A DNA stretch of 64,000 bases from Knoellia locipacati (lineage in GTDB: Bacteria; Actinomycetota; Actinomycetes; Actinomycetales; Dermatophilaceae): NCBI RefSeq assembly GCF_007992835.1, contig NZ_BKBA01000003.1, forward strand, positions 1 to 64,000, read 5' to 3'. The translations under genes were made by a program, and so were the position numbers. Shown piece after piece: positions 1-64,000 of this stretch. The notes below the pieces were generated by a model. It worked only from the letters and a program-made list of their open reading frames with translations. It was not told the DNA's origin and did no database searches. The first letter of the stretch is position 1. Every line of letters begins with the position of its first letter.

Positions 1-17
1 GGCGGCTCGAGGCCGCC
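1..17. other. inverted repeat downstream of pilin genes
   Basis: GGCGGC-tcgag-GCCGCC is a 6-bp stem with a 5-nt loop about 20 bp after the stop of the first pilin gene. It could be a transcription terminator or processing hairpin, or simply part of the next gene, which lies outside the window. Confidence 0.3.
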
Positions 18-35
18 GACCCGAAACGTTGACCC

Positions 36-206
36 TCAGATCGTCGTGGCGACCGAGGTGAACATCGAGGAGATGGCCCCGCCGAGGGTCGTGACGGCGA
101 CGGCGACGACGACCGCAACGAGAGCGACCATGAGGCCGTACTCGACCATCGTCGCGCCGGCCTCGGAGGCGAGACGTCGACGCAGCTGCGCGATGCGCAT
201 GCTCAT
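36..206 (-). CDS. Flp-type pilin subunit
   Basis: A 56-residue class IVb (Flp/Fap) prepilin, too short for most gene callers. After a basic N-terminus (MSMRIAQLRRRLASEAG) comes the processing motif G|ATMVEY, with Glu5 and Tyr6 of the mature pilin, then a hydrophobic helix of about 22 residues. The prepilin peptidase would cut after the Gly and the helix would pack in the pilus core. The ATG at 206 is preceded by AAAGGCGG. Only 14 bp separate it from the second pilin gene, and the core from GATMVEYGL to VTTLG is identical in both, so it is a recent tandem duplication in one operon. The tad assembly genes are not in the window and probably lie to the left. Confidence 0.9.
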   Translation of the reverse strand: MSMRIAQLRRRLASEAGATMVEYGLMVALVAVVVAVAVTTLGGAISSMFTSVATTI

Positions 207-220
207 GACTGGACCGCCTT

Positions 221-391
221 TCAGGGGAAGCTGAGGCCGTTGAACATGGAGGCGATCCGGGTGCCGAGGGTCGTGACGGCAACCGCGACGACGACCGCGA
301 CGAGCGCGACCATGAGGCCGTACTCGACCATCGTCGCGCCCTTCTCGGAGCTGAGGACACGGTTGCGGAGGCGGAGGAGCGAAGAGGACAT
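221..391 (-). CDS. Flp-type pilin subunit (second copy)
   Basis: A 56-residue Flp pilin with N-terminus MSSSLLRLRNRVLSSEKG, cleavage and assembly motif G|ATMVEY, and a hydrophobic Val/Ala-rich helix ending near TTLG. The short C-terminus (IASMFNGLSFP) differs from copy 1 (ISSMFTSVATTI), so the two subunits could expose different surfaces. The start ATG at 391 has a good ribosome binding site (GAAGGAAG) 7 nt upstream. Longer readings back to 700 have Arg/Pro-rich, non-pilin sequence and are rejected. Probably cotranscribed with the pilin gene downstream and the small gene upstream. Confidence 0.93.
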   Translation of the reverse strand: MSSSLLRLRNRVLSSEKGATMVEYGLMVALVAVVVAVAVTTLGTRIASMFNGLSFP

Positions 392-432
392 GAGGGGACT
401 TCCTTCTGGTGGTGGTGGGTGTTGAGAAATGC

Positions 433-603
433 TCAGAGGGACCTGGGCCAGCCGGCGAACATCGCCTCGACGGTGGGGCCCATGGGGCCTGGTGCCGTCA
501 TGACGACCACGGCGCCGAGGTCGACCACGTGGTCGTCCTCGGCCGGCGCCGTGACTCTCTGGGAGAGACCACGGCTCCGGAGCTTGACGAAAGCCTTCGA
601 CAT
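433..603 (-). CDS. small 56-residue protein preceding the pilins
   Basis: An open frame of exactly the same length as the two pilins, in the same orientation and 41 bp upstream of copy 2. It starts at ATG 603 behind a G-rich AGGGGGAAG stretch. The N-terminus (MSKAFVKLRSRGLSQRV) resembles the basic leader of the pilins, and the end (VEAMFAGWPRSL) recalls IASMFNGLSFP. The G|xxxxEY processing motif and the long hydrophobic helix are missing: the middle is acidic (AEDDHVVDLG). It may be a diverged or decayed third pilin copy or a small accessory peptide; I do not assign a function. Confidence 0.45.
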   Translation of the reverse strand: MSKAFVKLRSRGLSQRVTAPAEDDHVVDLGAVVVMTAPGPMGPTVEAMFAGWPRSL

Positions 604-935
604 CTGGGCTTCCCCCTGTTCGTGAGAGGTACCGGTCTGCCCGGCCCGGGCTGATCCTCCACTGATCGTGGAGATTTGGGACATGGCCCGAACTAGTCAA
701 ACCTGCACGGTACGACTGGCTAGATGAAATTAGTCAGATGACTCTCGCGATTGAATGCTTCCGGCAGGTTCATGTGCTAGAACCTGCCCCAGCTGGGGGC
801 AATTGAGCACGAAACTCGCTCGCTCCAAGCGAAGTAGTACCTCACGACTATGGTTTTTGTCCATAGTTGGCTGGGGTGGTTTCTGGCCATCGCCCCTTGG
901 CGACCGCTTTGAAGTACTAGTCTTTTTTCTTCGAC
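604..935. promoter_or_regulatory. AT-richer divergent intergenic region
   Basis: About 330 bp without a convincing gene, between the leftward pilin operon and the rightward methyltransferase. It is clearly less G+C-rich than its surroundings. Visible structures: AGTCA-ga-TGACT (732-743), GGCAGGTT/AACCTGCC with a 10-nt loop (763-788), the palindrome CCCCAGCTGGGG (787-798), CTATGG/CCATAG (848-866), and TAGTCT (918-923), a likely -10 box for the rightward gene. The long leftward reading over 777-1334 is judged an antisense shadow. Confidence 0.6.
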
Positions 936-1598
936 ATGCTGCGAAGCCACCCTCCCCCGGTCATACTCGGCGCCATGTCTCTTCCCCACCGTCTCGACTT
1001 GGGCCGCCTCATTCTCGTGCCGGTCTTCGCAGCGCTTCTCGTCCTCAACGCGACCAAGCTGCTCGGTGCCGGCACTGAGACGCACCTCCTCGAGTCGGCC
1101 GGGACGGTGACAGCCTTGGCGTTCTACGGCGTGCTGGTCATCCTGTACATCCGACGGGACGCGGCGACGGACACGGATCGGCGCTGGGAACGATGGCTGG
1201 TCGCCGGCGTGGCAACCTTCTCCGGGTTTGCGATCCCACTCGTCGGTGCCGGCGGCACTGGGTCTGGCCTCGCCGCAGTGGGCACGGCCCTCATCGTCGT
1301 CGGTGTAGGCCTGTCGGTGTGGGCTCTGCTCCACCTCCGGACGAACATCAGCGTCGTGCCGCAGTCCCGAGGACTCGCCTCAGAGGGTCCGTACAGGTTC
1401 TTTCGCCACCCCCTGTACGTCTTCGAGTACATCAGCGCCATCGGTCTCGCCATCGTCAACGGTGGAGGCTGGGCCTGGGTCGTCGTCGCTATCATCGGTG
1501 TCCTTCAGATCCTGCGCGCCCGTTGGGAGGAGCAGCTGCTACGCGAACGTGTGCCCGGCTACGCGGCATACGCAGAGCGAACCCGAGGATTCTCGTGA
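936..1598 (+). CDS. isoprenylcysteine carboxyl methyltransferase family protein
   Basis: A polytopic membrane methyltransferase of the ICMT/PEMT type. Several hydrophobic segments are followed by the diagnostic motif GPYRFFRHPLY in the C-terminal half, which binds S-adenosylmethionine in this family, and by the usual tail (RARWEEQLLRERVPGYAAY). Bacterial members act on small lipids, quinones or steroids; the substrate here is unknown. The start may be ATG 936, 12 nt after a TAGTCT -10 box, or ATG 975, which removes an atypical Pro-rich N-terminus. It overlaps the next gene by 4 bp (GTGA), so the two are translationally coupled. Third codon positions hold more A/T than in the rest of the window. 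Confidence 0.8.
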   Translation: MLRSHPPPVILGAMSLPHRLDLGRLILVPVFAALLVLNATKLLGAGTETHLLESAGTVTALAFYGVLVILYIRRDAATDTDRRWERWLVAGVATFSGFAIPLVGAGGTGSGLAAVGTALIVVGVGLSVWALLHLRTNISVVPQSRGLASEGPYRFFRHPLYVFEYISAIGLAIVNGGGWAWVVVAIIGVLQILRARWEEQLLRERVPGYAAYAERTRGFS

Positions 1599-3073
1599 AG
1601 GCACGTTGGGACTGGGGCGTTCTGGCCGCCTGGATCACGGGCCTGGTCATCATCCGCGCTTCTCGGTTGGTCGAACGCGACCCGTACTGGCAGGCCAGGG
1701 ACGGGAGCGAGCGATGGGCGGGTATGCCCCTGTCGAGAGCGGACGCGTGGAGCTGGGCGCAGCCTTCCGGGACCTTCCGCCCGACGTCCCCGGCCTGGAA
1801 CACCGCTCTCGGACTCGGATACGACGCCCTGGGGTTCGCAGGAATCGCCGTCGTCGGCGCCGTGGGGCTTCTCGCGTACTTCGTTGTTGCCCTGGTTCTG
1901 GCGCGCTGGCTCGGCTCACGCCCCTTGCCCGCTCTCGTTGCGACTGCTGGGGTTGCCCTGCTGGCACTGCCGCTGCTCTCACCTCGCGCGACGACAGCGG
2001 TCGAGGCGCTACTCCTCACGACCATCGCCCTCGGGTACGCCTTGCTGGTGCGACCTCTTCGCACCGGATGGCGGCTGGTTGCCGTCGTGGCTCTTGGAGG
2101 GCTTGCCCTCGGCTGGGGCGGCGCGTGGCTGCACGTCTCGTGGAGCGTGACCGCTGTGGGCTTGGCCGTGGCCCTTCCTCTCGCCGCCCTCCTCGCTGGC
2201 GCTCCCCGCTGGCGTCTCACCCTCACGGCCGTCGCGGGACTCGGCATTGCGCTCGGCAGCACCTTCGGGCCGTACGGCTGGTCGGTGTGGCAACTCCTGA
2301 CCGAGATCAGCGCAGCGTCTGACGGGCAGGTCGTCGAGTGGATGTCGCCGCTCGCAGACGGACCTCGGACCAGATGGCTCCCGATCGCGATCGCTGTTCT
2401 CACACTCGCTCTTGCCTGCGTACTCCGAGTGGCAAGGCAGCGGCCCGGCGCCCCCGGCTCGCGAGAACGTGCTCGCTGGGCGCTGGAGGTCATCCTCCTG
2501 GGTGGGAGTCTCGCCGCGGCGCTCGCCGGATTCGTGGCCATTCGCTTCCTCGGCGTGGCTGCCCTCACCCTGCTTCCTGTCCTGGCCGCAGAGATATCGG
2601 TCAGCACCGCCAAGTGGCGGGCAAACCCCGATCGATCCGGCGCCCTCCGCAGTCGCCTCGAGGCCGCCTACTGGCGACCGATCCTCACCGGTGCGATCGT
2701 CATCCTCCTCCCCGTCGCTCTCGTTGCATCACACGATCCTGGTCGACCCGACCCTGAGGCCGAGATCATGGCGGACCTTCCCCACGGCTGCCGACTCTTC
2801 GCGACTGCAGACGCTGCAGGAGTGACGCTGCTTCTGCGCACGGACGTGAAGGTGTGGATCGACATGCGTACAGAGGTCTATGGGGCCGACGCCATCGCTG
2901 AGTCCACGCGCCGCTTGGGCGACCTTTCGGACGTGGCGCTACCGGAGGGAACGACGTGCGCGATCCTTCCCCGGGACACCAAGGGTGTTCGTTCGGATGG
3001 CTCACCCCAGGTGTGGAACCAGCTCAGGCCTGTCGGGCCGATGGCCGTGTGGCTCCCGGGGGCCGGGGCCTGA
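1595..3073 (+). CDS. polytopic membrane protein, possibly GT-C-like
   Basis: A 492-residue protein starting at GTG 1595, which overlaps the preceding stop. The first membrane segment (GVLAAWITGLVII) is followed by an external-looking loop with RDPYWQARDG and DAWSWAQPSGTF. Such a D/W-rich loop after the first helix is usual in GT-C glycosyltransferases and their actinobacterial relatives. About ten further hydrophobic segments follow, and then a soluble C-terminal domain of roughly 110 residues. It may handle a lipid-linked sugar, but no catalytic motif is firm. Coupling to the methyltransferase suggests a shared membrane substrate. Codon use is AT-richer than in neighbours, which hints at a different origin. 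Confidence 0.55.
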   Translation: MKARWDWGVLAAWITGLVIIRASRLVERDPYWQARDGSERWAGMPLSRADAWSWAQPSGTFRPTSPAWNTALGLGYDALGFAGIAVVGAVGLLAYFVVALVLARWLGSRPLPALVATAGVALLALPLLSPRATTAVEALLLTTIALGYALLVRPLRTGWRLVAVVALGGLALGWGGAWLHVSWSVTAVGLAVALPLAALLAGAPRWRLTLTAVAGLGIALGSTFGPYGWSVWQLLTEISAASDGQVVEWMSPLADGPRTRWLPIAIAVLTLALACVLRVARQRPGAPGSRERARWALEVILLGGSLAAALAGFVAIRFLGVAALTLLPVLAAEISVSTAKWRANPDRSGALRSRLEAAYWRPILTGAIVILLPVALVASHDPGRPDPEAEIMADLPHGCRLFATADAAGVTLLLRTDVKVWIDMRTEVYGADAIAESTRRLGDLSDVALPEGTTCAILPRDTKGVRSDGSPQVWNQLRPVGPMAVWLPGAGA

Positions 3074-3087
3074 AGGCCTGAGAACGC

Positions 3088-3123
3088 GGTATGCCGCCCG
3101 CTCGGGTGAGCGGACGGCATACC
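3088..3123. terminator. bidirectional terminator built from two GTATGCCG words
   Basis: GGTATGCCGCCCGCTC-gggt-GAGCGGACGGCATACC is a 16-bp stem with one mismatch and a 4-nt loop between two convergent genes. Each arm starts with the dispersed word GTATGCCG. There is no U-tract, as is usual for actinobacterial terminators. Confidence 0.85.
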
Positions 3124-3150
3124 GGGGTCGTGCCCTGGGTCTGAGACGTC

Positions 3151-4584
<1,434 letters not shown>

Positions 4585-4685
4585 GCGAAATCTCTTCCGT
4601 TGAGTGTCTGGTTCGCGACCCGGCGCAGCCCATCTGGGCGGTCTCGAGGAGCGGGGTATCACCCGCGCCGGCGGCCCCCACTCTA
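4585..4685 (-). promoter_or_regulatory. ahcY promoter and about 90-nt leader
   Basis: On the minus strand a TAGAGT -10 box lies at 4685-4680, which gives a leader of roughly 90 nt. It contains a hairpin GCGGG/CCCGC, further G+C pairing, and GGAAGAGA as a ribosome binding site before the ATG. I looked for the S-adenosylhomocysteine riboswitch consensus, which often precedes ahcY elsewhere, and could not recognise it. Confidence 0.5.
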
Positions 4686-4761
4686 GCGACTGCACGCGGT
4701 AGACATGGAATGCCGCGGGCGCCGCCCGTGGCCACGGCACGCCGACGAGACGGAGCAGACG

Positions 4762-5055
4762 ATGAGCGACACCTTCGAGGGCACGGGGACCGACGGCACA
4801 CGCGAGGGCGGTCCGGCCCGGCAGGGCGACGAGGTGAGCGACGAGGTCCGCCTCGACCTCGACGAGTCCAAGCTCGACACCTGGGACGAGGTGCGCGGGG
4901 ACTACGCGCTCGACCCGGAGTCCGAGATGACCCGTCCTGCCCTCACCGAGCAGGAGGAGGACGACGACGACGACGAGACGCCGCCTCGTGAGGACGAGGA
5001 GGAGGACGACCTCGCCGAGGACGACGAGGACGGTCGCGCCGACGAGGAGGAGTGA
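4762..5055 (+). CDS. small very acidic protein
   Basis: A 97-residue protein starting at ATG 4762 behind GACGGAG. It is dominated by Asp and Glu, especially the last 40 residues, with no hydrophobic segment and almost no aromatic residues. It should be intrinsically disordered, cytosolic and strongly negative. The best conserved-looking part is [18 protein letters not shown] in the middle. Homologues are probably limited to related actinobacteria. Function unknown. It is transcribed divergently from ahcY and ends at a strong hairpin. Confidence 0.6.
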
Positions 5056-5060
5056 CGAGC

Positions 5061-5092
5061 CGTGGACCGTCCCCGGCCGGGGACGGTCCACG
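5061..5092. terminator. perfect palindromic terminator
   Basis: CGTGGACCGTCCCCGG is followed directly by its exact reverse complement, a 16-bp inverted repeat between two convergent genes. It should serve both strands. Confidence 0.88.
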
Positions 5093-5101
5093 ACGGGTCG
5101 G

Positions 5102-5728
5102 TCAGCTGCCGTACCAGGTGAAGCGGTTGAGCTTGTTCCAGTCGACGATGTCCTGCTTGTCGCGCCACACCCCGTTGCGTGACGCACGGTAAGGGTCGGC
5201 GATCTGGTATCGGTCGGGGCCGTAGCCGACGATGGCGATGTAGTGGCCGTCGAAGTGGTCGCCGTCGACCTGGTTCATGTTGATGACGACCGGGTAGCCG
5301 GCGGAGATGCTCTCGCGGACCTTGTTCTGCAGGTCGGTGTAGAGCGTGCCGGAGGGCGAGATGCGGAACCGGTAGCGGTTCGCGTGGCTCGCGATGCCAA
5401 GACGCCGGTTGAGGACCGTGGCGATGAGCGTCGGGTCCTTGAGCCCCGTGGTCGACGCGCTGCCGTCGTAGGGGTCGAGGTTGAGGCTCTCGGCCAGGCT
5501 GTTCTGGCTCGGGACCGTGCGGTTCTCGGATGCGTCGCGCCTCAGGATCGGTGAGCTGAGGGCGATGCGGGACGATGCGGCCGAGCAGTAGTTGTACCTG
5601 CTCTGCTCTTGGTAGGCGTAGTTGGTGCCGGCCGCCTGGGCGGCCGGAGCCGCCACGGTGGCGACGAGGCCGACCCCGGCGCCGGCACCGGCGACGAGCA
5701 GGGATCGACGAGAGACGATCGCGGACAT
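5102..5728 (-). CDS. exported C39-like cysteine peptidase
   Basis: A 208-residue protein of the Peptidase_C39_2 type. The N-terminus reads [11 protein letters not shown] followed by a hydrophobic stretch and APAAQA, a twin-arginine export signal. The mature part has the papain-like triad in order: Cys in [12 protein letters not shown], His in [13 protein letters not shown], and an Asp in IADPYRAS. Such proteins act outside the membrane, either as peptidases or as binders of short peptides; the substrate is unknown. The start ATG 5728 has an excellent AGGAGG site 6-7 nt upstream. It is a single gene, divergent from the DUF808 gene. Confidence 0.85.
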
Positions 5729-5929
5729 GGAACCCCTCCTGGAACTGGAATCGAACATGGCGCACTGCGTGCCCGTGCGTCCTCGGCGGCTGCTGCACAC
5801 ACCCCCAGCCCCCCAGAGCCTCCGGACATCTCGACGCTAGTGGTGGGCCGGGCGCGGCACATGACCCGAACGGGCCCCCCGTCGCCGCGCGGGGTCCGGA
5901 CGTGGGCCGGCCGGGCACGCGTTCTCCCC

Positions 5930-5935
5930 TAGGCT
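5930..5935 (+). promoter_or_regulatory. -10 box for the DUF808 gene
   Basis: TAGGCT, about 47 nt before the ATG at 5983. It leaves a leader of around 40 nt that ends in the ribosome binding site AAGGTGA. Confidence 0.45.
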
Positions 5936-5982
5936 GAGCGCGTGCTCGACCACGACTCCCCCACCGACACGAAGGTGACCTG

Positions 5983-6975
<993 letters not shown>

Positions 6976-6980
6976 CCCGT

Positions 6981-7541
6981 ATGCCGTCCGCCCGCGGAAC
7001 GCTGTCCTGGTCACCCGTCGTCGGGTCGCCAGACCTCGTCGCACCTCCCGTCGCCGCGGCCCTCACGGCCCCGGGAGCCACCGAGGGCGCCGCAGCGGGC
7101 GTCGCAGCGGCGCAGGTCGCGACCATCGACGCGACGCTCGCCGACACGGAGGCGTTCTGTGCGGCATACGACGTCGCGCCGGAGGCGAGCGCCAACTGCG
7201 TCGTCGTCGCCGGGAAGCGGGCCGGCGAGGTGACCTACGCCGCCGTCATGGTCCTGGCGACCGACCGCGCCGACATCAACGGCGTCGTCCGCCGTCACCT
7301 CGGCGTCCGCAAGATCTCGTTCGCGCCGCACGACGACGCGGTGTCGCTGACCGGCATGGAGTTCGGCGGGATCACGCCCATCGGGCTGCCCGACGGCTGG
7401 CCGGTGCTCGTCGATGCCGCCGTCGTCGCGGCCGGCGAGGTCGTCATCGGCAGCGGGCTGCGGTCGAGCAAGGTGCTCGTCGATGGCGCCGCGCTGGCGC
7501 AGCTGCCGACGGCCGAGGTCCTCGACCTCGCCCAGCACTGA
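6981..7541 (+). CDS. YbaK/EbsC-family aminoacyl-tRNA deacylase-like protein
   Basis: A 186-residue protein with the YbaK/ProX fold: Cys/Asn-rich strand NCVVVAGKRAGEVTYAAVMV, then ADINGVVRRHLGVRKISFA, and the pocket segment MEFGGITPIGLPDGWPVLVD. The family removes wrongly attached amino acids (for example Cys or Ala from tRNA-Pro) in trans. Residues needed for the exact specificity cannot be read from sequence alone. The proposed start ATG 6981 lies inside a copy of the 12-nt word GTATGCCGTCCG and has no clear ribosome binding site, so it may be read by coupling from DUF808. Confidence 0.8.
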   Translation: MPSARGTLSWSPVVGSPDLVAPPVAAALTAPGATEGAAAGVAAAQVATIDATLADTEAFCAAYDVAPEASANCVVVAGKRAGEVTYAAVMVLATDRADINGVVRRHLGVRKISFAPHDDAVSLTGMEFGGITPIGLPDGWPVLVDAAVVAAGEVVIGSGLRSSKVLVDGAALAQLPTAEVLDLAQH

Positions 7542-7565
7542 CGGCGACCCGCTCCCCCTGTCGGG

Positions 7566-8747
7566 TCAGCTCGTCCGGTCGCGCAGCTCGGTGACGTGCC
7601 GTGAGACGGCGGGGTCCAGACCGAGCCCGAGCGCGAGGTAGGTCGCGGCGTAGTCGGTGAGCGCGATGAGCGACGCCAGCCGCTCGATGGGGTGCGCGCC
7701 GGTGGCTTCGACCTCCCAGACCTTGACCCCGGCCTCACGGGCCGACTCGGCGACCGCGTCGGCGAGCTGTGCCGGTGGCACCGCCGTGGGTGGGAGCGAG
7801 GAGGGCGGCGTGACGTCGGGGTTGTCGCGCAGGAGGAGCAGCCCCAGCTGCGGCGCCGGCGGACCGTCGAGGAACGGGTCGGCGAAGATGTCGCCTCCGC
7901 TCCCCCGCCCGGTGTCGCCCGCGCCGCTGAACGGGCCGTCGAAGCAGGCGACCACCTGCGCGGCCGCATCGGGAAGCGCACCCGAGGTGGCCGGCATACG
8001 CGCGGTGCGGGCGAGCATCGCGGCCGCGCGACCGGCGGCGACCCCGGTGAGGGCACCGTCGCCGAGGACGACGGGGACGGTCTCGGCCAGACCGACGGCG
8101 AGGACCTTCGCGGGGTTGACGAACGACTCCGACGAGGGGCGGCACTCCTCGGCCCGGCCGTCGAGGAGGTCGGCGACGCGTTCGAGCACCGCCTCGGGGC
8201 AGTCGATGAGACCCAGCCCGTCGGCCGCGAGCAGCACCGGGGTGAGCATCGACCAGAGCGCCGCGCGCGACGTGGGCACGTCGGTCGCGATGTCGACATG
8301 GACCCCTCGGCCTCGCGCGCACACGTCGGCCAGCGGCGAGTCCGGGGCCCCGACGGTGAGCAGCGAGGCACCACGCCGGGCAGCCTCGGCCGCGAGCGCC
8401 AGCGGGCCGGCGGCCCGGCCGGACTGCGACACCGCGATGACGAGGTCGAGCGGACCGATCCAGCCGGGCAGCGGAGCCTCGCGCCGGGTCGTCAGCGGGA
8501 CCGGGGACCCCGGCTCGGCGAGGACGTCGAGGACGTCGCACACGACGGCGGAGCCGCCGAGCGACGCGACGAGCACCGACCGTGGGCGGTCGCCGCCGGC
8601 GACCCGATCCACACCCGCCTCACGGGCGGCGACGATGGCCCGGCGCACCTGGGCACCGGACGTGGCGAGCGCGCGGAGCGAGCCACGACTGTCGAGGCGC
8701 TCGAGCGCGTCGGCCGAGTCGAGGACGTCCTCGTCGAGGTGCGGCAT
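7566..8747 (-). CDS. SIS-domain phosphosugar isomerase-like protein
   Basis: A 393-residue protein similar to bifunctional phosphoglucose/phosphomannose isomerases, with two SIS sugar-phosphate-binding lobes. Visible landmarks are SVLVASLGGSAVVCDVL (first SIS strand-loop), DLVIAVSQSGRAAGPLALAAEAARRGA (phosphate-binding Ser/Gly loop) and a C-terminal region ending LASLIALTDYAATYLAL, as in this family. Directly downstream of the Trm112-like gene and manB, in the same direction, it probably interconverts hexose 6-phosphates to supply mannose for GDP-mannose. The isomerase activity is inferred from context and fold. Confidence 0.8.
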   Translation of the reverse strand: MPHLDEDVLDSADALERLDSRGSLRALATSGAQVRRAIVAAREAGVDRVAGGDRPRSVLVASLGGSAVVCDVLDVLAEPGSPVPLTTRREAPLPGWIGPLDLVIAVSQSGRAAGPLALAAEAARRGASLLTVGAPDSPLADVCARGRGVHVDIATDVPTSRAALWSMLTPVLLAADGLGLIDCPEAVLERVADLLDGRAEECRPSSESFVNPAKVLAVGLAETVPVVLGDGALTGVAAGRAAAMLARTARMPATSGALPDAAAQVVACFDGPFSGAGDTGRGSGGDIFADPFLDGPPAPQLGLLLLRDNPDVTPPSSLPPTAVPPAQLADAVAESAREAGVKVWEVEATGAHPIERLASLIALTDYAATYLALGLGLDPAVSRHVTELRDRTS

Positions 8748-8777
8748 GGCGGTGCGGCTTTCTCGAGGCGGTGCCGG

Positions 8778-8963
8778 TCAGACCGGCTTGCGGCCCTCGT
8801 CGACGAGCAGGACGGGGACGCCGTCGTCGATCCGGTAGACGAGACCACAGGTCTCGGACGTGCACGCCAGCTCGGGACCGTCGGTGCCGGTCTCGTCACG
8901 CAGCTCGGCGCGGCAGTTGGGGCAGCGCAGGATCTCGCGCAGCCAGGGCTCCATCGTTGACAT
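8778..8963 (-). CDS. Trm112-family small zinc-ribbon protein
   Basis: A 61-residue protein with the UPF0434/Trm112 pattern: LREILRCPNCRAEL near the N-terminus, a second Cys pair (CTSETC), then LVYRIDDGVPVLL. Four cysteines form a zinc ribbon. In eukaryotes Trm112 activates methyltransferases; in actinobacteria the gene sits in the phosphomannomutase cluster and its role is not known. The ATG at 8963 overlaps the manB stop by one base (TGATG), so translation is coupled. Confidence 0.9.
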   Translation of the reverse strand: MSTMEPWLREILRCPNCRAELRDETGTDGPELACTSETCGLVYRIDDGVPVLLVDEGRKPV

Positions 8964-10411
8964 CAGCTGTCTCCTTGTGAAGTGCCACGTACGACGCTGA
9001 GGACATCGTCGCGTATCGCGGCCATCGTGTCCGCATCGGCTGCCTCGACGTTGAGCCGCAGCAGGGGTTCGGTGTTCGAGGCGCGCAGGTTGAGCCACCA
9101 CATCGGGTCGCCCGCGCCTCCCTCGTGGGTCAGGGTGAGCCCGTCGAGCTCGTCGACGGCGACGTCCTTGTCGCGCGCCCACTCGCGGACCCGGGCGGTG
9201 CTCGCGGCCGCGTCGTCGACGGTCGAGTTGATCTCGCCCGAGGCGGCGTATGCCGTCCAGTCGGCCATGAGCTCGCTCAGCGGTGCGTCCTCCTCACCGA
9301 GGGCCGCGAGGACGTGCATCGCGGCGAGCATGCCGGTGTCGGCGAACCAGAAGTCGCGGAAGTAGTAGTGGGCGCTGTGCTCGCCGCCGAACACGGCGTC
9401 GGCGCGTGCCATCTCGCCCTTGATGAACGAGTGCCCGACCCGGGTCCGGACGGCGCGGGCGCCGAGGCCCGCGATGACCTCGGGGACCTGCGCCGAGGTG
9501 ATGACGTTGTGGACGATGGCGACCTCGTGCGCGGGCGTGCCGGCCGCGACCTCGCGGGCGACCTCACGGGTGGCGATGAGGGCCGTGATGGCGCTGGGGC
9601 TCACGGGCTCGCCGCGCTCGTCGACGACGAAGCACCGGTCGGCGTCGCCGTCGAAGGCGAGGCCGAGGTCGGCTCCGTGCTCGACCACCGCGGCCTGGAG
9701 GTCACGCAGGTTCTCCGGCTCGAGCGGGTTCGCCTCGTGGTTGGGGAAGGTGCCGTCGAGCTCGAAGTAGAGCGGGACGACGGTGAGGGGCAGGGCGGGC
9801 AGGCCGGCGCCGGTCTCGAGGACCGCAGGGACGGTGTGGCCACCCATGCCGTTGCCGGCGTCGACGACGACCTTGAGGGGCCGGATGCCGGAGAGGTCGA
9901 CGAGCCCGCGCAGGAAGCCGGCGTAGTCGGCGAGGACGTCGCGCTCCGTGAGCGTGCCCTCCTCCTCGTGGCGCTGCTCGGCGGTGCCGTCGAGCAGCTC
10001 CTGGGCGAGGTCGCGGACCTCACCCAGGCCGGAGTCCTGGCCGACCGGGCGCGCGCCCCGTCGGCAGAGCTTGATGCCGTTGTATGCCGCGGGGTTGTGG
10101 CTCGCGGTGAACATCGCCCCCGCGAGGTCGAGGTGGCCGCTGGCGAAGTAGAGACCGTCGGTGCTCGCGAGCCCGATGAGGGTGACGTCGACACCCCGGC
10201 TCGTCACCCCTGCGGCGAACGCCCGTGAGAGCTCGGGCGAGGTGGCCCGCATGTCGTGGCCGATGACGCACCCCTTGCCGCCCTCGCGGGTGATGACGAC
10301 CTCGGCGAACGCGGCGCCGAGCGCCCACGCGACGTCGACGTCGAGCTGCTCCGGGACGAGCCCTCGGACGTCGTAGGCCTTGACGAAGTCGGCGAGCTGG
10401 TGGGGAGGCAC
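8963..10411 (-). CDS. manB: phosphomannomutase / phosphoglucomutase
   Basis: A 482-residue alpha-D-phosphohexomutase that converts mannose 6-phosphate to mannose 1-phosphate (some members also act on glucose phosphates), feeding GDP-mannose for glycolipids and glycoproteins. Landmarks in order: N-terminal FVKAYDVRGLVP; the phosphoserine loop TASHNPAAYNGIK; the metal-binding loop DGDADRCFV; the sugar-binding GGEHSAHYYF; and the phosphate-binding RASNTEPLLRLNVE at the C-terminus. All are intact. The GTG start at 10411 lies 6 nt after a TAGGGT -10 box, so the message is probably leaderless. Upstream gene of a three-gene operon with the Trm112 and SIS genes. Confidence 0.93.
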   Translation of the reverse strand: MPPHQLADFVKAYDVRGLVPEQLDVDVAWALGAAFAEVVITREGGKGCVIGHDMRATSPELSRAFAAGVTSRGVDVTLIGLASTDGLYFASGHLDLAGAMFTASHNPAAYNGIKLCRRGARPVGQDSGLGEVRDLAQELLDGTAEQRHEEEGTLTERDVLADYAGFLRGLVDLSGIRPLKVVVDAGNGMGGHTVPAVLETGAGLPALPLTVVPLYFELDGTFPNHEANPLEPENLRDLQAAVVEHGADLGLAFDGDADRCFVVDERGEPVSPSAITALIATREVAREVAAGTPAHEVAIVHNVITSAQVPEVIAGLGARAVRTRVGHSFIKGEMARADAVFGGEHSAHYYFRDFWFADTGMLAAMHVLAALGEEDAPLSELMADWTAYAASGEINSTVDDAAASTARVREWARDKDVAVDELDGLTLTHEGGAGDPMWWLNLRASNTEPLLRLNVEAADADTMAAIRDDVLSVVRGTSQGDS

Positions 10412-10417
10412 GCAGGA

Positions 10418-10459
10418 ACCCTACTAGGGGGTTCGGATGTCGGCCGATCCCACTAGCGT
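10418..10459. promoter_or_regulatory. divergent leaderless promoters of manB and the UvrA-like gene
   Basis: Minus strand: TAGGGT at 10423-10418, then 6 nt, then GTG of manB. Plus strand: TAGCGT at 10454-10459, then 6 nt, then GTG 10466. The two -10 boxes are about 30 bp apart, so the promoters must share their upstream contacts. Confidence 0.6.
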
Positions 10460-10465
10460 GTGCCC

Positions 10466-12829
<2,364 letters not shown>

Positions 12830-12836
12830 GCCGCCA

Positions 12837-12885
12837 CGAGACGACCAGCTCGTGACGGGCGGACCACCTGTAGGTGGTCGTCTCG
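12837..12885. terminator. nested hairpin after the UvrA-like gene
   Basis: CGAGACGACC (12837-12846) pairs with GGTCGTCTCG (12876-12885). Inside, ACCACCT-gt-AGGTGGT offers an alternative stem that shares bases with the outer one. A smaller GGCGGC-tga-GCCGCC spans the stop codon. The rest of this intergenic stretch (to 12944) shows nothing else. Confidence 0.6.
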
Positions 12886-12944
12886 CACCGACGTGGTCGG
12901 CTGGGGCGGTCTGCCGGTCGGCGGGGCGCCGGTCTGCGGGTCGG

Positions 12945-13316
12945 TCAGGCCTCGCCGCTGCCGGGCAGGACCCGGAGGTGACCGCGACGCTGCTCGCCGG
13001 CCACAGGCATCGCGCTGACGACGACACTCGCCACGGTCGGCTGTGGGGCGGGGCGCTCACGCACGGCGTCGACCACGGCGAGGAGGTCGTCGACCTCGTG
13101 CGCGGGGGCGTAGCCGTCGGACTCGAGACGGAGGAACTCCCACCCCTGCGGGACGGTGAGCCGCGTGGCGTGGTCGGCGCACAGGTCGTAGGAGTGGGGC
13201 TCGGCATAGGTGGCCAAGGGCCCCAGGACGACGGCCCGGTCGGCGTACGCGTAGGTCAGGGTGGCCACCGCGAGCTGGGAGCACGCGGTCTTGCTGCACT
13301 TCCTCGACGCGTTCAC
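12945..13316 (-). CDS. DUF3499 family protein
   Basis: A 123-residue actinobacterial protein of unknown function. The N-terminus RKCSKTACSQLAVATLTYAYADRAVVLGPLA and the segment SYDLCADHATRLTVPQGWEFLRL carry conserved cysteines and a histidine that look like a small zinc site (C-x4-C ... C-x2-H). In other actinobacteria it lies beside the metallopeptidase-like gene, as here, where the two are divergently transcribed. No enzymatic motif is visible. Confidence 0.88.
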   Translation of the reverse strand: MNASRKCSKTACSQLAVATLTYAYADRAVVLGPLATYAEPHSYDLCADHATRLTVPQGWEFLRLESDGYAPAHEVDDLLAVVDAVRERPAPQPTVASVVVSAMPVAGEQRRGHLRVLPGSGEA

Positions 13317-13364
13317 CCGAGAGACTCTAGGTCACCGGTCCGACAAGGGTGAGGTGGCGCGCCG

Positions 13365-13370
13365 TAGTCT
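13365..13370 (+). promoter_or_regulatory. -10 box of a leaderless gene
   Basis: TAGTCT ends 6 nt before GTG 13377, which supports this GTG as both the transcription start and the translation start. Confidence 0.55.
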
Positions 13371-13376
13371 CGTCCC

Positions 13377-13802
13377 GTGGCTCCCGTCGACCCCCGAAAC
13401 CCCGTGTCCGCGCCTCGTCGCGACCGTCGCGGGCGGGGCGCCAGGGGTCCGCTGGCGTGGCCGCCCGTGCCCGCGATGCGCTCGCGGCGCGAGACCTTCG
13501 ACGACGTCGTCATCGACGTCGCCGAGCGCGCCCGCGAGTACCTCGGGAACCGGTATGCCGCGGTCGAGTTCGCCGTCGAGGAGGTCCCGCCCACCGATCC
13601 CGCGCCGTGGGAGGAGCAGGCGGCCCCCCTCGGGCGCCTCGTCCCCGTCGGTGGTGCCGTGGGGCACCGGATCCTCGTCTACCGACGCCCGGTCGAGACC
13701 CGCGCGCGCGACGCGGCCGAGGTCTCGGTCATCGTGCGAGAGGTCGTCGCCGAGCAGGTGGCGGCGCTCCTCGGCGTGCCACCCTCCGAGATCGACCTCT
13801 AG
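13377..13802 (+). CDS. metallopeptidase-family (zincin-like) protein without the zinc motif
   Basis: A 141-residue protein that aligns with the actinobacterial partner of DUF3499 (mycobacterial Rv3259-like; I recall a HEVLVAQV-type helix there). Core: RETFDDVVIDVAERAREYL, AVEFAVEEVPP, HRILVYRRPVETRARD, then REVVAEQVAALLGVPPSEIDL. True members of this small zincin family have HExxH in the last helix. Here that position reads REVVAEQV, so zinc catalysis looks impossible and a structural or binding role is more likely. The first 35 residues are Arg/Pro-rich and may be a disordered tail. The GTG start is supported by a TAGTCT box 6 nt upstream. Confidence 0.75.
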   Translation: MAPVDPRNPVSAPRRDRRGRGARGPLAWPPVPAMRSRRETFDDVVIDVAERAREYLGNRYAAVEFAVEEVPPTDPAPWEEQAAPLGRLVPVGGAVGHRILVYRRPVETRARDAAEVSVIVREVVAEQVAALLGVPPSEIDL

Positions 13803-13815
13803 GGCCGGGTCGGGC

Positions 13816-15294
13816 TCAGGAGGCGGGGTGCGCCCGGCTCACTGTGGACGTCACGGCGCTCTCGGCGAGAGGTGACACCGACACGAGCGGCTGCTCCCGC
13901 CCCACCATCGACCCCACGCCGGACCGGATCTCGCCGGTGCCGGACGTCCGCCGGACCCACACCGACTCGGCGGCGCCGAGGTCGAGCGCCGTCGACGTGT
14001 CCTGGGCGAGGTCGATGCTGCGCGTGGTCCACGTCCCGCCCGTCCGCCAGGTCACGGCGACCCGCGACGGACCGGCGGTCGAGACGACGCTCAGCATCCG
14101 TCGCCGCGGCTCGTCGGCCGTGGCGAAGGCGGCGCCGAGAAGTCCCGTCGCCCCGTCGGTCGACGGCGCCCAGACGAAGTCGCCGCGCTCCTCGCCCTTG
14201 CGCCAGGAGGCGAACAGCGAGGCGACGATCGGGACGTCGGAGGTGAGCTCGACGGCATACATGTTCTGGGTCAGTCCGGTGACCGACAGCTCACCGGTGG
14301 ACCGCCCGGGGACGCGGGCCACTCCCCCGCCGGGAAGCGGGGCGGCGCCGTCCTTGCCGATGATGCGCGCGCTCACGACGGCCTGCTGCGCGTCGGGGAC
14401 CGCGATCCGGATGGAGCCGGACGACGAGATCATGGCGGCCGGGATGACCTGACGGGTGGAGGGCGCCGCGGTCGGCACGGTGGTCTCGGCGCCGGCGGGG
14501 ACCGAGCCGTCGAGCCAGATGTCGCTGATGACGGCGCGGACCGACCCGCCGCTGGCGCGCACCCGCACCGCGGGCGACTCCTCGGCGCCGGTGACCGCAT
14601 CGACGAGGAGGGCGACCCGGCCGTGGGCGGGGACGACGGTGCTGCCGGTCGGTGACACGAGCGGGCCCTTGAGACCGAAGGCCTGCACGTCGACGGTGAC
14701 CTCGTTGGCCCCCGGGTTGGTGAGCACGAGGCGCTCCTGACGACCGGCGGCACCGCCACCGGCGAGGAGCCACAGGTCCGAGCCGGGGCCGGCGCAGGGC
14801 ACGGTGGCGAGGCCGCGGATCTCGTCACGGCTCACCGACCACTCCTGGGTCGCGGCGAGGCCGGGCGCCATGGTGCCGGCGGCGACGACGTCGCTCGCTC
14901 GGCCGTCGAGGGTGGGTGCCGTCGTCGTGGCGCCCCGGTCGCTCGAGGACGCGGCGGTGCTCGAGCCGGAGCGCACGACGAGGTCGCCGTCGCCGGTGGG
15001 CTCCACCGGGCCGAGGACGTCCTCGGGTGCGGCGGCGGCGCCGATCCTGGCGGGCACCTCGATGTCGTCGACGTCACCGACGCCGCTGAGCTCGGGGCCG
15101 GGGCAGGAGACACTGCTGGACGACACCGGGGCTGCGGCGACGGCCGTGCCGGCTGCGCCGGACGTGGCGCCTGCCCGGGCCGGGCCCGCTCCGGCGTCGC
15201 TCATCGGCGAGAGGGTGGCCAGGGCCACGAGACCCGTACCCGCGGCGGCGGTGAGGACGAGGCGGCCGGGGCCGACGAGGCGGGCGGGGGTCAT
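13816..15294 (-). CDS. DUF5719 secreted/membrane-anchored protein
   Basis: A 492-residue protein starting at ATG 15294, which overlaps the stop of the upstream glycosyltransferase (ATGA). A signal or anchor segment (LVLTAAAGTGLVALATL) is followed by a low-complexity Ala/Ser-rich stretch to about residue 150 and then a beta-rich domain: LVLTNPGANEVTVDVQAFGLKG, GRVALLVDAVTGAEESPAVRV. This is the pattern of DUF5719, found beside WhiB-linked glycosyltransferases in actinobacteria. It is probably exposed at the cell surface and acts with the glycosyltransferase. Function unknown. Confidence 0.82.
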   Translation of the reverse strand: MTPARLVGPGRLVLTAAAGTGLVALATLSPMSDAGAGPARAGATSGAAGTAVAAAPVSSSSVSCPGPELSGVGDVDDIEVPARIGAAAAPEDVLGPVEPTGDGDLVVRSGSSTAASSSDRGATTTAPTLDGRASDVVAAGTMAPGLAATQEWSVSRDEIRGLATVPCAGPGSDLWLLAGGGAAGRQERLVLTNPGANEVTVDVQAFGLKGPLVSPTGSTVVPAHGRVALLVDAVTGAEESPAVRVRASGGSVRAVISDIWLDGSVPAGAETTVPTAAPSTRQVIPAAMISSSGSIRIAVPDAQQAVVSARIIGKDGAAPLPGGGVARVPGRSTGELSVTGLTQNMYAVELTSDVPIVASLFASWRKGEERGDFVWAPSTDGATGLLGAAFATADEPRRRMLSVVSTAGPSRVAVTWRTGGTWTTRSIDLAQDTSTALDLGAAESVWVRRTSGTGEIRSGVGSMVGREQPLVSVSPLAESAVTSTVSRAHPAS

Positions 15295-18200
15295 CGGTTG
15301 CTCCTGAACGCGCGGGTCCCGAACGGGATCGCGAGGAAGGCGACGGTGAGGAGCGCCAGCCCCTGGAGGACGCGCCACCAGGGGTACTCGGTGACGACGT
15401 CGACGACGAGGTCGTGCGTCCCCGCCGGCAGGGCGTAGGTGGGGCGCTCCGCGTCGGGCACGGCGGTGAGCTCGGTGCCGTCGACGGTCACCTCGGCGTG
15501 GCGGGCCCACTGCGGCGGCTCGGCGACCGTGAGGAGGTCCCCCTCACGGGCGGTCACGGTCGCCTCAGTGGCGCCGTGCTCCCCGAGCGTGGCGACGAGG
15601 GCGTGCGACTTGCCGCTGACGTGCGCGAGCCGCGTGGGCGCGACCGGACGGTTGGTGGCGCTGCCGAGGGCGCCCACACGCCAGACGTCGTAGCCGCTGC
15701 GGCTGGCCAGCCGGGACAGGCCCCGCGCCGAGTCGAGCCGGCGGGACACGTCGTCACCGGCGGACGTGGCCACCGCGACGAAGCCGACGGCCTGCTGCGC
15801 CAGGCGGGCACCGGCGTCGGTGCGCGTGCCGTCGAGCAGCCCGCTCACGTCGTCGGCGAGGGCTGCGTCGTTGGCGACGCTCTGGGGCAGCGCGCGGGCG
15901 AGCGCTCCGCTCTCGCGACCGACGATCCGGTATGCCGCTCCGCTGGGTCCCGGGTCGACGAAGACCGTGCGGTTGGCCAGGTCGTTGCCGGCCTGCTCGA
16001 CGGCGACGGCGGGCCGGGGGTCGGACCAGGTGCTCAGGACGGTGCCGAAGCCGAACCAGCCCAGTGCGCCGGCGCCCACGAGACCCACGAGCCCCAGGGC
16101 GAGGACGGCGACGCCGCGCACGCGTCCGCGCAGCGCCTCGACGCCGAGGAGGGCTGACGCGATGAGCGCGAGGGTGAGCGGGAGGACGAAGGTGCCGACC
16201 CAGGGCGTGACGACGCCCTCGGTGACGACGGCTCCGGAGGCGAGGTCGAGCCGCGGCGACGCCAGGACGGCGACGAGGGACACGAGCCCCAGCAGCGCGG
16301 CACCGGTCGCGACGGACCGGACCCGGCGGGGCGCGGCGAGCCCGGCCAGCCCGGCGGCGACCACCGCCGCGCCGACCCACCAGGGCGTGCTGCCCGCGCC
16401 ACCGGGGTGGAGCAGGGCGAGCGCGAGCGGCTCGGTCGTCGTGGGACCCCACTGGCTCAGCCCCGGACCGGTGGCCGCGAGGGCCCAGTCGTCGACGACG
16501 TCGACGAGCCACGGGCCCAGCAGCAGCGGGCCGAGGACTGCGGGGACCAGCGCTCGCGCCCGTGCACCCTTGTCACCGACGACGGCGACGACCAGGCAGG
16601 CGAGCACGACGAGGGCGAGCAGCGGAGGGGCGAACGCGCCGAGCACCGCGGCGCCCAGCGACGTGGCGAAGGCGCCGGTGGCGGTGCCCGTGGGCCGGGC
16701 CAGCATGACGACCCCGGCGAGGACCGCCGGGAGGAGGATGAGGGCGACGAGGGCACCGAGCCGCCCCTGCGCCACCGAGGCACCGGCGGCTCCGGTCGTG
16801 GCCCAGATCAGGGCGGCCACCCCTCGGACGGCGCGGGAGCGGGACGAGGTGATGACCCGGCTCGAGACGTAGGCCGACACCGCGGCCAGGGGAAGGGCGA
16901 GGACGAGCAGCGCACCGACGAGCGCGCCCGCCGAGGACGTGAGGTCCCCGGCGCCGGGCAGCTGCTCGAGGATCCACGTGGGGACGGCCAGCAGAGCCAG
17001 CGAGGGGCTGGCCGGCCCGTCGCCACCGAGACCGGTGCCGTGCCAGCCGTCGAACGCGGCGTGCCACAGGGTGCTCGCGCTCGCCCGCGTGGTGACGAGC
17101 TCGCCCCCGGTGACACCCGAGCCGAACCTGCTCAGGAGGCCGCCACCGATGTCGCGGCCGGCGGCGGCGACGACCGCGAGGGTCGCGAGCACGGCCAGCA
17201 GGGCCGGGTGGACGAGCAGTCGCCCGAGGCCCGAGCTGGCCTCGGGGTCGCGCACTCCCTCGTCGGGCAGCCGGGACGGTGCGACGACCGCCTCGTGGGC
17301 GCGGTCGAGCGAGCGACGCACGATGGTCGACGCCGGGACGAAGAGCGTGTCGATGTCGCGGTGGTGCAGCTCGCGCCCGCCCCGCGTGCGCACGCGGGAC
17401 GCGGCCACCCGGAACGGGTCGAGCGCGCCGGCGTCCGAGAACGCCGCCACCGCTGCCCGCGGGCGCTTGAGCAGCAGCAGGCCGGTGCCTGCGGCGACCG
17501 AGCTGAGGAGCACCCAGAGCGCGAGGAACGGCAGCTGCCACCAGGGCGCACGACCGAGCGCGACCCGGCGGGCGGCGCGGCGCCGGACCCCGTCGGTGGC
17601 GGTGGCGAGGCCGAGGGCGGCGACGGAGCGCATGCGTGCGTCGGGGGCGACGACGACGCGGTGGCCGGCGAGGTGGGCCCGCCAGCCGAGGTCGAGGTCG
17701 CCACCGAGGTCGCCGAACGAACGCTCCCAGCCACGCAGCGAGCGCAGGGCGCCGACGGTGGCCAGCATGCCGGCGAGGGGCACCGCGATGACGTCGCGGC
17801 GCAGGTCGTACTGGCCCTGGTCGGGCTCGCCCAGCGGCGGGTCCTCGACGATCCGGCCCGAACGCGTGGTCGTGATCCCGACCGACCGCAGCGTGCCCGG
17901 TGCGGAGGCGTCGACGTGCTTGGGGCCGACGAGCCCGACCGACGGGCTGCGCCGGTGGGCCGCGAGGAGTCGAGTCAGCGTCTCCGGCTCGGGGACGCAG
18001 CCGACGGGCAGCAGCCAGACGAGGTCGTCGTCGGTGAGGTCGGCGGAGGCGACCCACCGCGTGACCGTCACGCGATCCGGCATACGGGACTCGAGGGCGA
18101 CGTGGTCGACCGAGAAGGTGCGGGACGTCGCAGCGGCGACGAGGTCGGCAGCGCCGCCGTCGGCGGAGGAGTCGAGGACGACGACGTGGTCGGGGCGGGT

Positions 18201-18335
18201 GGTCGAGGCGGCGAGCGCGTCGAGGAGCGCGCGCAGACCCGGCTGCGCACCGGAGGTGAGGACGACAGCCCGCACCGCCTGCCTCGCGGAGGGCGCGGGC
18301 GCAGGGGGCAGCACGGGGGCAGTCGTCAGCGTCAT
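15291..18335 (-). CDS. family 2 glycosyltransferase with large membrane domain
   Basis: A 1014-residue fusion. Residues 20-260 form a GT2-like nucleotide-sugar domain: VVLTSGAQPGLRALLDALAAS, DHVVVLDSSADG, DDLVWLLPVGCVPEP, and GWERSFGDLGGDLDLGWRAHLAGH, which carries the acceptor-site acidic residues. A TM pair follows near 270-290, then about twelve hydrophobic segments, a soluble portion around 780-950, and a last TM helix near the C-terminus (VLQGLALLTVAFLAI). It probably moves a sugar onto a lipid carrier or cell-wall polymer and may help export it. The gene sits between whiB and DUF5719, an arrangement kept in many actinobacteria, which suggests a core envelope role tied to division. Confidence 0.85.
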   Translation of the reverse strand: MTLTTAPVLPPAPAPSARQAVRAVVLTSGAQPGLRALLDALAASTTRPDHVVVLDSSADGGAADLVAAATSRTFSVDHVALESRMPDRVTVTRWVASADLTDDDLVWLLPVGCVPEPETLTRLLAAHRRSPSVGLVGPKHVDASAPGTLRSVGITTTRSGRIVEDPPLGEPDQGQYDLRRDVIAVPLAGMLATVGALRSLRGWERSFGDLGGDLDLGWRAHLAGHRVVVAPDARMRSVAALGLATATDGVRRRAARRVALGRAPWWQLPFLALWVLLSSVAAGTGLLLLKRPRAAVAAFSDAGALDPFRVAASRVRTRGGRELHHRDIDTLFVPASTIVRRSLDRAHEAVVAPSRLPDEGVRDPEASSGLGRLLVHPALLAVLATLAVVAAAGRDIGGGLLSRFGSGVTGGELVTTRASASTLWHAAFDGWHGTGLGGDGPASPSLALLAVPTWILEQLPGAGDLTSSAGALVGALLVLALPLAAVSAYVSSRVITSSRSRAVRGVAALIWATTGAAGASVAQGRLGALVALILLPAVLAGVVMLARPTGTATGAFATSLGAAVLGAFAPPLLALVVLACLVVAVVGDKGARARALVPAVLGPLLLGPWLVDVVDDWALAATGPGLSQWGPTTTEPLALALLHPGGAGSTPWWVGAAVVAAGLAGLAAPRRVRSVATGAALLGLVSLVAVLASPRLDLASGAVVTEGVVTPWVGTFVLPLTLALIASALLGVEALRGRVRGVAVLALGLVGLVGAGALGWFGFGTVLSTWSDPRPAVAVEQAGNDLANRTVFVDPGPSGAAYRIVGRESGALARALPQSVANDAALADDVSGLLDGTRTDAGARLAQQAVGFVAVATSAGDDVSRRLDSARGLSRLASRSGYDVWRVGALGSATNRPVAPTRLAHVSGKSHALVATLGEHGATEATVTAREGDLLTVAEPPQWARHAEVTVDGTELTAVPDAERPTYALPAGTHDLVVDVVTEYPWWRVLQGLALLTVAFLAIPFGTRAFRSNR

Positions 18336-18354
18336 GGGGTGGGCGCGGGCCCGG

Positions 18355-18618
18355 TCAGACCGCGCGCTTCTTCAGCTTGCGACGCTCACGCTCGGAGAGT
18401 CCGCCCCAGATGCCGAAGCGCTCGTCGTTGGCCAGGGCGTACTCGAGGCACTCGGACCGGACGTCGCACCCGACGCAGACCTTCTTGGCCTCCCGGGTGG
18501 ACCCGCCCTTCTCGGGGAAGAACGCCTCCGGATCCGTCTGTGCGCACAGGCTGCGCTCCTGCCAGGAGAGAACCGTCTCCTCCTCGACCATGGCGTCGAT
18601 CAACGTCAACTCGTGCAT
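18355..18618 (-). CDS. WhiB-family iron-sulfur transcription regulator (WhiB2/WhmD-like)
   Basis: An 87-residue WhiB protein. Four cysteines hold a [4Fe-4S] cluster: SLCAQTDPEAFFPEKGGS, then CVGCDVRSEC. The turn GIWGGLSERERR and the basic tail KLKKRAV are the family's interaction and DNA-contacting parts. Position next to fbiAB and the phosphomannomutase cluster matches the WhiB2/WhmD branch, which governs septation. The start ATG 18618 has a GAGGAGG site 6 nt upstream; the longer in-frame reading from 18699 adds sequence unlike WhiB. WhiB proteins usually work by binding the principal sigma factor. Confidence 0.95.
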   Translation of the reverse strand: MHELTLIDAMVEEETVLSWQERSLCAQTDPEAFFPEKGGSTREAKKVCVGCDVRSECLEYALANDERFGIWGGLSERERRKLKKRAV

Positions 18619-18818
18619 GGTTGCCTCCTCGACCCTTCGCGACCCGACACCGTGCCCCCGGCCTTCTCCCTGAGCGAGAGAACGTATTCGCTGGGACACA
18701 ATGGTGAAATTACACGCGTGTCATCCCCATCCGTCAAGCCCGGTTCTGCTATCGAGGGAAATTTTCTCGACCGGACCGGCGTGTCGGGTCGACTCGCGGG
18801 TGGTCCAGACTGGCCCCC
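18619..18818. promoter_or_regulatory. whiB / fbiA divergent promoter region
   Basis: 200 bp, AT-rich in its middle. On the minus strand GACAC-gcgt-GTAAT (18722-18709) has the 9-bp spacing of the GTCAC repeats found in front of two cell-wall genes in this window. The 11-mer GCGTGTAATTT (18717-18707) recurs exactly upstream of the carboxypeptidase at 42 kb. On the plus strand CAGACT (18806-18811) lies 7 nt before the fbiA ATG, so fbiA is probably leaderless. Confidence 0.55.
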
Positions 18819-19787
18819 ATGCGAATCACGGCCCTCGCGGGCGGCGTCGGCGGTGCCCGGTTCCTGAGGGGCCTCATGGCCCATCTCGACGTCGTGGCAC
18901 CGCAATCCGAGCTCACCGTCATCGCCAACACCGGTGACGACATCAGCCTCTACGGCCTGCGGGTCTGCCCCGACATCGACACGTTGCTCTACACCCTCGG
19001 CGGCGGCATCAACGAGGAGCAGGGCTGGGGGCGGGCCGACGAGTCGACCCGGGTCCAAGGCGAGCTCGCGGCCTACGGCGCGGTCCCCCAGTGGTTCACG
19101 CTCGGCGACCTCGACCTCGGCACCCACATCGTGCGGTCGCAGTGGCTGGCGCAGGGGCAGACCGCGACCGAGGTGACGGCCCGCCTGGCCTCCCGGTGGG
19201 GGCTGCCCGACCGCGGCATCACGCTGCTCCCGATGACGGACACCCCGGTCGAGACGCACGTCGTGCTCGACGAGGGCGACGAGCAGCGCGCCGTGCACTT
19301 CCAGGAGTGGTGGGTGCGCCTGCGGGCCGAGGTGCCGGCGTCGAGGTTCGTCGTGGCCGGGCTCGACCGCGCTGCCGCCGCACCGGGCGTCCTCGAGGCG
19401 CTGCGGTCGGCGGACGTCATCGTGCTGCCGCCCTCGAACCCGGTGGTCTCGATCGGCATCATCCTCGGCGTCCCCGGCGTGCGTGACGCCCTGCGCGGCT
19501 CCAGGGCACCCGTGGTCGGGGTGTCGCCGCTCATCTCGGGCCGTCCGGTGCGCGGGCACGCCGACGCGTGCCTGTCGGCAATCGGCGTCGAGTCGTCCGC
19601 CGCCGCGGTGGCCGGGCTGTATGCCGACTTCCTCGACGGGTGGCTCGTCGACCCCGCCGACGCCGACGTGCGCGTCCGCGGCGTCGAGACCTCGGTCCAC
19701 CCCGAGGCCCTGCTCATGACCGACGTCGACGCCGCCGCGCGGATGGCCGAGAGCCTCCTGGCGCTGGCCGAGCGGGTCCGCCGGTGA
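18819..19787 (+). CDS. fbiA: phospho-lactate/enolpyruvate transferase of F420 synthesis
   Basis: FbiA/CofD (322 aa) joins the activated phospho-acid (PEP- or lactyl-guanosine diphosphate) to the deazaflavin Fo, making dehydro-F420-0 or F420-0. Landmarks: N-terminal ALAGGVGGARFLRGL, the Fo/metal site VIANTGDDISLYGLRVCPDIDTLLYTL, FTLGDLDLGTHIVR and, towards the C-terminus, VIVLPPSNPVVSIG and PVVGVSPLISGRPVRG. Length and motifs are complete. It is coupled to fbiB by a 4-bp overlap. Confidence 0.95.
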   Translation: MRITALAGGVGGARFLRGLMAHLDVVAPQSELTVIANTGDDISLYGLRVCPDIDTLLYTLGGGINEEQGWGRADESTRVQGELAAYGAVPQWFTLGDLDLGTHIVRSQWLAQGQTATEVTARLASRWGLPDRGITLLPMTDTPVETHVVLDEGDEQRAVHFQEWWVRLRAEVPASRFVVAGLDRAAAAPGVLEALRSADVIVLPPSNPVVSIGIILGVPGVRDALRGSRAPVVGVSPLISGRPVRGHADACLSAIGVESSAAAVAGLYADFLDGWLVDPADADVRVRGVETSVHPEALLMTDVDAAARMAESLLALAERVRR

Positions 19788-20920
19788 CGCGCGCGCTGTC
19801 CGTGCTGCCGGTGCTCGGACTGCCCGAGGTCGAGTCCGGTGACGACCTTGCGGAGCTGCTCGCCGTGGCACTCAGCGCCGACGGCGTGCTGGCCGGTGAC
19901 GTGGTCGTCGTGTCGAGCAAGGTCGTGTCGAAGGCCTTGGGGCTCAGGGCCGTGGGCGCCACCAAGTCCGACCTCGTCAGGGGTGAGTCGGTCCGGGTCG
20001 TGGCCGAGCGGACGGCAGGTGAGCACGTCACCCGCGTCGTCGAGGCCGTGGCGGGACCGGTCATGGCCGGTGCCGGGATCGACGCCTCGAACACCGGCCC
20101 CTCCGACGCGCTGCTGCTCCTCCCCCGCGACCCGGACGCGTGTGCGCGCGACCTCCGCTCTGCTCTCCTCGCCCGCCTCGGTATGCCGTCCGGCGCACCT
20201 CTCGCGGTCGTCCTCAGCGACACCGCCGGCCGTCCGTGGCGAGCCGGTCTGACCGACTTCGCGCTCGGCTCCGCCGGGCTGCGCGTGCTGCTCGACCACC
20301 GCGGCGAGGTCGACGTCGACGGACGGGTCATGTCGGTCACCGCGCGAGCCGTGGCCGACGAGGTCGCCGCCGCCGCGGACCTCGTCAAGGGCAAGGCCGA
20401 TGGTGTCGCCGCGGCCGTCGTGCGCGGCCTTCCGGCGAGCTGGTTCACGGTGGAGGGCGCGGCCGTGGACGTGACCGGCGAGAGCGAGACGGAGGGTGTC
20501 GGGCCCGAGCTCGCCCCTGGCGCAGCGCAGCTCGTGCGCACCGGCCCCGGCGACTGGTTCGCCATGGGGCACGTCGAGGCGGTGCGGGCCGCGCTGGGCG
20601 TCGCGCCGGGGTCACCCGACTCGGAGGCCGTCGGGATCCGGTCGGTGGGTGCCGAGACCTTCGCCGACCGGGTCTCGCGGGTGGTGGCGCTGACGCTCTT
20701 GGCGGACGAGGACGCGAGCGTCGACCTCGAGGTCACGGCCGAGACCGCCGACAGGGACGCGGCTGCGGTCGTCACACTCGGCGCGGCCGACGACTTCGCC
20801 CTCGGTCGGCTCACGCAGCGGCTCGAGGTCGCCGCGGCGAGCGAGGACCTCGTCGCCGCCCTCAGCGGCGCGCCGACCGCCGAGCACACGGTGTCCGCAC
20901 GCCTCACGCCCGCACCCTGA
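19784..20920 (+). CDS. fbiB: coenzyme F420-0:L-glutamate ligase
   Basis: The CofE-type ligase adds glutamates to F420-0 with GTP. GTG 19784 overlaps the fbiA stop. The first 240 residues are a typical CofE domain: GLPEVESGDDLAELL, DVVVVSSKVVSKALG, AGIDASNT, AVVLSDTAGRPWRAGLTDFALGSAG and DLVKGKADGVAAAVVRGL. Mycobacterial FbiB is about 450 residues with an FMN nitroreductase domain that reduces dehydro-F420-0. Here the protein is 378 residues, and the C-terminal 130 do not show recognisable nitroreductase motifs. That part may be a diverged remnant or a different domain. Confidence 0.92.
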   Translation: MTRALSVLPVLGLPEVESGDDLAELLAVALSADGVLAGDVVVVSSKVVSKALGLRAVGATKSDLVRGESVRVVAERTAGEHVTRVVEAVAGPVMAGAGIDASNTGPSDALLLLPRDPDACARDLRSALLARLGMPSGAPLAVVLSDTAGRPWRAGLTDFALGSAGLRVLLDHRGEVDVDGRVMSVTARAVADEVAAAADLVKGKADGVAAAVVRGLPASWFTVEGAAVDVTGESETEGVGPELAPGAAQLVRTGPGDWFAMGHVEAVRAALGVAPGSPDSEAVGIRSVGAETFADRVSRVVALTLLADEDASVDLEVTAETADRDAAAVVTLGAADDFALGRLTQRLEVAAASEDLVAALSGAPTAEHTVSARLTPAP

Positions 20921-21004
20921 CTCGGCCCGACCGGGTCCCGTGGCGGTGCAGGCACCCATGAACTGCGTGGCGCCCGGGTGCGGTCGTTTGCGAGGCTCTG
21001 GGTC

Positions 21005-21616
21005 ATGACCCCCTCCGAGCCGGAACCCACCTGGGTCCTGCTCGAGGGCACCAGCGACGTCGCGGCGGTCCGCGCGCTGCGAGCCACGCGAGGCATCGCG
21101 GCCGACGAGGACCCGTGCGTGCTCGTGGACATGGGCGGCGCGACCAACATCCGTCGCCACCTCGACCTCGCCGTGGACCACCTCCCCCGTCCGCGGGTGG
21201 TCGGCCTCTGCGACGAGCGTGAGGCGCCATGGTTCGTGCGGGCCCTGGACGCCCACCGTGAGGCTTTGGGTCTTGCCGCACCACCCACCCTCGCGACCCT
21301 GTCCGGACTGGGCTTCCACGTCTGCCGACGTGACCTCGAGGACGAGCTCCTGAGGGCACTCGGTGTCGACGGCAGTCTCGCGGTGCTCGACGGCCTGGGG
21401 CTGGGCGCGGCCTTCGAGGCGTTCACCCGCCAGCTCGCCTGGCAGGGGCGCCCGGTCCTCGACCAGCTGCGCAGGTTCGGGTCGACGACCTCGGGGCGCA
21501 AGGAGCTCCTCGCCGGGGCGATGGCCGCAGCGCTCACCATCGACGCGACACCTGGGCCGCTCGCGGCACTGCTCGACTCGCTGCCCGCGGGGCGGGTCGC
21601 CGCGGACCCCGCCTGA
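21005..21616 (+). CDS. stand-alone TOPRIM-domain-like protein
   Basis: A 203-residue protein. The N-terminal 90 residues follow the TOPRIM pattern: a strand with an acidic end (WVLLEGTSDVAAVRALRATRGI), then CVLVDMGGATNIRRHL, then VVGLCDERE as the acidic D-x-E motif. This is the arrangement in OLD-family nucleases and small RNase M5-like proteins. The rest is helical (DLEDELLRALG, LDQLRRFGSTTSGRKELLAGAMAAAL). No ATPase domain is attached or adjacent. It could be a metal-dependent nuclease or nucleotide-handling protein; the activity is inferred. The start ATG 21005 has no strong ribosome site. Flanked by fbiB and a vWA lipoprotein. Confidence 0.65.
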   Translation: MTPSEPEPTWVLLEGTSDVAAVRALRATRGIAADEDPCVLVDMGGATNIRRHLDLAVDHLPRPRVVGLCDEREAPWFVRALDAHREALGLAAPPTLATLSGLGFHVCRRDLEDELLRALGVDGSLAVLDGLGLGAAFEAFTRQLAWQGRPVLDQLRRFGSTTSGRKELLAGAMAAALTIDATPGPLAALLDSLPAGRVAADPA

Positions 21617-21677
21617 CCCCCAGGTTGCGGTTCGGCAACGGCCGGAACCTGCGTGCGGACAGTGCCGTCCCACCCGC

Positions 21678-23309
21678 ATGAGACCCCTTCGTGCAGTGCT
21701 GGTGGCCGGCCTCCTCGTCGTCGCCTCCGGGTGCTCGACCTCCCCGGGCTCCGACTCGTCCTCGGACGCCAGGACCTACTTCGACAGCTATCCCGAGCGC
21801 CAGGACGAGTCGACAGCGGGTGGGACGGTGACCGGCGACAGTGCCGGCTCCTCGACCTCCTCCGGCTCGACCGGCTCGACCGGATCGACCGCGGTGCCAC
21901 CACGTCCACCTCGGACGGTCCCGGTACCCGAGGCACCCGAGGCGCCCGGGCCGCTCGACGACAACACCTTCGTCGACGCCGGCACGAGCGGCTTCGTCGA
22001 CGCCCGGCAGCAGCCGCGTTCGACGTTCGCCGCCGACGTGGACACCGGCTCGTACCGCGTCGCCCGTGCCCTGCTCGCCGACGGCAAACGTCCGCCGCCC
22101 GAGTCGGTGCGGGTCGAGGAGTGGGTCAACGCGTTCGACAGCGGGTTCCCGGCACCGACGCGCGCGGACCTCGAGCTGCGTTCCGACCAGGCCGTCGCAC
22201 CGGGGAGCACGGACGGCACCCGGCTCGTCCGGATCGGTCTCCAGGCGCGGGACGTCGACGAGCAGGAGTGGCCGCCGGTGGCCCTGACGATGGTCGTCGA
22301 CACCTCCGGGTCGATGGACATCCGCGAGCGCCTGGGGCTCGTCCGGGCGTCACTCGCCCTCCTCGTCGAGAGCCTGCGACCGAGCGACACCATCGCCGTC
22401 GTGACCTACGAGTCCGACGCCGAGCCCCTGCTCGAACCCACACCGGTCCGCGACGCCGACACCATCCTGTCCGCGATCGACCGTCTCCGGGCCGGTGGCA
22501 GCACCAACCTCGAGGCGGGACTCCTGCTCGGCTACGACCGGGCGCGGACGGCATACCGGTCCGGCGCGACGAACGTCGTGCTCCTCGCGTCCGACGGTGT
22601 CGCCAACGTCGGGACCACGGACGGTGGGCGGCTGGCCACCGCGATCCGTGACAACGGGCGCCGCGGGATCCACCTCGTCACCGTGGGCTACGGCATGGGC
22701 AACTACAACGACGACCTCATGGAGCAGCTCGCCGACCGGGGCGACGGTTTCTACGCCTACGTCGACACCTTCGAGGAGGCGAGGCGGCTCTTCGTCGAGG
22801 ACCTGCGCAGCACCCTCACCCCGGTGGCGAAGGACGCGAAGATCCAGGTCGAGTTCGACCCCGAGACGGTGTCGGAGTACCGCCTCGTCGGCTACGAGAA
22901 CCGCGCGCTCGCCGAGGAGGACTTCGACGACGACGCCGTCGACGCCGGCGAGGTCGGTGCCGGGCACCGGGTGACCGCGCTCTACGAGGTGCGGCCCACC
23001 GCGCAGGCCGAGCGCGGCGACCGCCTCGGGACCGTGCGGGTGCGCTGGCGCTCGGTCGACGGCGGCGAGGGGCGTGAGGACGCACTGGCCCTCGAGCTCG
23101 GCCCGGGCGCCCAGCCCGGCGGCACCCTCGGTGTCGCGGCCGCCGTCGCCGACGTCGCGCGGTTCGTCAAGGGCGGCACGGGTGGTGAGGGGAGCGAGCA
23201 GCTCGACCCCGACGGGCTGCAGCGCCGCGTCCGGGCCCTCGTCCAGGCAGGCGCACCCGGCGCTCGCGAGCTGGACTCGCTGCTCACCGACGTCGTCGCG
23301 GCACGGTGA
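21678..23309 (+). CDS. vWA-domain lipoprotein (YfbK-like)
   Basis: A 543-residue lipoprotein. The signal peptide ends in a lipobox with Cys19 (VVASGC). A Ser/Thr/Pro-rich linker runs to about residue 105, then the family N-terminal segment STFAADVDTGSYRVARALL...EEWVNAFD. The von Willebrand A domain carries the metal site DTSGSMD (near 210) and the later GGSTNLEAGL and ASDGVANVG. The C-terminal third (TPVAKDAKIQVEFDPETVSEYRLVGYENR) is DUF3520-like, as in YfbK. It should sit on the outer face of the membrane and bind proteins through a divalent cation; the partner is unknown. Longer upstream readings lack a signal peptide. Confidence 0.88.
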   Translation: MRPLRAVLVAGLLVVASGCSTSPGSDSSSDARTYFDSYPERQDESTAGGTVTGDSAGSSTSSGSTGSTGSTAVPPRPPRTVPVPEAPEAPGPLDDNTFVDAGTSGFVDARQQPRSTFAADVDTGSYRVARALLADGKRPPPESVRVEEWVNAFDSGFPAPTRADLELRSDQAVAPGSTDGTRLVRIGLQARDVDEQEWPPVALTMVVDTSGSMDIRERLGLVRASLALLVESLRPSDTIAVVTYESDAEPLLEPTPVRDADTILSAIDRLRAGGSTNLEAGLLLGYDRARTAYRSGATNVVLLASDGVANVGTTDGGRLATAIRDNGRRGIHLVTVGYGMGNYNDDLMEQLADRGDGFYAYVDTFEEARRLFVEDLRSTLTPVAKDAKIQVEFDPETVSEYRLVGYENRALAEEDFDDDAVDAGEVGAGHRVTALYEVRPTAQAERGDRLGTVRVRWRSVDGGEGREDALALELGPGAQPGGTLGVAAAVADVARFVKGGTGGEGSEQLDPDGLQRRVRALVQAGAPGARELDSLLTDVVAAR

Positions 23310-23330
23310 GGACCCTCGCGCCGCGCCGCC

Positions 23331-24263
23331 TCAGCTGCGACCGGGCAGGTGCGTCGGCAGGGTGAACCGGGGACCGCGACGAGGGCGCATCGCCCCCGCG
23401 AGCTCGAGCAGCCGCTGGACGCGGTAGCGGTGCCCGGCATACGGCTCGAGCAGCTCGGCGAGCCCGTCGTCGTCCACCGGGGTGCCCGTGAGGGCCCAGC
23501 CGATGTTCTTGGCGACGTGGTAGTCGCCGAAGCTCACCGCGTCGGGGTCCCCGAGCGCCCGCTGGGCCACCTCGGCGCTGGACCACCGTCCGACGCCGGG
23601 CAGCGACTCGATGCGGCGGCGGGCCTCGAGCCACGGCATACCGACCGTCTCCTCGAGCCGGCCGGCGCGGGTGGCGACGGTGACCGCGGGACGCGAGCGG
23701 GCACCGTCGACGCCGGCGCGCAGCCACTCCCACGACGGGATGAGGGCCCAGGTGCGCGGCTCGGGCGGGACGACGAGACGGAGGTCCGCACCGATGCCGG
23801 GAGCAGGAGTTCCGTTGTTGCGCACCAACATCCGGTATGCCGCGAACGCCTCCTTGCCGGTGACGCGCTGCTCGATGATGGTCGGGATGAGGGCCTGGAC
23901 GACGAGTCCCGAGGCGGGGACGCGCCACCCGTCGAAACGTCGCCGCGCCTCCGCGACGATGTCGTGGTGGGGCACGAAGCCGGAGTCGTCGTCGTCCTCG
24001 CCGAGCAGCGCCGGGAGGTGGTCGAGGATCCACTCGGCGCCCTCCCCCCAGGCCTGCGCCTCGACCTCGCCGAGGCCCGGGTGGTCGACGAGTCTCAGGG
24101 TCACGGGACCGGTGGGCACGCGCCACGCGAAGACCCACGTGCGACCGCGGTCGCTCCACGAGGTCGGGTCTCCCCCGCCGCGGCGAAAGATCCGGACGAC
24201 GGCACCGAGCTGGAGGGGTCGGCTCGGACGGTGGGTCCGGGTGAGATGCGAGGTGGCGGTCAT
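23331..24263 (-). CDS. DNA-3-methyladenine glycosylase II family protein
   Basis: A 310-residue HhH-GPD glycosylase of the AlkA superfamily. The core includes ALIPTIIEQRVTGKEAFAAYRML, the helix-hairpin-helix ESLPGVGRWSSAEVAQRALG, and the catalytic Asp in SFGDYHVAKNIGW. It would excise alkylated purines to start base excision repair. The first 100 residues form a beta-rich domain, also usual in AlkA-like proteins. ATG 24263 overlaps the stop of the upstream methyltransferase (ATGA). The coupling with envelope glycan genes is probably positional only. Confidence 0.85.
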   Translation of the reverse strand: MTATSHLTRTHRPSRPLQLGAVVRIFRRGGGDPTSWSDRGRTWVFAWRVPTGPVTLRLVDHPGLGEVEAQAWGEGAEWILDHLPALLGEDDDDSGFVPHHDIVAEARRRFDGWRVPASGLVVQALIPTIIEQRVTGKEAFAAYRMLVRNNGTPAPGIGADLRLVVPPEPRTWALIPSWEWLRAGVDGARSRPAVTVATRAGRLEETVGMPWLEARRRIESLPGVGRWSSAEVAQRALGDPDAVSFGDYHVAKNIGWALTGTPVDDDGLAELLEPYAGHRYRVQRLLELAGAMRPRRGPRFTLPTHLPGRS

Positions 24264-25114
24264 CCGTGGACTGCGGGCGTCACGTGGCGCGGGGCGACCC
24301 GCAGCGGCGGACCCGCAGGGGTCGCGGGCTGCTTGAACGCGAGCCACACGTAGGTCGGCACGAGCGGAAGGGCCGCCGACAGGGCCTTCTCGGGCAGCCG
24401 CCCCACCCACTCCGGGATGATGTCGCCGCCGGAGAACGCCGCCGGGTCGGCGAGCACCGGGAGCGTGTAGTCCCAGACGTCGAACGCCGCGAACATGCGA
24501 CGCAGGCCGGCGGGCGTGGAGTAGCGCTCGTAGTAGTGCTTCCCCTTGCCCGTGAGCCGCATGTAGCGGTCGGCGGCGCGCTGGGGAAGCCACGACAGGA
24601 ACGGCAGCCGGTGGTGCGGCTCGATGACCTGCCAGCGGTGCCCGATGCCGAGGTAGAGCACACCACCGGGCGCGAGCACCCGGTGGATGTCGGCGACGAC
24701 GGCCTCGGGGTCGACGACGTGCTCGTAGATGTGGTTGAGGACGACGACGTCGACGCTGCCGTCCTCGAAGGGCAGGTCCTCGCCGCGGGCCAGCCGGAAG
24801 TCGACCCGCTCGCCGAAACGCTCGCGCGCCTTGGCGAGACCCGGCTCGTCGATGTCGACGCCGGTCGTGCTGGCTCCGGCGAGTGCCAGCTCGTCGGCGA
24901 TGAACCCGGCCGAGCAGCCGACGTCCACGGCGGTGAGCCCGGCGAGCGGTCCACCCTCGTCGTCGGCGCGGCGGCCGAGACCGTGGGCGAGGACCGCGAT
25001 GAGCTTGGCGGCCTTCTGCCGCCGGGCCTTCTCGTCGAGCATCTTGTCCATGAGCTCGGAGTAGGCCAGCTGCTCCTCGCGCCCCTCGCGCTCCTGGCCC
25101 GACTCGCCGCTCAT
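24260..25114 (-). CDS. class I SAM-dependent methyltransferase
   Basis: A 284-residue methyltransferase. Motif I is AVDVGCSAGFIADELALAG, the acidic loop is TTGVDIDEP, motif II/III is DVVVLNHIYEHVVDPEAV, and GGVLYLGIGHRW follows. The last third has YYERYSTPAGLRRMF and a hydrophobic end resembling membrane-associated methyltransferases of sugar or lipid pathways. The start ATG 25114 overlaps the upstream stop. It ends a run of at least five overlapping or closely packed envelope genes, so a sugar or lipid-linked substrate is likely; this is inference. Confidence 0.85.
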   Translation of the reverse strand: MSGESGQEREGREEQLAYSELMDKMLDEKARRQKAAKLIAVLAHGLGRRADDEGGPLAGLTAVDVGCSAGFIADELALAGASTTGVDIDEPGLAKARERFGERVDFRLARGEDLPFEDGSVDVVVLNHIYEHVVDPEAVVADIHRVLAPGGVLYLGIGHRWQVIEPHHRLPFLSWLPQRAADRYMRLTGKGKHYYERYSTPAGLRRMFAAFDVWDYTLPVLADPAAFSGGDIIPEWVGRLPEKALSAALPLVPTYVWLAFKQPATPAGPPLRVAPRHVTPAVHG

Positions 25115-26043
25115 GCCCGTGATCCTAGGAGGTGGTGCGAGCGCGCCCAGCCCCAGCCGACGGCGGCGACGACGACGTCGGCGACCACCGTGAAGAAGCG
25201 CGAGACCACGACGACGGCGATGGCCGCCGAGAAGGGCATGAGCGCGCCGAGCAGCAGCGCCAGCACGCCGTCGCGCACGCCCACCCCCGCCGGCACGAAC
25301 ACCGAAAACATGCCGATCGCCGACGCCAGCGCGAACCCGCAGATCGACGTGACGAGCAGGTCGCGCACCGGCGTCCCCGGTGCCATCGCGTGTGCCAGTG
25401 CGAGGATCGACAGGCCCGCGCTGAGCCAGGCGAGCACGAACCACATCGACGTCAGCGCGATCGCCGGCGCCGTGAGAGAGTGCTCGAGCGGGTCACGGCG
25501 CAGCAGGCGCAGGAGCGTCGCGATGCCCCAGTTGAGCAGCCGCGGCCAGAGCAGGAGGAGCAGGACGACCGCCGGTGCGAACCACCACAGCGACGTCACC
25601 TCACCCGAGCGCGCGACGAGCAGCGGCACGGCCGGGATCCCGACGATCGCACCGGTGATGACCGACAGCAGGATCGAGAGCAGACCGACGACGCCCATGC
25701 GCCGTCGCGGCACACCGAGTCGCGACCCCATGTCGGCCTGCGCGACGACGCTCCAGACCGAGCCCGGGAGGTACTTGCCGAGCTGCCCCACGAAGAACAC
25801 GCTCGCACCGGCCGGCAGCGGCAGCCGCGTGCCGAGGTCGGCGAGCAGCACCCGCCACCCGAGCTGCGAGAACACCGGCGCGAGCAGCGCGAGCACGAAC
25901 GCACCGGCGAGCACTCCCCCGGGCACTTCGCTGAGGTGGGCGGAGACGTCGGTCCAGTTGCGCCACACCGCGACGACGACGGCGACGAGCACGAGCAGGG
26001 CGACGACGATGCGGACGAGGTCGAACAGCCGCTTGCGCGTCAC
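25111..26043 (-). CDS. UPF0104 / lysylphosphatidylglycerol-synthase-type membrane protein
   Basis: A 310-residue membrane protein with eight or so helices. It shows the two signatures of this family: GQLGKYLPGSVWSVVAQADMG in the first half and SVFVPAGVGVRDGVLALLLG in the second. It corresponds to the flippase-like domain of MprF without the aminoacyl-transferase part. Stand-alone versions occur beside glycosyltransferases and are thought to translocate lipid-linked molecules. GTG start at 26043; the end overlaps the methyltransferase gene. Confidence 0.88.
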   Translation of the reverse strand: MTRKRLFDLVRIVVALLVLVAVVVAVWRNWTDVSAHLSEVPGGVLAGAFVLALLAPVFSQLGWRVLLADLGTRLPLPAGASVFFVGQLGKYLPGSVWSVVAQADMGSRLGVPRRRMGVVGLLSILLSVITGAIVGIPAVPLLVARSGEVTSLWWFAPAVVLLLLLWPRLLNWGIATLLRLLRRDPLEHSLTAPAIALTSMWFVLAWLSAGLSILALAHAMAPGTPVRDLLVTSICGFALASAIGMFSVFVPAGVGVRDGVLALLLGALMPFSAAIAVVVVSRFFTVVADVVVAAVGWGWARSHHLLGSRA

Positions 26044-26064
26044 GGGGTCACCGGGCCCATCGGC

Positions 26065-28002
26065 TCACCGACGTCGGAACGTGAGTCGCAGGATCCCGTA
26101 TGCCGGCGTCACACCCCGGCGGCGCGCCTCAGGTTGCGTGGCGCGTGCCTCGCGGGCCGAGGTCGACGCGGCCCGGATGCGCTCGGTGATGTCGCCGTCG
26201 ACGTCGCCGACGAGCACGAGCCCGAGGTCGTCGGCCCGGGCGAGGACACCGCGGATGTCCGCGGGGCTGACCGCCCACTCGGGGTCGTCCTCGCCGATCG
26301 GAAGGGTGACGATGAGCAGCCCACCGGAGCGCAGCGCCCACGACGCCTGACCGACCGCGTGGTCGATGTCGTCGGCGCCGCAGCCGCCGGGGTGGATGCG
26401 CGCGATGACGTCGAGGCTCGCGGTGTCGACGTCGAGGACCTCGACCGAGGTGCGGCGTCCGGTGAGCTCGAGCTCGACCGGCTCGAACCCGAGGGCGCGC
26501 ACCCAGCGCGCGAACGGGCTCTTGGTGCCCGACTCGTCGACGATGACGGCGCCACGGCGGCCGTCGTCGCGGATGCGCAGGACGGCGGCGACAGCGCCGA
26601 CGGCCGCCCAGGCCGCGACGGCGTCCGAGCAGCGCGGCAGTCCCAGCTCGCGGGCGAGGTCCTGGGCGTCGAGGGCGTCGTTGTCGAGGGCGAGCACGTC
26701 GGAGGCGCGCACCCACTCGGGGAAGTCGCTCGGGCGGAGCGGGAGCTGACGGCGCCGCTGCAGCCGGGCCGCCGTGACGAGGTCCTTGGCCCGCTGCACG
26801 AGGGTGTCGGCCGGCACCGGCTCGTCGACGTCCGTATCCTCGTCCGCGAACGCGTCCGACTCGGCGCTGGCCAGGGCCTCGATGCCGCCGACGTAGTGCG
26901 CCCACGGTCCCGACAGGTCGGGTGGGCGGACCCCGGAACGGAGCTCACCGGCATACGTGCGGTCGGAGAGGCGACGCAACGCGTCGACGAGGGCGGCCCG
27001 GTCGCCGGCGGGGACGAGGAGCCCGTCGACGCCGTCGCGCACCTGCGCGCCGAACGTGCCGACGTGGGTGGCGAGCACGGGGAGGCCGTGGCGACGGGCG
27101 AGCAGGACGTTCTGCGAGGCGGTGGCGTGACGGTAGGTCAGGGTGAGGACGTCGTGGCGCGCCATGAGCGAGGCGATCCGGTCGGCAGGGACGTAGCCGC
27201 TGTGGACCTCGACGCGACCGGCGAGGCGCGGGTCGGCAGCGAGCTCCTTGACGCGGCGGCCGCTGTCGCCCCACATCTCTCCGGCGACGGTGAGCGTGAG
27301 GTCGGGGACGTCGAGCATCGCGTCGAGGAGCAGGTCGACGCCCTTGTAGTCGCGGACGATCCCCAGCGCGAGCAGCCGCGTCGGGCCGGTCGAGTCGACG
27401 TGCTTCTCGGGCTCGCCACCGGGCAGGTGGGGCGGGAGGTCGAGCTCGCGCACGTGGCCGGCCCCGAGCTCGCTGGCGAGCTTGGCCTGCGAGTCCGAGT
27501 GCACGACGACGGAGTCCACGCGGCGCAGCAGGGCCTCCATGAGCTGCCGGTCGCCGGGACGGGTCTCGTGCGGCAGGACGTTGTGCGCGATGACGATCGA
27601 GCGCGGACCTCTCCCGCTGCTCGAGGTGCGGCCCACGCCGGCAGCCCGGAGCACGGCGAGGTTCGAGGGCACCCCCTGCGGGATGACGTGGACGACGATG
27701 ATCGCGTCCATGTCGCGCAGCCGGCGGCCGGTGCGCACCCACGTGTCGGGGCGCGCCCACGACAGCGCACGGATGGTGCGGGGGTACGGCTCGACGTCGG
27801 GGGCGCCGCCGGGCACCGCCTGCTCCCCCGGGTAGAGGAACGACGGGTACAGGTGGCTCCACGACACGAGCGTGACGTCGTGCCCTGCCTCGGCGAGCTC
27901 GTGGCACAGCTCGGTCGTGTGCGAGGCGACGCCGCCCTTGTAGGGGTGCGTCGGACCCACGACCGCGAGCCGCAGCGAGGCCGGGCTGTCCGCGTCAGAC
28001 AC
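26065..28002 (-). CDS. family 4 glycosyltransferase fused to a methyltransferase-like domain
   Basis: A 645-residue two-domain protein. Residues 1-390 are a GT4 enzyme: VVGPTHPYKGGVASHT at the N-terminus, IVIAHNVLPHE, TRLLALGIVRDYKGVDLLLDAM (donor domain start), LTLTYRHATASQNVLLARRHGLPVLAT and DGVDGLLVPAGD. An acidic linker at about 395-425 leads to a C-terminal domain with LPLRPSDFPEWVRASDVLALDND and, later, IARIHPGGCGADDIDHAVGQASWALRSGGLLIVTLPIGEDDPEW, which looks like the second half of a SAM methyltransferase; a clear Gly-rich SAM motif is not obvious. GTG 28002 overlaps the upstream gene by 8 bp. Confidence 0.82.
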   Translation of the reverse strand: MSDADSPASLRLAVVGPTHPYKGGVASHTTELCHELAEAGHDVTLVSWSHLYPSFLYPGEQAVPGGAPDVEPYPRTIRALSWARPDTWVRTGRRLRDMDAIIVVHVIPQGVPSNLAVLRAAGVGRTSSSGRGPRSIVIAHNVLPHETRPGDRQLMEALLRRVDSVVVHSDSQAKLASELGAGHVRELDLPPHLPGGEPEKHVDSTGPTRLLALGIVRDYKGVDLLLDAMLDVPDLTLTVAGEMWGDSGRRVKELAADPRLAGRVEVHSGYVPADRIASLMARHDVLTLTYRHATASQNVLLARRHGLPVLATHVGTFGAQVRDGVDGLLVPAGDRAALVDALRRLSDRTYAGELRSGVRPPDLSGPWAHYVGGIEALASAESDAFADEDTDVDEPVPADTLVQRAKDLVTAARLQRRRQLPLRPSDFPEWVRASDVLALDNDALDAQDLARELGLPRCSDAVAAWAAVGAVAAVLRIRDDGRRGAVIVDESGTKSPFARWVRALGFEPVELELTGRRTSVEVLDVDTASLDVIARIHPGGCGADDIDHAVGQASWALRSGGLLIVTLPIGEDDPEWAVSPADIRGVLARADDLGLVLVGDVDGDITERIRAASTSAREARATQPEARRRGVTPAYGILRLTFRRR

Positions 28003-29062
28003 CGTCGCGCGACCTCACCACGAGGTCGGACAGAAGGGCGAGCGAGCCGATCATGATGCCGCTCACGACGAGGAGCACGGTCGAGGCGGGGAAGTAGAAC
28101 GGGTGCCTCACCATGTCGACGACGCCCTTGACGAACCCGATGACGACGAGCCACAGGGCCGGCGGCATGAGCACCTTGAGCGGGTCGAAGTACATGACCA
28201 TCCGCAGCACCTGGAGGATGTAGCGGTAGGCGTCGTTGACGAAGTGGAACTTCGAGACGCCGGCGCGCTTGGCATAGCTCGTCTCGACGTACTTGATGTC
28301 GTGCTGGTTGGACAGGAACGCGATGGTGATCGTCGTGACGCACGAGAAGCCGGCCGGCAGCAGCCGCAGGTAGGGCAGCGAGACCTCGCGGCGGAAGGCC
28401 CGCAGGCCGGAGTTGAGGTCGGGGATCCTGGTCTTCGTGAGCCACTGGGCGATGTTGCGGATGAGCCACTTCGCGGGGACGCGCGCCCACTTGTGGGTGC
28501 CCTCCTCGGTGGTGCGCGCGCCGACGACCTGGTCGTAGCTCGGGTCGTCGCGCAGGATCCGGACGAGCTCGGGGATCCGCTCGTTCTCGTAGGTCATGTC
28601 GGCGTCGGTCCACACGACGATCTCGCCGTGGGCCTGCTGGGTGCCGATCCGGCGGGCCGTGCCGGAGCCGCCGTTGCGGCGGAACGGCATGATCCGCAGG
28701 TTGGCGAAGTCGCGGGCCGCCTGCTCGAGGACCTGGAGGGTGTCGTCGGTCGAGGCGTCGTCGATGCAGAGCAGCTCGTAGGTGAACTCGCTGGAGTTCA
28801 TCGCCGCGGTGATGCGGTCGATCTCCTTGAGGACGTGCGCGCCCTCGTTGTAGCAGGGCAGCACGATCGTCACGTAGGGCCGCTCGCTGCCGTCCTCGAG
28901 CAGGGCCGGGCGCGGGTCGGACCGGGCGGAGACCTGGAACCTCGGGTCACCACTTCCGCCCGCGAGCTCGCCGGTGCGCACGGTGATCGGCTCGGTGGCC
29001 GGGGACGGGGCCGGCGCCGGCGGGACGGCGGTCGGGGCGGGGGTCTGCTGGTGCTCGTTCAT
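27995..29062 (-). CDS. family 2 glycosyltransferase (dolichyl-phosphate-mannose-synthase-like)
   Basis: A 355-residue GT2 enzyme. After a Pro-rich tail of 60 residues comes PYVTIVLPCYNEGAHVLKEI, then LLCIDDASTDDTLQVLE, the metal-binding VVWTDADMTYEN, and IPDLNSGLRAFRREV. Two hydrophobic segments close the protein (LWLVVIGFVKGVVDM and VLLVVSGIMIGSLALL). It is expected to transfer a hexose from a nucleotide sugar to polyprenyl phosphate at the inner membrane face. The start ATG 29062 lies 8 nt after a TAGTCT box, which makes it the promoter-proximal, leaderless first gene of the envelope operon reading down to 23.3 kb. Confidence 0.9.
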   Translation of the reverse strand: MNEHQQTPAPTAVPPAPAPSPATEPITVRTGELAGGSGDPRFQVSARSDPRPALLEDGSERPYVTIVLPCYNEGAHVLKEIDRITAAMNSSEFTYELLCIDDASTDDTLQVLEQAARDFANLRIMPFRRNGGSGTARRIGTQQAHGEIVVWTDADMTYENERIPELVRILRDDPSYDQVVGARTTEEGTHKWARVPAKWLIRNIAQWLTKTRIPDLNSGLRAFRREVSLPYLRLLPAGFSCVTTITIAFLSNQHDIKYVETSYAKRAGVSKFHFVNDAYRYILQVLRMVMYFDPLKVLMPPALWLVVIGFVKGVVDMVRHPFYFPASTVLLVVSGIMIGSLALLSDLVVRSRDGV

Positions 29063-29070
29063 CGCTGTCG

Positions 29071-29076
29071 AGACTA
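29071..29076 (-). promoter_or_regulatory. -10 box overlapping the MFS stop codon
   Basis: TAGTCT (minus strand) lies 8 nt before ATG 29062. Its first three bases are also the TAG stop codon of the upstream MFS gene. Confidence 0.55.
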
Positions 29077-30312
29077 CCCGGCGGTGACGCGTTCACCCGC
29101 TGTCGGCAGGGCGCGTGGCAGACGGGTCGACAGGGCCGCACCGAGGACGGCGACGAGGCCGAGCACAGCCCAGATCGTGTAGGTGCCGTGCTCGAGCAGC
29201 CACGTGTAGGCCACGGGTGCGACGGCACCGCCGAGACCCCACACGAGCTGGACCAGCCCGAGGTAGCGACCACGCAGGTGGTCCGGCGCCGCCTCGGCCG
29301 CCGTGGCGGAGAAGACCGGGCCTCCCGCGAGCTCACCACCGGTGTAGACCATCGCGCCGAGAAGCATGGCGAGGACGGCGATCCACACGGGCAGCACCCC
29401 CGCGAGGACGAAGCACGCGTAGCCCAGGACGAAGAAGCCCTGGGCGAGCGCCATCATCCGGGCCCGCACCCGTCCGGTCATCCAGCGGACCATGAGCCCC
29501 TGCCCGAGCCCGACGAGGATGGTGTTGAGCGTGAAGATCGCCCCGACGAGCCATCCGGGCAGGTCGAGGGTCTCCGCGGCGTACACGGGGAGCGCGAAGT
29601 TGAGCACCATCATGCCGACGACGAAGGTGAGCTGGCCCAGGACGAGCCGCAGGTAGGCGCGGTCGCGCACGACGTCACCCCATCCCCCGGCCGGCTGCTC
29701 GTCGGAGGCGACCGAGCGGTGGTCCGGGACGTCGAGGAGCAGGAGGAAGGCGAGGACGAAGGTCGCCGTGTTGACGACGACGACGGTCCGGAAGGCGAGC
29801 TCGGTGTCGAGCTGGACCGCGAGTCCGGCGAGGACGCCGCCGACGGCGAACCCGAGGTTGCGCAGCGCCTGGAGGAAGCCGAACCACAGCTCGCGCTCAC
29901 CACGCCGCGTGATGGCGGTGACGACGTTGCCGAACGAGCCCCAGAGCGCCTGGCGCCCCAGGTTGAGCAGCACCGTCGCGAGCGCCACCGGCCAGAACGC
30001 CTCGACCCAGAGGTAGGCGAGCATCCCCACGCCCTGGACGAGGTTGCCGACGAGCATCATCCGGCGGCCACCGAACCGGTCGACGAGCGTGCCGATGACG
30101 AAGGCGGCGGGCATGGTGAGCAGCGCCGACACCGACAGGGCCGCACCCACCTGGACGAGCGAGAGGTCGGTGACCTTGAGGAAGTACAGGATCGTGATCG
30201 GCATGAAGAGACCGCTGCCGATCGTGTCGGCGACGATCGCGGACACGAACCTGCGGTGCTCGCCCACCCTCGGGAATCCCAGTCGCTCCAGCACCTGCGC
30301 ATCCTGCCGCAT
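29074..30312 (-). CDS. MFS transporter
   Basis: A 412-residue major facilitator protein with twelve predicted helices. The loop between helices 2 and 3 (GTLVDRFGGRRMMLVG) is the family's motif A. A central loop around residue 190 splits the two halves (DVPDHRSVASDEQPAGGWG). It resembles drug/metabolite exporters (GSGLFMPITILYFLKVTDLS). Substrate unknown. I chose ATG 30312; a GTG seven codons further upstream (30333) sits in a copy of GTATGCCGTCCG. The gene ends inside the promoter of the downstream GT2. Confidence 0.88.
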   Translation of the reverse strand: MRQDAQVLERLGFPRVGEHRRFVSAIVADTIGSGLFMPITILYFLKVTDLSLVQVGAALSVSALLTMPAAFVIGTLVDRFGGRRMMLVGNLVQGVGMLAYLWVEAFWPVALATVLLNLGRQALWGSFGNVVTAITRRGERELWFGFLQALRNLGFAVGGVLAGLAVQLDTELAFRTVVVVNTATFVLAFLLLLDVPDHRSVASDEQPAGGWGDVVRDRAYLRLVLGQLTFVVGMMVLNFALPVYAAETLDLPGWLVGAIFTLNTILVGLGQGLMVRWMTGRVRARMMALAQGFFVLGYACFVLAGVLPVWIAVLAMLLGAMVYTGGELAGGPVFSATAAEAAPDHLRGRYLGLVQLVWGLGGAVAPVAYTWLLEHGTYTIWAVLGLVAVLGAALSTRLPRALPTAGERVTAG

Positions 30313-30351
30313 GCTTCCGACACCCGGACGCACGTATGCCGTCCGCCCACA

Positions 30352-30357
30352 TAGCCT
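30352..30357 (+). promoter_or_regulatory. -10 box of the TRIC-like gene
   Basis: TAGCCT ends 6 nt before GTG 30364, which indicates a leaderless message and decides between GTG 30358 and GTG 30364. Confidence 0.5.
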
Positions 30358-30363
30358 GTGGCC

Positions 30364-30999
30364 GTGAACTCGCTCGCCATCCCCCTGTGGCTCGACGTGG
30401 TCGCCGTCGGGTTCGGCGGGCTGGCCGGCGCCCTCGCCGCGCGTCGTCAGGGCTTCGACATCGTCGGCGTGCTGTTCCTCGCCGTCATCGGCGGTCTCGG
30501 CGGCGCACTGCTGCGTGACCTCCTACTCCAGGTGCCGGTCCGGGCGCTCACCTCACCGGGGCTGCTGCCGTCGGCATTCATCGGCGGTGTGCTCGTCGCC
30601 CCGCTGCTCAAGATCGTGGGCCCGTTGCGCTTCCGTCGCGACGTCGCGTTCACCCTGCTCGACGCCATGTCCCTCGCGATGTACTCGATCCTCGGCACCG
30701 ACCGCGCCATCACGGTCGGGCTGCCGCCGATCTCGTGCGTCTTCGTCGGCACGGTGGCCGGGGTCGGCGGCGCGCTCATCCGCGACGTCCTCATCAACAC
30801 CACACCCGAGCACTTCAAGCCCGGCTCGTTCTACGTGCTCGCCGCGATCCCGGGCTGTGTGGCGTACTTCGTGCTCCGGGCGTTCGAGCTGCCCGTCCTC
30901 GTCTCGGCGCTCGTCGGGATCGGCGTCGTCATCGCCATCCGCATGTCCTCCTGGTCCCTCGACTGGCAGACCGGACGACGCGCGAGGTCCGCGCGCTGA
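30364..30999 (+). CDS. trimeric intracellular cation (TRIC) channel family protein
   Basis: A 211-residue membrane protein of the former UPF0126 group. Two repeats each carry a Gly-rich helix: AVIGGLGGALLRDLLL in the first and GTVAGVGGALIRDVLIN in the second, with FTLLDAMSLAMYSILG between. Prokaryotic TRIC proteins form trimers that conduct K+ and Na+. It has about seven helices and a short basic tail (RRARSAR). A single gene, divergent from the MFS gene. Confidence 0.88.
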   Translation: MNSLAIPLWLDVVAVGFGGLAGALAARRQGFDIVGVLFLAVIGGLGGALLRDLLLQVPVRALTSPGLLPSAFIGGVLVAPLLKIVGPLRFRRDVAFTLLDAMSLAMYSILGTDRAITVGLPPISCVFVGTVAGVGGALIRDVLINTTPEHFKPGSFYVLAAIPGCVAYFVLRAFELPVLVSALVGIGVVIAIRMSSWSLDWQTGRRARSAR

Positions 31000-31026
31000 C
31001 GGACGCGCGGTCACGGCATACCGGCG

Positions 31027-31722
31027 TCAGACCGCCTCGAGGACGAAGAAGAGGAAGCAGATGAACGCCTCCCCCTCGAAGCCGGGCGGGCGCAGCTCGT
31101 CCGGGGTGTCGGGTGCGAGCGGCGGCTCGCTGACGACGCCGATGCGGAAGCCGGCCCGGGTGAACGCGTCGGTCATCGTGCTCAGCGGGCGGTGCCAGAA
31201 GGTGAGGAAGACCTCCCGGCCATCAAAGAGGTAGTCCTCGGTGTAGCGGGTGACCGCGAAGTAGTCGGCGTCCGGATAGACGACCGCGTATGCCGTGGGG
31301 TGGTTGACCACGACCACGAGACGCCCGCCGGGCCGCAGGACGCGGCGCAGCTCGACGAGCGGAGCGGTCCAGTCCTCGAGGTAGTGCAGGACGAGGGAGC
31401 AGATGACGTCGTCGAACTCGCCGTCCCCGTAGGGCAGCGGCGCGGCGAGGTCGAGCACGCGCAGGTCGGCGTCGTCGCCGAGCCGCTCGCGGGCGAGGTC
31501 GACCATGGCGGCGCTGACGTCGAACCCGGCGACGTCGGCTCCTCCGGCACGCATCGACTCCATGAGCGGGCCCGAACCGCAGCCGGCGTCGAGGACCCGG
31601 CGACCCGTGACGTCGCCGGCGAGGCCGACGACCGCCGGTCGCGCGTAGTGGGCGTTGAACAGGCCCTTTTCGTTCTCCGCCGCATAGGCCGCCGCGAAGT
31701 CGTCGTAGTCCGTCGTCGTCAT
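31027..31722 (-). CDS. class I SAM-dependent methyltransferase
   Basis: A 231-residue methyltransferase with motif I RRVLDAGCGSGPLMESM, acidic loop VAGFDVSAAMVD, DDVICSLVLHYLEDW and RPGGRLVVVVNHP. The N-terminal DYDDFAAAYAAENEKGLFNAHYARPAV is typical of small-molecule methyltransferases with unknown substrates. The C-terminal ICFLFFVLEAV is unusually hydrophobic. A single gene with no informative neighbours. Confidence 0.85.
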   Translation of the reverse strand: MTTTDYDDFAAAYAAENEKGLFNAHYARPAVVGLAGDVTGRRVLDAGCGSGPLMESMRAGGADVAGFDVSAAMVDLARERLGDDADLRVLDLAAPLPYGDGEFDDVICSLVLHYLEDWTAPLVELRRVLRPGGRLVVVVNHPTAYAVVYPDADYFAVTRYTEDYLFDGREVFLTFWHRPLSTMTDAFTRAGFRIGVVSEPPLAPDTPDELRPPGFEGEAFICFLFFVLEAV

Positions 31723-31849
31723 GTCTCCCCCTGGCTGACTGAGTGGACGTCCTTCCTACCGGTATGCCGCACGCGCACCAAGCCGACAGGCCTTCACCTC
31801 CCGAGTCGCGACCGTGGACATTCCTGTCGAAGGGGCGACACACTGGGGC

Positions 31850-32050
31850 ATGGACACGGGGAAGCGGTTCACGTGCAGGGTCGGGTGGCACCACTGGCAC
31901 GTCGTGACCGGGGAGAGCATGCAGGTCCGGGTGTGCGCCAACTGCGGCCGGCGCCGCCACCACCGGGACCTGCCCGGCCAGAAGTCGCCAGCCGCCAGCT
32001 GGGGGATGAACTACACCGGTGGCGGCGGCCTCGGCGGCGACGGCTCCTGA
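31850..32050 (+). CDS. small Cys/His-rich protein
   Basis: A 66-residue protein starting at ATG 31850 (an alternative ATG at 31814 adds 12 residues). It has FTCRVGWHHWHVV followed by VCANCGRRRHHRDLPG, so Cys and several His residues could hold one zinc ion, and then a Gly-rich tail. This looks like the short zinc-finger proteins of unknown role common in actinobacteria. Divergent from the methyltransferase gene. Confidence 0.55.
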   Translation: MDTGKRFTCRVGWHHWHVVTGESMQVRVCANCGRRRHHRDLPGQKSPAASWGMNYTGGGGLGGDGS

Positions 32051-32192
32051 TCCCGACGTCGAAGGTCAGACATTGGCGTCTCTGGTGCGCCCGCGGGCTC
32101 GGTGCTGCCAGGGGCGCGACAGGGCGCGCGATCCGCAGCACCGACGGCGATGGTGAGGCATGCTTCGCCCTCGGCCCGACGACGAGGGCTTG

Positions 32193-32207
32193 ACCCTCGA
32201 GCAGGGT
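32193..32207. promoter_or_regulatory. possible operator of the MerR gene
   Basis: ACCCT-cgagc-AGGGT within TTGACCCTCGAGCAGGGTGA, 20 bp before the start of the MerR-type gene. MerR proteins bind inverted repeats between the -35 and -10 boxes. TTGACC could be a -35, but I cannot see a convincing -10. Confidence 0.4.
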
Positions 32208-32226
32208 GAGACAGGAGGGTGCAGGC

Positions 32227-33264
32227 GTGGAGAACGAACTGCTCGGCATCGGCAAGGTCGCGGCCCTCAGCGGGCTACCCGTCAGCGCGTTGCGCTTCTA
32301 CGACGGAGCCGGCGTCCTGGCACCGAGCCTGGTCGACCCGTCGTCCGGGTACCGCTACTACGAGCCGGCCCGGGTCGCGCAGGCCCGGCTGGTGGCGCAC
32401 CTGCGCCGCGTGGGGCTGCCGCTGGACGACATCAGGACGGTCGTGACCGACCCGACCCAAGCGGGTCCGGTCCTGGCCGCCCACCTCGGCCGGCTCGAGG
32501 CCGGACTGGCCGACGCCCGCAGGGAGATCTCCATCGTCCATCGCCTGCTCGACACCACGGAGACCCCCATGCACCGCTGCACCCTTCCCGCTGTCGACCT
32601 CGTCCGCGCCCTGCGCGAGGTCCGGTATGCCGTCTGCGACGACCCGGACCAGCCTCGCCTGCACGGCATCTACCTCGACAGCGAGCCCGGCCGCGTCCGG
32701 GTCGTCGCCACCGACCGGCACCGGCTCGCCACCAGCGCGGTCGTGACGTCGGAACCGACCGACCTGCACCTGCTGCTCCCGACACCCGCCGTCGACGAAC
32801 TGCTCGACAGCGACGTCTCAGGCTCGATCGAGGTCCTCAGCGGCGACGGGACGGTCACCCTGTCCGGCGCGGGCTGCACCGTCACGGCGGAGGTCCCCGA
32901 CGTCGACTTCCCGTCCTACCGGGTCCTCCTCGAGCACGGGCGTCGGGAGGTCCCCGTCGACGCGGCCGCCCTGCGGACCGACCTCGCCACCGGAACCACC
33001 ACGACGCTCACCCGCGACGACGGCGTCGGCTACGAGGTCAGCCTGCTCAGCGTCGGCGAGCACGGGGTGCGCGTCGGGCCGACCGACGAGCCGGACGCGC
33101 TCACGGTGGCGGTCAACCGCGACTTCCTCCTGCAGGCCCTCGAGGCCGGTGACCAGCTCACCCTCGGGCTCGACGACCCGATCACGCCCCTGGCGATCCG
33201 CGACCCGGCGCGCGACGGCACCTCGTCGGTCCTCATGCCGGTCCGGCTCGACCAGCCCGCCTGA
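32227..33264 (+). CDS. MerR-type regulator fused to a DnaN sliding-clamp-like domain
   Basis: A 345-residue protein starting at GTG 32227, with AGGAGG 8 nt upstream. Residues 1-115 are a MerR winged helix and coiled coil: LGIGKVAALSGLPVSALRFYDGAGVL, GYRYYEPARVAQARLVAHLRRVGLPL. The remaining 225 residues resemble domains 2 and 3 of the beta sliding clamp: LHGIYLDSEPGRVRVVATDRHRLA (the DnaN motif LxGxxLE...LxxVATDGHRLA), VPDVDFPSYRVLL (EFPDYxxLL) and the final VLMPVRL (the DnaN ending LIMPMRL). Ordinary MerR proteins bind a ligand or metal with the C-terminal part. The clamp likeness suggests a ring or dimer surface, or use of the fold for ligand sensing. Confidence 0.85.
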   Translation: MENELLGIGKVAALSGLPVSALRFYDGAGVLAPSLVDPSSGYRYYEPARVAQARLVAHLRRVGLPLDDIRTVVTDPTQAGPVLAAHLGRLEAGLADARREISIVHRLLDTTETPMHRCTLPAVDLVRALREVRYAVCDDPDQPRLHGIYLDSEPGRVRVVATDRHRLATSAVVTSEPTDLHLLLPTPAVDELLDSDVSGSIEVLSGDGTVTLSGAGCTVTAEVPDVDFPSYRVLLEHGRREVPVDAAALRTDLATGTTTTLTRDDGVGYEVSLLSVGEHGVRVGPTDEPDALTVAVNRDFLLQALEAGDQLTLGLDDPITPLAIRDPARDGTSSVLMPVRLDQPA

Positions 33265-33321
33265 CGGTCCGCCGGCACGGGCGAGCGGTCCACCCGGCGA
33301 CCGGGAGCGGCAACAGCCACG

Positions 33322-33389
33322 GTTGTCGGGGGTTGCTCGACGCGTCGGGGTGTCATTCCACCCCGACTCGTCACGCTGCCCCCGACAAC
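33322..33389. repeat. 68-bp nested inverted-repeat element
   Basis: Outer arms GTTGTCGGGGG (33322-33332) and CCCCCGACAAC (33379-33389) are perfect 11-bp inverted repeats. Inside them GTCGGGG (33344-33350) pairs with CCCCGAC (33361-33367). It lies between convergent genes and could be a terminator or a small REP/MITE-like element. No second copy was found in the window. Confidence 0.6.
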
Positions 33390-33437
33390 CGGACGGCACC
33401 GGGGCGCCCGAGGTGGGCGAACGGCATACGACCGCTG

Positions 33438-34628
33438 TCAGGCCTCGTGGATGGGCGACTTCGGGAGCTTGCGGACCTTGGCCCGGCGCCGCCGGCGCTC
33501 GGGGATCATCGAGCGCATCTCCTCGAGCTTGCCGAAGCAGAGCAGGCGGTCCTGGGCCTCGAGGGCGGTGCGCCGGCGTGGGTTGGGGATGACCGAGGTG
33601 CCGCGGTGCAGCGTGAGCACGGTGATGTCGCGCTCCTCGAGCCCGGACTCGGCGATCGTCTTGCCGACGAGGTCCGCGGAGCCGTGGACGACGAGCTCGG
33701 CTACGCCGTAGCCGGTCGAGACGGTGAGCCGCTGGCGCACGTCGATCTCGGGGAAGGCGACCTGGTTGCCGATGTAGTCGATGATCGCGCCGGCGACGTC
33801 GAGCTTGGTCGCGGCCTCGATGCCCTCGAGCCCCGGTGAGGAGTTGACCTCCATGACCTGCGGCCCATCGGCGCCCTCGAGCATGTCGACACCGGCGACG
33901 CGCAGCCCCATGATCTGGGCCGAGCGCACGGCGGCCTCCTCGAACGCCGGGTCGAGCGTCACGCCCTCGACCGAACCGCCGCGGTGGACGTTGGAGCGGA
34001 ACTCGTCACCGTGCGCGGTCCGCCGCATCGCGGCCACGACGCGGTCACCGACGACGAGGGCGCGGATGTCGCGGCCCTTGCTCTCCTTGACGAAGCTCTG
34101 GATGAGGACGTTCTGGCTCGTGCTCTGCAGGGTCTCGATGATCGCCTCGGCGACCTTGTTGTCGGGCGCGAGGATGACGCCGATGCCCTGGGTGCCCTCG
34201 AGCAGCTTGATGACGACGGGGGCGCCGCCGACCCGCTCGATCGCGGCCGGCACGTCGGCCCGGTTGCGCACGAAGGTCGTGGCCGGCATACCGATCTGGT
34301 GGCGCGAGAGGATCTGGGTCGCGCGGAGCTTGTCGCGCGAGTTCGAGATCCCGTTGGCGGTGTTAGGGGTGTAGACGTCCATCTGCTCGAACTGGCGCAC
34401 CACGGCCGTGCCGAAGTAGGTGACCGAGTTGCCGATGCGCGGCAGGATCGCGTCGTAGTCCGAGAGCGTCCGGCCGCGGAACTGCAGGTCGGGCTCGGGC
34501 CCCGACAGGTCGATCGCGAAGCGCAGGGTGTTGAGCACCTTGACGTCGTGCCCGCGGTCGAGGGCGGCGGTACGCAGGCGCTGGGTCGAATAGGCCCGGG
34601 GCGCGCGCGAGAGGATCGCTAGCTTCAT
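33438..34628 (-). CDS. rimK: RimK-type ATP-grasp amino-acid ligase with C-terminal TrkA-C-like domain
   Basis: A 396-residue protein. Residues 1-290 form the RimK ATP-grasp enzyme: MKLAILSRAPRAYSTQRL, the RIGNSVTYFGTAVVRQFE segment, ATP site VVIKLLEGTQGIGVILA, LIQSFVKESKGRDIRALVVGDRVVAAMRR, and metal ligands in QVMEVNSSPGLEGIE. RimK adds glutamates to ribosomal protein S6 in Escherichia coli; relatives build other gamma-glutamyl chains. The C-terminal 90 residues (VAELVVHGSADLVGKTIAESGLEERDI...RLLCFG) match the RCK_C/TrkA-C fold. It is divergent from a retropepsin-like protease gene and an aspartoacylase-like gene, its usual genomic partners. Confidence 0.9.
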   Translation of the reverse strand: MKLAILSRAPRAYSTQRLRTAALDRGHDVKVLNTLRFAIDLSGPEPDLQFRGRTLSDYDAILPRIGNSVTYFGTAVVRQFEQMDVYTPNTANGISNSRDKLRATQILSRHQIGMPATTFVRNRADVPAAIERVGGAPVVIKLLEGTQGIGVILAPDNKVAEAIIETLQSTSQNVLIQSFVKESKGRDIRALVVGDRVVAAMRRTAHGDEFRSNVHRGGSVEGVTLDPAFEEAAVRSAQIMGLRVAGVDMLEGADGPQVMEVNSSPGLEGIEAATKLDVAGAIIDYIGNQVAFPEIDVRQRLTVSTGYGVAELVVHGSADLVGKTIAESGLEERDITVLTLHRGTSVIPNPRRRTALEAQDRLLCFGKLEEMRSMIPERRRRRAKVRKLPKSPIHEA

Positions 34629-34653
34629 GTGGGGTACCTGCAAGGATGGTCGG

Positions 34654-35133
34654 ATGTCCGGAGCAACCCATCAAACCATCCGTGTCGGATGGCGTGAGTG
34701 GGTGCGTATGCCGTCCGCGGACGTCCCATGGATCAAGACGAAGATCGACACCGGTGCCCGGTCGTCGGCGGTCCACGCGTTCGACCTCGAGAGGTTCGAG
34801 CGCGAGGGCGAGCCGTGGGTGCGCTTCTCGATCCACCCGTGGCAGGCGACCGACGAGGACCCGGTCGTGCTCGAGCGCCCGGTCGTCGACGAGCGCGTCG
34901 TGCGCTCCTCCAACGGCTCGTCGGAGCCGCGGCTCGTCGTCGAGCTCGAGATCGTCCTGGCCCGTCGCCGGCTCACCACCGAGGTCACGCTGAGCCGTCG
35001 CGACGAGATGGGCTTCCGGATGCTCATCGGGCGCGAGACGCTGCGCCACGGCTTCCTCGTCGACCCCGCGGAGTCCTATCTCGGCCCGCGCCCCAAGGTG
35101 CACTTCCGGCGCCGCAACCGAGGACGCGCATGA
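34654..35133 (+). CDS. RimB/retropepsin-like 'ATP-dependent zinc protease' family protein
   Basis: A 159-residue aspartic-protease-fold protein. The active-site motif is KIDTGARSSAVHAFD (D-T-G-A); VVRSSNGSSEPR and MLIGRETLRHGFLVDP complete the family pattern. Despite the name, the fold is retropepsin-like. In Pseudomonas the homologue RimB is encoded next to rimK and acts on modified S6, so here it probably trims or controls the RimK product. Start ATG 34654; the RimK ATG at 34628 faces the other way only 25 bp off, so the two promoters must overlap the opposite coding starts. It overlaps the next gene by 4 bp. Confidence 0.87.
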   Translation: MSGATHQTIRVGWREWVRMPSADVPWIKTKIDTGARSSAVHAFDLERFEREGEPWVRFSIHPWQATDEDPVVLERPVVDERVVRSSNGSSEPRLVVELEIVLARRRLTTEVTLSRRDEMGFRMLIGRETLRHGFLVDPAESYLGPRPKVHFRRRNRGRA

Positions 35134-36170
35134 GCCCTGCCGCCCGGCCGTCGTTCGCGATCGGCACCGTCAAGATCCGCCCCGGTCACGCCCGCGAGAT
35201 GGGGCTGCCGATCACCAAACTCGTCACCGGCGCCGAGGTGACGCTGCCCGTGCGCGTCCTCCACGGCCGCCAGGACGGGCCCGTCGTGTGGCTCGACGCC
35301 GCCATCCACGGCGACGAGGTCGTCGGGGTCGAGGTCATCCGCCGCGTCCTCGCGACGCTGTCCCCCAGGACCCTGCGCGGCACGCTCGTCGCATTGCCGA
35401 TCGTCAACGTCCACGGGTTCATGTCGGGCGACCGCTACCTGCCCGACCGCCGCGACCTCAACCGGTCGTTCCCGGGGTCCCCCCGCGGCTCGCTCGCCGG
35501 GCGCATCGCGCACCTCATGATGCGCGAGGTCATCGACAAGTGCGAGGTCGGCATCGACCTCCACACCGGCTCCGACCGCCGCACCAACCTGCCCCAGATC
35601 CGGGCCGACCTCGACGACCCGCGCACGCGGTCGCTCGCCGAGGCCTTCGGCGCCCCGGTGATGCTCCACGCCAAGCTGCGCGACGGCTCGCTGCGCGCGG
35701 CCGCCCGCGAGCGCGGTGCCACGGTGCTGCTCTTCGAGTCCGGCGAGGCGATGCGCTTCGACCAGTGGGCGATCGAGGCCGGGGTCACCGGTGTGCTGCG
35801 CGTCCTCGCGGCGCTCGACATGATCGACCCGGTCGCCGACGCCAGCCCCACGCAGAGCCTCGTGAGCCGACGCAGCGGCTGGGTCCGGGCCGGGCGCAGC
35901 GGGATCGTGCACCTCGACGCCACGCTCGGCCAGCGCGTCGAGGTCGGCGACCGACTCGGTGGGCTCAGCGACTCCTTCGGGAAGACACTGCGGCTCGTGC
36001 GCGCCGACCGGGCCGGGCTCGTCATCGGCCGGACCACGGCACCGCTCGTCAACCGCGGCGACGCACTCGTCCACATCGCCGACATCGAGGGCGCCGAGCC
36101 TCCGGGCGTGCCGGACCACCCCGATGCCGCCGAGGCCTTCGACGCCCTCGACGAGATCCCGGTCCTCTGA
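35130..36170 (+). CDS. succinylglutamate desuccinylase/aspartoacylase family zinc hydrolase
   Basis: A 346-residue M14-like deacylase. Zinc ligands are His and Glu of AAIHGDEVVG and His of GIDLHTGSDRR; substrate Arg/Asn residues are in DRRDLNRSFPG; the general base Glu is in VLLFESGEAMR. The C-terminal 100 residues form a barrel-like domain (GWVRAGRSGIVH...VEVGDRLGGL). It removes acyl or amino-acyl groups from small molecules or peptides. Start ATG 35130 is coupled to the protease stop. Together with RimK and the protease it suggests a cycle of adding and removing amino acids; the substrate is not known. Confidence 0.88.
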   Translation: MSPAARPSFAIGTVKIRPGHAREMGLPITKLVTGAEVTLPVRVLHGRQDGPVVWLDAAIHGDEVVGVEVIRRVLATLSPRTLRGTLVALPIVNVHGFMSGDRYLPDRRDLNRSFPGSPRGSLAGRIAHLMMREVIDKCEVGIDLHTGSDRRTNLPQIRADLDDPRTRSLAEAFGAPVMLHAKLRDGSLRAAARERGATVLLFESGEAMRFDQWAIEAGVTGVLRVLAALDMIDPVADASPTQSLVSRRSGWVRAGRSGIVHLDATLGQRVEVGDRLGGLSDSFGKTLRLVRADRAGLVIGRTTAPLVNRGDALVHIADIEGAEPPGVPDHPDAAEAFDALDEIPVL

Positions 36171-36204
36171 CCCTCCGGTGCTCCTGCCCCCCCTCATCCC
36201 CCTT

Positions 36205-36307
36205 GCGTCCGCAACCTTGGTCGCGAACCCGACCACCTTTGCGGACGCAACCGGCCGGCATACGCGAACGTCCGCAACCCTGGCCGCGAACCCGACCACC
36301 TCTGCGG
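36205..36307. repeat. two-copy 38-bp direct repeat with terminal inverted repeats
   Basis: Copy 1 (36207-36244) and copy 2 (36270-36307) differ at only three of 38 positions and are 63 bp apart. Copy 1 is bounded by perfect inverted repeats GCGTCCGCAA (36205-36214) and TTGCGGACGC (36239-36248), so it can fold into a stem with a 24-nt loop. A related, weaker GCGTCCGCAA...GGTTGCCGGACGC occurs at about 39408-39447. A copy of GTATGCCG lies between the two units (36256-36263). Confidence 0.75.
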
Positions 36308-36364
36308 GTGCAACCCGGCACCCGATGTGCCGTGCGTCACGCGGCTGTGGAAGCGTAGGCGCCC

Positions 36365-37153
36365 GTGGACACAGTCGACGTGCTCGAGCTCATGAAGCAG
36401 GTGGCCGCCGAGGTCATCACCCCGCGGTTCCGCTCCCTCGCCGACGGTGAGGTGATCGAGAAGAACCCCGGTGACCTCGTCACCGTCGCCGACCGCGAGG
36501 CCGAGGTGCTCCTCACGGCAGCACTTAACGCGGCCTACCCCGACGCGGTCGTGCTCGGCGAGGAGGCCCACGCGGCCGACCCGAGCATCCTCGAGCGCTA
36601 CACGGCGGCCGAGCACGCGTTCACCGTGGACCCGGTCGACGGCACCAAGAACTTCGTCCACGGCAGCCCCGACCACGCCGTGATGATCGCCGAGACCAAG
36701 GGCGGCCAGACCGTCCGCGGCTGGATCTGGCAGCCCGAGCACGAGGTCGCCTGGGTGGCCGAGCTCGGCGCCGGCGTCGAGCGCAACGGCGAGCGGATGA
36801 CCCGTCAGCCGGTCGGCCCCGACGAGGACCCTCGGGGAGCCACCTCGATCTGGTCGCTGCGCGGCCACGCCCTCGCCGACCTCCCGGCGCTCCAGCCGTC
36901 GTGGGTCTGCTGCGGTGTCGACTACCCCAAGCTCATCGAGGGCGCGGTCGACTTCATCCTCTACAGCCGCTCCAACGCCTGGGACCACGCACCCGGCTCG
37001 CTCATGGTCGCCGAGGCCGGCGGACACGTCGGTCACCTCGACGGTCTCGCCTACGGCCCGCGCTCGACCCAGCCCGGACTCATCGTGGCCTCCGACCGGA
37101 CGACGTATGCCGCTGTCGCCCGCCGGATGCCGCAGGACGTCACCTCCCGCTGA
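36365..37153 (+). CDS. inositol monophosphatase family protein
   Basis: A 262-residue Mg2+-dependent phosphatase. Metal-binding motifs: LVTVADREAE, VLGEEAHA, TVDPVDGTKNFVHGSP and, near the end, NAWDHAPGSLMVAEAGGHV. The family includes inositol-1-phosphatase, histidinol-phosphatase HisN and fructose-1,6-bisphosphatase-like enzymes, and sequence alone does not separate them here. GTG 36365 is the start; a -10 is not certain. A GTATGCCG copy falls within codons Tyr-Ala near the C-terminus. Confidence 0.88.
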   Translation: MDTVDVLELMKQVAAEVITPRFRSLADGEVIEKNPGDLVTVADREAEVLLTAALNAAYPDAVVLGEEAHAADPSILERYTAAEHAFTVDPVDGTKNFVHGSPDHAVMIAETKGGQTVRGWIWQPEHEVAWVAELGAGVERNGERMTRQPVGPDEDPRGATSIWSLRGHALADLPALQPSWVCCGVDYPKLIEGAVDFILYSRSNAWDHAPGSLMVAEAGGHVGHLDGLAYGPRSTQPGLIVASDRTTYAAVARRMPQDVTSR

Positions 37154-37160
37154 CCCGGCC

Positions 37161-37283
37161 GCGACGACCGGATGTGACCAATTGGTCGATTGTCGTCGAC
37201 CGCGACGACCAGATGTGACCAATTGGTCGATTGTCGTCGGGCGCGACGACCGGATGTGACCTATTGGGCGGTTGTGGTCGACG
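37161..37283. repeat. three tandem 41-bp repeats with a 12-bp palindrome
   Basis: Units begin at 37161, 37202 and 37243 with GCGACGACC. Each of the first two contains the perfect palindrome GACCAATTGGTC (37176-37187, 37217-37228); the third has the degenerate GACCTATTGGGC. The array lies between convergent genes. The third unit runs into the end of the leftward gene, supplying its TAG stop and last codons. Confidence 0.85.
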
Positions 37284-39369
37284 ACGGGACGGCTCCCAGC
37301 CACACCTGCAGGGGCAGGGTGACGAGGTGGTCGGGGCGTCGCTCCAGCAGGCGCGCGTCCTCGAGGACGGTCGTGTCGAGGGCGAGCCGCGCCGAGCCCG
37401 GCGCGAGCGACTCGATGACGTCCGGTGAGTCCGCGCCGAGCAGCAGCAGCCGCCCGCCACCCTCGCCGACGCGCTGCGCGAGCGCCGCGACCGACGTCGC
37501 CAAGGCGGCGTCGTCCTTGCGCAGGGCCGACGTCGTCGACAGGGCGGCCCGGCCGCACTGCCCACGGATGACCTGGGGCCACTCGTTGGCGGCTCGGGAG
37601 TCGATGGCGAGGACGACGTCGTCGTCGCCCAGCTGGGTGCAGACGCCCTCCACCGCCTCGAGCTCGCCGAGCTCGACCCGCTCGGACCGGTGCGGCCACG
37701 TCGCGAGCGCGGTCGGCACGAGCGTCGCCGCCGCGAGCGCCACTCCCGCGGCGACCACGACGGCGACGGGGGCGCGACGCGAGAGGTGGCGGACTGCATA
37801 CGCGGCGGCGGCGACGCAGAGGAGGACGACGAACGGCAGGACGATGACGAGACGCCGCTCGGCCCACGGGTGGTCGGGGGTGATGCCTGGGCGCCAGAGG
37901 GTGAGCACCGTCGACCCCGCGGCGATGAGCAGCGGCCCGGTCCACGGCGGGAGCGACTCCCCTGCGGTCCACTTCGACGCCGCCACACGCACCGCCCAGG
38001 CGAGCGCCGCGAGCGCGATGACGAGGGCCGGCACGCCGACCCACCACGACAGCCACGCCACCGTCTGCTCGGCATAGGTGCGCCCGCCGTCCACGGGGAG
38101 CCCCTGTCGCAGCTGGAGCCCGGCCACCACCCGCGAGCCCGGGTCGTCGGGTGACTGGCGGACCGTCTGCCAGAGCGGGCGGCTCGCGAGGAACAGCCCG
38201 AGCACGACGACTCCGACCGCGAGTGCGTCGGGCAGACGGTGCGAGACCGACGCAGGCACGGCGCCTCCGCGCTTCTGCCACCACAGCAGGGCAGCGGCGA
38301 GCAGCCCGAGGAGCACCCCGAGACCGACGAGCGGCACGAGGCTGGCAGCGATGGTTCCGAGGTACTGGTTCGAGAGCCACGCCGCGGAGAGCCCGGCGAG
38401 CGCGGTCGACACCGCCGCACCGAGGAGCATGACCCGAACCCAGCGCTGCCCCTGCGCGAGCGCGAGCGCCGCGACGGGGATGAGCAGGATCGTCTCGCGG
38501 AGCCCGTCGATCCGCACGAACGACGTGCCACCGATGAGGATGCCGGCGAGCAGCGCGGCGCGACCGACCTCGCCGCGCGCGCCACGGCGTGAGGCGACCG
38601 TGAGCGCGAGCAGGCCACCGCCCAGCGTGACCATCGCCAGTGGCTCGGAGTACGTCGAGCGCGCGGTGTGCAGCACCGGGAAGAGCAGCGCGACCCCGGC
38701 CGCGGCCAGCGGCGACCAGCGCGGCGCACCGATGCGCGCGGTCAGCAGGCCGATGCCCAGGATGCCGATGGCGGACATGAGGGCCGGCAGGAGCATCGCC
38801 AGGCCGGGACCGCCGAGCCACACGCCGAGCGACCAGATGGCACCGGGGCCGATGACGAACTGCGGCTGCACCGCAGGTCCCTGCGCCCCGTCGACCTCGT
38901 AGAAGGCGGGGCTCGACACGGTGATGCCGTCGATGTCGAGCAGCTCGGCTCCGCCGAACCGGTCCAGCTCGACGGGCACGACGCGACGTGAGGTCTCGGC
39001 CATCGAGATCGCCGACTGCAGGTAGCTGCCCGAGTCGCGTCGCGGCAGGACCTGCTCGGAATGCGTTGCGGCAGTCCAGATCCCGGCGCCGGCGCTCACC
39101 ACGACGAGGAGCACCGCGGTCCAGACGGGCAACGACCGGGCCGGTATGCCGCGTGCCCACCATCCGCAGGCCAGCGCGAGTACCGCGGCAAGCGGCAGCA
39201 CGAGCCACGGGTTCCAGATGCCGATGCCGGCGAGCACGACGGCCAGGAGCGCCAGGGCGACGACCCAGGTGGCAGCGCCGAGGACGATCGTCTGGAGCCA
39301 GTGCCCCGCACCGCGTTCGAAGGTCGTCGTGGGGAGGTCCTCGTCAGCGACCAGCGGCGAGCGGCTCAT
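37261..39369 (-). CDS. large polytopic membrane protein, GT-C glycosyltransferase-like
   Basis: A 702-residue membrane protein with about fourteen helices. The first outer loop has RRDSGSYLQSAISMAETSRRVV and the second FYEVDGAQGPAVQPQFVIGPGAIWSLGVW, like the acidic loops of ArnT/PMT-type GT-C enzymes that use polyprenyl-linked sugars. The C-terminal 150 residues are soluble and start after a helix (VVVAAGVALAAATLVP); they include LGDDDVVLAIDSRAANEWPQVIRG. The start ATG 39369 lies 8 nt after TAGCGT. The 3' end is made from the last unit of a 41-bp tandem repeat. The enzymatic role is inference. Confidence 0.7.
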   Translation of the reverse strand: MSRSPLVADEDLPTTTFERGAGHWLQTIVLGAATWVVALALLAVVLAGIGIWNPWLVLPLAAVLALACGWWARGIPARSLPVWTAVLLVVVSAGAGIWTAATHSEQVLPRRDSGSYLQSAISMAETSRRVVPVELDRFGGAELLDIDGITVSSPAFYEVDGAQGPAVQPQFVIGPGAIWSLGVWLGGPGLAMLLPALMSAIGILGIGLLTARIGAPRWSPLAAAGVALLFPVLHTARSTYSEPLAMVTLGGGLLALTVASRRGARGEVGRAALLAGILIGGTSFVRIDGLRETILLIPVAALALAQGQRWVRVMLLGAAVSTALAGLSAAWLSNQYLGTIAASLVPLVGLGVLLGLLAAALLWWQKRGGAVPASVSHRLPDALAVGVVVLGLFLASRPLWQTVRQSPDDPGSRVVAGLQLRQGLPVDGGRTYAEQTVAWLSWWVGVPALVIALAALAWAVRVAASKWTAGESLPPWTGPLLIAAGSTVLTLWRPGITPDHPWAERRLVIVLPFVVLLCVAAAAYAVRHLSRRAPVAVVVAAGVALAAATLVPTALATWPHRSERVELGELEAVEGVCTQLGDDDVVLAIDSRAANEWPQVIRGQCGRAALSTTSALRKDDAALATSVAALAQRVGEGGGRLLLLGADSPDVIESLAPGSARLALDTTVLEDARLLERRPDHLVTLPLQVWLGAVPSSTTTAQ

Positions 39370-39377
39370 GGTCGCCC

Positions 39378-39383
39378 ACGCTA
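39378..39383 (-). promoter_or_regulatory. -10 box of the GT-C-like gene
   Basis: TAGCGT on the minus strand, 8 nt before ATG 39369, which suggests a leaderless transcript. Confidence 0.5.
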
Positions 39384-39457
39384 TCCGGCGACCCGGTGTC
39401 CCCTGCGTCCGCAACTCCGGTGGTGACGTCGCCGGGTTGCCGGACGCGGGCGACGCC

Positions 39458-39463
39458 TACGCT
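39458..39463 (+). promoter_or_regulatory. -10 box of the TIGR03089 gene
   Basis: TACGCT ends 7 nt before GTG 39471, again the leaderless spacing. Confidence 0.5.
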
Positions 39464-39470
39464 CGACCAC

Positions 39471-40175
39471 GTGACCCGACCCGCCGACGTCCTCCAGCAG
39501 ATGCTCCGCTCCGACTCCGCGAAGCCGCGGATCACGACCTACGACGACACCGACGGGCCGACCCGCGGTGAGCGGATCGAGCTGTCCGCGCGGGTCCTGT
39601 CCAACTGGGTGAGCAAGGCCGCCAACGCCCTGCAGGACGAGTTCGACATCGCCCCCGGCTCCGCCGTCCACCTCGACCTGCCGCCGCACTGGCGCACGGC
39701 GTACTGGGCGCTCGCGACGTGGTCGGTGGGAGGCGCGGTGGCGGTCGGCGACACCGGGGGCGCAGACCTGCTCGTCACGACCGACCCCGGGGCCGCCGCC
39801 ACGAGCGACTCCCCCGCCGTGCTCGTCACGCTCGCGGGCCTGGCCCGTTCCGCCGCCGTGCCGGTCCCGCCCGGCGTCATGGACGAGGCCAGGGAGCTGA
39901 GCACCCACGGCGACCAGTTCGCCGCCTGGGAGGAGCCGGCCGACGACGACCCCGCACTGGTCCACGCAGGTGGGCGGACGGCATACGCCGCGCTCGTCTC
40001 GCCCGCCGGCACCCAAGGCGAACGCCGGCACCTCACCACGACGGACACGGCCGACTTCCTCGCCACCTGTCTCGCCCTGTGGGCGAGCGACGGCTCGGTC
40101 GTGCTCAGTCGCGGCGAGGCGCCGGCGGACGTCCTCGTCGAGCGGTCCCGGGTCGAGGGCGCCACCGGTCCCTGA
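39471..40175 (+). CDS. TIGR03089 family protein
   Basis: A 234-residue actinobacterial protein resembling the N-terminal part of acyl-CoA synthetases / AMP-binding enzymes but without the ATP-binding signature. Visible features: PADVLQQMLRSDSAKPRITTYDD at the start, RIELSARVLSNWVSKAANALQDE (as in AMP-binding enzymes where the next helix begins), VHLDLPPHWRTAYWALATWSVGGAV, and then GTQGERRHLTTTDTADF. It is about 40% of the length of a full synthetase. Perhaps a regulatory or structural relic; no reaction is known to me. Confidence 0.8.
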   Translation: MTRPADVLQQMLRSDSAKPRITTYDDTDGPTRGERIELSARVLSNWVSKAANALQDEFDIAPGSAVHLDLPPHWRTAYWALATWSVGGAVAVGDTGGADLLVTTDPGAAATSDSPAVLVTLAGLARSAAVPVPPGVMDEARELSTHGDQFAAWEEPADDDPALVHAGGRTAYAALVSPAGTQGERRHLTTTDTADFLATCLALWASDGSVVLSRGEAPADVLVERSRVEGATGP

Positions 40176-40205
40176 CCGGCGCGACTCCTCGAGCCCGGGA
40201 GCGGC

Positions 40206-42068
40206 TCACATCTGCTTCTCGATGGCCCGCCAGGTGAGGGTCGCGACGACACCGGTCTGGCTCAGCTTGGCGCGGGCCTGGGCGGCCTTGACGGCGGCCA
40301 GCGTGGCCGGGCCGAAGTTGCCGTCGACCTTGATCCGCAGCGCCTGCTGCAGCGCCGCGACGTTGCGCCCCGACGTGCCGAGCTTGGCGACGGTGGACCA
40401 GTAGCCGATGAGCGGGTGGACGGTGAGCTCGAGCCGGTTCCACGTCTTGAGGTTGACGATGCCGGTCGCCGGGAGGCTCCAGCGCTTCTGCAGCGCCTGG
40501 ACCGCACGGGTCGTGGCGGGACCGAAGGAGCCATCGACGGCGACGCCGCCGAGCCCGGCTTGGAGCACCTTGACCGGCGCGCCCTTGGATCCCGGGCGCA
40601 GGACGGTCGACTTGTATGCCGTGAACTGCGTCGTCGTCGCGCTCGAGGCGGGCGGCGGGGTCGGGGTCGTCGGGGCGGGCGGGGTGGTCGTCGTCGGGGT
40701 GCCCGTCGAGGTCTGGCCCATGAGGGCGGCCCAGGTCGTGGCGGCGACGACGCCGGTCGGGGTCAGGCCCTTGGCCTTCTGGTAGGCGATGACCTTGGCC
40801 TCGGTGCCGGGGCCGAAGGTGCCGTCGGCACCGATCGCGAGCGCCTTCTGCAGGGCCGTGACCGCCGCGCCCTTGGAGCCGCGCTGGAGCACCTGGGTCG
40901 CGAACTGCTGGAGCGGGTGCGCCGTCGGCGACGTGGGCGTGGTGCCCATGAGCGCCTGCCACGTCGACTTGGCGACGATGCCGGTCGCGGGGATCTTCTT
41001 CGAGGTCTGGTAGGCCTTGACCTTGGTCTCGGTGCCCGGGCCGAAGTTGCCGTCGGCGGACAGGCCCAGGGCCTTCTGGAGGGCGACGACGGCCGCACCC
41101 TTGGAGCCACGCTGCAGGACGGTGTCGACGTAGGCCGAGAGCGGGCTGGTGGTCGTCGTCGAGCCGCCGTTGCGCGACGGGACGAGCTTGAGCGCGACCA
41201 TCTTGGTCCACGTGGCGTTGTCGAGCTGGCCGGTCACCGGGACGGCGTTGCGGGTCTGCCACGACTTGAGCGTGGTCTCGGTGCCGGGGCCGAACTGGCC
41301 GTCCTTGGTGAGGCCGAGCACGCCCTGGGCCAGCTGGACGTCCTTGCCGGAGTCGCCACGCTTGAGCAGCGGGTAGCCGCTCGCCGTGAGCGGCGGGGTG
41401 ACGACGGGCAGCGGGGCGCCGGCGCTCGTCGTGGGACCGGTGAAGCGGACCTCGGTGAGGGCCTTGCCGGTCCACCACGAGGTCTGCTTGTAGGCGCCGT
41501 CCCAGGTGAACGAGATGTGGATGTGGTCGGTGTGCGGCGAGACGCCGCTGTAGGGCGCCCAGCCGCGACCCGGGTCGTAGGCACGCCACATCTGGCGGTT
41601 CCAGATGATGTAGTTGATGCCGAACCGGCGCGCCATGGCACCCGGGCGACCCTGCGCGTCGGGTGCGGCCAGCCAGCGGGTGATCGCGTTGCCCAGCGCC
41701 AGCCCGTCCGCGGTGTACGCGTTGTTCATCCAGTCGAGCGCACGGCCCTCGCCGTGCTCGGCGGCGCAGGTGCGGTTGATGCCGTAGACGTGCTTGCCGT
41801 AGGTCGCGTTGAGCAGCTGCGCGAAGGCCGTCGGACCCGGCAGGTCACCGGTGAGGCAGCGGTAGCCGGCCTGGTACTTCGGTGCGATGTCGAGCTCCGC
41901 CGGCAGCGCCTTCGTCGGCGGCGGCGGCACGCTCGCATGCACGGCCGCGGTGGCGCTGCCACCCGCGACCGAGAAGCCGAGCGGGATCGAGAGCAGGGAG
42001 ACGGAGACGGCACCGAGGGCGCGAACGGGTCCTCGGGTCGACGTGGCAGGCAGGGTGGCGCGCGTCAA
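40206..42068 (-). CDS. exported carboxypeptidase-like protein with five peptidoglycan-binding repeats
   Basis: A 620-residue secreted protein. A signal peptide ends near ATAAVHA. Residues 60-210 form a VanY/ARB-type domain, with CAAEHGEGRALDWM and SPHTDHIHISF giving His/Asp zinc ligands; it likely acts on peptide stems of the cell wall. Five PG_binding_1 repeats follow, each with the pattern LxxGSxGxxVxxLQxxL...DGxFGPxTxxAVxxxQ...G, around 229-290, 310-370, 385-445, 475-540 and 555-618. Thr/Pro-rich linkers separate repeats 3 and 4. The repeats anchor the enzyme to the wall. GTG/ATG start at 42068 behind GAGGAG. Regulatory boxes lie upstream. Confidence 0.9.
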   Translation of the reverse strand: MTRATLPATSTRGPVRALGAVSVSLLSIPLGFSVAGGSATAAVHASVPPPPTKALPAELDIAPKYQAGYRCLTGDLPGPTAFAQLLNATYGKHVYGINRTCAAEHGEGRALDWMNNAYTADGLALGNAITRWLAAPDAQGRPGAMARRFGINYIIWNRQMWRAYDPGRGWAPYSGVSPHTDHIHISFTWDGAYKQTSWWTGKALTEVRFTGPTTSAGAPLPVVTPPLTASGYPLLKRGDSGKDVQLAQGVLGLTKDGQFGPGTETTLKSWQTRNAVPVTGQLDNATWTKMVALKLVPSRNGGSTTTTSPLSAYVDTVLQRGSKGAAVVALQKALGLSADGNFGPGTETKVKAYQTSKKIPATGIVAKSTWQALMGTTPTSPTAHPLQQFATQVLQRGSKGAAVTALQKALAIGADGTFGPGTEAKVIAYQKAKGLTPTGVVAATTWAALMGQTSTGTPTTTTPPAPTTPTPPPASSATTTQFTAYKSTVLRPGSKGAPVKVLQAGLGGVAVDGSFGPATTRAVQALQKRWSLPATGIVNLKTWNRLELTVHPLIGYWSTVAKLGTSGRNVAALQQALRIKVDGNFGPATLAAVKAAQARAKLSQTGVVATLTWRAIEKQM

Positions 42069-42365
42069 CGAAAGCTCCTCAGGGGCGAGCGTGCTGGGGC
42101 GGGAAGAGTGCCTGGCGGGTCGTCACAGACGTCACTCCAGACACGTTGGCTCGATAGTTGTCCCATCAGTCACACTGGTTTCGCAAGTAAATCCCGCAAA
42201 TTACACGCATGTACTTCGTTTCACCCCCCATGTCGGCGCAGGATTTGCGGCATACGGCGCACAAGTCGAGAGGATCTTCGGAGCGTGTCGTCACCCCATG
42301 ACCCACTCGGACCACTGGACCCCCACCACATCGGACGCCCTCGGGCCGGGAACTAGAGTGCCCGC
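42069..42365. promoter_or_regulatory. upstream region of the carboxypeptidase and scoA genes
   Basis: 297 bp without a gene, AT-rich between 42150 and 42240. It contains GTCAC-agac-GTCAC-tcca-GACAC (42122-42144), a 9-bp-period direct repeat like the MtrA-type boxes discussed for cell-wall genes. The 11-mer GCGTGTAATTT (minus strand, 42208-42198) is shared exactly with the whiB promoter. A GTATGCCG copy is at 42248-42255. I saw no sign of a c-di-AMP riboswitch. Confidence 0.5.
42354..42359 (+). promoter_or_regulatory. -10 box of scoA
   Basis: TAGAGT ends 6 nt before ATG 42366, which indicates a leaderless scoAB message. Confidence 0.55.
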
Positions 42366-43151
42366 ATGGACAAGGTCGTCTCCTCTGCATCCGCAGCCCT
42401 CGAGGACGTCCGCGACGGTGCCAGCCTGGCCGTCGGCGGGTTCGGGCTCTGCGGGATCCCCAGCGTTCTCATCGCCGAGCTGCACGCCCGGGGGGTGCGT
42501 GACCTCGAGGTCTTCTCGAACAACTGCGGCGTCGACGACTGGGGCCTGGGCATCCTCCTCGGCGCCAAGCAGATCCGGCGGATGGTCTCCTCGTACGTCG
42601 GCGAGAACAAGGAGTTCGCCCGCCAGTACCTCGAGGGCGAGCTCGAGGTCGAGCTCACCCCGCAGGGCACCCTCGCCGAGCGCCTGCGCGCCGGTGGTGC
42701 CGGGATCGCGGCGTTCTTCACGCCGACCGGTGTCGGCAGCCAGGTCGCCGATGGCGGACTTCCCTGGCGGTATGCCGCGGACGGCAGTGTCGCGGTCGCC
42801 TCACCTCCCAAGGAGACGCGCACCTTCGGCCTCGGCGGCGAGGAGCGGACCTTCGTGCTGGAGGAGGGCATCGCCGCAGACTTCGGCCTCGTGCGCGCCT
42901 GGAAGGGCGACCGCCACGGCAACCTCGTCTTCAACAAGTCCTCGCGCAACTTCAACCCGCTGTGCGCCATGTCGGGCCGGGTGACGATCGCCGAGGTCGA
43001 GGAGCTCGTCGAGCCCGGCGAGCTCGACCCCGACGAGATCCACCTGCCCGGCATCTACGTCCAGCGCGTCGTGCCGCTCACCCCCGAGCAGGCCGCCGAC
43101 AAGCGGATCGAGAAGCGCACCGTGACCACCCAGACCCCCAAGGAGGCCTGA
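42366..43151 (+). CDS. scoA: 3-oxoacid CoA-transferase subunit A
   Basis: A 261-residue alpha subunit of succinyl-CoA:3-ketoacid CoA-transferase. It moves CoA between succinyl-CoA and acetoacetate, for growth on ketone bodies or branched amino acids. Motifs: [23 protein letters not shown], the CoA-binding segment [30 protein letters not shown], then [24 protein letters not shown]. Subunit B follows 3 bp after the stop. The gene pair ends at a strong terminator. Confidence 0.94.
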
Positions 43152-43154
43152 GCC

Positions 43155-43793
43155 ATGGCGCTCACCCGTGACGAGATGGCTGCCCGCGCAGCCTCCGAGC
43201 TCACCGACGGTTCCTACGTCAACCTCGGCATCGGCCTCCCGACGCTGGTCCCCAACCACGTCCCCGACGACGTCGAGATCGTGCTCCAGTCCGAGAACGG
43301 CATCCTCGGCGTCGGGGCCTACCCCAGCGACGACGCGGTCGACCCCGACCTCATCAACGCCGGCAAGGAGACCGTGACGACCCGGCGCGGCGCGAGCTAC
43401 TTCGACAGCGCCACGAGCTTCGGCATGATCCGTGGCGGCAAGGTCGACGCGGCCATCCTCGGCGCCATGCAGGTCAGCGCCAAGGGCGACATCGCCAACT
43501 GGATGATCCCCGGCAAGATGGTCAAGGGCATGGGCGGCGCGATGGACCTCGTCCACGGCGCCAAGCGGGTCATCGTCCTCATGGAGCACGTCGCCAAGGA
43601 CGGCAGCCACAAGATCGTCGACGAGTGCGACCTGCCGATCACCGGTCTCGGCGTCGTCCAGCGGATCATCAGCGACCTCGCGGTCATCGACATCACGGCC
43701 GACGGCCTCGTCGTGCGCGAGCTCGCCCCCGGCGTCACCGAGGACGAGCTGCGTGAGAAGACCGGCCCCGAGCTGACCTTCGAGCTCGGCTGA
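43155..43793 (+). CDS. scoB: 3-oxoacid CoA-transferase subunit B
   Basis: A 212-residue beta subunit. The catalytic glutamate is in [26 protein letters not shown] near the N-terminus and [44 protein letters not shown] are also intact. The enzyme forms a gamma-glutamyl-CoA thioester during transfer. Part of a two-gene operon with scoA. Confidence 0.94.
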
Positions 43794-43814
43794 CGCAGAA
43801 CCCTCCCCCGCACC

Positions 43815-43855
43815 GACGAAGGAGCCCCGGTCGTGGTGACCGGGGCTCCTTCGTC
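43815..43855. terminator. perfect 18-bp terminator
   Basis: GACGAAGGAGCCCCGGTC-gtggt-GACCGGGGCTCCTTCGTC, a flawless stem with a 5-nt loop between the convergent scoB and amidase genes. Confidence 0.92.
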
Positions 43856-43877
43856 CGTCGTGCTGGTCCGGCTGGGG

Positions 43878-45830
43878 TCAGCCCTCGTGCGGCTCGACGT
43901 CCCGCCAGGTGCTGATCGTCTCGGGCGACTGGTCGATCCAACGGATCACCGCGACGTTCGCGGTGCTCGCCGCGACCCGGACCGTGCCGACCGCGTCCCG
44001 CACCACGAGGTCGACGCCGGAGTCGCCGGTGACGTCGCCGATCGCGGAGACGGTGGCGCCCTCGGGGGCCACGAAGTTGAGCCGCGGGCCGTTGCCGAGC
44101 ACGCCGCCACCGGCGTTGTTGTAGACGATGGGCTCGCCGGTCTTCATGATGCCGAGCACGTCGGGGCGCCCGTCGCGGTTCCAGTCACCGATCCCGACGA
44201 GCGAGCGGATGCCGTTCCACCGGTAGCCGATGACCTTGGGCCGCAGGAAGCTGCCCTTGCCGTCGCCGGGGTAGACGCGCAGCTCGGAGTCGATGCTCGT
44301 CGCCGCGATGAGGTCGGGCACCCGGTCACCGGTGACATCGCCCACCGAGGTCATGATCCGCATGGTGTTCCAGCCCTTGCCGATCTGCACCGGGCCGCGG
44401 AAGCCTCCGGTGCCGTCACCGGCATACAGGTGGAGGGCTCCCGTGCTCTTGACGCGGGCGATGACGTCGACCGCACCGTCGCCGTTCCAGTCACCGGCGA
44501 CGCGGACCATGTCGAGCCCTTCCGCGACGATGCCGCTCGCCTCGGGTAGTGACAGCTGCCCGTCCACCGCGTGGACGAGCGACACGCGGCCGTCGGAGGT
44601 CGTCACGAGGACGTCGTTGTCACCGGCGTTGTCCGCGTCGCGGCGCACCGTGAGGGCCGGCGAGTTCGGGACGGCGGCGGCGGTCGCCGCCGTGATCGAC
44701 GGGATCTTGGCGTAGAGCGCCGCACCCGGGCACTCGGTGGACGTGTTGTCCTTGTGGCCCGAGATCGAGCGCTGGGTGTGACCGCCGAGGTTGACCGTCC
44801 AGTCGGGGTCGAGCTGGTGCAGCTGTGCCTTCCAGGCGAAGAGGTTCTTGTATGCCGTCGTCACCGCTGTGGGGACGGCCGTGCCGCTGCTCGTGAAGTT
44901 GCCGATGGTCGAGGCCGACGTCGTCCAGGAGTTGACCCCCGGGGCGTGCGCGCCGACGACCGCCTTGGTGGTCCCGCCGTAGCGGCCCTCCCAGGTCTGG
45001 CCGAAGCGGTCGATGAGGAAGTTGTAGCCGATGTCGTTCCAGCCGTTGTTCTTGACGTGGTACTCGTAGATCGCCCGGATGAGCGAGGGCACCTGGTTGG
45101 CGGCGTAGCTGTTGGCGTTGACGGTGTGGTGGACGACCTCGCCCTTGACGGCGCCGTAGGACGGCGCGCTCTTGCGCAGCGACTCGTCGGCGCCCCAGTC
45201 GGCGCGGGTCTTGATCGACGGCGCCCCGGCGAGTGCGGTCTGCTCCGCCGCCGTGGTCCGGGCCGAGGTCGTGCCCTTGCCGGCGGGTGCGGCCTTCGAC
45301 GGCGCGGACACCTCGTCGATGGTGGCCTTCACGGTGGCGGCCTCGCCCCGGCGCCCACCGAGCAGCCTCAGCTCGACCGAGCCGGGGTCGGTCGTGAGCA
45401 GGGGCTCGGAGGCGCGGCGCGCGCCCTCGGCCTCCTTCGATCCCGCGTCGGGGCCGTGGGCCTCGATCGGCAGCTCCGCCCACTCACCGGTCTCACCGGA
45501 GGTCGAGGTGAACCTCCACTGGAGGACACCGGCGGGTGCCTTGCCCGACCACGAGACGCCGACCGCGCTGGCCACGCCACGCACGGGCAGCGGGTCGGTC
45601 ACGGAGGACACGACCGGGCTCACGTCGTGCTCCTGCGCGACGCGCCGGTCGGCTCCTGTCAGGTCGGCCTGCTCGGCGCGGGGCGCGGGCTCCCGGAAGG
45701 CGGCCGCGCGGTGCGCCTCGCCCCCGGGGCTGGCCGTCGGGGACGCCTGCGCGGGCACGCCGTACAGGACGGCGGCAGGCAGGGTCAGCGCCACGACTCG
45801 GGTGAGGGCTGCTCGGATTCCGGGCCGCAT
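43878..45830 (-). CDS. secreted N-acetylmuramoyl-L-alanine amidase with FG-GAP repeats
   Basis: A 650-residue secreted protein. A signal peptide ends about PAQA (28-29). Residues 30-200 form a beta-rich N-terminal domain. The amidase_2/PGRP domain begins at IKTRADWGADESLR: zinc ligands are in EVVHHTVNAN, then HTQRSISGHKDNTSTECPG (His and Cys). It cleaves the muramoyl-alanine bond. From about 390 onward are FG-GAP/VCBS-type repeats, each with DWNGDG, DVTGDR, DWNRDG or DVTGDS as calcium loops. The repeats probably form a beta-propeller that binds wall glycans. It shares a divergent promoter region with another FG-GAP protein. Confidence 0.9.
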   Translation of the reverse strand: MRPGIRAALTRVVALTLPAAVLYGVPAQASPTASPGGEAHRAAAFREPAPRAEQADLTGADRRVAQEHDVSPVVSSVTDPLPVRGVASAVGVSWSGKAPAGVLQWRFTSTSGETGEWAELPIEAHGPDAGSKEAEGARRASEPLLTTDPGSVELRLLGGRRGEAATVKATIDEVSAPSKAAPAGKGTTSARTTAAEQTALAGAPSIKTRADWGADESLRKSAPSYGAVKGEVVHHTVNANSYAANQVPSLIRAIYEYHVKNNGWNDIGYNFLIDRFGQTWEGRYGGTTKAVVGAHAPGVNSWTTSASTIGNFTSSGTAVPTAVTTAYKNLFAWKAQLHQLDPDWTVNLGGHTQRSISGHKDNTSTECPGAALYAKIPSITAATAAAVPNSPALTVRRDADNAGDNDVLVTTSDGRVSLVHAVDGQLSLPEASGIVAEGLDMVRVAGDWNGDGAVDVIARVKSTGALHLYAGDGTGGFRGPVQIGKGWNTMRIMTSVGDVTGDRVPDLIAATSIDSELRVYPGDGKGSFLRPKVIGYRWNGIRSLVGIGDWNRDGRPDVLGIMKTGEPIVYNNAGGGVLGNGPRLNFVAPEGATVSAIGDVTGDSGVDLVVRDAVGTVRVAASTANVAVIRWIDQSPETISTWRDVEPHEG

Positions 45831-46000
45831 GGGGACCTCCAGATCGGGTGGGATGCCCGGTCACTGTAGTCACTTCAGTTACTGCAGCACCACCGTTGGG
45901 ACTAGGAAGTCTCACGGGGCGGATCAGCGGCGCTGCTATCTTGCCTCCAGGGGCCCGTCGATCGCCGGCTTCCTGCCCTTCACCTGCATCGGAGTCCCGC
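45831..46000. promoter_or_regulatory. divergent promoter with three 9-bp-spaced GTCAC-like boxes
   Basis: GTCAC-tgta-GTCAC-ttca-GTTAC occupies 45860-45882, a regular 9-bp direct repeat close to the amidase gene start. The pattern recurs in front of the carboxypeptidase at 42.1 kb. Such repeats resemble the boxes of the cell-wall response regulator MtrA. Confidence 0.55.
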
Positions 46001-47470
46001 ATGTCCGTCCGCCGATCCCTCGTCGCGACCCTGGTGAGCGCGGGCGCGCTCGTCGCCGGGCTCGCAGCCCCCGCCGTGGGCGCCCCGGCCGTGGGCGCCC
46101 CGACCGAACCCGTGACCCCTGCTGCCGCCCCGGTCGGCAACGCCGTCCGCGGGCACGACGTGCCCGTGCTGCGACGCGGCGACTCTCGGCTCGCGCCCGC
46201 GTCGCCGGGTGCCCGCTCGGCGGCGGCGTCGTCGGTGCCCGAGCTCCCGGGCTACTGCGCCACCGGCTACAAGCCGGGCAGGCTGCTCAGCAAGGCGAGC
46301 TTCGAGGGCTCGCTCCCCTACCCGGCCGACTCCTACGGCTTCAACGCGACGACGAGCGGCGGCGCGACGGACGGCAGCTACAACGCGTCGAGCACCATCA
46401 GCGCCGGCGCCTCGGTCCTCACCTACGTCAACAGCACTCACGTCGCCGTCCCCGCCGGGACGCGCATTGGGATGTCGTTCTCCTACAAGGGATCCGGCAA
46501 CGACACGGTGGGCTTCTCGGTCAACAACTCCGGCGGCAGCCTGGCGCCCAACGAGGACTGGAGCCACGTCGCGCTCGACGTCACCTCCGAGGCCCGCACC
46601 AACGCCGGCTACATCGACGCCTTCTTCTTCAACGACACGACGGCCACCTCCACCCAGGCCTCGTCGCTGCGGGTCGACGAGGTCCGCGTCTACACCTGCG
46701 TCCCCACCCCGTTCACCCGGGGCGACTGGACCGGCGACCAGCGGGTCGACCTCATGGGGATCCACGGCAACGGCAACCTCTACCTCTATCCGGGCAAGGG
46801 CAACGGCGGGGTGAGCAGCGGCCAGCTCGTCGGCCCCGGCTGGTCCTCCTTCACCTGGGCCGGCTCCCCCGGCGACGTCGACAGCAACAGCGTGACCGAC
46901 CTGCTCGGGGTCTCGGGTGACGGGCGCCTCTACCTGTACTCCGGACGAGGCGGTGGCCGCTTCCAGGCCGCCCGCCAGATCGGCAACGGCTGGGGCGGGT
47001 TCACCGCGATCGTCACCCCCACCGACATGACCGGCGACGGCAGCCCGGACCTCATCGCCCGTGACTCCGCGGGCACCCTCGGCCTCTACGCGTTCGACAC
47101 CTTCGGCGACATCTCCAAGGTCAAGGACATCGGCTTCAAGTTCAACGCCATGAAGTGGATCATCGGCATGGGTGACCTCAACCGCGACAGCCGTGGTGAC
47201 GTCGTCGCCGTCAACAGCACCGACGGCTGCCTCTACGCCTACAACGCGACCGCCACCTCGACGCTCAGCCTCAAGGGCAAGGTCGGCTGCGGGTGGAGCT
47301 CGATGACCTGGCTGACGAGCGCCGGCGACCTCAACGGCGACGGCTTCGGCGACCTCACCGCGCGCGCCGCCGACGGCTCGCTGTGGTTCTACCCGGGCCG
47401 CTCCGGCGGCGGCGTCTACTCCGGCGTCAAGGTCGGTTCGAGCTGGGGCTCGATGAAGTTCATCCTCTGA
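46001..47470 (+). CDS. secreted FG-GAP repeat protein
   Basis: A 489-residue exported protein. Signal peptide MSVRRSLVATLVSAGALVAGLAAPAVGA. Residues 75-235 are a lectin-like jelly-roll candidate (LPGYCATGYKPGRLLSKASFEGSLPY, later SSLRVDEVRVYTC). Five FG-GAP blades then follow, each with a calcium loop (DWTGDQRVD, DVDSNSVTD, DMTGDGSPD, DLNRDSRGD, DLNGDGFGD) and an LYLYPG or LWFYPG strand. No catalytic motif. It is a close relative of the protein encoded at 52.5-54.0 kb and may bind envelope polysaccharide. The start ATG 46001 is preferred over the upstream reading because it begins the signal peptide. Confidence 0.85.
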   Translation: MSVRRSLVATLVSAGALVAGLAAPAVGAPAVGAPTEPVTPAAAPVGNAVRGHDVPVLRRGDSRLAPASPGARSAAASSVPELPGYCATGYKPGRLLSKASFEGSLPYPADSYGFNATTSGGATDGSYNASSTISAGASVLTYVNSTHVAVPAGTRIGMSFSYKGSGNDTVGFSVNNSGGSLAPNEDWSHVALDVTSEARTNAGYIDAFFFNDTTATSTQASSLRVDEVRVYTCVPTPFTRGDWTGDQRVDLMGIHGNGNLYLYPGKGNGGVSSGQLVGPGWSSFTWAGSPGDVDSNSVTDLLGVSGDGRLYLYSGRGGGRFQAARQIGNGWGGFTAIVTPTDMTGDGSPDLIARDSAGTLGLYAFDTFGDISKVKDIGFKFNAMKWIIGMGDLNRDSRGDVVAVNSTDGCLYAYNATATSTLSLKGKVGCGWSSMTWLTSAGDLNGDGFGDLTARAADGSLWFYPGRSGGGVYSGVKVGSSWGSMKFIL

Positions 47471-47477
47471 CACCACG

Positions 47478-47520
47478 CACGAAGGAGCCCGGGTCGCGTT
47501 GCGACCCGGGCTCCTTCGTG
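47478..47520. terminator. perfect 20-bp terminator
   Basis: CACGAAGGAGCCCGGGTCGC-gtt-GCGACCCGGGCTCCTTCGTG between convergent genes. The core GAAGGAGCCC is the same as in the terminator at 43.8 kb. Confidence 0.93.
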
Positions 47521-47549
47521 TCGACGGGCCGCTCCTGCGACCCGTCCGC

Positions 47550-50141
47550 TCACTCGCCCCGCAGGCCGAGCACCTCGCGCAGGATCGTGGAGGAGCGCCG
47601 ACCGTCGTGGTGCTCCGCGACGTATGCCGGCCCCGCGGCCGCCGCTGCCCGTGCCTCGTCGCGCTCGGCGACGAGCCGCTCGACGACCTCGCGCAGCGTG
47701 TCGGGCGTGGCCTCGACGATCGGGTTGGTCCCGGGGAAGCCGGCCCGCACCTCGTCGGTGACGTGACCGACGACGACCCGGCCGGCCGCGAGGGCCTGCA
47801 CGGCCATGACGCCGTAGCTGCCGAGGGTGAACTGGTCGAGCACGATGTCGGCGTCGGCGATCGCCGCGGGCATCCCGTCGGGCGCGACGCCCTCGAGCAG
47901 GCGGTACTCGACGAGACCGGCCTCGGCGAGGGGGCGCACGGCGGCCTCGACGTGGTCGGTTCCCTTGATCGACGCGCGGCTCGGGGCGTGCAGGACGACC
48001 GGGACGTCGCGCTCCATGGCCGGGGTGTCGGTGCTCCACCGCTGCGGGTCGACGACGACCGGGAGCAGATGGGCCCCCGGGACGTCCTCGAGCAGGTCCG
48101 GCGTGGAGACGAAGACGGGGCCGTCGAACGCCGTGACGAGCGGGTGGAGGACCTCCCACTGGCGCTGCAGCCGCGCGGTGAGGTCGTCGTCGGGGTCGGC
48201 GAACGGCGACCACGGCGAGGACTGCGCGTGACGGCGCGGGTTGCGGATCTCGCTGCCGTGCAGCACGAGGCCGACCTCGACGCCGACCGAGCGCAGCACG
48301 GGGACGTCACCGGTGAAGTCACGACCGTGGCGCAGGCCGAAGATGGGACGTCCGGCCTCGAGGAGCACGTGCGTCCACTGCTCCAGGCCTCGCGCCTCGA
48401 GGCTCTGGGCCCAGCGGGGGTCGTTGGCGTAGGTCGCGGCCGGGACGATCTCGTCGGCCTCGAAGAGGATGGGGCTGCCGCGGTCGACCGAGATGACCTC
48501 GGTGCGGACGCCGTCGACGTCGCGCTCGACGGCCTTGGCCCAGGCCCAGGCCTGACCAGCCATGTTGGCGGGCCCGATGACGAGGACCGAGGCCCGGTCG
48601 TTGCGGACGAACGGCTCCTCGCGCAGCCCCTCGAGCGGGGTCGAGCGCTCGGGCTCGTGCACAACCTCGTCGCCGAGGATGCCGCGGTAGACGTCGCGCA
48701 GGACGCGCTCCTGGCGGTCCCACGCGAACGGCGTGAGCAGCTCGGGGTCGTCGGCGATGCGCGCCCGCAGGGCGTCCCGCCGGCCCCAGATGTCACGGAA
48801 GGCGCTGACGAACGACGCCGTGTCCTTCGCGACGTGGACGGCACCGACACCGTGCTTCTCGACGAACTCGGCCGTGGCCCGGGTGTCGCTCACGAGCATC
48901 GGGATGCCCGCGTGGAGGTACTCGAAGACCTTGTTGGGCAGGGCCACCTCGTGGCTGCCGTAGTGGTGGATCGGGAGCAGGCCGACGTCGGCGGTCCGCA
49001 GGTAGGCCGCCACCTCGTCGGGTCGCACCGGGTCGAGCAGGTGGAGCCGGTCGGCCACGCCGAGGCGCACCGCGAGCTTGTGCAGGGACTTGGCCGCCGC
49101 GATCTCGCGGTGGGGCACGGCGACGACGGCGAGGTGGACGTCGGGCAGGTCGACGAGGGCCTCGACGGCCGTGTCGACGCCACGCACCGCGGTCACGCCG
49201 CCGCTGTAGACCATGAGCGGCACGTCGGGCGCCAGGCCCACGTCGTCGCGGATCGTGCGCTCGACGACGTGGTCGGCGGCGCCGAGCATGGGGCTGTTCA
49301 TGACGACCGCAGGCACGACGGGCAGCCGGTGGTCGCTCCTGAGCTGGTCCGCGAGCGGCTCGGTCACGGTGACCACCGCGTCGGCGTCGCGGACGTACTC
49401 GCTCTCGAGGTCGAGGTAGCCGGCGCGGCGGCGCACCGTGCGCGGGCCATAGATCGACAGGCCACGCACGTACTCGTGCGCGTCGTAGACCCAGGCGGCC
49501 GGGCGTCCCTGCGCCTTGCGCCGTGCCACGGCACGCGAGGCCACGCCGACGAGGTGGACGTCGTGGGCGTGCAGCACGTCCCAGTCGAGCTGGTCGAGCA
49601 CCGGGCCGAAGGCCAGCTCGTAGTCGTCGATCTCCGGGAGGATCCGGCGCCACTGCGCGGCATACGGGGTCCTGTGGGTGACCCCGTCGACGGCCTTCCA
49701 GGCACGCGTCTCGTACGAGCGGAGGCGACGGTCGGCACCCGAGCGGGCCCGGGCGAGGAAGCGCCGGGCCTTGATCGAGCCGCGACGCCCCTGCGTCACG
49801 AGTCCGGCGCCGCTCTCGGCCTCGCGTCGGCGCAGGCTCGCCTCGAGGTCGAGGGTGCGGCGGTGCGCCGGGTCCATGGCGAGGTCGAGCCGGGCCCGAC
49901 GCTCCTTCTTGCGGGCGGCGGCCGCGTCGCGCATGCGCCACGCGACCGGCACCCGCAGGATCCGGACGTTGCCGAACCGGCGCTCCTCGCGCACCCCGGA
50001 CGAGGCGTACCCGAGCAGGGTCACGTCGAGGCCCGCGTCGGCGAGGGTGAGCCCCATCTTGAGGACCCTGGTGTCGTGGGCGATGTCGTTGCCCACCATC
50101 ATCACGATCTTGGGGGCGCCACCCTGCGCCCGGGCCGCCAC
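47550..50141 (-). CDS. two-domain glycosyltransferase
   Basis: An 863-residue protein. Residues 1-460 are a GT4 enzyme: MMVGNDIAHDTRVLKMGLTLADAG, LDWDVLHAHDVHLVGVASRAV, VYSGGVTAVRGVDTAVEAL and LPNKVFEYLHAGIPMLVSDT. A second glycosyltransferase-like domain, from about 485 to the end, reads VLVIGPANMAGQAWAWAKAVE, FVSTPDLLEDVPGAHLLPVVVD and ADADIVLDQFTLGSYGVMAVQALAAGRVVVGHV. The second domain is paralogous to the whole protein encoded at 59.6-60.7 kb. The GTG start at 50141 is 2 bp after the stop of the dehydrogenase gene. It probably adds two consecutive sugars to one polymer. Confidence 0.85.
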   Translation of the reverse strand: MAARAQGGAPKIVMMVGNDIAHDTRVLKMGLTLADAGLDVTLLGYASSGVREERRFGNVRILRVPVAWRMRDAAAARKKERRARLDLAMDPAHRRTLDLEASLRRREAESGAGLVTQGRRGSIKARRFLARARSGADRRLRSYETRAWKAVDGVTHRTPYAAQWRRILPEIDDYELAFGPVLDQLDWDVLHAHDVHLVGVASRAVARRKAQGRPAAWVYDAHEYVRGLSIYGPRTVRRRAGYLDLESEYVRDADAVVTVTEPLADQLRSDHRLPVVPAVVMNSPMLGAADHVVERTIRDDVGLAPDVPLMVYSGGVTAVRGVDTAVEALVDLPDVHLAVVAVPHREIAAAKSLHKLAVRLGVADRLHLLDPVRPDEVAAYLRTADVGLLPIHHYGSHEVALPNKVFEYLHAGIPMLVSDTRATAEFVEKHGVGAVHVAKDTASFVSAFRDIWGRRDALRARIADDPELLTPFAWDRQERVLRDVYRGILGDEVVHEPERSTPLEGLREEPFVRNDRASVLVIGPANMAGQAWAWAKAVERDVDGVRTEVISVDRGSPILFEADEIVPAATYANDPRWAQSLEARGLEQWTHVLLEAGRPIFGLRHGRDFTGDVPVLRSVGVEVGLVLHGSEIRNPRRHAQSSPWSPFADPDDDLTARLQRQWEVLHPLVTAFDGPVFVSTPDLLEDVPGAHLLPVVVDPQRWSTDTPAMERDVPVVLHAPSRASIKGTDHVEAAVRPLAEAGLVEYRLLEGVAPDGMPAAIADADIVLDQFTLGSYGVMAVQALAAGRVVVGHVTDEVRAGFPGTNPIVEATPDTLREVVERLVAERDEARAAAAAGPAYVAEHHDGRRSSTILREVLGLRGE

Positions 50142-50143
50142 GG

Positions 50144-51454
50144 TCAGCCCGCGGCGGGCTCGGTGGCTGCCACGCCCACGGTGCGGTGCGTGACCCCGGG
50201 CCAGTCGGCGGCCTGCGTGAGGCGGCGACCGTCGACGAGCGTCTTGAGACCGGGCAGGTCCGCGGGGGTGAGCTCGCGGTACTCGGCGTGGTCGGCCTGG
50301 ATGACGGCCGCGTCGACCGGCTCACCGAGGTGGTAGGCCGTGAAGCCCAGCGACTCGAGCTCCTCGTCGCTGTAGAGCGGGTCGTGCACGAGGACGTCGG
50401 CGCCCAGGCCCTTGAGCGAGGTCACGGTGTCGAAGACGCCCGAGAACGCGGTCTCCTTGACGCCACCGCGGTAGGCGGCGCCGAGGACGACGACCTTGGC
50501 ACCGGCGAGGTCGCCGTGGGCGCCCTCGAGGAGGTTGGTCGTGTATGCCGGCATCGCAGCGTTCGCGGCCCGCGCGGCGCTGACGACGGTCGCGGCCGGG
50601 TCGGTGTGCAGGTAGAGGCGCGGGTAGACCGGGATGCAGTGCCCACCGACGGCGATGCCGGGACGGTGGATGTGGCTGTAGGGCTGGCTGTTGCTCGCGT
50701 CGATGACCTGGAAGACGTCGATGCCCTGCGTCGCCGCGAACTGCGCGAACTGGTTGGCCAGGCCGATGTTGACGTCGCGGTAGGTCGTCTCGGCGAGCTT
50801 GGCGAGCTCGGAGGCCTCGGCCGCGCCGAGGTCCCAGACGCCGTTGCCGCGCTCGAGGTCGGGGCGCTCGTTGAAGTCGAGGACCGCCTCGTAGAACTCG
50901 CGGGCCTTGTCGGCGCCGGCCTGCGAGAGACCGCCGATGAGCTTGGGGTACTTGCGCAGGTCCTCGAAGACGCGGCCGGTGAGGACGCGCTCGGGGCTGA
51001 AGACGAGGTGGAAGTCCTTGCCCTCGACGAGGCCGGAGCCCTCCTCGATCATCGGCTTCCAGCGGTTGCGGGTCGTGCCGACGGGCAGCGTGGTCTCGTA
51101 GGAGACGAGCGTGCCGGGCGTGAGGTGCTTGGAGAGCTCGCGGGTGGCGCTGTCCATCCAGCCGAAGTCGGGCTTGCCGTCGCCGTCGACGAAGAGCGGG
51201 ACGACGAGGACGATCGCGTCGGCGCCGGGGACGGCGTCGGCGTAGTCGGTGGTCGCGCGCAGGCGGCCGGCGGGCACGAGCTCGGTCAGCTTCTCCTGGA
51301 GGTGTGCCTCACCGGGGAAGGGCTCGCGCGCCTCGTTGACCGAGTCCACGGTCGCTTGGTTGACATCGACGCCCACGACGTCGTGTCCCTTGCTCGCGAA
51401 CTGCACCGCGAGGGGCAGCCCGATCTTGCCGAGGGCAACAACGCAGATCTTCAC
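50144..51454 (-). CDS. UDP-sugar 6-dehydrogenase (UDP-N-acetylhexosaminuronate type)
   Basis: A 436-residue nucleotide-sugar dehydrogenase that oxidises C6 of UDP-GlcNAc or UDP-ManNAc twice with NAD. Motifs: NAD-binding CVVALGKIGLPLAVQFASKG; PERVLTGRVFEDLRKYPKLIGG; KLAETTYRDVNIGLANQFA; and the catalytic cysteine in GIAVGGHCIPVYPRLY. The group includes WbpA, WecC and TviB. With the epimerase, dehydrogenase, aminotransferase and acyltransferase encoded nearby it fits the WbpA step. The GTG start at 51454 is chosen because a -10 TATGAT and a GGA site lie just upstream; the longer reading has an unrelated N-terminus. Confidence 0.92.
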   Translation of the reverse strand: MKICVVALGKIGLPLAVQFASKGHDVVGVDVNQATVDSVNEAREPFPGEAHLQEKLTELVPAGRLRATTDYADAVPGADAIVLVVPLFVDGDGKPDFGWMDSATRELSKHLTPGTLVSYETTLPVGTTRNRWKPMIEEGSGLVEGKDFHLVFSPERVLTGRVFEDLRKYPKLIGGLSQAGADKAREFYEAVLDFNERPDLERGNGVWDLGAAEASELAKLAETTYRDVNIGLANQFAQFAATQGIDVFQVIDASNSQPYSHIHRPGIAVGGHCIPVYPRLYLHTDPAATVVSAARAANAAMPAYTTNLLEGAHGDLAGAKVVVLGAAYRGGVKETAFSGVFDTVTSLKGLGADVLVHDPLYSDEELESLGFTAYHLGEPVDAAVIQADHAEYRELTPADLPGLKTLVDGRRLTQAADWPGVTHRTVGVAATEPAAG

Positions 51455-51491
51455 TGGGGTTCCGTCCTGATCGAGAGAAGGCGACCCCCAG

Positions 51492-51497
51492 ATCATA
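51492..51497 (-). promoter_or_regulatory. -10 box of the UDP-sugar dehydrogenase operon
   Basis: TATGAT on the minus strand, about 38 nt before GTG 51454. It is the closest match to a consensus -10 in the window. Confidence 0.55.
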
Positions 51498-51565
51498 CGG
51501 ATTCCCGGCACCGGCCGACGACGCGCACGTTCCCGCCCGGCTCGGGCCGGGCGGGGACGCCGACG

Positions 51566-52543
51566 TCAGGACCCGATGATCGAGGACTGCGAGTAGGGGT
51601 ACAGGTGGACCACGAACGGCAGCCCGGCCAGCCACTGCACCGACGTGTAGGTCGTCCAGGCGCCGCAGTTGACCCCGGTGGGCAGCGGCGCCGTCATGTC
51701 GAGGGACTGGCCGATGTGGTGGGTCTGGTAGTCGAAGGTCTTCACCGTCCGGGTCGTCGCCACCGTCCTGCAGGCAGGGTTGGCCGGCACGAGGAAGCTC
51801 TGCACCGCGAACGTCGAGGACCCCTTGGCCGGGAAGGTCCGGCGCGGGCAGCCGGCGCCGCCGGGTCCGTAGCAGTTGGTGAGGTAGACGTCGCTGCGCG
51901 CGTCGATCTTCGTGGCGCCCGCCGGCGGCAGGTAGCGGAAGATCGGGGCCATCTTGCGCACGGTGGTGTCGCCGGCCTCGAACATCTGCACGCCGTAGGT
52001 CTGGCGCGAGATCCCGAGACGCTGTGTCGTCAGGGTGCCCTGGACGTCACCGACGAAGCCGCTGTAGAGCGTCGCGCGGCCCGGGGTGGCGTAGTGCGAG
52101 TTGACGTAGACGCGCAGTCGGCAGTGGTAGGTGCCGGCCGTCGGCGCCACGAAGAGGAGGCGCTGCGAGACGGGCGTGAGGCCGTTGCGTGCGAGCAGGT
52201 TGGTGCCGGTCCACGACTCCTTGAGGATCGTGCCGTCGGGCCGCTCGCAGGTGATCTTCTGGCCGATGGCGTTGCGGTCCGGGTAGCCGTCGTAGACCTT
52301 GCTCTCGGCACGGAGCAGCCTTGCCTCCCCCGCTGCCAGCGTGAGGGTGAGCGTGGCGCGCACCTCGCCCAGGCTCGTCGGTGGCCGCTCGGTCATGACG
52401 AGACCGCGCGGCGCGTAGGCGACCTTGACGTAGGCCCACGCCGTCGAGGTCTGCCCGACGACGACCACGACGAGGGCCAGGGCGAGGGCGACGAGTCCCC
52501 CGCGCCGCACGGCCCGACCGGTGCCGACCGCGAGCGCGTTCAC
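51566..52543 (-). CDS. secreted protein of unknown function
   Basis: A 325-residue exported protein. The N-terminal hydrophobic segment (GGLVALALALVVVVVG) is followed by AWAYVK. The rest is beta-rich with conserved-looking Cys pairs (ITCERPDG, YHCRLRVYVNSHY, TNCYGPGGAGCPRR, NPACRT, VNCGAW). I do not recognise a family. GTG 52543 overlaps the stop of the FG-GAP gene (GTGA), so the two exported proteins are made together and may form a pair. Confidence 0.6.
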   Translation of the reverse strand: MNALAVGTGRAVRRGGLVALALALVVVVVGQTSTAWAYVKVAYAPRGLVMTERPPTSLGEVRATLTLTLAAGEARLLRAESKVYDGYPDRNAIGQKITCERPDGTILKESWTGTNLLARNGLTPVSQRLLFVAPTAGTYHCRLRVYVNSHYATPGRATLYSGFVGDVQGTLTTQRLGISRQTYGVQMFEAGDTTVRKMAPIFRYLPPAGATKIDARSDVYLTNCYGPGGAGCPRRTFPAKGSSTFAVQSFLVPANPACRTVATTRTVKTFDYQTHHIGQSLDMTAPLPTGVNCGAWTTYTSVQWLAGLPFVVHLYPYSQSSIIGS

Positions 52544-54039
52544 AGGATCACCGCCATGGCGTTCCAGCCGGACCCGACCTTGGTACCGCTGCGGACTCCT
52601 CCGCCGGCCTTGCCGGGATAGAACCAGAGCCCGCCGTCGGCGGCGCGGGCGACGAGGTCGCCGAGCCGGTCGCCGTCGAGGTCACCGGGAGAGGCGAGGA
52701 AGGTCATCCCCGACCAGCCGCAGCCGACCTTGGACGCCGAGCCGAGGGCGAGCGACGGGGTCGTGACGTAGGCGTAGAGGCAGCCGTTACCGCGGTTGAC
52801 GCCCACGGTGTCGCCCCGGCGGTCGGCGTTGAGGTCGCCCATGCCGATGATCCACGACATGCCGTTCCAGCCGCTGCCGAGCTGCTTGCGGTAGCGCAGG
52901 GCACCGGTGGACGAGAACGAGTAGAGGTGGAGGGTCGAGTCCGAGCGCCGGGCGAGCAGCTCGGGCACGCCGTCGAGGTCCATGTCAGTCGGCGTCGCGA
53001 AGGCGGTCATCGCGCCCCAGCCCGAGCCGACCTGGGTGCGGGCCCTGAACGCGCCACCGCCGACCCCGGCGTGGAGGTACATGCGACCGTCGGCGCCGCG
53101 ACCCACGAGGTCGGAGCGGCGGTCGCCGGTGACGTCGCCCGGGCTGCCGACCCACGTGTAGGTCGACCAGCCGCCACCGATGCGGACACCGCTGCTCACG
53201 GCGCCGGTGCCGCGGCCGGGGTACAGCCAGAGGTCGCCGGCCTCGGTGACCCCGAAGAGGTCCACGACCGCGTCGCCCGTCCAGTCACCGCGGATGCCCG
53301 TGGCCGGCGGCGGCGGTGGCACCGTGGGAGCTGCGCAGGACCAGACGCGGACGTCGTCGATCTCGATGGTGCTCAGCGGGCCGCCACCGGTGAGGAGGTC
53401 GACGAAGACTTCGGCGGTCGCGAAGTCGGCTGCAGCCGAGGCGTCGACCCGCACGGTGCGCCACTCGGCCGACGGCGCGAGCGCGCCGCTCTGGTCGTTG
53501 ACGTAGAGGCCGGCCTCGCCGGCGTCGAAGGTTCCGCGGTAGGTCAACGACACATAGAGGCTCGCCTTGGGGTCCACGGACGTGTAGATCGGGTTGATGA
53601 CGCTTTCGAACGGCTCCTCACCCGAAGACGCGGACTCGGCCACTAGGTCGCCCTCCGGCGCCGGCCCCACCTGCGGAGGGCCGACCGTCCAGCCGACCGA
53701 GTAGTCGGGGTTGGGCACCCTGCCGTCCTCGAACCCGGCGGTGGCGTAGGCCGCGCGGACCTGCTGCCCCGTGGGACACACGGTCTCGACGGTCGGCAGC
53801 GCGGCCGCCGCCGCAGCCTCGCGTCGGGGCACGACCCCGTCGGCCCCGATTCGTCCGGACGCGCGCCGGTCGGTTCCCGTCGCGGTCGCGCCGGAGCCCA
53901 CGGGTCCCGGCCGGTCGAGCCGGGTCAGCGACCCCGGACGTGGTTCTGCGGCCCCGGCGGGTGCCGTCGCGACGAGCGCTGCCGCTGCGACGAGACCTCC
54001 CACGAGTGCCGTCGACATGGTGCGCGCCACGAACTGCAT
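52540..54039 (-). CDS. secreted FG-GAP repeat protein (paralogue)
   Basis: A 499-residue exported protein with the same plan as the one at 46.0-47.5 kb: signal peptide (MSTALVGGLVAAAALVATAPAGA), a jelly-roll-like domain ending IEIDDVRVWSC, a Pro-rich linker, then five FG-GAP blades with loops DWTGDAVVD, DVTGDRRSD, DMDLDGVPE, DLNADRRGD and DLDGDRLGD. The C-terminal GLWFYPGKAGGGVRSGTKVGSGW closely matches its paralogue. It lies inside the polysaccharide locus and overlaps an unknown secreted gene, which suggests binding of the polymer or attachment to the surface. Confidence 0.85.
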   Translation of the reverse strand: MQFVARTMSTALVGGLVAAAALVATAPAGAAEPRPGSLTRLDRPGPVGSGATATGTDRRASGRIGADGVVPRREAAAAAALPTVETVCPTGQQVRAAYATAGFEDGRVPNPDYSVGWTVGPPQVGPAPEGDLVAESASSGEEPFESVINPIYTSVDPKASLYVSLTYRGTFDAGEAGLYVNDQSGALAPSAEWRTVRVDASAAADFATAEVFVDLLTGGGPLSTIEIDDVRVWSCAAPTVPPPPPATGIRGDWTGDAVVDLFGVTEAGDLWLYPGRGTGAVSSGVRIGGGWSTYTWVGSPGDVTGDRRSDLVGRGADGRMYLHAGVGGGAFRARTQVGSGWGAMTAFATPTDMDLDGVPELLARRSDSTLHLYSFSSTGALRYRKQLGSGWNGMSWIIGMGDLNADRRGDTVGVNRGNGCLYAYVTTPSLALGSASKVGCGWSGMTFLASPGDLDGDRLGDLVARAADGGLWFYPGKAGGGVRSGTKVGSGWNAMAVIL

Positions 54040-54157
54040 GCTTCTCCCCTGGTTCCACGAGGCAGGAGCCAGCGTCCCCCTCGTCGCGGCACCGTAGCAA
54101 CGAGTGGCACGAAGCGCACGCCTTCGGGAGAAATGTTCCCGAACCGAGAGGCAGGGG

Positions 54158-54904
54158 TCAGCCGCGCACGCGCCGCGCCGCCGCGCGTGCCAGGCGCCGC
54201 GACCCGGCCACTGGATCCTCGCGGAGCACCGCCACGGCACGCTTGACCTTGACCGCCGGACCCTGGGCCGCCCTCGCCGTGGCCTCGCGGGCGCTCTTGC
54301 GGGCCGCCGCGAGCTCCTGCTCGAGGGCCTGCCGCTGCGACTTCGCGCTGGTCTGGAGGTCGTCGAGCCGCACCCGCAGCAGGCGGGCCTCCTCGTCGGA
54401 GCCCCGCAGACGCTCGGTGAGCTGGTAGACGGACGCGCGCAGGGCGACGCCCTCGACGACCCACTCGTTGGCGAGCCGCAGCGCGGCGCGCTCGTCCGTG
54501 GCGACGGGCGTCTGCGAGAGGTATGCCGTGACCGGCACCTCCGCGTCGCGCGTCACGCTGAGCACGGTGCGGGCACGCCGGTGGGCGACCCCCTGGGCTC
54601 GCACGACGCGCAGACCGTGCTCCGTGGCGGCCGCGAGGAGAGGTCCGACGGGCAGGGCCGAGGGCTCCGCGACGAGCGCGAGCACGCCAATGCCGCCGTC
54701 GCCGATGGCGTCGGCCAGACGGCCGAGCGCGGCGACCTCGTCACCGAGCTGGGCGTGGGCGACGACGACCGAGCGGCCGTCGGCCTCGGTCCCGGCCTCC
54801 TCGGGCACGGCACCGCGCAGCGCCTCGGAGTCGTCGAGCAGGCTGACGCCGGCCGTGTCGCCCAGGCCCGTCCGCGTGGTCTGGACGTAGTCGGTCAGAG
54901 ACAT
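54158..54904 (-). CDS. coiled-coil protein of unknown function
   Basis: A 248-residue protein. The first 130 residues have a Rossmann-like rhythm (SVVVAHAQLGDEVAALGRLADAIGDGGIGVLALVAEPSALPVGPLLAAATEHGLRVV broken by loops). From about residue 145 a long charged helix follows (ASVYQLTERLRGSDEEARLLRVRL to LEQELAAARKSAREATARAA). The C-terminus is very basic. No catalytic motif. It starts immediately before the methyltransferase stop (cat and tca adjacent), so the two genes are cotranscribed, and the protein probably assists the methyltransferase or a glycosyltransferase. Confidence 0.6.
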   Translation of the reverse strand: MSLTDYVQTTRTGLGDTAGVSLLDDSEALRGAVPEEAGTEADGRSVVVAHAQLGDEVAALGRLADAIGDGGIGVLALVAEPSALPVGPLLAAATEHGLRVVRAQGVAHRRARTVLSVTRDAEVPVTAYLSQTPVATDERAALRLANEWVVEGVALRASVYQLTERLRGSDEEARLLRVRLDDLQTSAKSQRQALEQELAAARKSAREATARAAQGPAVKVKRAVAVLREDPVAGSRRLARAAARRVRG

Positions 54905-55585
54905 TCAGGACACCCTCACAGCCAAGTGCATTCCGGACGGATCATCGTGGAAGTCGTTGCGGATGAAGTCGAGGACGACGAAGCCGCAGGACTCCAGGAC
55001 CTCACGGTAGCGGCCGTTCGCCCGGGTCTTCTGGTAGTCCCTCCAGACCTTGTCCTCGTCGCGGTCGTGGTCGACGAGCCCGATCCGGCCGCCGAGCCGG
55101 ACGAGGCTCGCGAGGTGGCGCACGCTCGCCTCCCACTCCACGTCGTCCATGAGGTGGTAGAGCACGTCGATGCTCACGATCGCGTCGTAGAGGTAGGCAG
55201 GCGACCAGTCGGTGAGCGCCGACACGTGGTAGCTCTGCCGCGGTCCGGCGAGGCTGCGGCACTCGGCGATCGCGTGGGGGCTGGTGTCGATGCCGTCGAC
55301 GCGGTGGCCGTAGGCCGAGAGCACCCGCGTGTAGTAGCCCTTGCCGCACCCCGCGTCGAGCACCCGGCGCGCCGCGCCCGGGTCGGTCCCCGGCCCGAGG
55401 GCCGTCACGAGACGGGCGGCGCGCACGGCATACAGCATCGCGTTGGTCGGCTCGTCGAAGCCGATGTTGCCCCCGGAGGCCAGGGCGCTCGCACTGGCGT
55501 GTCGCTTGTCCCAGTAGGCGCGCGACTGGGCGGCGGACAGGCCCTGCGGTGACGCCAGGGCCCCGGCCGTCGACTGCTCTGACAA
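54905..55585 (-). CDS. class I SAM-dependent methyltransferase
   Basis: A 226-residue methyltransferase: VLDAGCGKGYYTRVLSAYGHRVDGIDTSPHAIAEC is motif I and the acidic loop, then YDAIVSIDVLYHLMDD and LVRLGGRIGLVDHDRDEDKVWRDYQKTRANGRY. It starts with TTG 55585 behind a strong GGAGG 5 nt upstream. It should methylate a sugar or capping residue in the surface polymer; the substrate is inference. Divergent from wecB. Confidence 0.83.
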   Translation of the reverse strand: MSEQSTAGALASPQGLSAAQSRAYWDKRHASASALASGGNIGFDEPTNAMLYAVRAARLVTALGPGTDPGAARRVLDAGCGKGYYTRVLSAYGHRVDGIDTSPHAIAECRSLAGPRQSYHVSALTDWSPAYLYDAIVSIDVLYHLMDDVEWEASVRHLASLVRLGGRIGLVDHDRDEDKVWRDYQKTRANGRYREVLESCGFVVLDFIRNDFHDDPSGMHLAVRVS

Positions 55586-55612
55586 CGAAACCTCCGCAGG
55601 GGTGTGGTGGCG

Positions 55613-55627
55613 GACACGCTAGCCTAG
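55613..55627. promoter_or_regulatory. overlapping divergent -10 boxes
   Basis: The stretch ACACGCTAGCCTAGG contains TAGCCT (55620-55625) on the plus strand for wecB, and TAGGCT/TAGCGT on the minus strand for the methyltransferase. The two promoters use the same few base pairs. Confidence 0.5.
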
Positions 55628-55681
55628 GGACGCCACGTCGTGGCCCCGTGCGACAACAATCGAGGGAGCTCCCACCCGCCC

Positions 55682-56749
55682 ATGCGAGTCCTGTCCATCG
55701 TCGGTGCCCGCCCCCAGTTCGTGAAGCTCGCACCCATCGCGCACGCCCTCGCGGCCGCCGGGCACGAGCACGTCATCGTCCACACCGGCCAGCACTACGA
55801 CGCCAAGATGTCCGACGTCTTCTTCACCGACCTCGGCATCCCCACCCCCGACGTTCACCTCGGTGTCGGCTCGGGCTCCCACGGTGTCCAGACCGGCTCG
55901 ATGCTCACCCAGCTCGACGCGGTGCTCGACGAGCACGACCCCGACTGGGTCCTCGTCTACGGCGACACCAACAGCACCATCGCCGGCGCCCTCTCGGCGG
56001 TGAAGCTGCACTACCCGCTCGCCCACCTCGAGGCCGGGCTCCGCTCGTTCAACCGACGGATGCCCGAGGAGCACAACCGCGTGCTCACCGACCACGCCGC
56101 CGACCTGTGCCTCGCGCCGACCGAGGTGGCCATGGGACACCTCGCCGCCGAGGGGCTCGCCGAGCGCTCGACCCTCACGGGCGACGTCATGACCGACGTC
56201 TGCCTCAAGGTCGCCGCCGAGGCCACGGCCGACGCCCTCCCCTTCGCCGGCGATGTCGGCGACGACTTCTTCCTCGCGACCCTCCACCGCGCCGAGAACA
56301 CCGACGACCCGGCCCGGCTGCGCGCGATCGTCGAGGGCCTGGCCGCCCTGCCCCACCCCGTCGTCCTCACGGCCCACCCGCGCCTCGTCGCCAAGGCCAA
56401 GGAGCAGGGCCTCGACCTCACCGTCGGCTCACTCCACACCATCGAGCCGATGGAGTACCCCACGATGGTCGCCGCCGTGAAGGCCGCACGCGCCGTCGTC
56501 ACCGACTCCGGAGGGCTGCAGAAGGAGGCGTTCCTCCTGCGCACGCCGTGCACGACGGTGCGCACCGAGACCGAGTGGACCGAGACCGTCGACCTCGGCT
56601 GGAACGTCCTCGCGCTCGACCTCGACCGGCTCGCCGAGCTCGTCGCCCGCCCCGCGCCCGAGCCCACCGACGCCACGCCCTACGGGGACGGCCACGCCGC
56701 CGAGGCCACCGTCGCCGCGCTCGCCGAGCGGGTCCGGCCCCGCTCCTGA
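55682..56749 (+). CDS. wecB: UDP-N-acetylglucosamine 2-epimerase (non-hydrolysing)
   Basis: A 355-residue epimerase. Motifs: VGARPQFVKLAPI, GQHYDAKMSDVFF, VLVYGDTNSTIAGAL, HLEAGLRSFNRRMPEEHNR, LATLHRAENTD, VVTDSGGLQKEAFLL and RTETEWTETVDLGWN. WecB makes UDP-ManNAc; the same fold in WbpI epimerises UDP-GlcNAc(3NAc)A. With the enzymes encoded next door, the WbpI role is equally possible. A perfect terminator follows; the next genes run towards it from the other side. Confidence 0.92.
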   Translation: MRVLSIVGARPQFVKLAPIAHALAAAGHEHVIVHTGQHYDAKMSDVFFTDLGIPTPDVHLGVGSGSHGVQTGSMLTQLDAVLDEHDPDWVLVYGDTNSTIAGALSAVKLHYPLAHLEAGLRSFNRRMPEEHNRVLTDHAADLCLAPTEVAMGHLAAEGLAERSTLTGDVMTDVCLKVAAEATADALPFAGDVGDDFFLATLHRAENTDDPARLRAIVEGLAALPHPVVLTAHPRLVAKAKEQGLDLTVGSLHTIEPMEYPTMVAAVKAARAVVTDSGGLQKEAFLLRTPCTTVRTETEWTETVDLGWNVLALDLDRLAELVARPAPEPTDATPYGDGHAAEATVAALAERVRPRS

Positions 56750-56785
56750 GACGGGGGCGGACGGCATACGCCGGTCCTGCCCGAC

Positions 56786-56828
56786 CACGACGAAGGCCCG
56801 CCCCACAGTGGGGCGGGCCTTCGTCGTG
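56786..56828. terminator. perfect 19-bp terminator
   Basis: CACGACGAAGGCCCGCCCC-acagt-GGGGCGGGCCTTCGTCGTG between two convergent genes. A 12-nt GTATGCCGTCCG copy lies just before it (56758-56769, reverse). Confidence 0.93.
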
Positions 56829-56835
56829 CGTGCTG

Positions 56836-57822
56836 TCAGAGCGTGACGGTCTGACCGGTCCTCGCCGACTCGATGCAGGCCTCGGCGACGCGCACCGTCT
56901 GCAGGCCCTGGGTCATCGTGACGATGTCGGCGTCCTTGCCGAGCACCGCGTCGCGGAACTGCTCGTGCTCGACGCGCAGCGGCTCCGGCTTGGAGATCGC
57001 GTAGCGGACGACGTCGCCCTCGGAGACGCCGCGGAAGTTCGCGATGTCGTCCCAGGTCGTCTGCACCTCGCCGTTGGCGTAGAAGGTGAGGTCGGCGGTG
57101 AGGGTGTCGGCGACGTAGGCGCCCTTGGTCCCCGTGATGATCGTGACGCGCTCCTTGAGCGGCGACAGCCAGTTGACGAGGTGGTTGGTCACGACGCCGT
57201 TGGACAGCTGACCGGTCACGGCGACGAGGTCCTCGAACTCACGACCGCTCTTGTATGCCGTGCGCGCGGCGACCGCGGTGAAGGTCTGCTGCGTGACCCA
57301 GGCCGTGAGGTCGATGTCGTGCGTGCCGAGGTCCTTGACGACGCCGACGTCGGCGATGCGTGCCGGGAACGGGCCCTGGCGTCGGGTGCTCACCTGGTAG
57401 ACGTCACCGAGGTCGCCGGCCTCGAGGCGGCGGCGCGCCTCCTGCAGGGCCGGGTTGTAGCGCTCGATGTGGCCCACGGCGCCGACGAGACCCTTGGCCT
57501 CGAACGCCTCGGCGACCTTGGTGGCGGCCGGGGTGTCCTGGGCGAGGGGCTTCTCGATGATCGCGTGGACGCCCGCCTCGGCGAGGGCCAGACCGACCTG
57601 CTCGTGGTAGATCGTCGGGACGGCGACCATGCAGTAGTCGATGCCCTGCTCGATGAGCTGCTCGACGCTCTCGAGGACGGGACGACCACCGGCGATGCCG
57701 TGGACGTCGCCGCCCGGGTCGGCCACCGCGACGAGGTCGACGCCCGGCAGGCTCGCGAGCACGCGGCCGTGGTGGCGGCCCATCATGCCGAGGCCGATGA
57801 GGCCGGCGCGCAGGTTGGCCAT
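56836..57822 (-). CDS. Gfo/Idh/MocA oxidoreductase (WbpB-like)
   Basis: A 328-residue NAD(P)-dependent sugar dehydrogenase. N-terminal NAD site LRAGLIGLGMMGRHHGRVL, then CMVAVPTIYHEQVGLALAEAGVHAIIEKPLAQ, GHIERYNPALQEARRRL and DVGVVKDLGTHDIDLTAW with the family Lys and His residues. In the WbpA-WbpB-WbpE-WbpD route it oxidises C3 of UDP-GlcNAcA. ATG 57822 overlaps the aminotransferase stop by one base (TGATG), so the two are made together. Confidence 0.88.
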   Translation of the reverse strand: MANLRAGLIGLGMMGRHHGRVLASLPGVDLVAVADPGGDVHGIAGGRPVLESVEQLIEQGIDYCMVAVPTIYHEQVGLALAEAGVHAIIEKPLAQDTPAATKVAEAFEAKGLVGAVGHIERYNPALQEARRRLEAGDLGDVYQVSTRRQGPFPARIADVGVVKDLGTHDIDLTAWVTQQTFTAVAARTAYKSGREFEDLVAVTGQLSNGVVTNHLVNWLSPLKERVTIITGTKGAYVADTLTADLTFYANGEVQTTWDDIANFRGVSEGDVVRYAISKPEPLRVEHEQFRDAVLGKDADIVTMTQGLQTVRVAEACIESARTGQTVTL

Positions 57823-58919
57823 CAGGCACCTGCCTTGGCGAGGGTGTTGACGCCCTCGACGATGCGCTCGAGGTCGGACTGGCTGAGCGACGGGTGCACC
57901 GGGAGCGAGAGGCACTCGCGGGCGGCCTTCATCGTCTCGGGCAGGTCGGCGTCGTCGGTGCCACCGGCGAAGGGCTTGAGCTGGTGGTTGGGCACCGGGT
58001 AGAACATGCCCGAACCGACGTTGAACTGCTCCTTGAGCGCGGCGGCGAAGCCGTCACGGTCCTCGGCCACGCGCACGGTGTACTGGTGGTAGACGTGCAC
58101 GGCGCCGTCGGCGAGTGGCGGGGGCGTGACGCCCTCGAGGTTCGCGCTGAGGAAGGCGGCGTTGTCCTGGCGCGCCTTGGTCCAGGCGTCGACCTTCTTG
58201 AGCTGCTCGCGGCCGATGGCGGCGTGGATGTCGGTCATGCGGGTGTTAAAGCCGACGACCTCGTTGTGGTACTGCTTCTCCATGCCCTGGTTGCGGTAGA
58301 GGCGCATGAGGCGCTCGACCTCGGGGTCGGCGATGGAGACCATGCCACCCTCGCCGGAGGTCATGTTCTTGGTCGGGTAGAGCGAGAACATCGCGAAGGT
58401 GCCGAACGCGCCGACGGGGGTGCCGCCCAGCGAGGCGCCGTGGGCCTGGGCCGCGTCCTCGTAGACCTGGAGGCCGTGCTTGTCGGCGATCGCCATGATC
58501 TGGTCCATCTTGGCGGGGTGGCCGTAGAGGTGGACCGGCATGATGCCGACGGTCTTGTCGGTGATCGTGGCCTCGATGGCGGCCGGGCTGATGCAGAAGT
58601 CGTCGGCGTCGATGTCGGCGAAGACGGGCTTGGCACCGGTGAGGGCCACCGAGTTGCAGGTCGCGGCGAAGGTGAAGGAGGGGACGATGACCTCGTCGCC
58701 GGCCTTGACGCCGCTGGAGAGCAGGCCGAGGTGCTGGCCGCTGGTGCCGGAGTTCACGGCCACGCAGGCGCGTCCCAGCTTGAAGTGCTCGGAGAACTCC
58801 TCCTCGAACGCCTTGACCTCGGGACCCTGTGCCAGCATTCCGCTGCGCAGGACGCGGTCGACAGCCGCGCGCTCCTCGTCACCGATGAGCGGCTTCGCCG
58901 GGGGGATGAACTCGTTCAC
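57822..58919 (-). CDS. DegT/DnrJ/EryC1-type sugar aminotransferase (WbpE-like)
   Basis: A 365-residue PLP enzyme. N-terminal PPAKPLIGDEERAAVDRVLRSGML, then CVAVNSGTSGQHLGLL, VIVPSFTFAATCNSV, VYEDAAQAHGA with the PLP-binding Asp, and SLYPTKNMTSGEGGMV with the catalytic Lys. It would transaminate the 3-keto sugar made by the dehydrogenase. GTG 58919 overlaps the acyltransferase stop (GTGA). Confidence 0.92.
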   Translation of the reverse strand: MNEFIPPAKPLIGDEERAAVDRVLRSGMLAQGPEVKAFEEEFSEHFKLGRACVAVNSGTSGQHLGLLSSGVKAGDEVIVPSFTFAATCNSVALTGAKPVFADIDADDFCISPAAIEATITDKTVGIMPVHLYGHPAKMDQIMAIADKHGLQVYEDAAQAHGASLGGTPVGAFGTFAMFSLYPTKNMTSGEGGMVSIADPEVERLMRLYRNQGMEKQYHNEVVGFNTRMTDIHAAIGREQLKKVDAWTKARQDNAAFLSANLEGVTPPPLADGAVHVYHQYTVRVAEDRDGFAAALKEQFNVGSGMFYPVPNHQLKPFAGGTDDADLPETMKAARECLSLPVHPSLSQSDLERIVEGVNTLAKAGA

Positions 58920-59515
58920 TTCGGGGCCTCCGTCAGGCTCTCGTGGTCTTCGATGTAGGTCTCGCCGGTCTTGGGGCAGACCCACGTGTTGGGCTCGTCG
59001 CCGGCCTCGAGTGGGACGCCAGCACGGCCGACCCACCTTATCCGCCTCGCGGGCACCCCGGCGACGAGGGCGAAGTCGGGCACGTCCTTGGTGACGACGG
59101 ACCCGGCGGCGACGAGCGCCCACCGGCCGATGGTCACGGGGGCGACGCACACGGAGCGCGCGCCGATCGACGAGCCCTGCTTGCAGGTCACGCCCACGGC
59201 CTCCCAGTCGTCACCGCGCTTGAGGGTGCCGTCGGGGTCGATGGCCCGGGGGAAGTAGTCGTTGGTGAACACGACGGCGGGTCCGACGAAGACGCCGTCC
59301 TCGAGGACCGCGGGCTCGTAGACGAGGGCGTAGTTCTGCAGCTTGCAGTTGTCGCCCATCGTCACGCCGGTGCCGACGTAGGCGCCACGGCCGACGATGC
59401 AGTTCTCGCCGAGGACGGCCTTCTCACGGACCTGGGCGAGGTGCCACACGGACGTGCCTTCGCCGAGCTGCGCCTCGGGTGAGACGTCCGCGCTGTCCTG
59501 GATCCTGACTGCCAC
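58916..59515 (-). CDS. left-handed-beta-helix acyltransferase (WbpD-like)
   Basis: A 199-residue trimeric hexapeptide-repeat transferase. It starts with GTG 59515 behind GAAGGAG. Repeats run from SADVSPEAQLGEGTSVWHLAQV through RGAYVGTGVTMGDNCKLQNYALV, VFVGPAVVFTNDYFPRA and GARSVCVAPVTIGRWALVAAGSVVTKDVPDFALVAGVPARRIRWVG. WbpD N-acetylates the 3-amino group of UDP-GlcNAc(3N)A. The C-terminal WVCPKTGETY is an extra motif seen in WbpD-type enzymes. First gene of the biosynthetic trio. Confidence 0.9.
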   Translation of the reverse strand: MAVRIQDSADVSPEAQLGEGTSVWHLAQVREKAVLGENCIVGRGAYVGTGVTMGDNCKLQNYALVYEPAVLEDGVFVGPAVVFTNDYFPRAIDPDGTLKRGDDWEAVGVTCKQGSSIGARSVCVAPVTIGRWALVAAGSVVTKDVPDFALVAGVPARRIRWVGRAGVPLEAGDEPNTWVCPKTGETYIEDHESLTEAPK

Positions 59516-59558
59516 TCGTGCTCCTTCGTAGGGGGTGGTCCCGGAACAGGCTACGGCG

Positions 59559-60677
59559 TCAGGCCCCCGCGACGCGACGGGCGGCGGGCGCCCCCAGGAG
59601 ATAGTCCTCGAGGACGGCGGCGGAGGCCCGACCGTCGTGCACGGCCCGGGCGAAGACCACCCCGTCCTCGCCCAGCTGCCGGCAACGGGCCGGGTCGCTC
59701 GCGAGGTCGGCGAGCACGTCCGCGACCTCACCCGCCCGCGCCTGCACGATGGGCAGCTCCAGCCCGGTCTCGGCGAGGACGCGGGCGCGCACCTCGGGGC
59801 GCACGTGACCGACGACGACGCGGCCGGCCGCCATCGCCTCGACGGCGGCGACGCCGTAGCTGCCGAGCGAGAACTGGTCGAGGACGATCTCCGCGGCCGC
59901 GATGGCGGCGGGCATCTCGGGCTGGGGCACGCCCCGCACGGGCTGGTAGCGGATGGAGCCCTCCGCGCCGAGGCGCTCGAGGGTGGGCTCGACGAGCTCG
60001 GTCCCCTTCCACATGGCGTTCGACGGGATGTGGCTCACCACGGGCGGGTCTCCGGGCTCGCGGACCGCGATCGGCTCGCTCGACCACCGCTCGACGTCGA
60101 CGACGACGGGCAGCCAGCGCGCCCGGGGGACGTCGTCGACGAGGTCGGGGGTGGAGACGAACGACCACTCGCAGCCGTCCATGAGGGGCGCGATCCGGTC
60201 GGCGTACTTCTGGCGCGTCGCGCGCACCTTGGCCGAGACCCTGGGGAACGGCGAGTCGGGCTCGACCTGCTCGTGCCGGTCGGGTCGCCGGACGTCGGAC
60301 CCGTGGGCCACCATCGCCACCGTGATCCCGGCCTCGCGCAGCACGGCGTCGTCACCCGCGGCGTCGAGTCCGTGGACCTGGCCGGTCACCGGGCGGCCGG
60401 CCTCGATGAGCACGTGGGTGAACGTCCGCACCCAGGCCTCGTTGTCGGCGGCCCACGCGGGGTCGGCGAAGTCCTCCTTGCTCACCGAGCGGTGCGCGGG
60501 CAGCGTGAGCCCGGTCGGGTCCTCCACCGCGAGGCTCGTCGCGCTCACTCCGGGGAGGGTCGCCGCGGAGTGAGCCCAGGCCCTGCCCTGACCGGCGAAG
60601 TTGGCCGAGGCGACGAGCAGGCGCACGGCCGCATCGTCGTGCTCGTGAGGCTCTCCCGGACCGTGCTCGGCTGACAT
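59559..60677 (-). CDS. glycosyltransferase-like protein
   Basis: A 372-residue protein homologous to the second domain of the large two-domain glycosyltransferase at 47.5-50.1 kb. Shared landmarks: FVSTPDLVDDVPRARWLPVVVD, AAAEIVLDQFSLGSYGVAAVEAMAAGRVVVGHV, and the N-terminal LLVASANFAGQGRAWAHSA. This corresponds to a GT-B fold with the C-terminal donor site; the acceptor is unknown. The start ATG 60677 lies 8 nt after a TAGACT box, so it is leaderless and shares a -10 palindrome with the opposite gene. Confidence 0.8.
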   Translation of the reverse strand: MSAEHGPGEPHEHDDAAVRLLVASANFAGQGRAWAHSAATLPGVSATSLAVEDPTGLTLPAHRSVSKEDFADPAWAADNEAWVRTFTHVLIEAGRPVTGQVHGLDAAGDDAVLREAGITVAMVAHGSDVRRPDRHEQVEPDSPFPRVSAKVRATRQKYADRIAPLMDGCEWSFVSTPDLVDDVPRARWLPVVVDVERWSSEPIAVREPGDPPVVSHIPSNAMWKGTELVEPTLERLGAEGSIRYQPVRGVPQPEMPAAIAAAEIVLDQFSLGSYGVAAVEAMAAGRVVVGHVRPEVRARVLAETGLELPIVQARAGEVADVLADLASDPARCRQLGEDGVVFARAVHDGRASAAVLEDYLLGAPAARRVAGA

Positions 60678-60684
60678 GGTGCCC

Positions 60685-60691
60685 TAGTCTA
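60685..60691. promoter_or_regulatory. bidirectional -10 palindrome
   Basis: CTAGTCTAG supplies TAGTCT to the right (60685-60690; leader of about 58 nt with AAGGAG before ATG 60749) and TAGACT to the left (60691-60686; leaderless ATG 60677). Confidence 0.55.
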
Positions 60692-60748
60692 GGCGCCACG
60701 TCGTCCCCCTCCCCGGGACCGTCCCAGACCTCCAAGGAGCCCGCCCGC

Positions 60749-62101
60749 ATGGCCCCCGGCACAGCCCCGCACGTCCTCTACGTCGCCTGGGGGTTCCCCC
60801 CGTGCCGCGGAGGTGGGGTCTACCGCGCCCTGGCCACGGTCAACGGCCTGGCGGCCAAGGGTTTCCGCGTCACCGTGCTCACCGCGACCCGTGAGACCTT
60901 CATCAAGTTCACCGGGGCCGACACCTCGCTCGAGGCCCTCGTCGACCCCCGCGTCGAGGTCGTGCGCGTGCCGTTCTCGTGGCCGCACCTCGAGATGGAC
61001 GTCCGCCAGTGGAGCCCCCTGCGGGCGTTCATGCCGCGGGTGTGGCGCCGGGCCCGGCTCAGGCTCGACGTCCTGGACTTTCCCGAGAAGTCCTACGGCC
61101 CCTGGAAGAAGCCGCTGCTCGAGGCCGCGGACCGCATCCACGCCGCCGACCCGGTCGACATGGTCGTCGCCTCGGCCAACCCCAACGTCGACTTCGCGGT
61201 CGCCGACCACCTGCACCGCACGGCACGCGTCCCCTACGTCATGGACTACCGCGACGCCTGGATGCTCGACGTCTTCGACGGCGGTCTGCTCCACGAGGAG
61301 GGCTCGCGGGTCTCGAAGCTCGAGAAGCGCTTCATCGGCAACGCCTCCGAGATCTGGTTCGTCAACGAGCCCATCAGGGTCTGGCACCAGAAGCGCTACC
61401 CCGAGGCCGCGGACCGGATGCACGTCGTCGCCAACGGCTACGACCCCGACCTCGCGCCCTCGTCGCAGCCGCACTCCCCCGACCCCGGGGCTCCGCTGCG
61501 GTTCGGCTACATCGGCACCGTGAGCGGCAAGGTCCCGCTCGCCGAGTTCGCCGCGGGCTGGAGCCTCGCCCGCTCGCGCTCCGAGGCCCTCGCCGGCGCC
61601 ACGGCCGAGATCTGGGGCTACCTCGGCTACTACGGCAGCCCGAGCCAGGACCTCGTCGACCTCATCGAGGACCACGCCGACGACGGTGTCGTCTACCGCG
61701 GCCCGCTGCCCAAGGGCCAGGTCAAGGACGTCTACTCCACGTTCGACGCGACGCTGCTCATCCTCGGCGCCGGGCTCTACGTCACGAGCGGCAAGGTCTT
61801 CGAGTACACCGCCGCCGCCCTGCCCATCGTGTCGGTGCACAGCCCCGAGAACGCCGCCAAGGACGTCCTCCAGGGCTACCCGCTGTGGTTCCCCGTCACC
61901 GACCTCGAGCCCGAGACCGTCGCCCGCGCCCTCGAGGAGGCCGCCGAGGCCGCCCGCTCCGCCTCGCCCGAGGTCCGTGCGGCCTGCGCCGAGTTCTCCC
62001 GTCGCTACTCGCGCGAGCTCCAGCTCGACCCCCGCCTCGACGCCATCGCCGGACGGCTCGGTTGGCAACCCCCGCTGGTCGACTCGGAGGTGACGGCATG
62101 A
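60749..62101 (+). CDS. family 4 glycosyltransferase
   Basis: A 450-residue GT-B enzyme. N-terminal VLYVAWGFPPCRGGGVYRALATVNGLAAKG is the acceptor-domain start; DMVVASANPNVDFAVADHL and YVMDYRDAWMLDVFDGG follow; the donor domain has RFGYIGTVSGKVPLAEFA and VTSGKVFEYTAAALPIVSVHS. It probably extends the polysaccharide chain. ATG 60749 is preceded by AAGGAG. It overlaps the next gene by 4 bp (ATGA). Confidence 0.87.
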   Translation: MAPGTAPHVLYVAWGFPPCRGGGVYRALATVNGLAAKGFRVTVLTATRETFIKFTGADTSLEALVDPRVEVVRVPFSWPHLEMDVRQWSPLRAFMPRVWRRARLRLDVLDFPEKSYGPWKKPLLEAADRIHAADPVDMVVASANPNVDFAVADHLHRTARVPYVMDYRDAWMLDVFDGGLLHEEGSRVSKLEKRFIGNASEIWFVNEPIRVWHQKRYPEAADRMHVVANGYDPDLAPSSQPHSPDPGAPLRFGYIGTVSGKVPLAEFAAGWSLARSRSEALAGATAEIWGYLGYYGSPSQDLVDLIEDHADDGVVYRGPLPKGQVKDVYSTFDATLLILGAGLYVTSGKVFEYTAAALPIVSVHSPENAAKDVLQGYPLWFPVTDLEPETVARALEEAAEAARSASPEVRAACAEFSRRYSRELQLDPRLDAIAGRLGWQPPLVDSEVTA

Positions 62102-62859
62102 AGGTCGTCCTGCTCAGCACCCGCCGCCTGCGCCCCCACATGGTCGACACCGCGCGCGAGGAGCTCGGGCTCGAGCCCCAGGACGCCGAGCACATGACCG
62201 TCGTCTCGTGGAACCCGCCGATCGGGCGCCTGCGCGTCGCGTCCCACCTCGTCGTCGGCCCGATGCTCTCCCCCAGCGGCCGCGTGCGCTACGCCCGCGT
62301 CGACCCGGTCGTGCTCGACGAGCCGGACGCGGGTGAGCCGCACGACCTCGCCGACCTCACCGCCCTCGTCGCCGACGCCGACGTCGAGCCGCTCGAGGAG
62401 GTCACCACCCTCGACGTCGTCGACGACATCGACGATGCCGAGACCGACGCCGCCGACCCGGGTGACACCGACGACGTGCTCGCCGACCAGGGCGACGGCG
62501 CGACCCGGCGCACGGGCGCCCGTCGCGTCGGGCACGCCCTCAAGTGGCGGGCCAACCGGCTGCGGCTCACCGTCCAGCGCCACCCGGTGGCCCAGCGGAT
62601 CGGTGGCAGCACCAAGGTCCGTCGCCTGCGCGGAGCCGTGACCCCCGGCGGTCTCGCGACCCACTTCGCCCTCGGCTGCGCCCAGAGCCCCGCAGTGCGC
62701 CGCGCGGTCGCCGGCGCCGACCTCGTCGTCGCCCTCGACCAGAACTCGCACCGCGCGGCGTGGCTGCTCGCCCGTCGCATCGCCGGACCCGAGGTCGTCG
62801 TCGGCATCCCGGCGGCGGCCCGCATCGTCGCGCTCGACCGCGACGGCGGCCTCAGCTGA
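62098..62859 (+). CDS. polysaccharide-locus protein with an acidic insert
   Basis: A 253-residue protein coupled to the preceding glycosyltransferase. The first 75 residues (KVVLLSTRRLRPHMVDTAREELGL, MTVVSWNPPIGRLRVASHLVVGP) and the last 80 (THFALGCAQSPAVRRAVAGADLVVALDQNSHRAAWLLARRI) look like two halves of a Rossmann-like domain. Between them an Asp-rich stretch (75-140) seems disordered. I know of no named family. It may be a glycosyltransferase partner. The 3' end overlaps the last gene of the window, on the other strand, by 8 bp. Confidence 0.6.
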   Translation: MKVVLLSTRRLRPHMVDTAREELGLEPQDAEHMTVVSWNPPIGRLRVASHLVVGPMLSPSGRVRYARVDPVVLDEPDAGEPHDLADLTALVADADVEPLEEVTTLDVVDDIDDAETDAADPGDTDDVLADQGDGATRRTGARRVGHALKWRANRLRLTVQRHPVAQRIGGSTKVRRLRGAVTPGGLATHFALGCAQSPAVRRAVAGADLVVALDQNSHRAAWLLARRIAGPEVVVGIPAAARIVALDRDGGLS

Positions 62860-63955
62860 TCGCGGGCCGTCCGGCCAGCGCGCCGAGCGCCCTCATCGCG
62901 TCGTCGTAGCCGCCGGTCTCGAGGGCGACCTCGCGCCACTGGCGGGCGCGGTCCCGGTGTGCCTCGACGAGGGCCGGGTCCGCCGACCACTCGCGCAGCA
63001 CCCGGCCGCACTCTGCGCCTGACCGGTCACCCGCCGGCACCACGGCTCCCGCGCCGGCGTGGTCGACGAGCTGTCGCTGCCGCGGCAGGTCCGACACGAC
63101 GACCGCGAGCCCGCTCCCGAGGTACTCGTAGAGCTTGCTCGGCACGGCGTCGTGGAACGCCGGCGTGTCCTCGAGCAGCGCGAGGCCGCACCACGCGCCG
63201 GCGGCGAGGCGCCAGGCCCGCTCGGGCGGCTGGCGCCCGTGGAAGGTCACCCGGCCGTCGAGGCCGCGGCGTCGCAGCTCGTCGTCGGTGACGGAGCCCG
63301 CGTCGGGCTCGGCGACGGGACCGACGACGTCGAGCCTCCAGCCGGGCGCCGCCTCGAGGGCGTCGAGCATCGCGGCGAGCCCGCGGGACCCGCGCACGTC
63401 ACCGATGTAGATGGCGCGCGGCTCGGCGTCGAGCCCGCACGGCTCGGGCAGCATCGTGAGGTCTGGGACGTTGCGCACGACGAGGCGTCCGGGCACGTCG
63501 TGCGGCGGGATGTGGGCGTCGGCGACGATGACGAGGTCGGCGCGCCGGGCCGCCGCCGTCGCCGCGCGGGCGAGCCGGGTCGCGACGACCCCCTTGGGGC
63601 CGCGGGCCCAGGGCCGGTCGGCCAGCAGCGCCTCGTAGTCCTCGTGGATGTCGGCGACGACCTTGCGGCTGCGACCCCGGGTCACGGCGAGGCACGCCAG
63701 GAGCGAGTCCGGGTCGAGGGCGACGAGGACACGCCCACGGGCGCGGACGGCATACCGGAGGGCCAGGGCCGCGCGGCGCGCGAACGAGCCACGCGCGGTC
63801 GCGGTGACGTGGTCGACGCGCGGGGCGTCGGCGGCATCGCCGAGCCCGAGGACCTCGACGCTCAGCCCGACCCGGCGCGCGGCGGCCGCGAGGCGGTGCA
63901 GGCGCGCGTCGGCGACGTCGTGTCCGCTCGTGACGAAGCTGACGTCGACCGGCAC
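62852..63955 (-). CDS. family 4 glycosyltransferase
   Basis: A 367-residue GT-B enzyme: VDVSFVTSGHDVADARLHRLAAAARRVG at the start, VVADIHEDYEALL and ADLVIVADAHIPPHDV in the acceptor domain, AIYIGDVRGSRGLAAMLDALEAAPGW and VPSKLYEYLGSGLAVVVSDLPRQR in the donor domain. The start is GTG 63955, 4 nt after the stop of an upstream partial gene; GTG 63991 would overlap that gene by 32 nt. Confidence 0.83.
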   Translation of the reverse strand: MPVDVSFVTSGHDVADARLHRLAAAARRVGLSVEVLGLGDAADAPRVDHVTATARGSFARRAALALRYAVRARGRVLVALDPDSLLACLAVTRGRSRKVVADIHEDYEALLADRPWARGPKGVVATRLARAATAAARRADLVIVADAHIPPHDVPGRLVVRNVPDLTMLPEPCGLDAEPRAIYIGDVRGSRGLAAMLDALEAAPGWRLDVVGPVAEPDAGSVTDDELRRRGLDGRVTFHGRQPPERAWRLAAGAWCGLALLEDTPAFHDAVPSKLYEYLGSGLAVVVSDLPRQRQLVDHAGAGAVVPAGDRSGAECGRVLREWSADPALVEAHRDRARQWREVALETGGYDDAMRALGALAGRPAIS

Positions 63956-63959
63956 GCGG

Positions 63960-64000
63960 TCAGAGGTCCTCGAGGATGACAGCGGAGTCACCGACCTGGA
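63960..64000 (-). CDS. C-terminal end of an upstream gene (partial)
   Basis: Reading leftward, the last codons give QVGDSAVILEDL followed by TGA at 63962-63960, 4 nt before the next GTG. This close spacing suggests a gene that begins outside the window. Too short for any functional call. Confidence 0.4.
   Translation of the reverse strand, partial: QVGDSAVILEDL

What the first reader, a model, noticed from the sequence alone, without database searches (positions are those of the whole stretch)
1564..63755. A dispersed DNA word, GTATGCCG, about 20-fold over-represented
I count 46 exact copies (24 forward, 22 reverse) in 64 kb, roughly one per 1.4 kb. With an assumed G+C near 71%, chance predicts about two on both strands together. 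Copies occur in coding DNA as Ala-Tyr, Tyr-Ala or Met-Pro codons, on either strand, and also between genes, so selection at DNA level rather than protein level is likely. Balanced orientation argues against a polar signal such as KOPS. Plausible roles are a DNA-uptake word (as in Neisseria and Haemophilus), a methylation or restriction target, or a nucleoid-protein site. No such word is known to me in actinobacteria.
Basis: partly seen in the sequence, partly recalled or inferred. Interest (0 to 1): 0.9.

Follow-up and report, generated by a model that had tools for sequence, protein, structure and literature searches.

The report
DNA-uptake-like word in soil actinobacteria
A soil actinobacterium (Knoellia) carries an eight-letter DNA word about 2,500 times, in a pattern that matches the "self" tags some Gram-negative bacteria use to choose which DNA to take up, and related genera carry altered versions of the tag.

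Summary
GTATGCCG occurs 46 times in the window and 2,535 times in the 3.59 Mb genome, against 99 for the reversed word. Synonymous-codon shuffling leaves about 19 of 256 genic copies, so selection acts on the DNA. The genus is Knoellia. The word is abundant (872-4,724 copies) in 61 of 119 sampled family genomes and in none of 229 sampled genomes from other families of the order. Relatives carry one-letter dialects (GGATGCCG, GTATGCGG), and Janibacter-type genomes an unrelated word, CGAAGGGG. Close inverted pairs form terminator-like hairpins; sites are conserved between species. This matches Neisseria/Haemophilus uptake sequences. The genome has comEA, comEC and two Tad/Flp clusters, as does Micrococcus luteus, whose tad loci are required for transformation. 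New feature: same-strand words avoid each other within about 1 kb, opposite-strand words do not, suggesting each word acts in one direction. Best reading: an uptake-word system with dialects, which I did not find reported in Gram-positives. The reader protein is unknown, the machinery does not track the word, and uptake is untested. Main rival: a Chi-like recombination signal, not read by RecBCD.

The parts
1564..1571 (-). word copy, Ala-Tyr codons of a gene at 1017-1598 (PEMT family)
3083..3128 (.). terminator-like hairpin made of two inverted word copies, centred 46 bp past the stop codon of the S-adenosylhomocysteine hydrolase gene (3151-4584, -)
   Evidence: folding energy -35.3 kcal/mol
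3089..3096 (+). word copy, left arm of the hairpin
3115..3122 (-). word copy, right arm of the hairpin
6979..6986 (+). word copy overlapping the predicted start codon of a gene at 6981
7162..7169 (-). word copy, coding
7992..7999 (-). word copy, coding (Met-Pro)
9248..9255 (+). word copy, coding
10082..10089 (+). word copy, coding
10866..10873 (-). word copy, coding
13553..13560 (+). word copy, coding
14253..14260 (-). word copy, coding
15930..15937 (+). word copy, coding
18078..18085 (-). word copy, coding (Met-Pro)
19619..19626 (+). word copy, coding
20181..20188 (+). word copy, coding (Met-Pro)
22549..22556 (-). word copy, coding
23435..23442 (-). word copy, coding
23634..23641 (-). word copy, coding (Met-Pro)
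23835..23842 (+). word copy, coding
26098..26105 (+). word copy, coding
26949..26956 (-). word copy, coding
30334..30341 (+). word copy, intergenic
31014..31021 (-). word copy, intergenic (tail-to-tail)
31288..31295 (+). word copy, coding
31762..31769 (+). word copy, intergenic
32625..32632 (+). word copy, coding
33422..33429 (-). word copy, intergenic (tail-to-tail)
34284..34291 (-). word copy, coding (Met-Pro)
34706..34713 (+). word copy overlapping the predicted start codon of a gene at 34708 (Zn_protease family)
36256..36263 (-). word copy, intergenic
37105..37112 (+). word copy, coding
39144..39151 (+). word copy, coding (a rare frame)
39979..39986 (-). word copy, coding
40614..40621 (+). 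word copy, coding
42248..42255 (-). word copy, intergenic
42770..42777 (+). word copy, coding
44420..44427 (-). word copy, coding
44850..44857 (+). word copy, coding
47622..47629 (+). word copy, coding
49658..49665 (-). word copy, coding
50543..50550 (+). word copy, coding
54521..54528 (+). word copy, coding
55426..55433 (-). word copy, coding
56762..56769 (-). word copy, intergenic (tail-to-tail)
57253..57260 (+). word copy, coding
63748..63755 (-). word copy, coding
36..391 (-). two Flp/Fap pilin genes (36-206, 221-391), candidate parts of a DNA-uptake pilus; link to the word inferred only
   Evidence: Flp_Fap, E 2.4e-13 and 5e-13

Best explanation
GTATGCCG, with almost never an A on either side and T favoured after it, is the self-recognition word of a DNA-uptake (natural transformation) system in Knoellia and related actinobacteria. 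Shown here: the word is kept at DNA level in thousands of copies, its sites are conserved between species, it is reused in terminator-like hairpins, it is spaced evenly on each strand, and it comes in lineage dialects. Also shown: the genome has comEA, comEC and Tad/Flp pilus genes. Inferred: a cell-surface protein on or near the Flp pilus binds the word on free DNA, ComEA and ComEC then import one strand, and words accumulate because word-bearing alleles are taken up and recombined more often. Inferred from the strand-specific spacing: a word serves mainly the DNA on one side of it or one strand, so a second word on the same strand within about 1 kb adds little, while one on the other strand is useful.
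For: Scale: 2,535 copies vs 99 reversed. DNA-level selection: 256 genic copies vs 19.2 after synonymous shuffle; 130 of 182 aligned word sites identical in seven Knoellia relatives vs 24-38% of other 8-mers; GCA codons kept in 50 of 65 word cases vs 78 of 346 others. Terminator use: of adjacent words closer than 60 bp, 0 direct, 13 convergent, 7 divergent in 458,688 bp; in the enlarged set of 532,894 bp there are 21 such inverted pairs, 14 convergent and 7 divergent, most folding word against word; 15 lie outside genes, and 12 of these 15 are centred 23-57 bp past a stop codon. These pairs hold 42 of 359 words, close to the about 10% quoted for known uptake words (PMC1939737, passages). Word density per kb: 2.54 tail-to-tail, 1.95 tandem, 0.90 head-to-head, 0.57 coding; a tail-to-tail excess is described for Neisseria uptake-word hairpins (PMC1852404, passages). 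Dialects: GGATGCCG 3,619-4,480 copies in five genomes and 2,195 and 2,099 in two more that keep about 1,200 GTATGCCG; GTATGCGG 511-1,204 in four genomes of one genus; CGAAGGGG 1,813-3,180 in seven genomes of two genera, with 14 close inverted and 0 direct adjacent pairs among 92 in 118 kb of one of them. Repeatedly changed distribution: at least 13 state changes on a 62-row ComEC tree when two weakly supported words are not counted (15 when they are). Machinery: comEA and comEC, two Tad clusters, Flp pilins in the window; in M. luteus the genes of both tad loci are required for transformation, and comEA and comEC are present (PMC4322843, passages). Even spacing: variance/mean per 10 kb 0.57 (lower P 0.006), below all 238 control 8-mers (minimum 0.62); per strand 0.35 and 0.41.
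Against: No natural transformation was tested, and I found no report of it in this family (several of these lists were capped). ComEC is in 115 of 119 family genomes and T2SSE-type pilus ATPases in 118 of 119, word or no word, so the machinery does not track the word. No reader protein was found: ComEA and the Tad genes compared showed nothing that separates carriers from non-carriers. Classical type IV pilins, the class of the Neisseria reader, were not detected in this genome. In H. influenzae the orientation of the word has no effect on uptake (PMC1939737, passages), so strand-specific spacing is not a known property of uptake words. The Janibacter word does not show it clearly (42 same, 47 opposite). 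In the GGATGCCG dialect 3 of 13 close pairs are direct, and the G047 variant GTATGCC had no close inverted pair among 49 neighbours.
Confidence: 0.72

Rival explanations
1. A Chi-like recombination signal: a strand-polar word that tells a DNA-end-processing enzyme (AdnAB in actinobacteria) to stop degrading and start recombination.
For: Chi words are short, over-represented and act from one side only (recalled), which would explain why same-strand copies avoid each other within about 1 kb. Chi words also differ between lineages (recalled).
Against: Chi in E. coli is biased along replication (recalled), whereas these words alternate strands. Loss in many relatives and one-letter switching inside a genus are odd for a repair signal. 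Terminator hairpins are a known habit of uptake words, not of Chi (recalled). AdnAB was not searched for.
Confidence: 0.13
2. A chromosome-organisation word (nucleoid protein site, HIP1-like repeat, or KOPS-like pointer).
For: Genome-wide, evenly spaced, in coding and non-coding DNA.
Against: KOPS would run one way locally (recalled); neighbours are 95 same against 226 opposite. HIP1 is a palindrome (recalled); this word is not. Relatives in the same family lack it or use an unrelated word.
Confidence: 0.08
3. A modification target: a DNA methylase or a defence system marks self DNA at the word, perhaps including methylation-dependent uptake as reported for Campylobacter (recalled).
For: Non-palindromic words are typical of some modification systems (recalled).
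Against: Modification sites are not usually 20-fold enriched or built into terminators (recalled). No methylation data were available and no modification gene was tested for co-distribution.
Confidence: 0.05
4. A by-product of codon or dipeptide usage, or of a mobile repeat.
For: 211 of 256 genic copies fall in two frames.
Against: Synonymous shuffling removes over 90% of genic copies; flanks beyond about 8-12 bp are not shared; copies also lie between genes at 2.6 times the coding density.
Confidence: 0.01

Closest known systems
DNA uptake sequence (DUS) and its dialects, Neisseriaceae (PMC3630211; passages read)
   Same: Short non-palindromic word, very abundant, coding and intergenic; inverted pairs associated with terminators; several dialects within one family.
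   Different: Found here in Gram-positive actinobacteria; type IV pilins, the class of the DUS reader ComP (recalled), were not detected in this genome. Uptake untested. Neisseria AT-DUS shares the letters ATGCCGT (recalled), but the experimentally essential DUS core CTG is not in this word, so I treat the likeness as chance. Strand-specific spacing was not mentioned in the passages I read.
Uptake signal sequence (USS), Haemophilus and other Pasteurellaceae (PMC1852404, PMC7811141, PMC1939737; passages read)
   Same: Spacing of about 1 kb; even spacing reported by Karlin and colleagues as cited in PMC1939737, though that paper calls the spacing less even than a chromosome-compaction role would need; inverted pairs as terminators.
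   Different: USS orientation has no effect on uptake; here same-strand copies avoid each other within about 1 kb and opposite-strand copies do not.
Micrococcus luteus Flp/Tad-pilus transformation (PMC4322843; passages read)
   Same: comEA, comEC and two Tad clusters in a high-GC actinobacterium.
   Different: The term 'uptake sequence' does not occur in that paper's main text. I did not test the M. luteus genome for a word.
Chi recombination hotspots (recalled)
   Same: Over-represented, one-sided word.
   Different: RecC not found in Knoellia; strands alternate; absent in many relatives; terminator use.
HIP1 of cyanobacteria (recalled)
   Same: Very abundant octamer.
   Different: HIP1 is palindromic and, as far as I recall, forms no terminators or dialects of this kind.

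Membership tests
DNA uptake words (DUS/USS class) | short non-palindromic word, hundreds to thousands of copies genome-wide | tested here: met
   2,535 vs 99 reversed
DNA uptake words (DUS/USS class) | both strands, no local polarity | tested here: met
   1,266/1,269; neighbours mostly on opposite strands
DNA uptake words (DUS/USS class) | close inverted pairs forming terminator-like hairpins | tested here: met
   21 inverted, 0 direct pairs under 60 bp in 532,894 bp; termination itself not measured
DNA uptake words (DUS/USS class) | selected at DNA level, intergenic excess | tested here: met
DNA uptake words (DUS/USS class) | lineage dialects | tested here: met
DNA uptake words (DUS/USS class) | host carries genes of an uptake machine | tested here: met
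   comEA/comEC, Tad clusters; but also in non-carriers
DNA uptake words (DUS/USS class) | host is naturally transformable | not testable with these tools
   needs an experiment
DNA uptake words (DUS/USS class) | the word raises uptake or transformation | not testable with these tools
   needs an experiment
Neisseria DUS-ComP system proper | reader is a type IV minor pilin | tested here: not met
   PF07963 in 3 of 119 family genomes, not in this one; divergent pilins could be missed
Chi (RecBCD type) | RecBCD present | tested here: not met
   RecC (PF04257) not found in 5 of 5 Knoellia scanned
Chi (AdnAB type) | enzyme responds to the word | not testable with these tools
   needs biochemistry; AdnAB genes not searched
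KOPS | local strand polarity | tested here: not met
   95 same vs 226 opposite neighbours
HIP1-like palindrome | palindromic core | tested here: not met
   GTATGCCG is not its own reverse complement (sequence)
Restriction or modification target | methylated word or cognate methylase | not tested
   no methylation data; no modification gene searched

The most novel reading that the evidence does not exclude
Actinobacteria of this family run a strand-polar uptake system: the word's orientation decides which strand or flank of incoming DNA is imported through a Tad-pilus/ComEA/ComEC machine, and each lineage's word dialect, including an unrelated word in Janibacter, acts as a mating barrier. This would be the first uptake-word system in Gram-positives, read by a protein unrelated to ComP.
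Probability: 0.45. Interest if true: 0.94.

Novelty: new variant of a known kind. Interest (0 to 1): 0.87.

Why it matters
Uptake words are established only in two Gram-negative families (recalled; PMC7811141's summary names these two), and why they exist is an old argument. A third, independent case in soil actinobacteria, with 61 abundant carriers of one word in a sample of 119 genomes plus several dialects and many genomes without any detected word, would give replicated natural experiments on how such words arise, switch and die. The strand-specific spacing is a new quantitative clue: it suggests that the unit of selection is one strand or one flank about 1 kb long, which can be tested directly. 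Practically, adding the right word to donor DNA might make hard-to-engineer actinobacteria such as phosphate-removing Phycicoccus and Tetrasphaera (roles recalled) transformable.

Tried and rejected
Rejected: codon or dipeptide artefact; mobile repeat (no shared flanks); KOPS; RecBCD-type Chi; word confined to Knoellia or general in the order. One-mismatch words looked depleted, but their expectations are inflated by the word itself, so I draw nothing from that.

Led nowhere: a gene that separates carriers from non-carriers. ComEC is in 115 of 119 genomes. The strongest ATPase class, that of the C2 Tad cluster (E about 1e-64), is not the best hit in rich carriers such as G092 and G003, so that cluster does not track the word. 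The second Tad cluster was compared in 21 genomes and is shared by carriers and non-carriers (the script did not find tadA in L193 and L195, and its gene calls miss some short genes). ComEA aligned from 36 of 37 loci shows nothing diagnostic to the eye. Twenty-kb samples gave no comparable word in G001, G009, G045, G010, G013, G023, G069, G083, G088 (five of these pooled to 40-100 kb) or in G002, G006, G008, G014, G019, G028, G040, G041, G049, G057; weak ones could be missed, and the other non-carriers were not sampled. GTACGCC-type words in G024 and G081 are only 4-6-fold enriched and I leave them as possible. In one search the first control set of 117 8-mers included words overlapping GTATGCCG or itself; one search repeats it with 238 non-overlapping 8-mers. 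One search counted the two weak words as states (15 changes; 10 for word/none); one search recounts without them (13 and 8).

Literature: searches for actinobacterial uptake words found none. Listings seen: 0 of 0, 25 of 47, 20 of 643, 12 of 12, 1 of 1, 15 of 25, 7 of 7, 10 of 10, 10 of 954 and 10 of 1,317; in the last two nothing shown was relevant. Most subscription papers and all bioRxiv preprints are not held. Papers of which I saw passages: PMC4322843, PMC1939737, PMC7811141, PMC3630211, PMC1852404; none was read whole, the rest only in listings.
Full report
Observation. GTATGCCG occurs 46 times in the window, 24 forward and 22 reverse, against 0.92 in dinucleotide shuffles. It is the most over-represented 8-mer by third-order Markov, 46 against 2.0. 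The genome (3,587,375 bp, 19 contigs; window = contig 3, 1-64000) has 2,535 copies against 99 for the same letters reversed. In 458,688 bp of it, 315 copies stand against 14.2 expected, and the flanks give A in only 1% of cases before and 2% after the word, with T in 55% after it.

It is DNA-level. I called genes with a simple script on 532,894 bp (470 genes, 88.5% coding). Of 359 words, 267 are coding and 92 intergenic, 0.57 and 1.50 per kb. Shuffling synonymous codons within genes gives 19.2 copies (sd 4.0, maximum 28 in 100 runs) against 256. Against seven Knoellia relatives at 80-86% identity in aligned parts, 130 of 182 aligned word sites are identical, while other 8-mers are identical in 24-38%; 39 words stand only in a relative at an aligned place, so sites also turn over. 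Ala codon GCA is kept in 50 of 65 cases inside the word and 78 of 346 outside; Tyr codon TAT in 36 of 42 and 26 of 40 (p 8e-17 and 0.04; the seven comparisons share ancestry, so these p values are optimistic).

Terminator use. Among adjacent words under 60 bp apart in 458,688 bp, none are direct, 13 convergent and 7 divergent. In 532,894 bp there are 21 such inverted pairs, holding 42 of 359 words. Most fold word against word; 15 lie outside genes, and 12 of the 15 are centred 23-57 bp past a stop codon. Words are densest in tail-to-tail gaps, 2.54 per kb against 0.90 head-to-head. The window's pair at 3089-3122 is one of these. Neisseria uptake-sequence hairpins show the same preference for tail-to-tail gaps (PMC1852404, passages). 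That the hairpins end transcription is inferred.

Who has it. The window's genus, shared with G111, is therefore Knoellia; the species is not identified. In 119 genomes sampled from the family, 61 carry 872-4,724 copies and 58 carry 7-404. In 229 genomes of other families of the order, the most is 177. Of the 35 best-matching named loci around ComEC (L096-L130), which I took as the family without checking the unnamed bins, 24 carry 7 or more copies, among them Knoellia, Phycicoccus, Pedococcus, Intrasporangium, Flexivirga, Humibacillus, Terrabacter and Terracoccus; the other 45 loci (880 kb) hold 10 copies in all, reversed control 7.

Dialects. GGATGCCG reaches 3,619-4,480 copies in five genomes (G016, G026, G064, G103, G118) and 2,195 and 2,099 in G044 and G079, which still have 1,217 and 1,189 GTATGCCG: a switch caught inside one genus. 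GTATGCGG has 511-1,204 copies in the four sampled genomes of genus g20, 6-11 times the reversed control; five others reach 364-476, of which only G104 exceeds its control clearly. CGAAGGGG has 1,813-3,180 copies in the seven sampled genomes of Janibacter's genus and genus g38, and at most 396 elsewhere; among 92 adjacent pairs in 118 kb of J. melonis, 14 are close and inverted and none close and direct; with a g38 locus added and all pairs counted there is one close direct pair. For GGATGCCG, 10 close pairs are inverted and 3 direct of 168. GGTATGCC with C or G after it (G047; no close inverted pair among 49) and GAATGCCG (one metagenome bin) are further variants from smaller samples. On a ComEC tree of 62 rows (quick method, 18 of 59 inner branches weak) the word state changes at least 13 times, 8 for word against none, without two weakly supported words, and GGATGCCG sits in three separate places. 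ComEC is not a proven species tree, and some 'no word' labels rest on 20-kb samples.

Spacing and strand, a feature I did not expect. Words per 10 kb vary less than chance, variance/mean 0.57 (lower P 0.006), and per strand 0.35 and 0.41. Neighbours at least 60 bp apart are on opposite strands 226 times and on the same strand 95 times; 238 non-overlapping control 8-mers of similar frequency gave z between -4.8 and 2.5, the word 7.3. Pair correlation shows why: same-strand pairs reach 0.46, 0.28, 0.21, 0.53 and 0.70 of expectation at 60-250, 250-500, 500-750, 750-1000 and 1000-1500 bp, and 1.06 at 2-3 kb; opposite-strand pairs stay near 1 beyond 250 bp. With hairpin members removed, same-strand pairs under 1 kb are 33 against 68.9 (sd 5.9) when orientations are shuffled on fixed positions, minimum 48 of 5,000. 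In 32 loci of other carriers, 64 against 108.8 (sd 7.1), minimum 85. It also holds inside single genes, 17 same and 54 opposite. The GGATGCCG dialect shows it, 56 and 111, with a weaker short-range dip (0.60-0.95 up to 1 kb); the Janibacter word shows little of it, 42 and 47. In 61 abundant carriers, forward and reverse totals are closer than random strands would give (sum 41.3 for 61 expected, lower P 0.025).

Machinery. The genome has comEA (SLBB and helix-hairpin-helix) next to comEC, and two Tad clusters plus a further ATPase fragment; two Flp pilins open the window. The second cluster (tadZ-A-B-C-flp-tadE-tadF) is shared by carriers and non-carriers. In M. luteus, an actinobacterium, the genes of both tad loci are required for transformation, and comEA and comEC are present (PMC4322843, passages). 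Classical type IV pilins were not detected. Nothing tested tracks the word across genomes.

Reading. The count, DNA-level selection, terminator hairpins, tail-to-tail bias, spacing and lineage dialects are properties of uptake sequences in Neisseriaceae and Pasteurellaceae (PMC3630211, PMC1852404, PMC1939737, passages). I know no other class of word with all of them. I therefore commit to an uptake word read by an unknown surface protein. The strand exclusion suggests one-sided action: if import starts at the word and runs one way, or one strand enters, a second same-strand word within one import length is redundant, whereas an opposite-strand word serves the other flank. This is inference. 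A Chi-like signal would also be one-sided and is the main rival. RecC was not found in Knoellia and is not positively linked to the word (16 of 61 abundant carriers against 20 of 42 genomes with none of the four words in abundance; my tally; test). Its actinobacterial counterpart AdnAB was not tested.

Limits. Literature claims rest on the searches listed, in an open-access library only.

Noticed in passing
window 36-391 (-): Two tandem Flp/Fap pilin genes at the very start of contig 3, while contig 2 ends inside a Tad cluster; the two contig ends may adjoin in the chromosome.
   Followed up: partly
L033-L036, L063, L189 (Janibacter melonis, G037): An unrelated abundant word CGAAGGGG(G) with terminator-like inverted pairs; ATCGCGAT is also enriched there (24 vs 2.6).
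   Followed up: partly
L142 (Nocardioides sp. CER19) and L174 (actinobacterial bin): AGGGCAAG is the top 8-mer in both (7 vs 0.4 and 10 vs 0.3); other actinobacteria may have words of their own.
   Followed up: no
L158 (Sinosporangium album): GTACGGCA 12 vs 0.9 in 22 kb.
   Followed up: no
G001, Nostocoides sp. Soil756: GGATGCCG 1,336 copies against 310 reversed, in a genome without a strong word and next to a GGATGCCG user (G103) on the ComEC tree: perhaps a decaying dialect.
   Followed up: no
L076:8238-19001: Longest word-free gap in the genome sample, at least 10.8 kb (it runs to the end of the stretch) at lower GC, covers a Tad cluster; possibly acquired recently.
   Followed up: no
window 6979 and 34706: Two words overlap predicted start codons (GTATGCCGTCC, protein start Met-Pro-Ser).
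   Followed up: no
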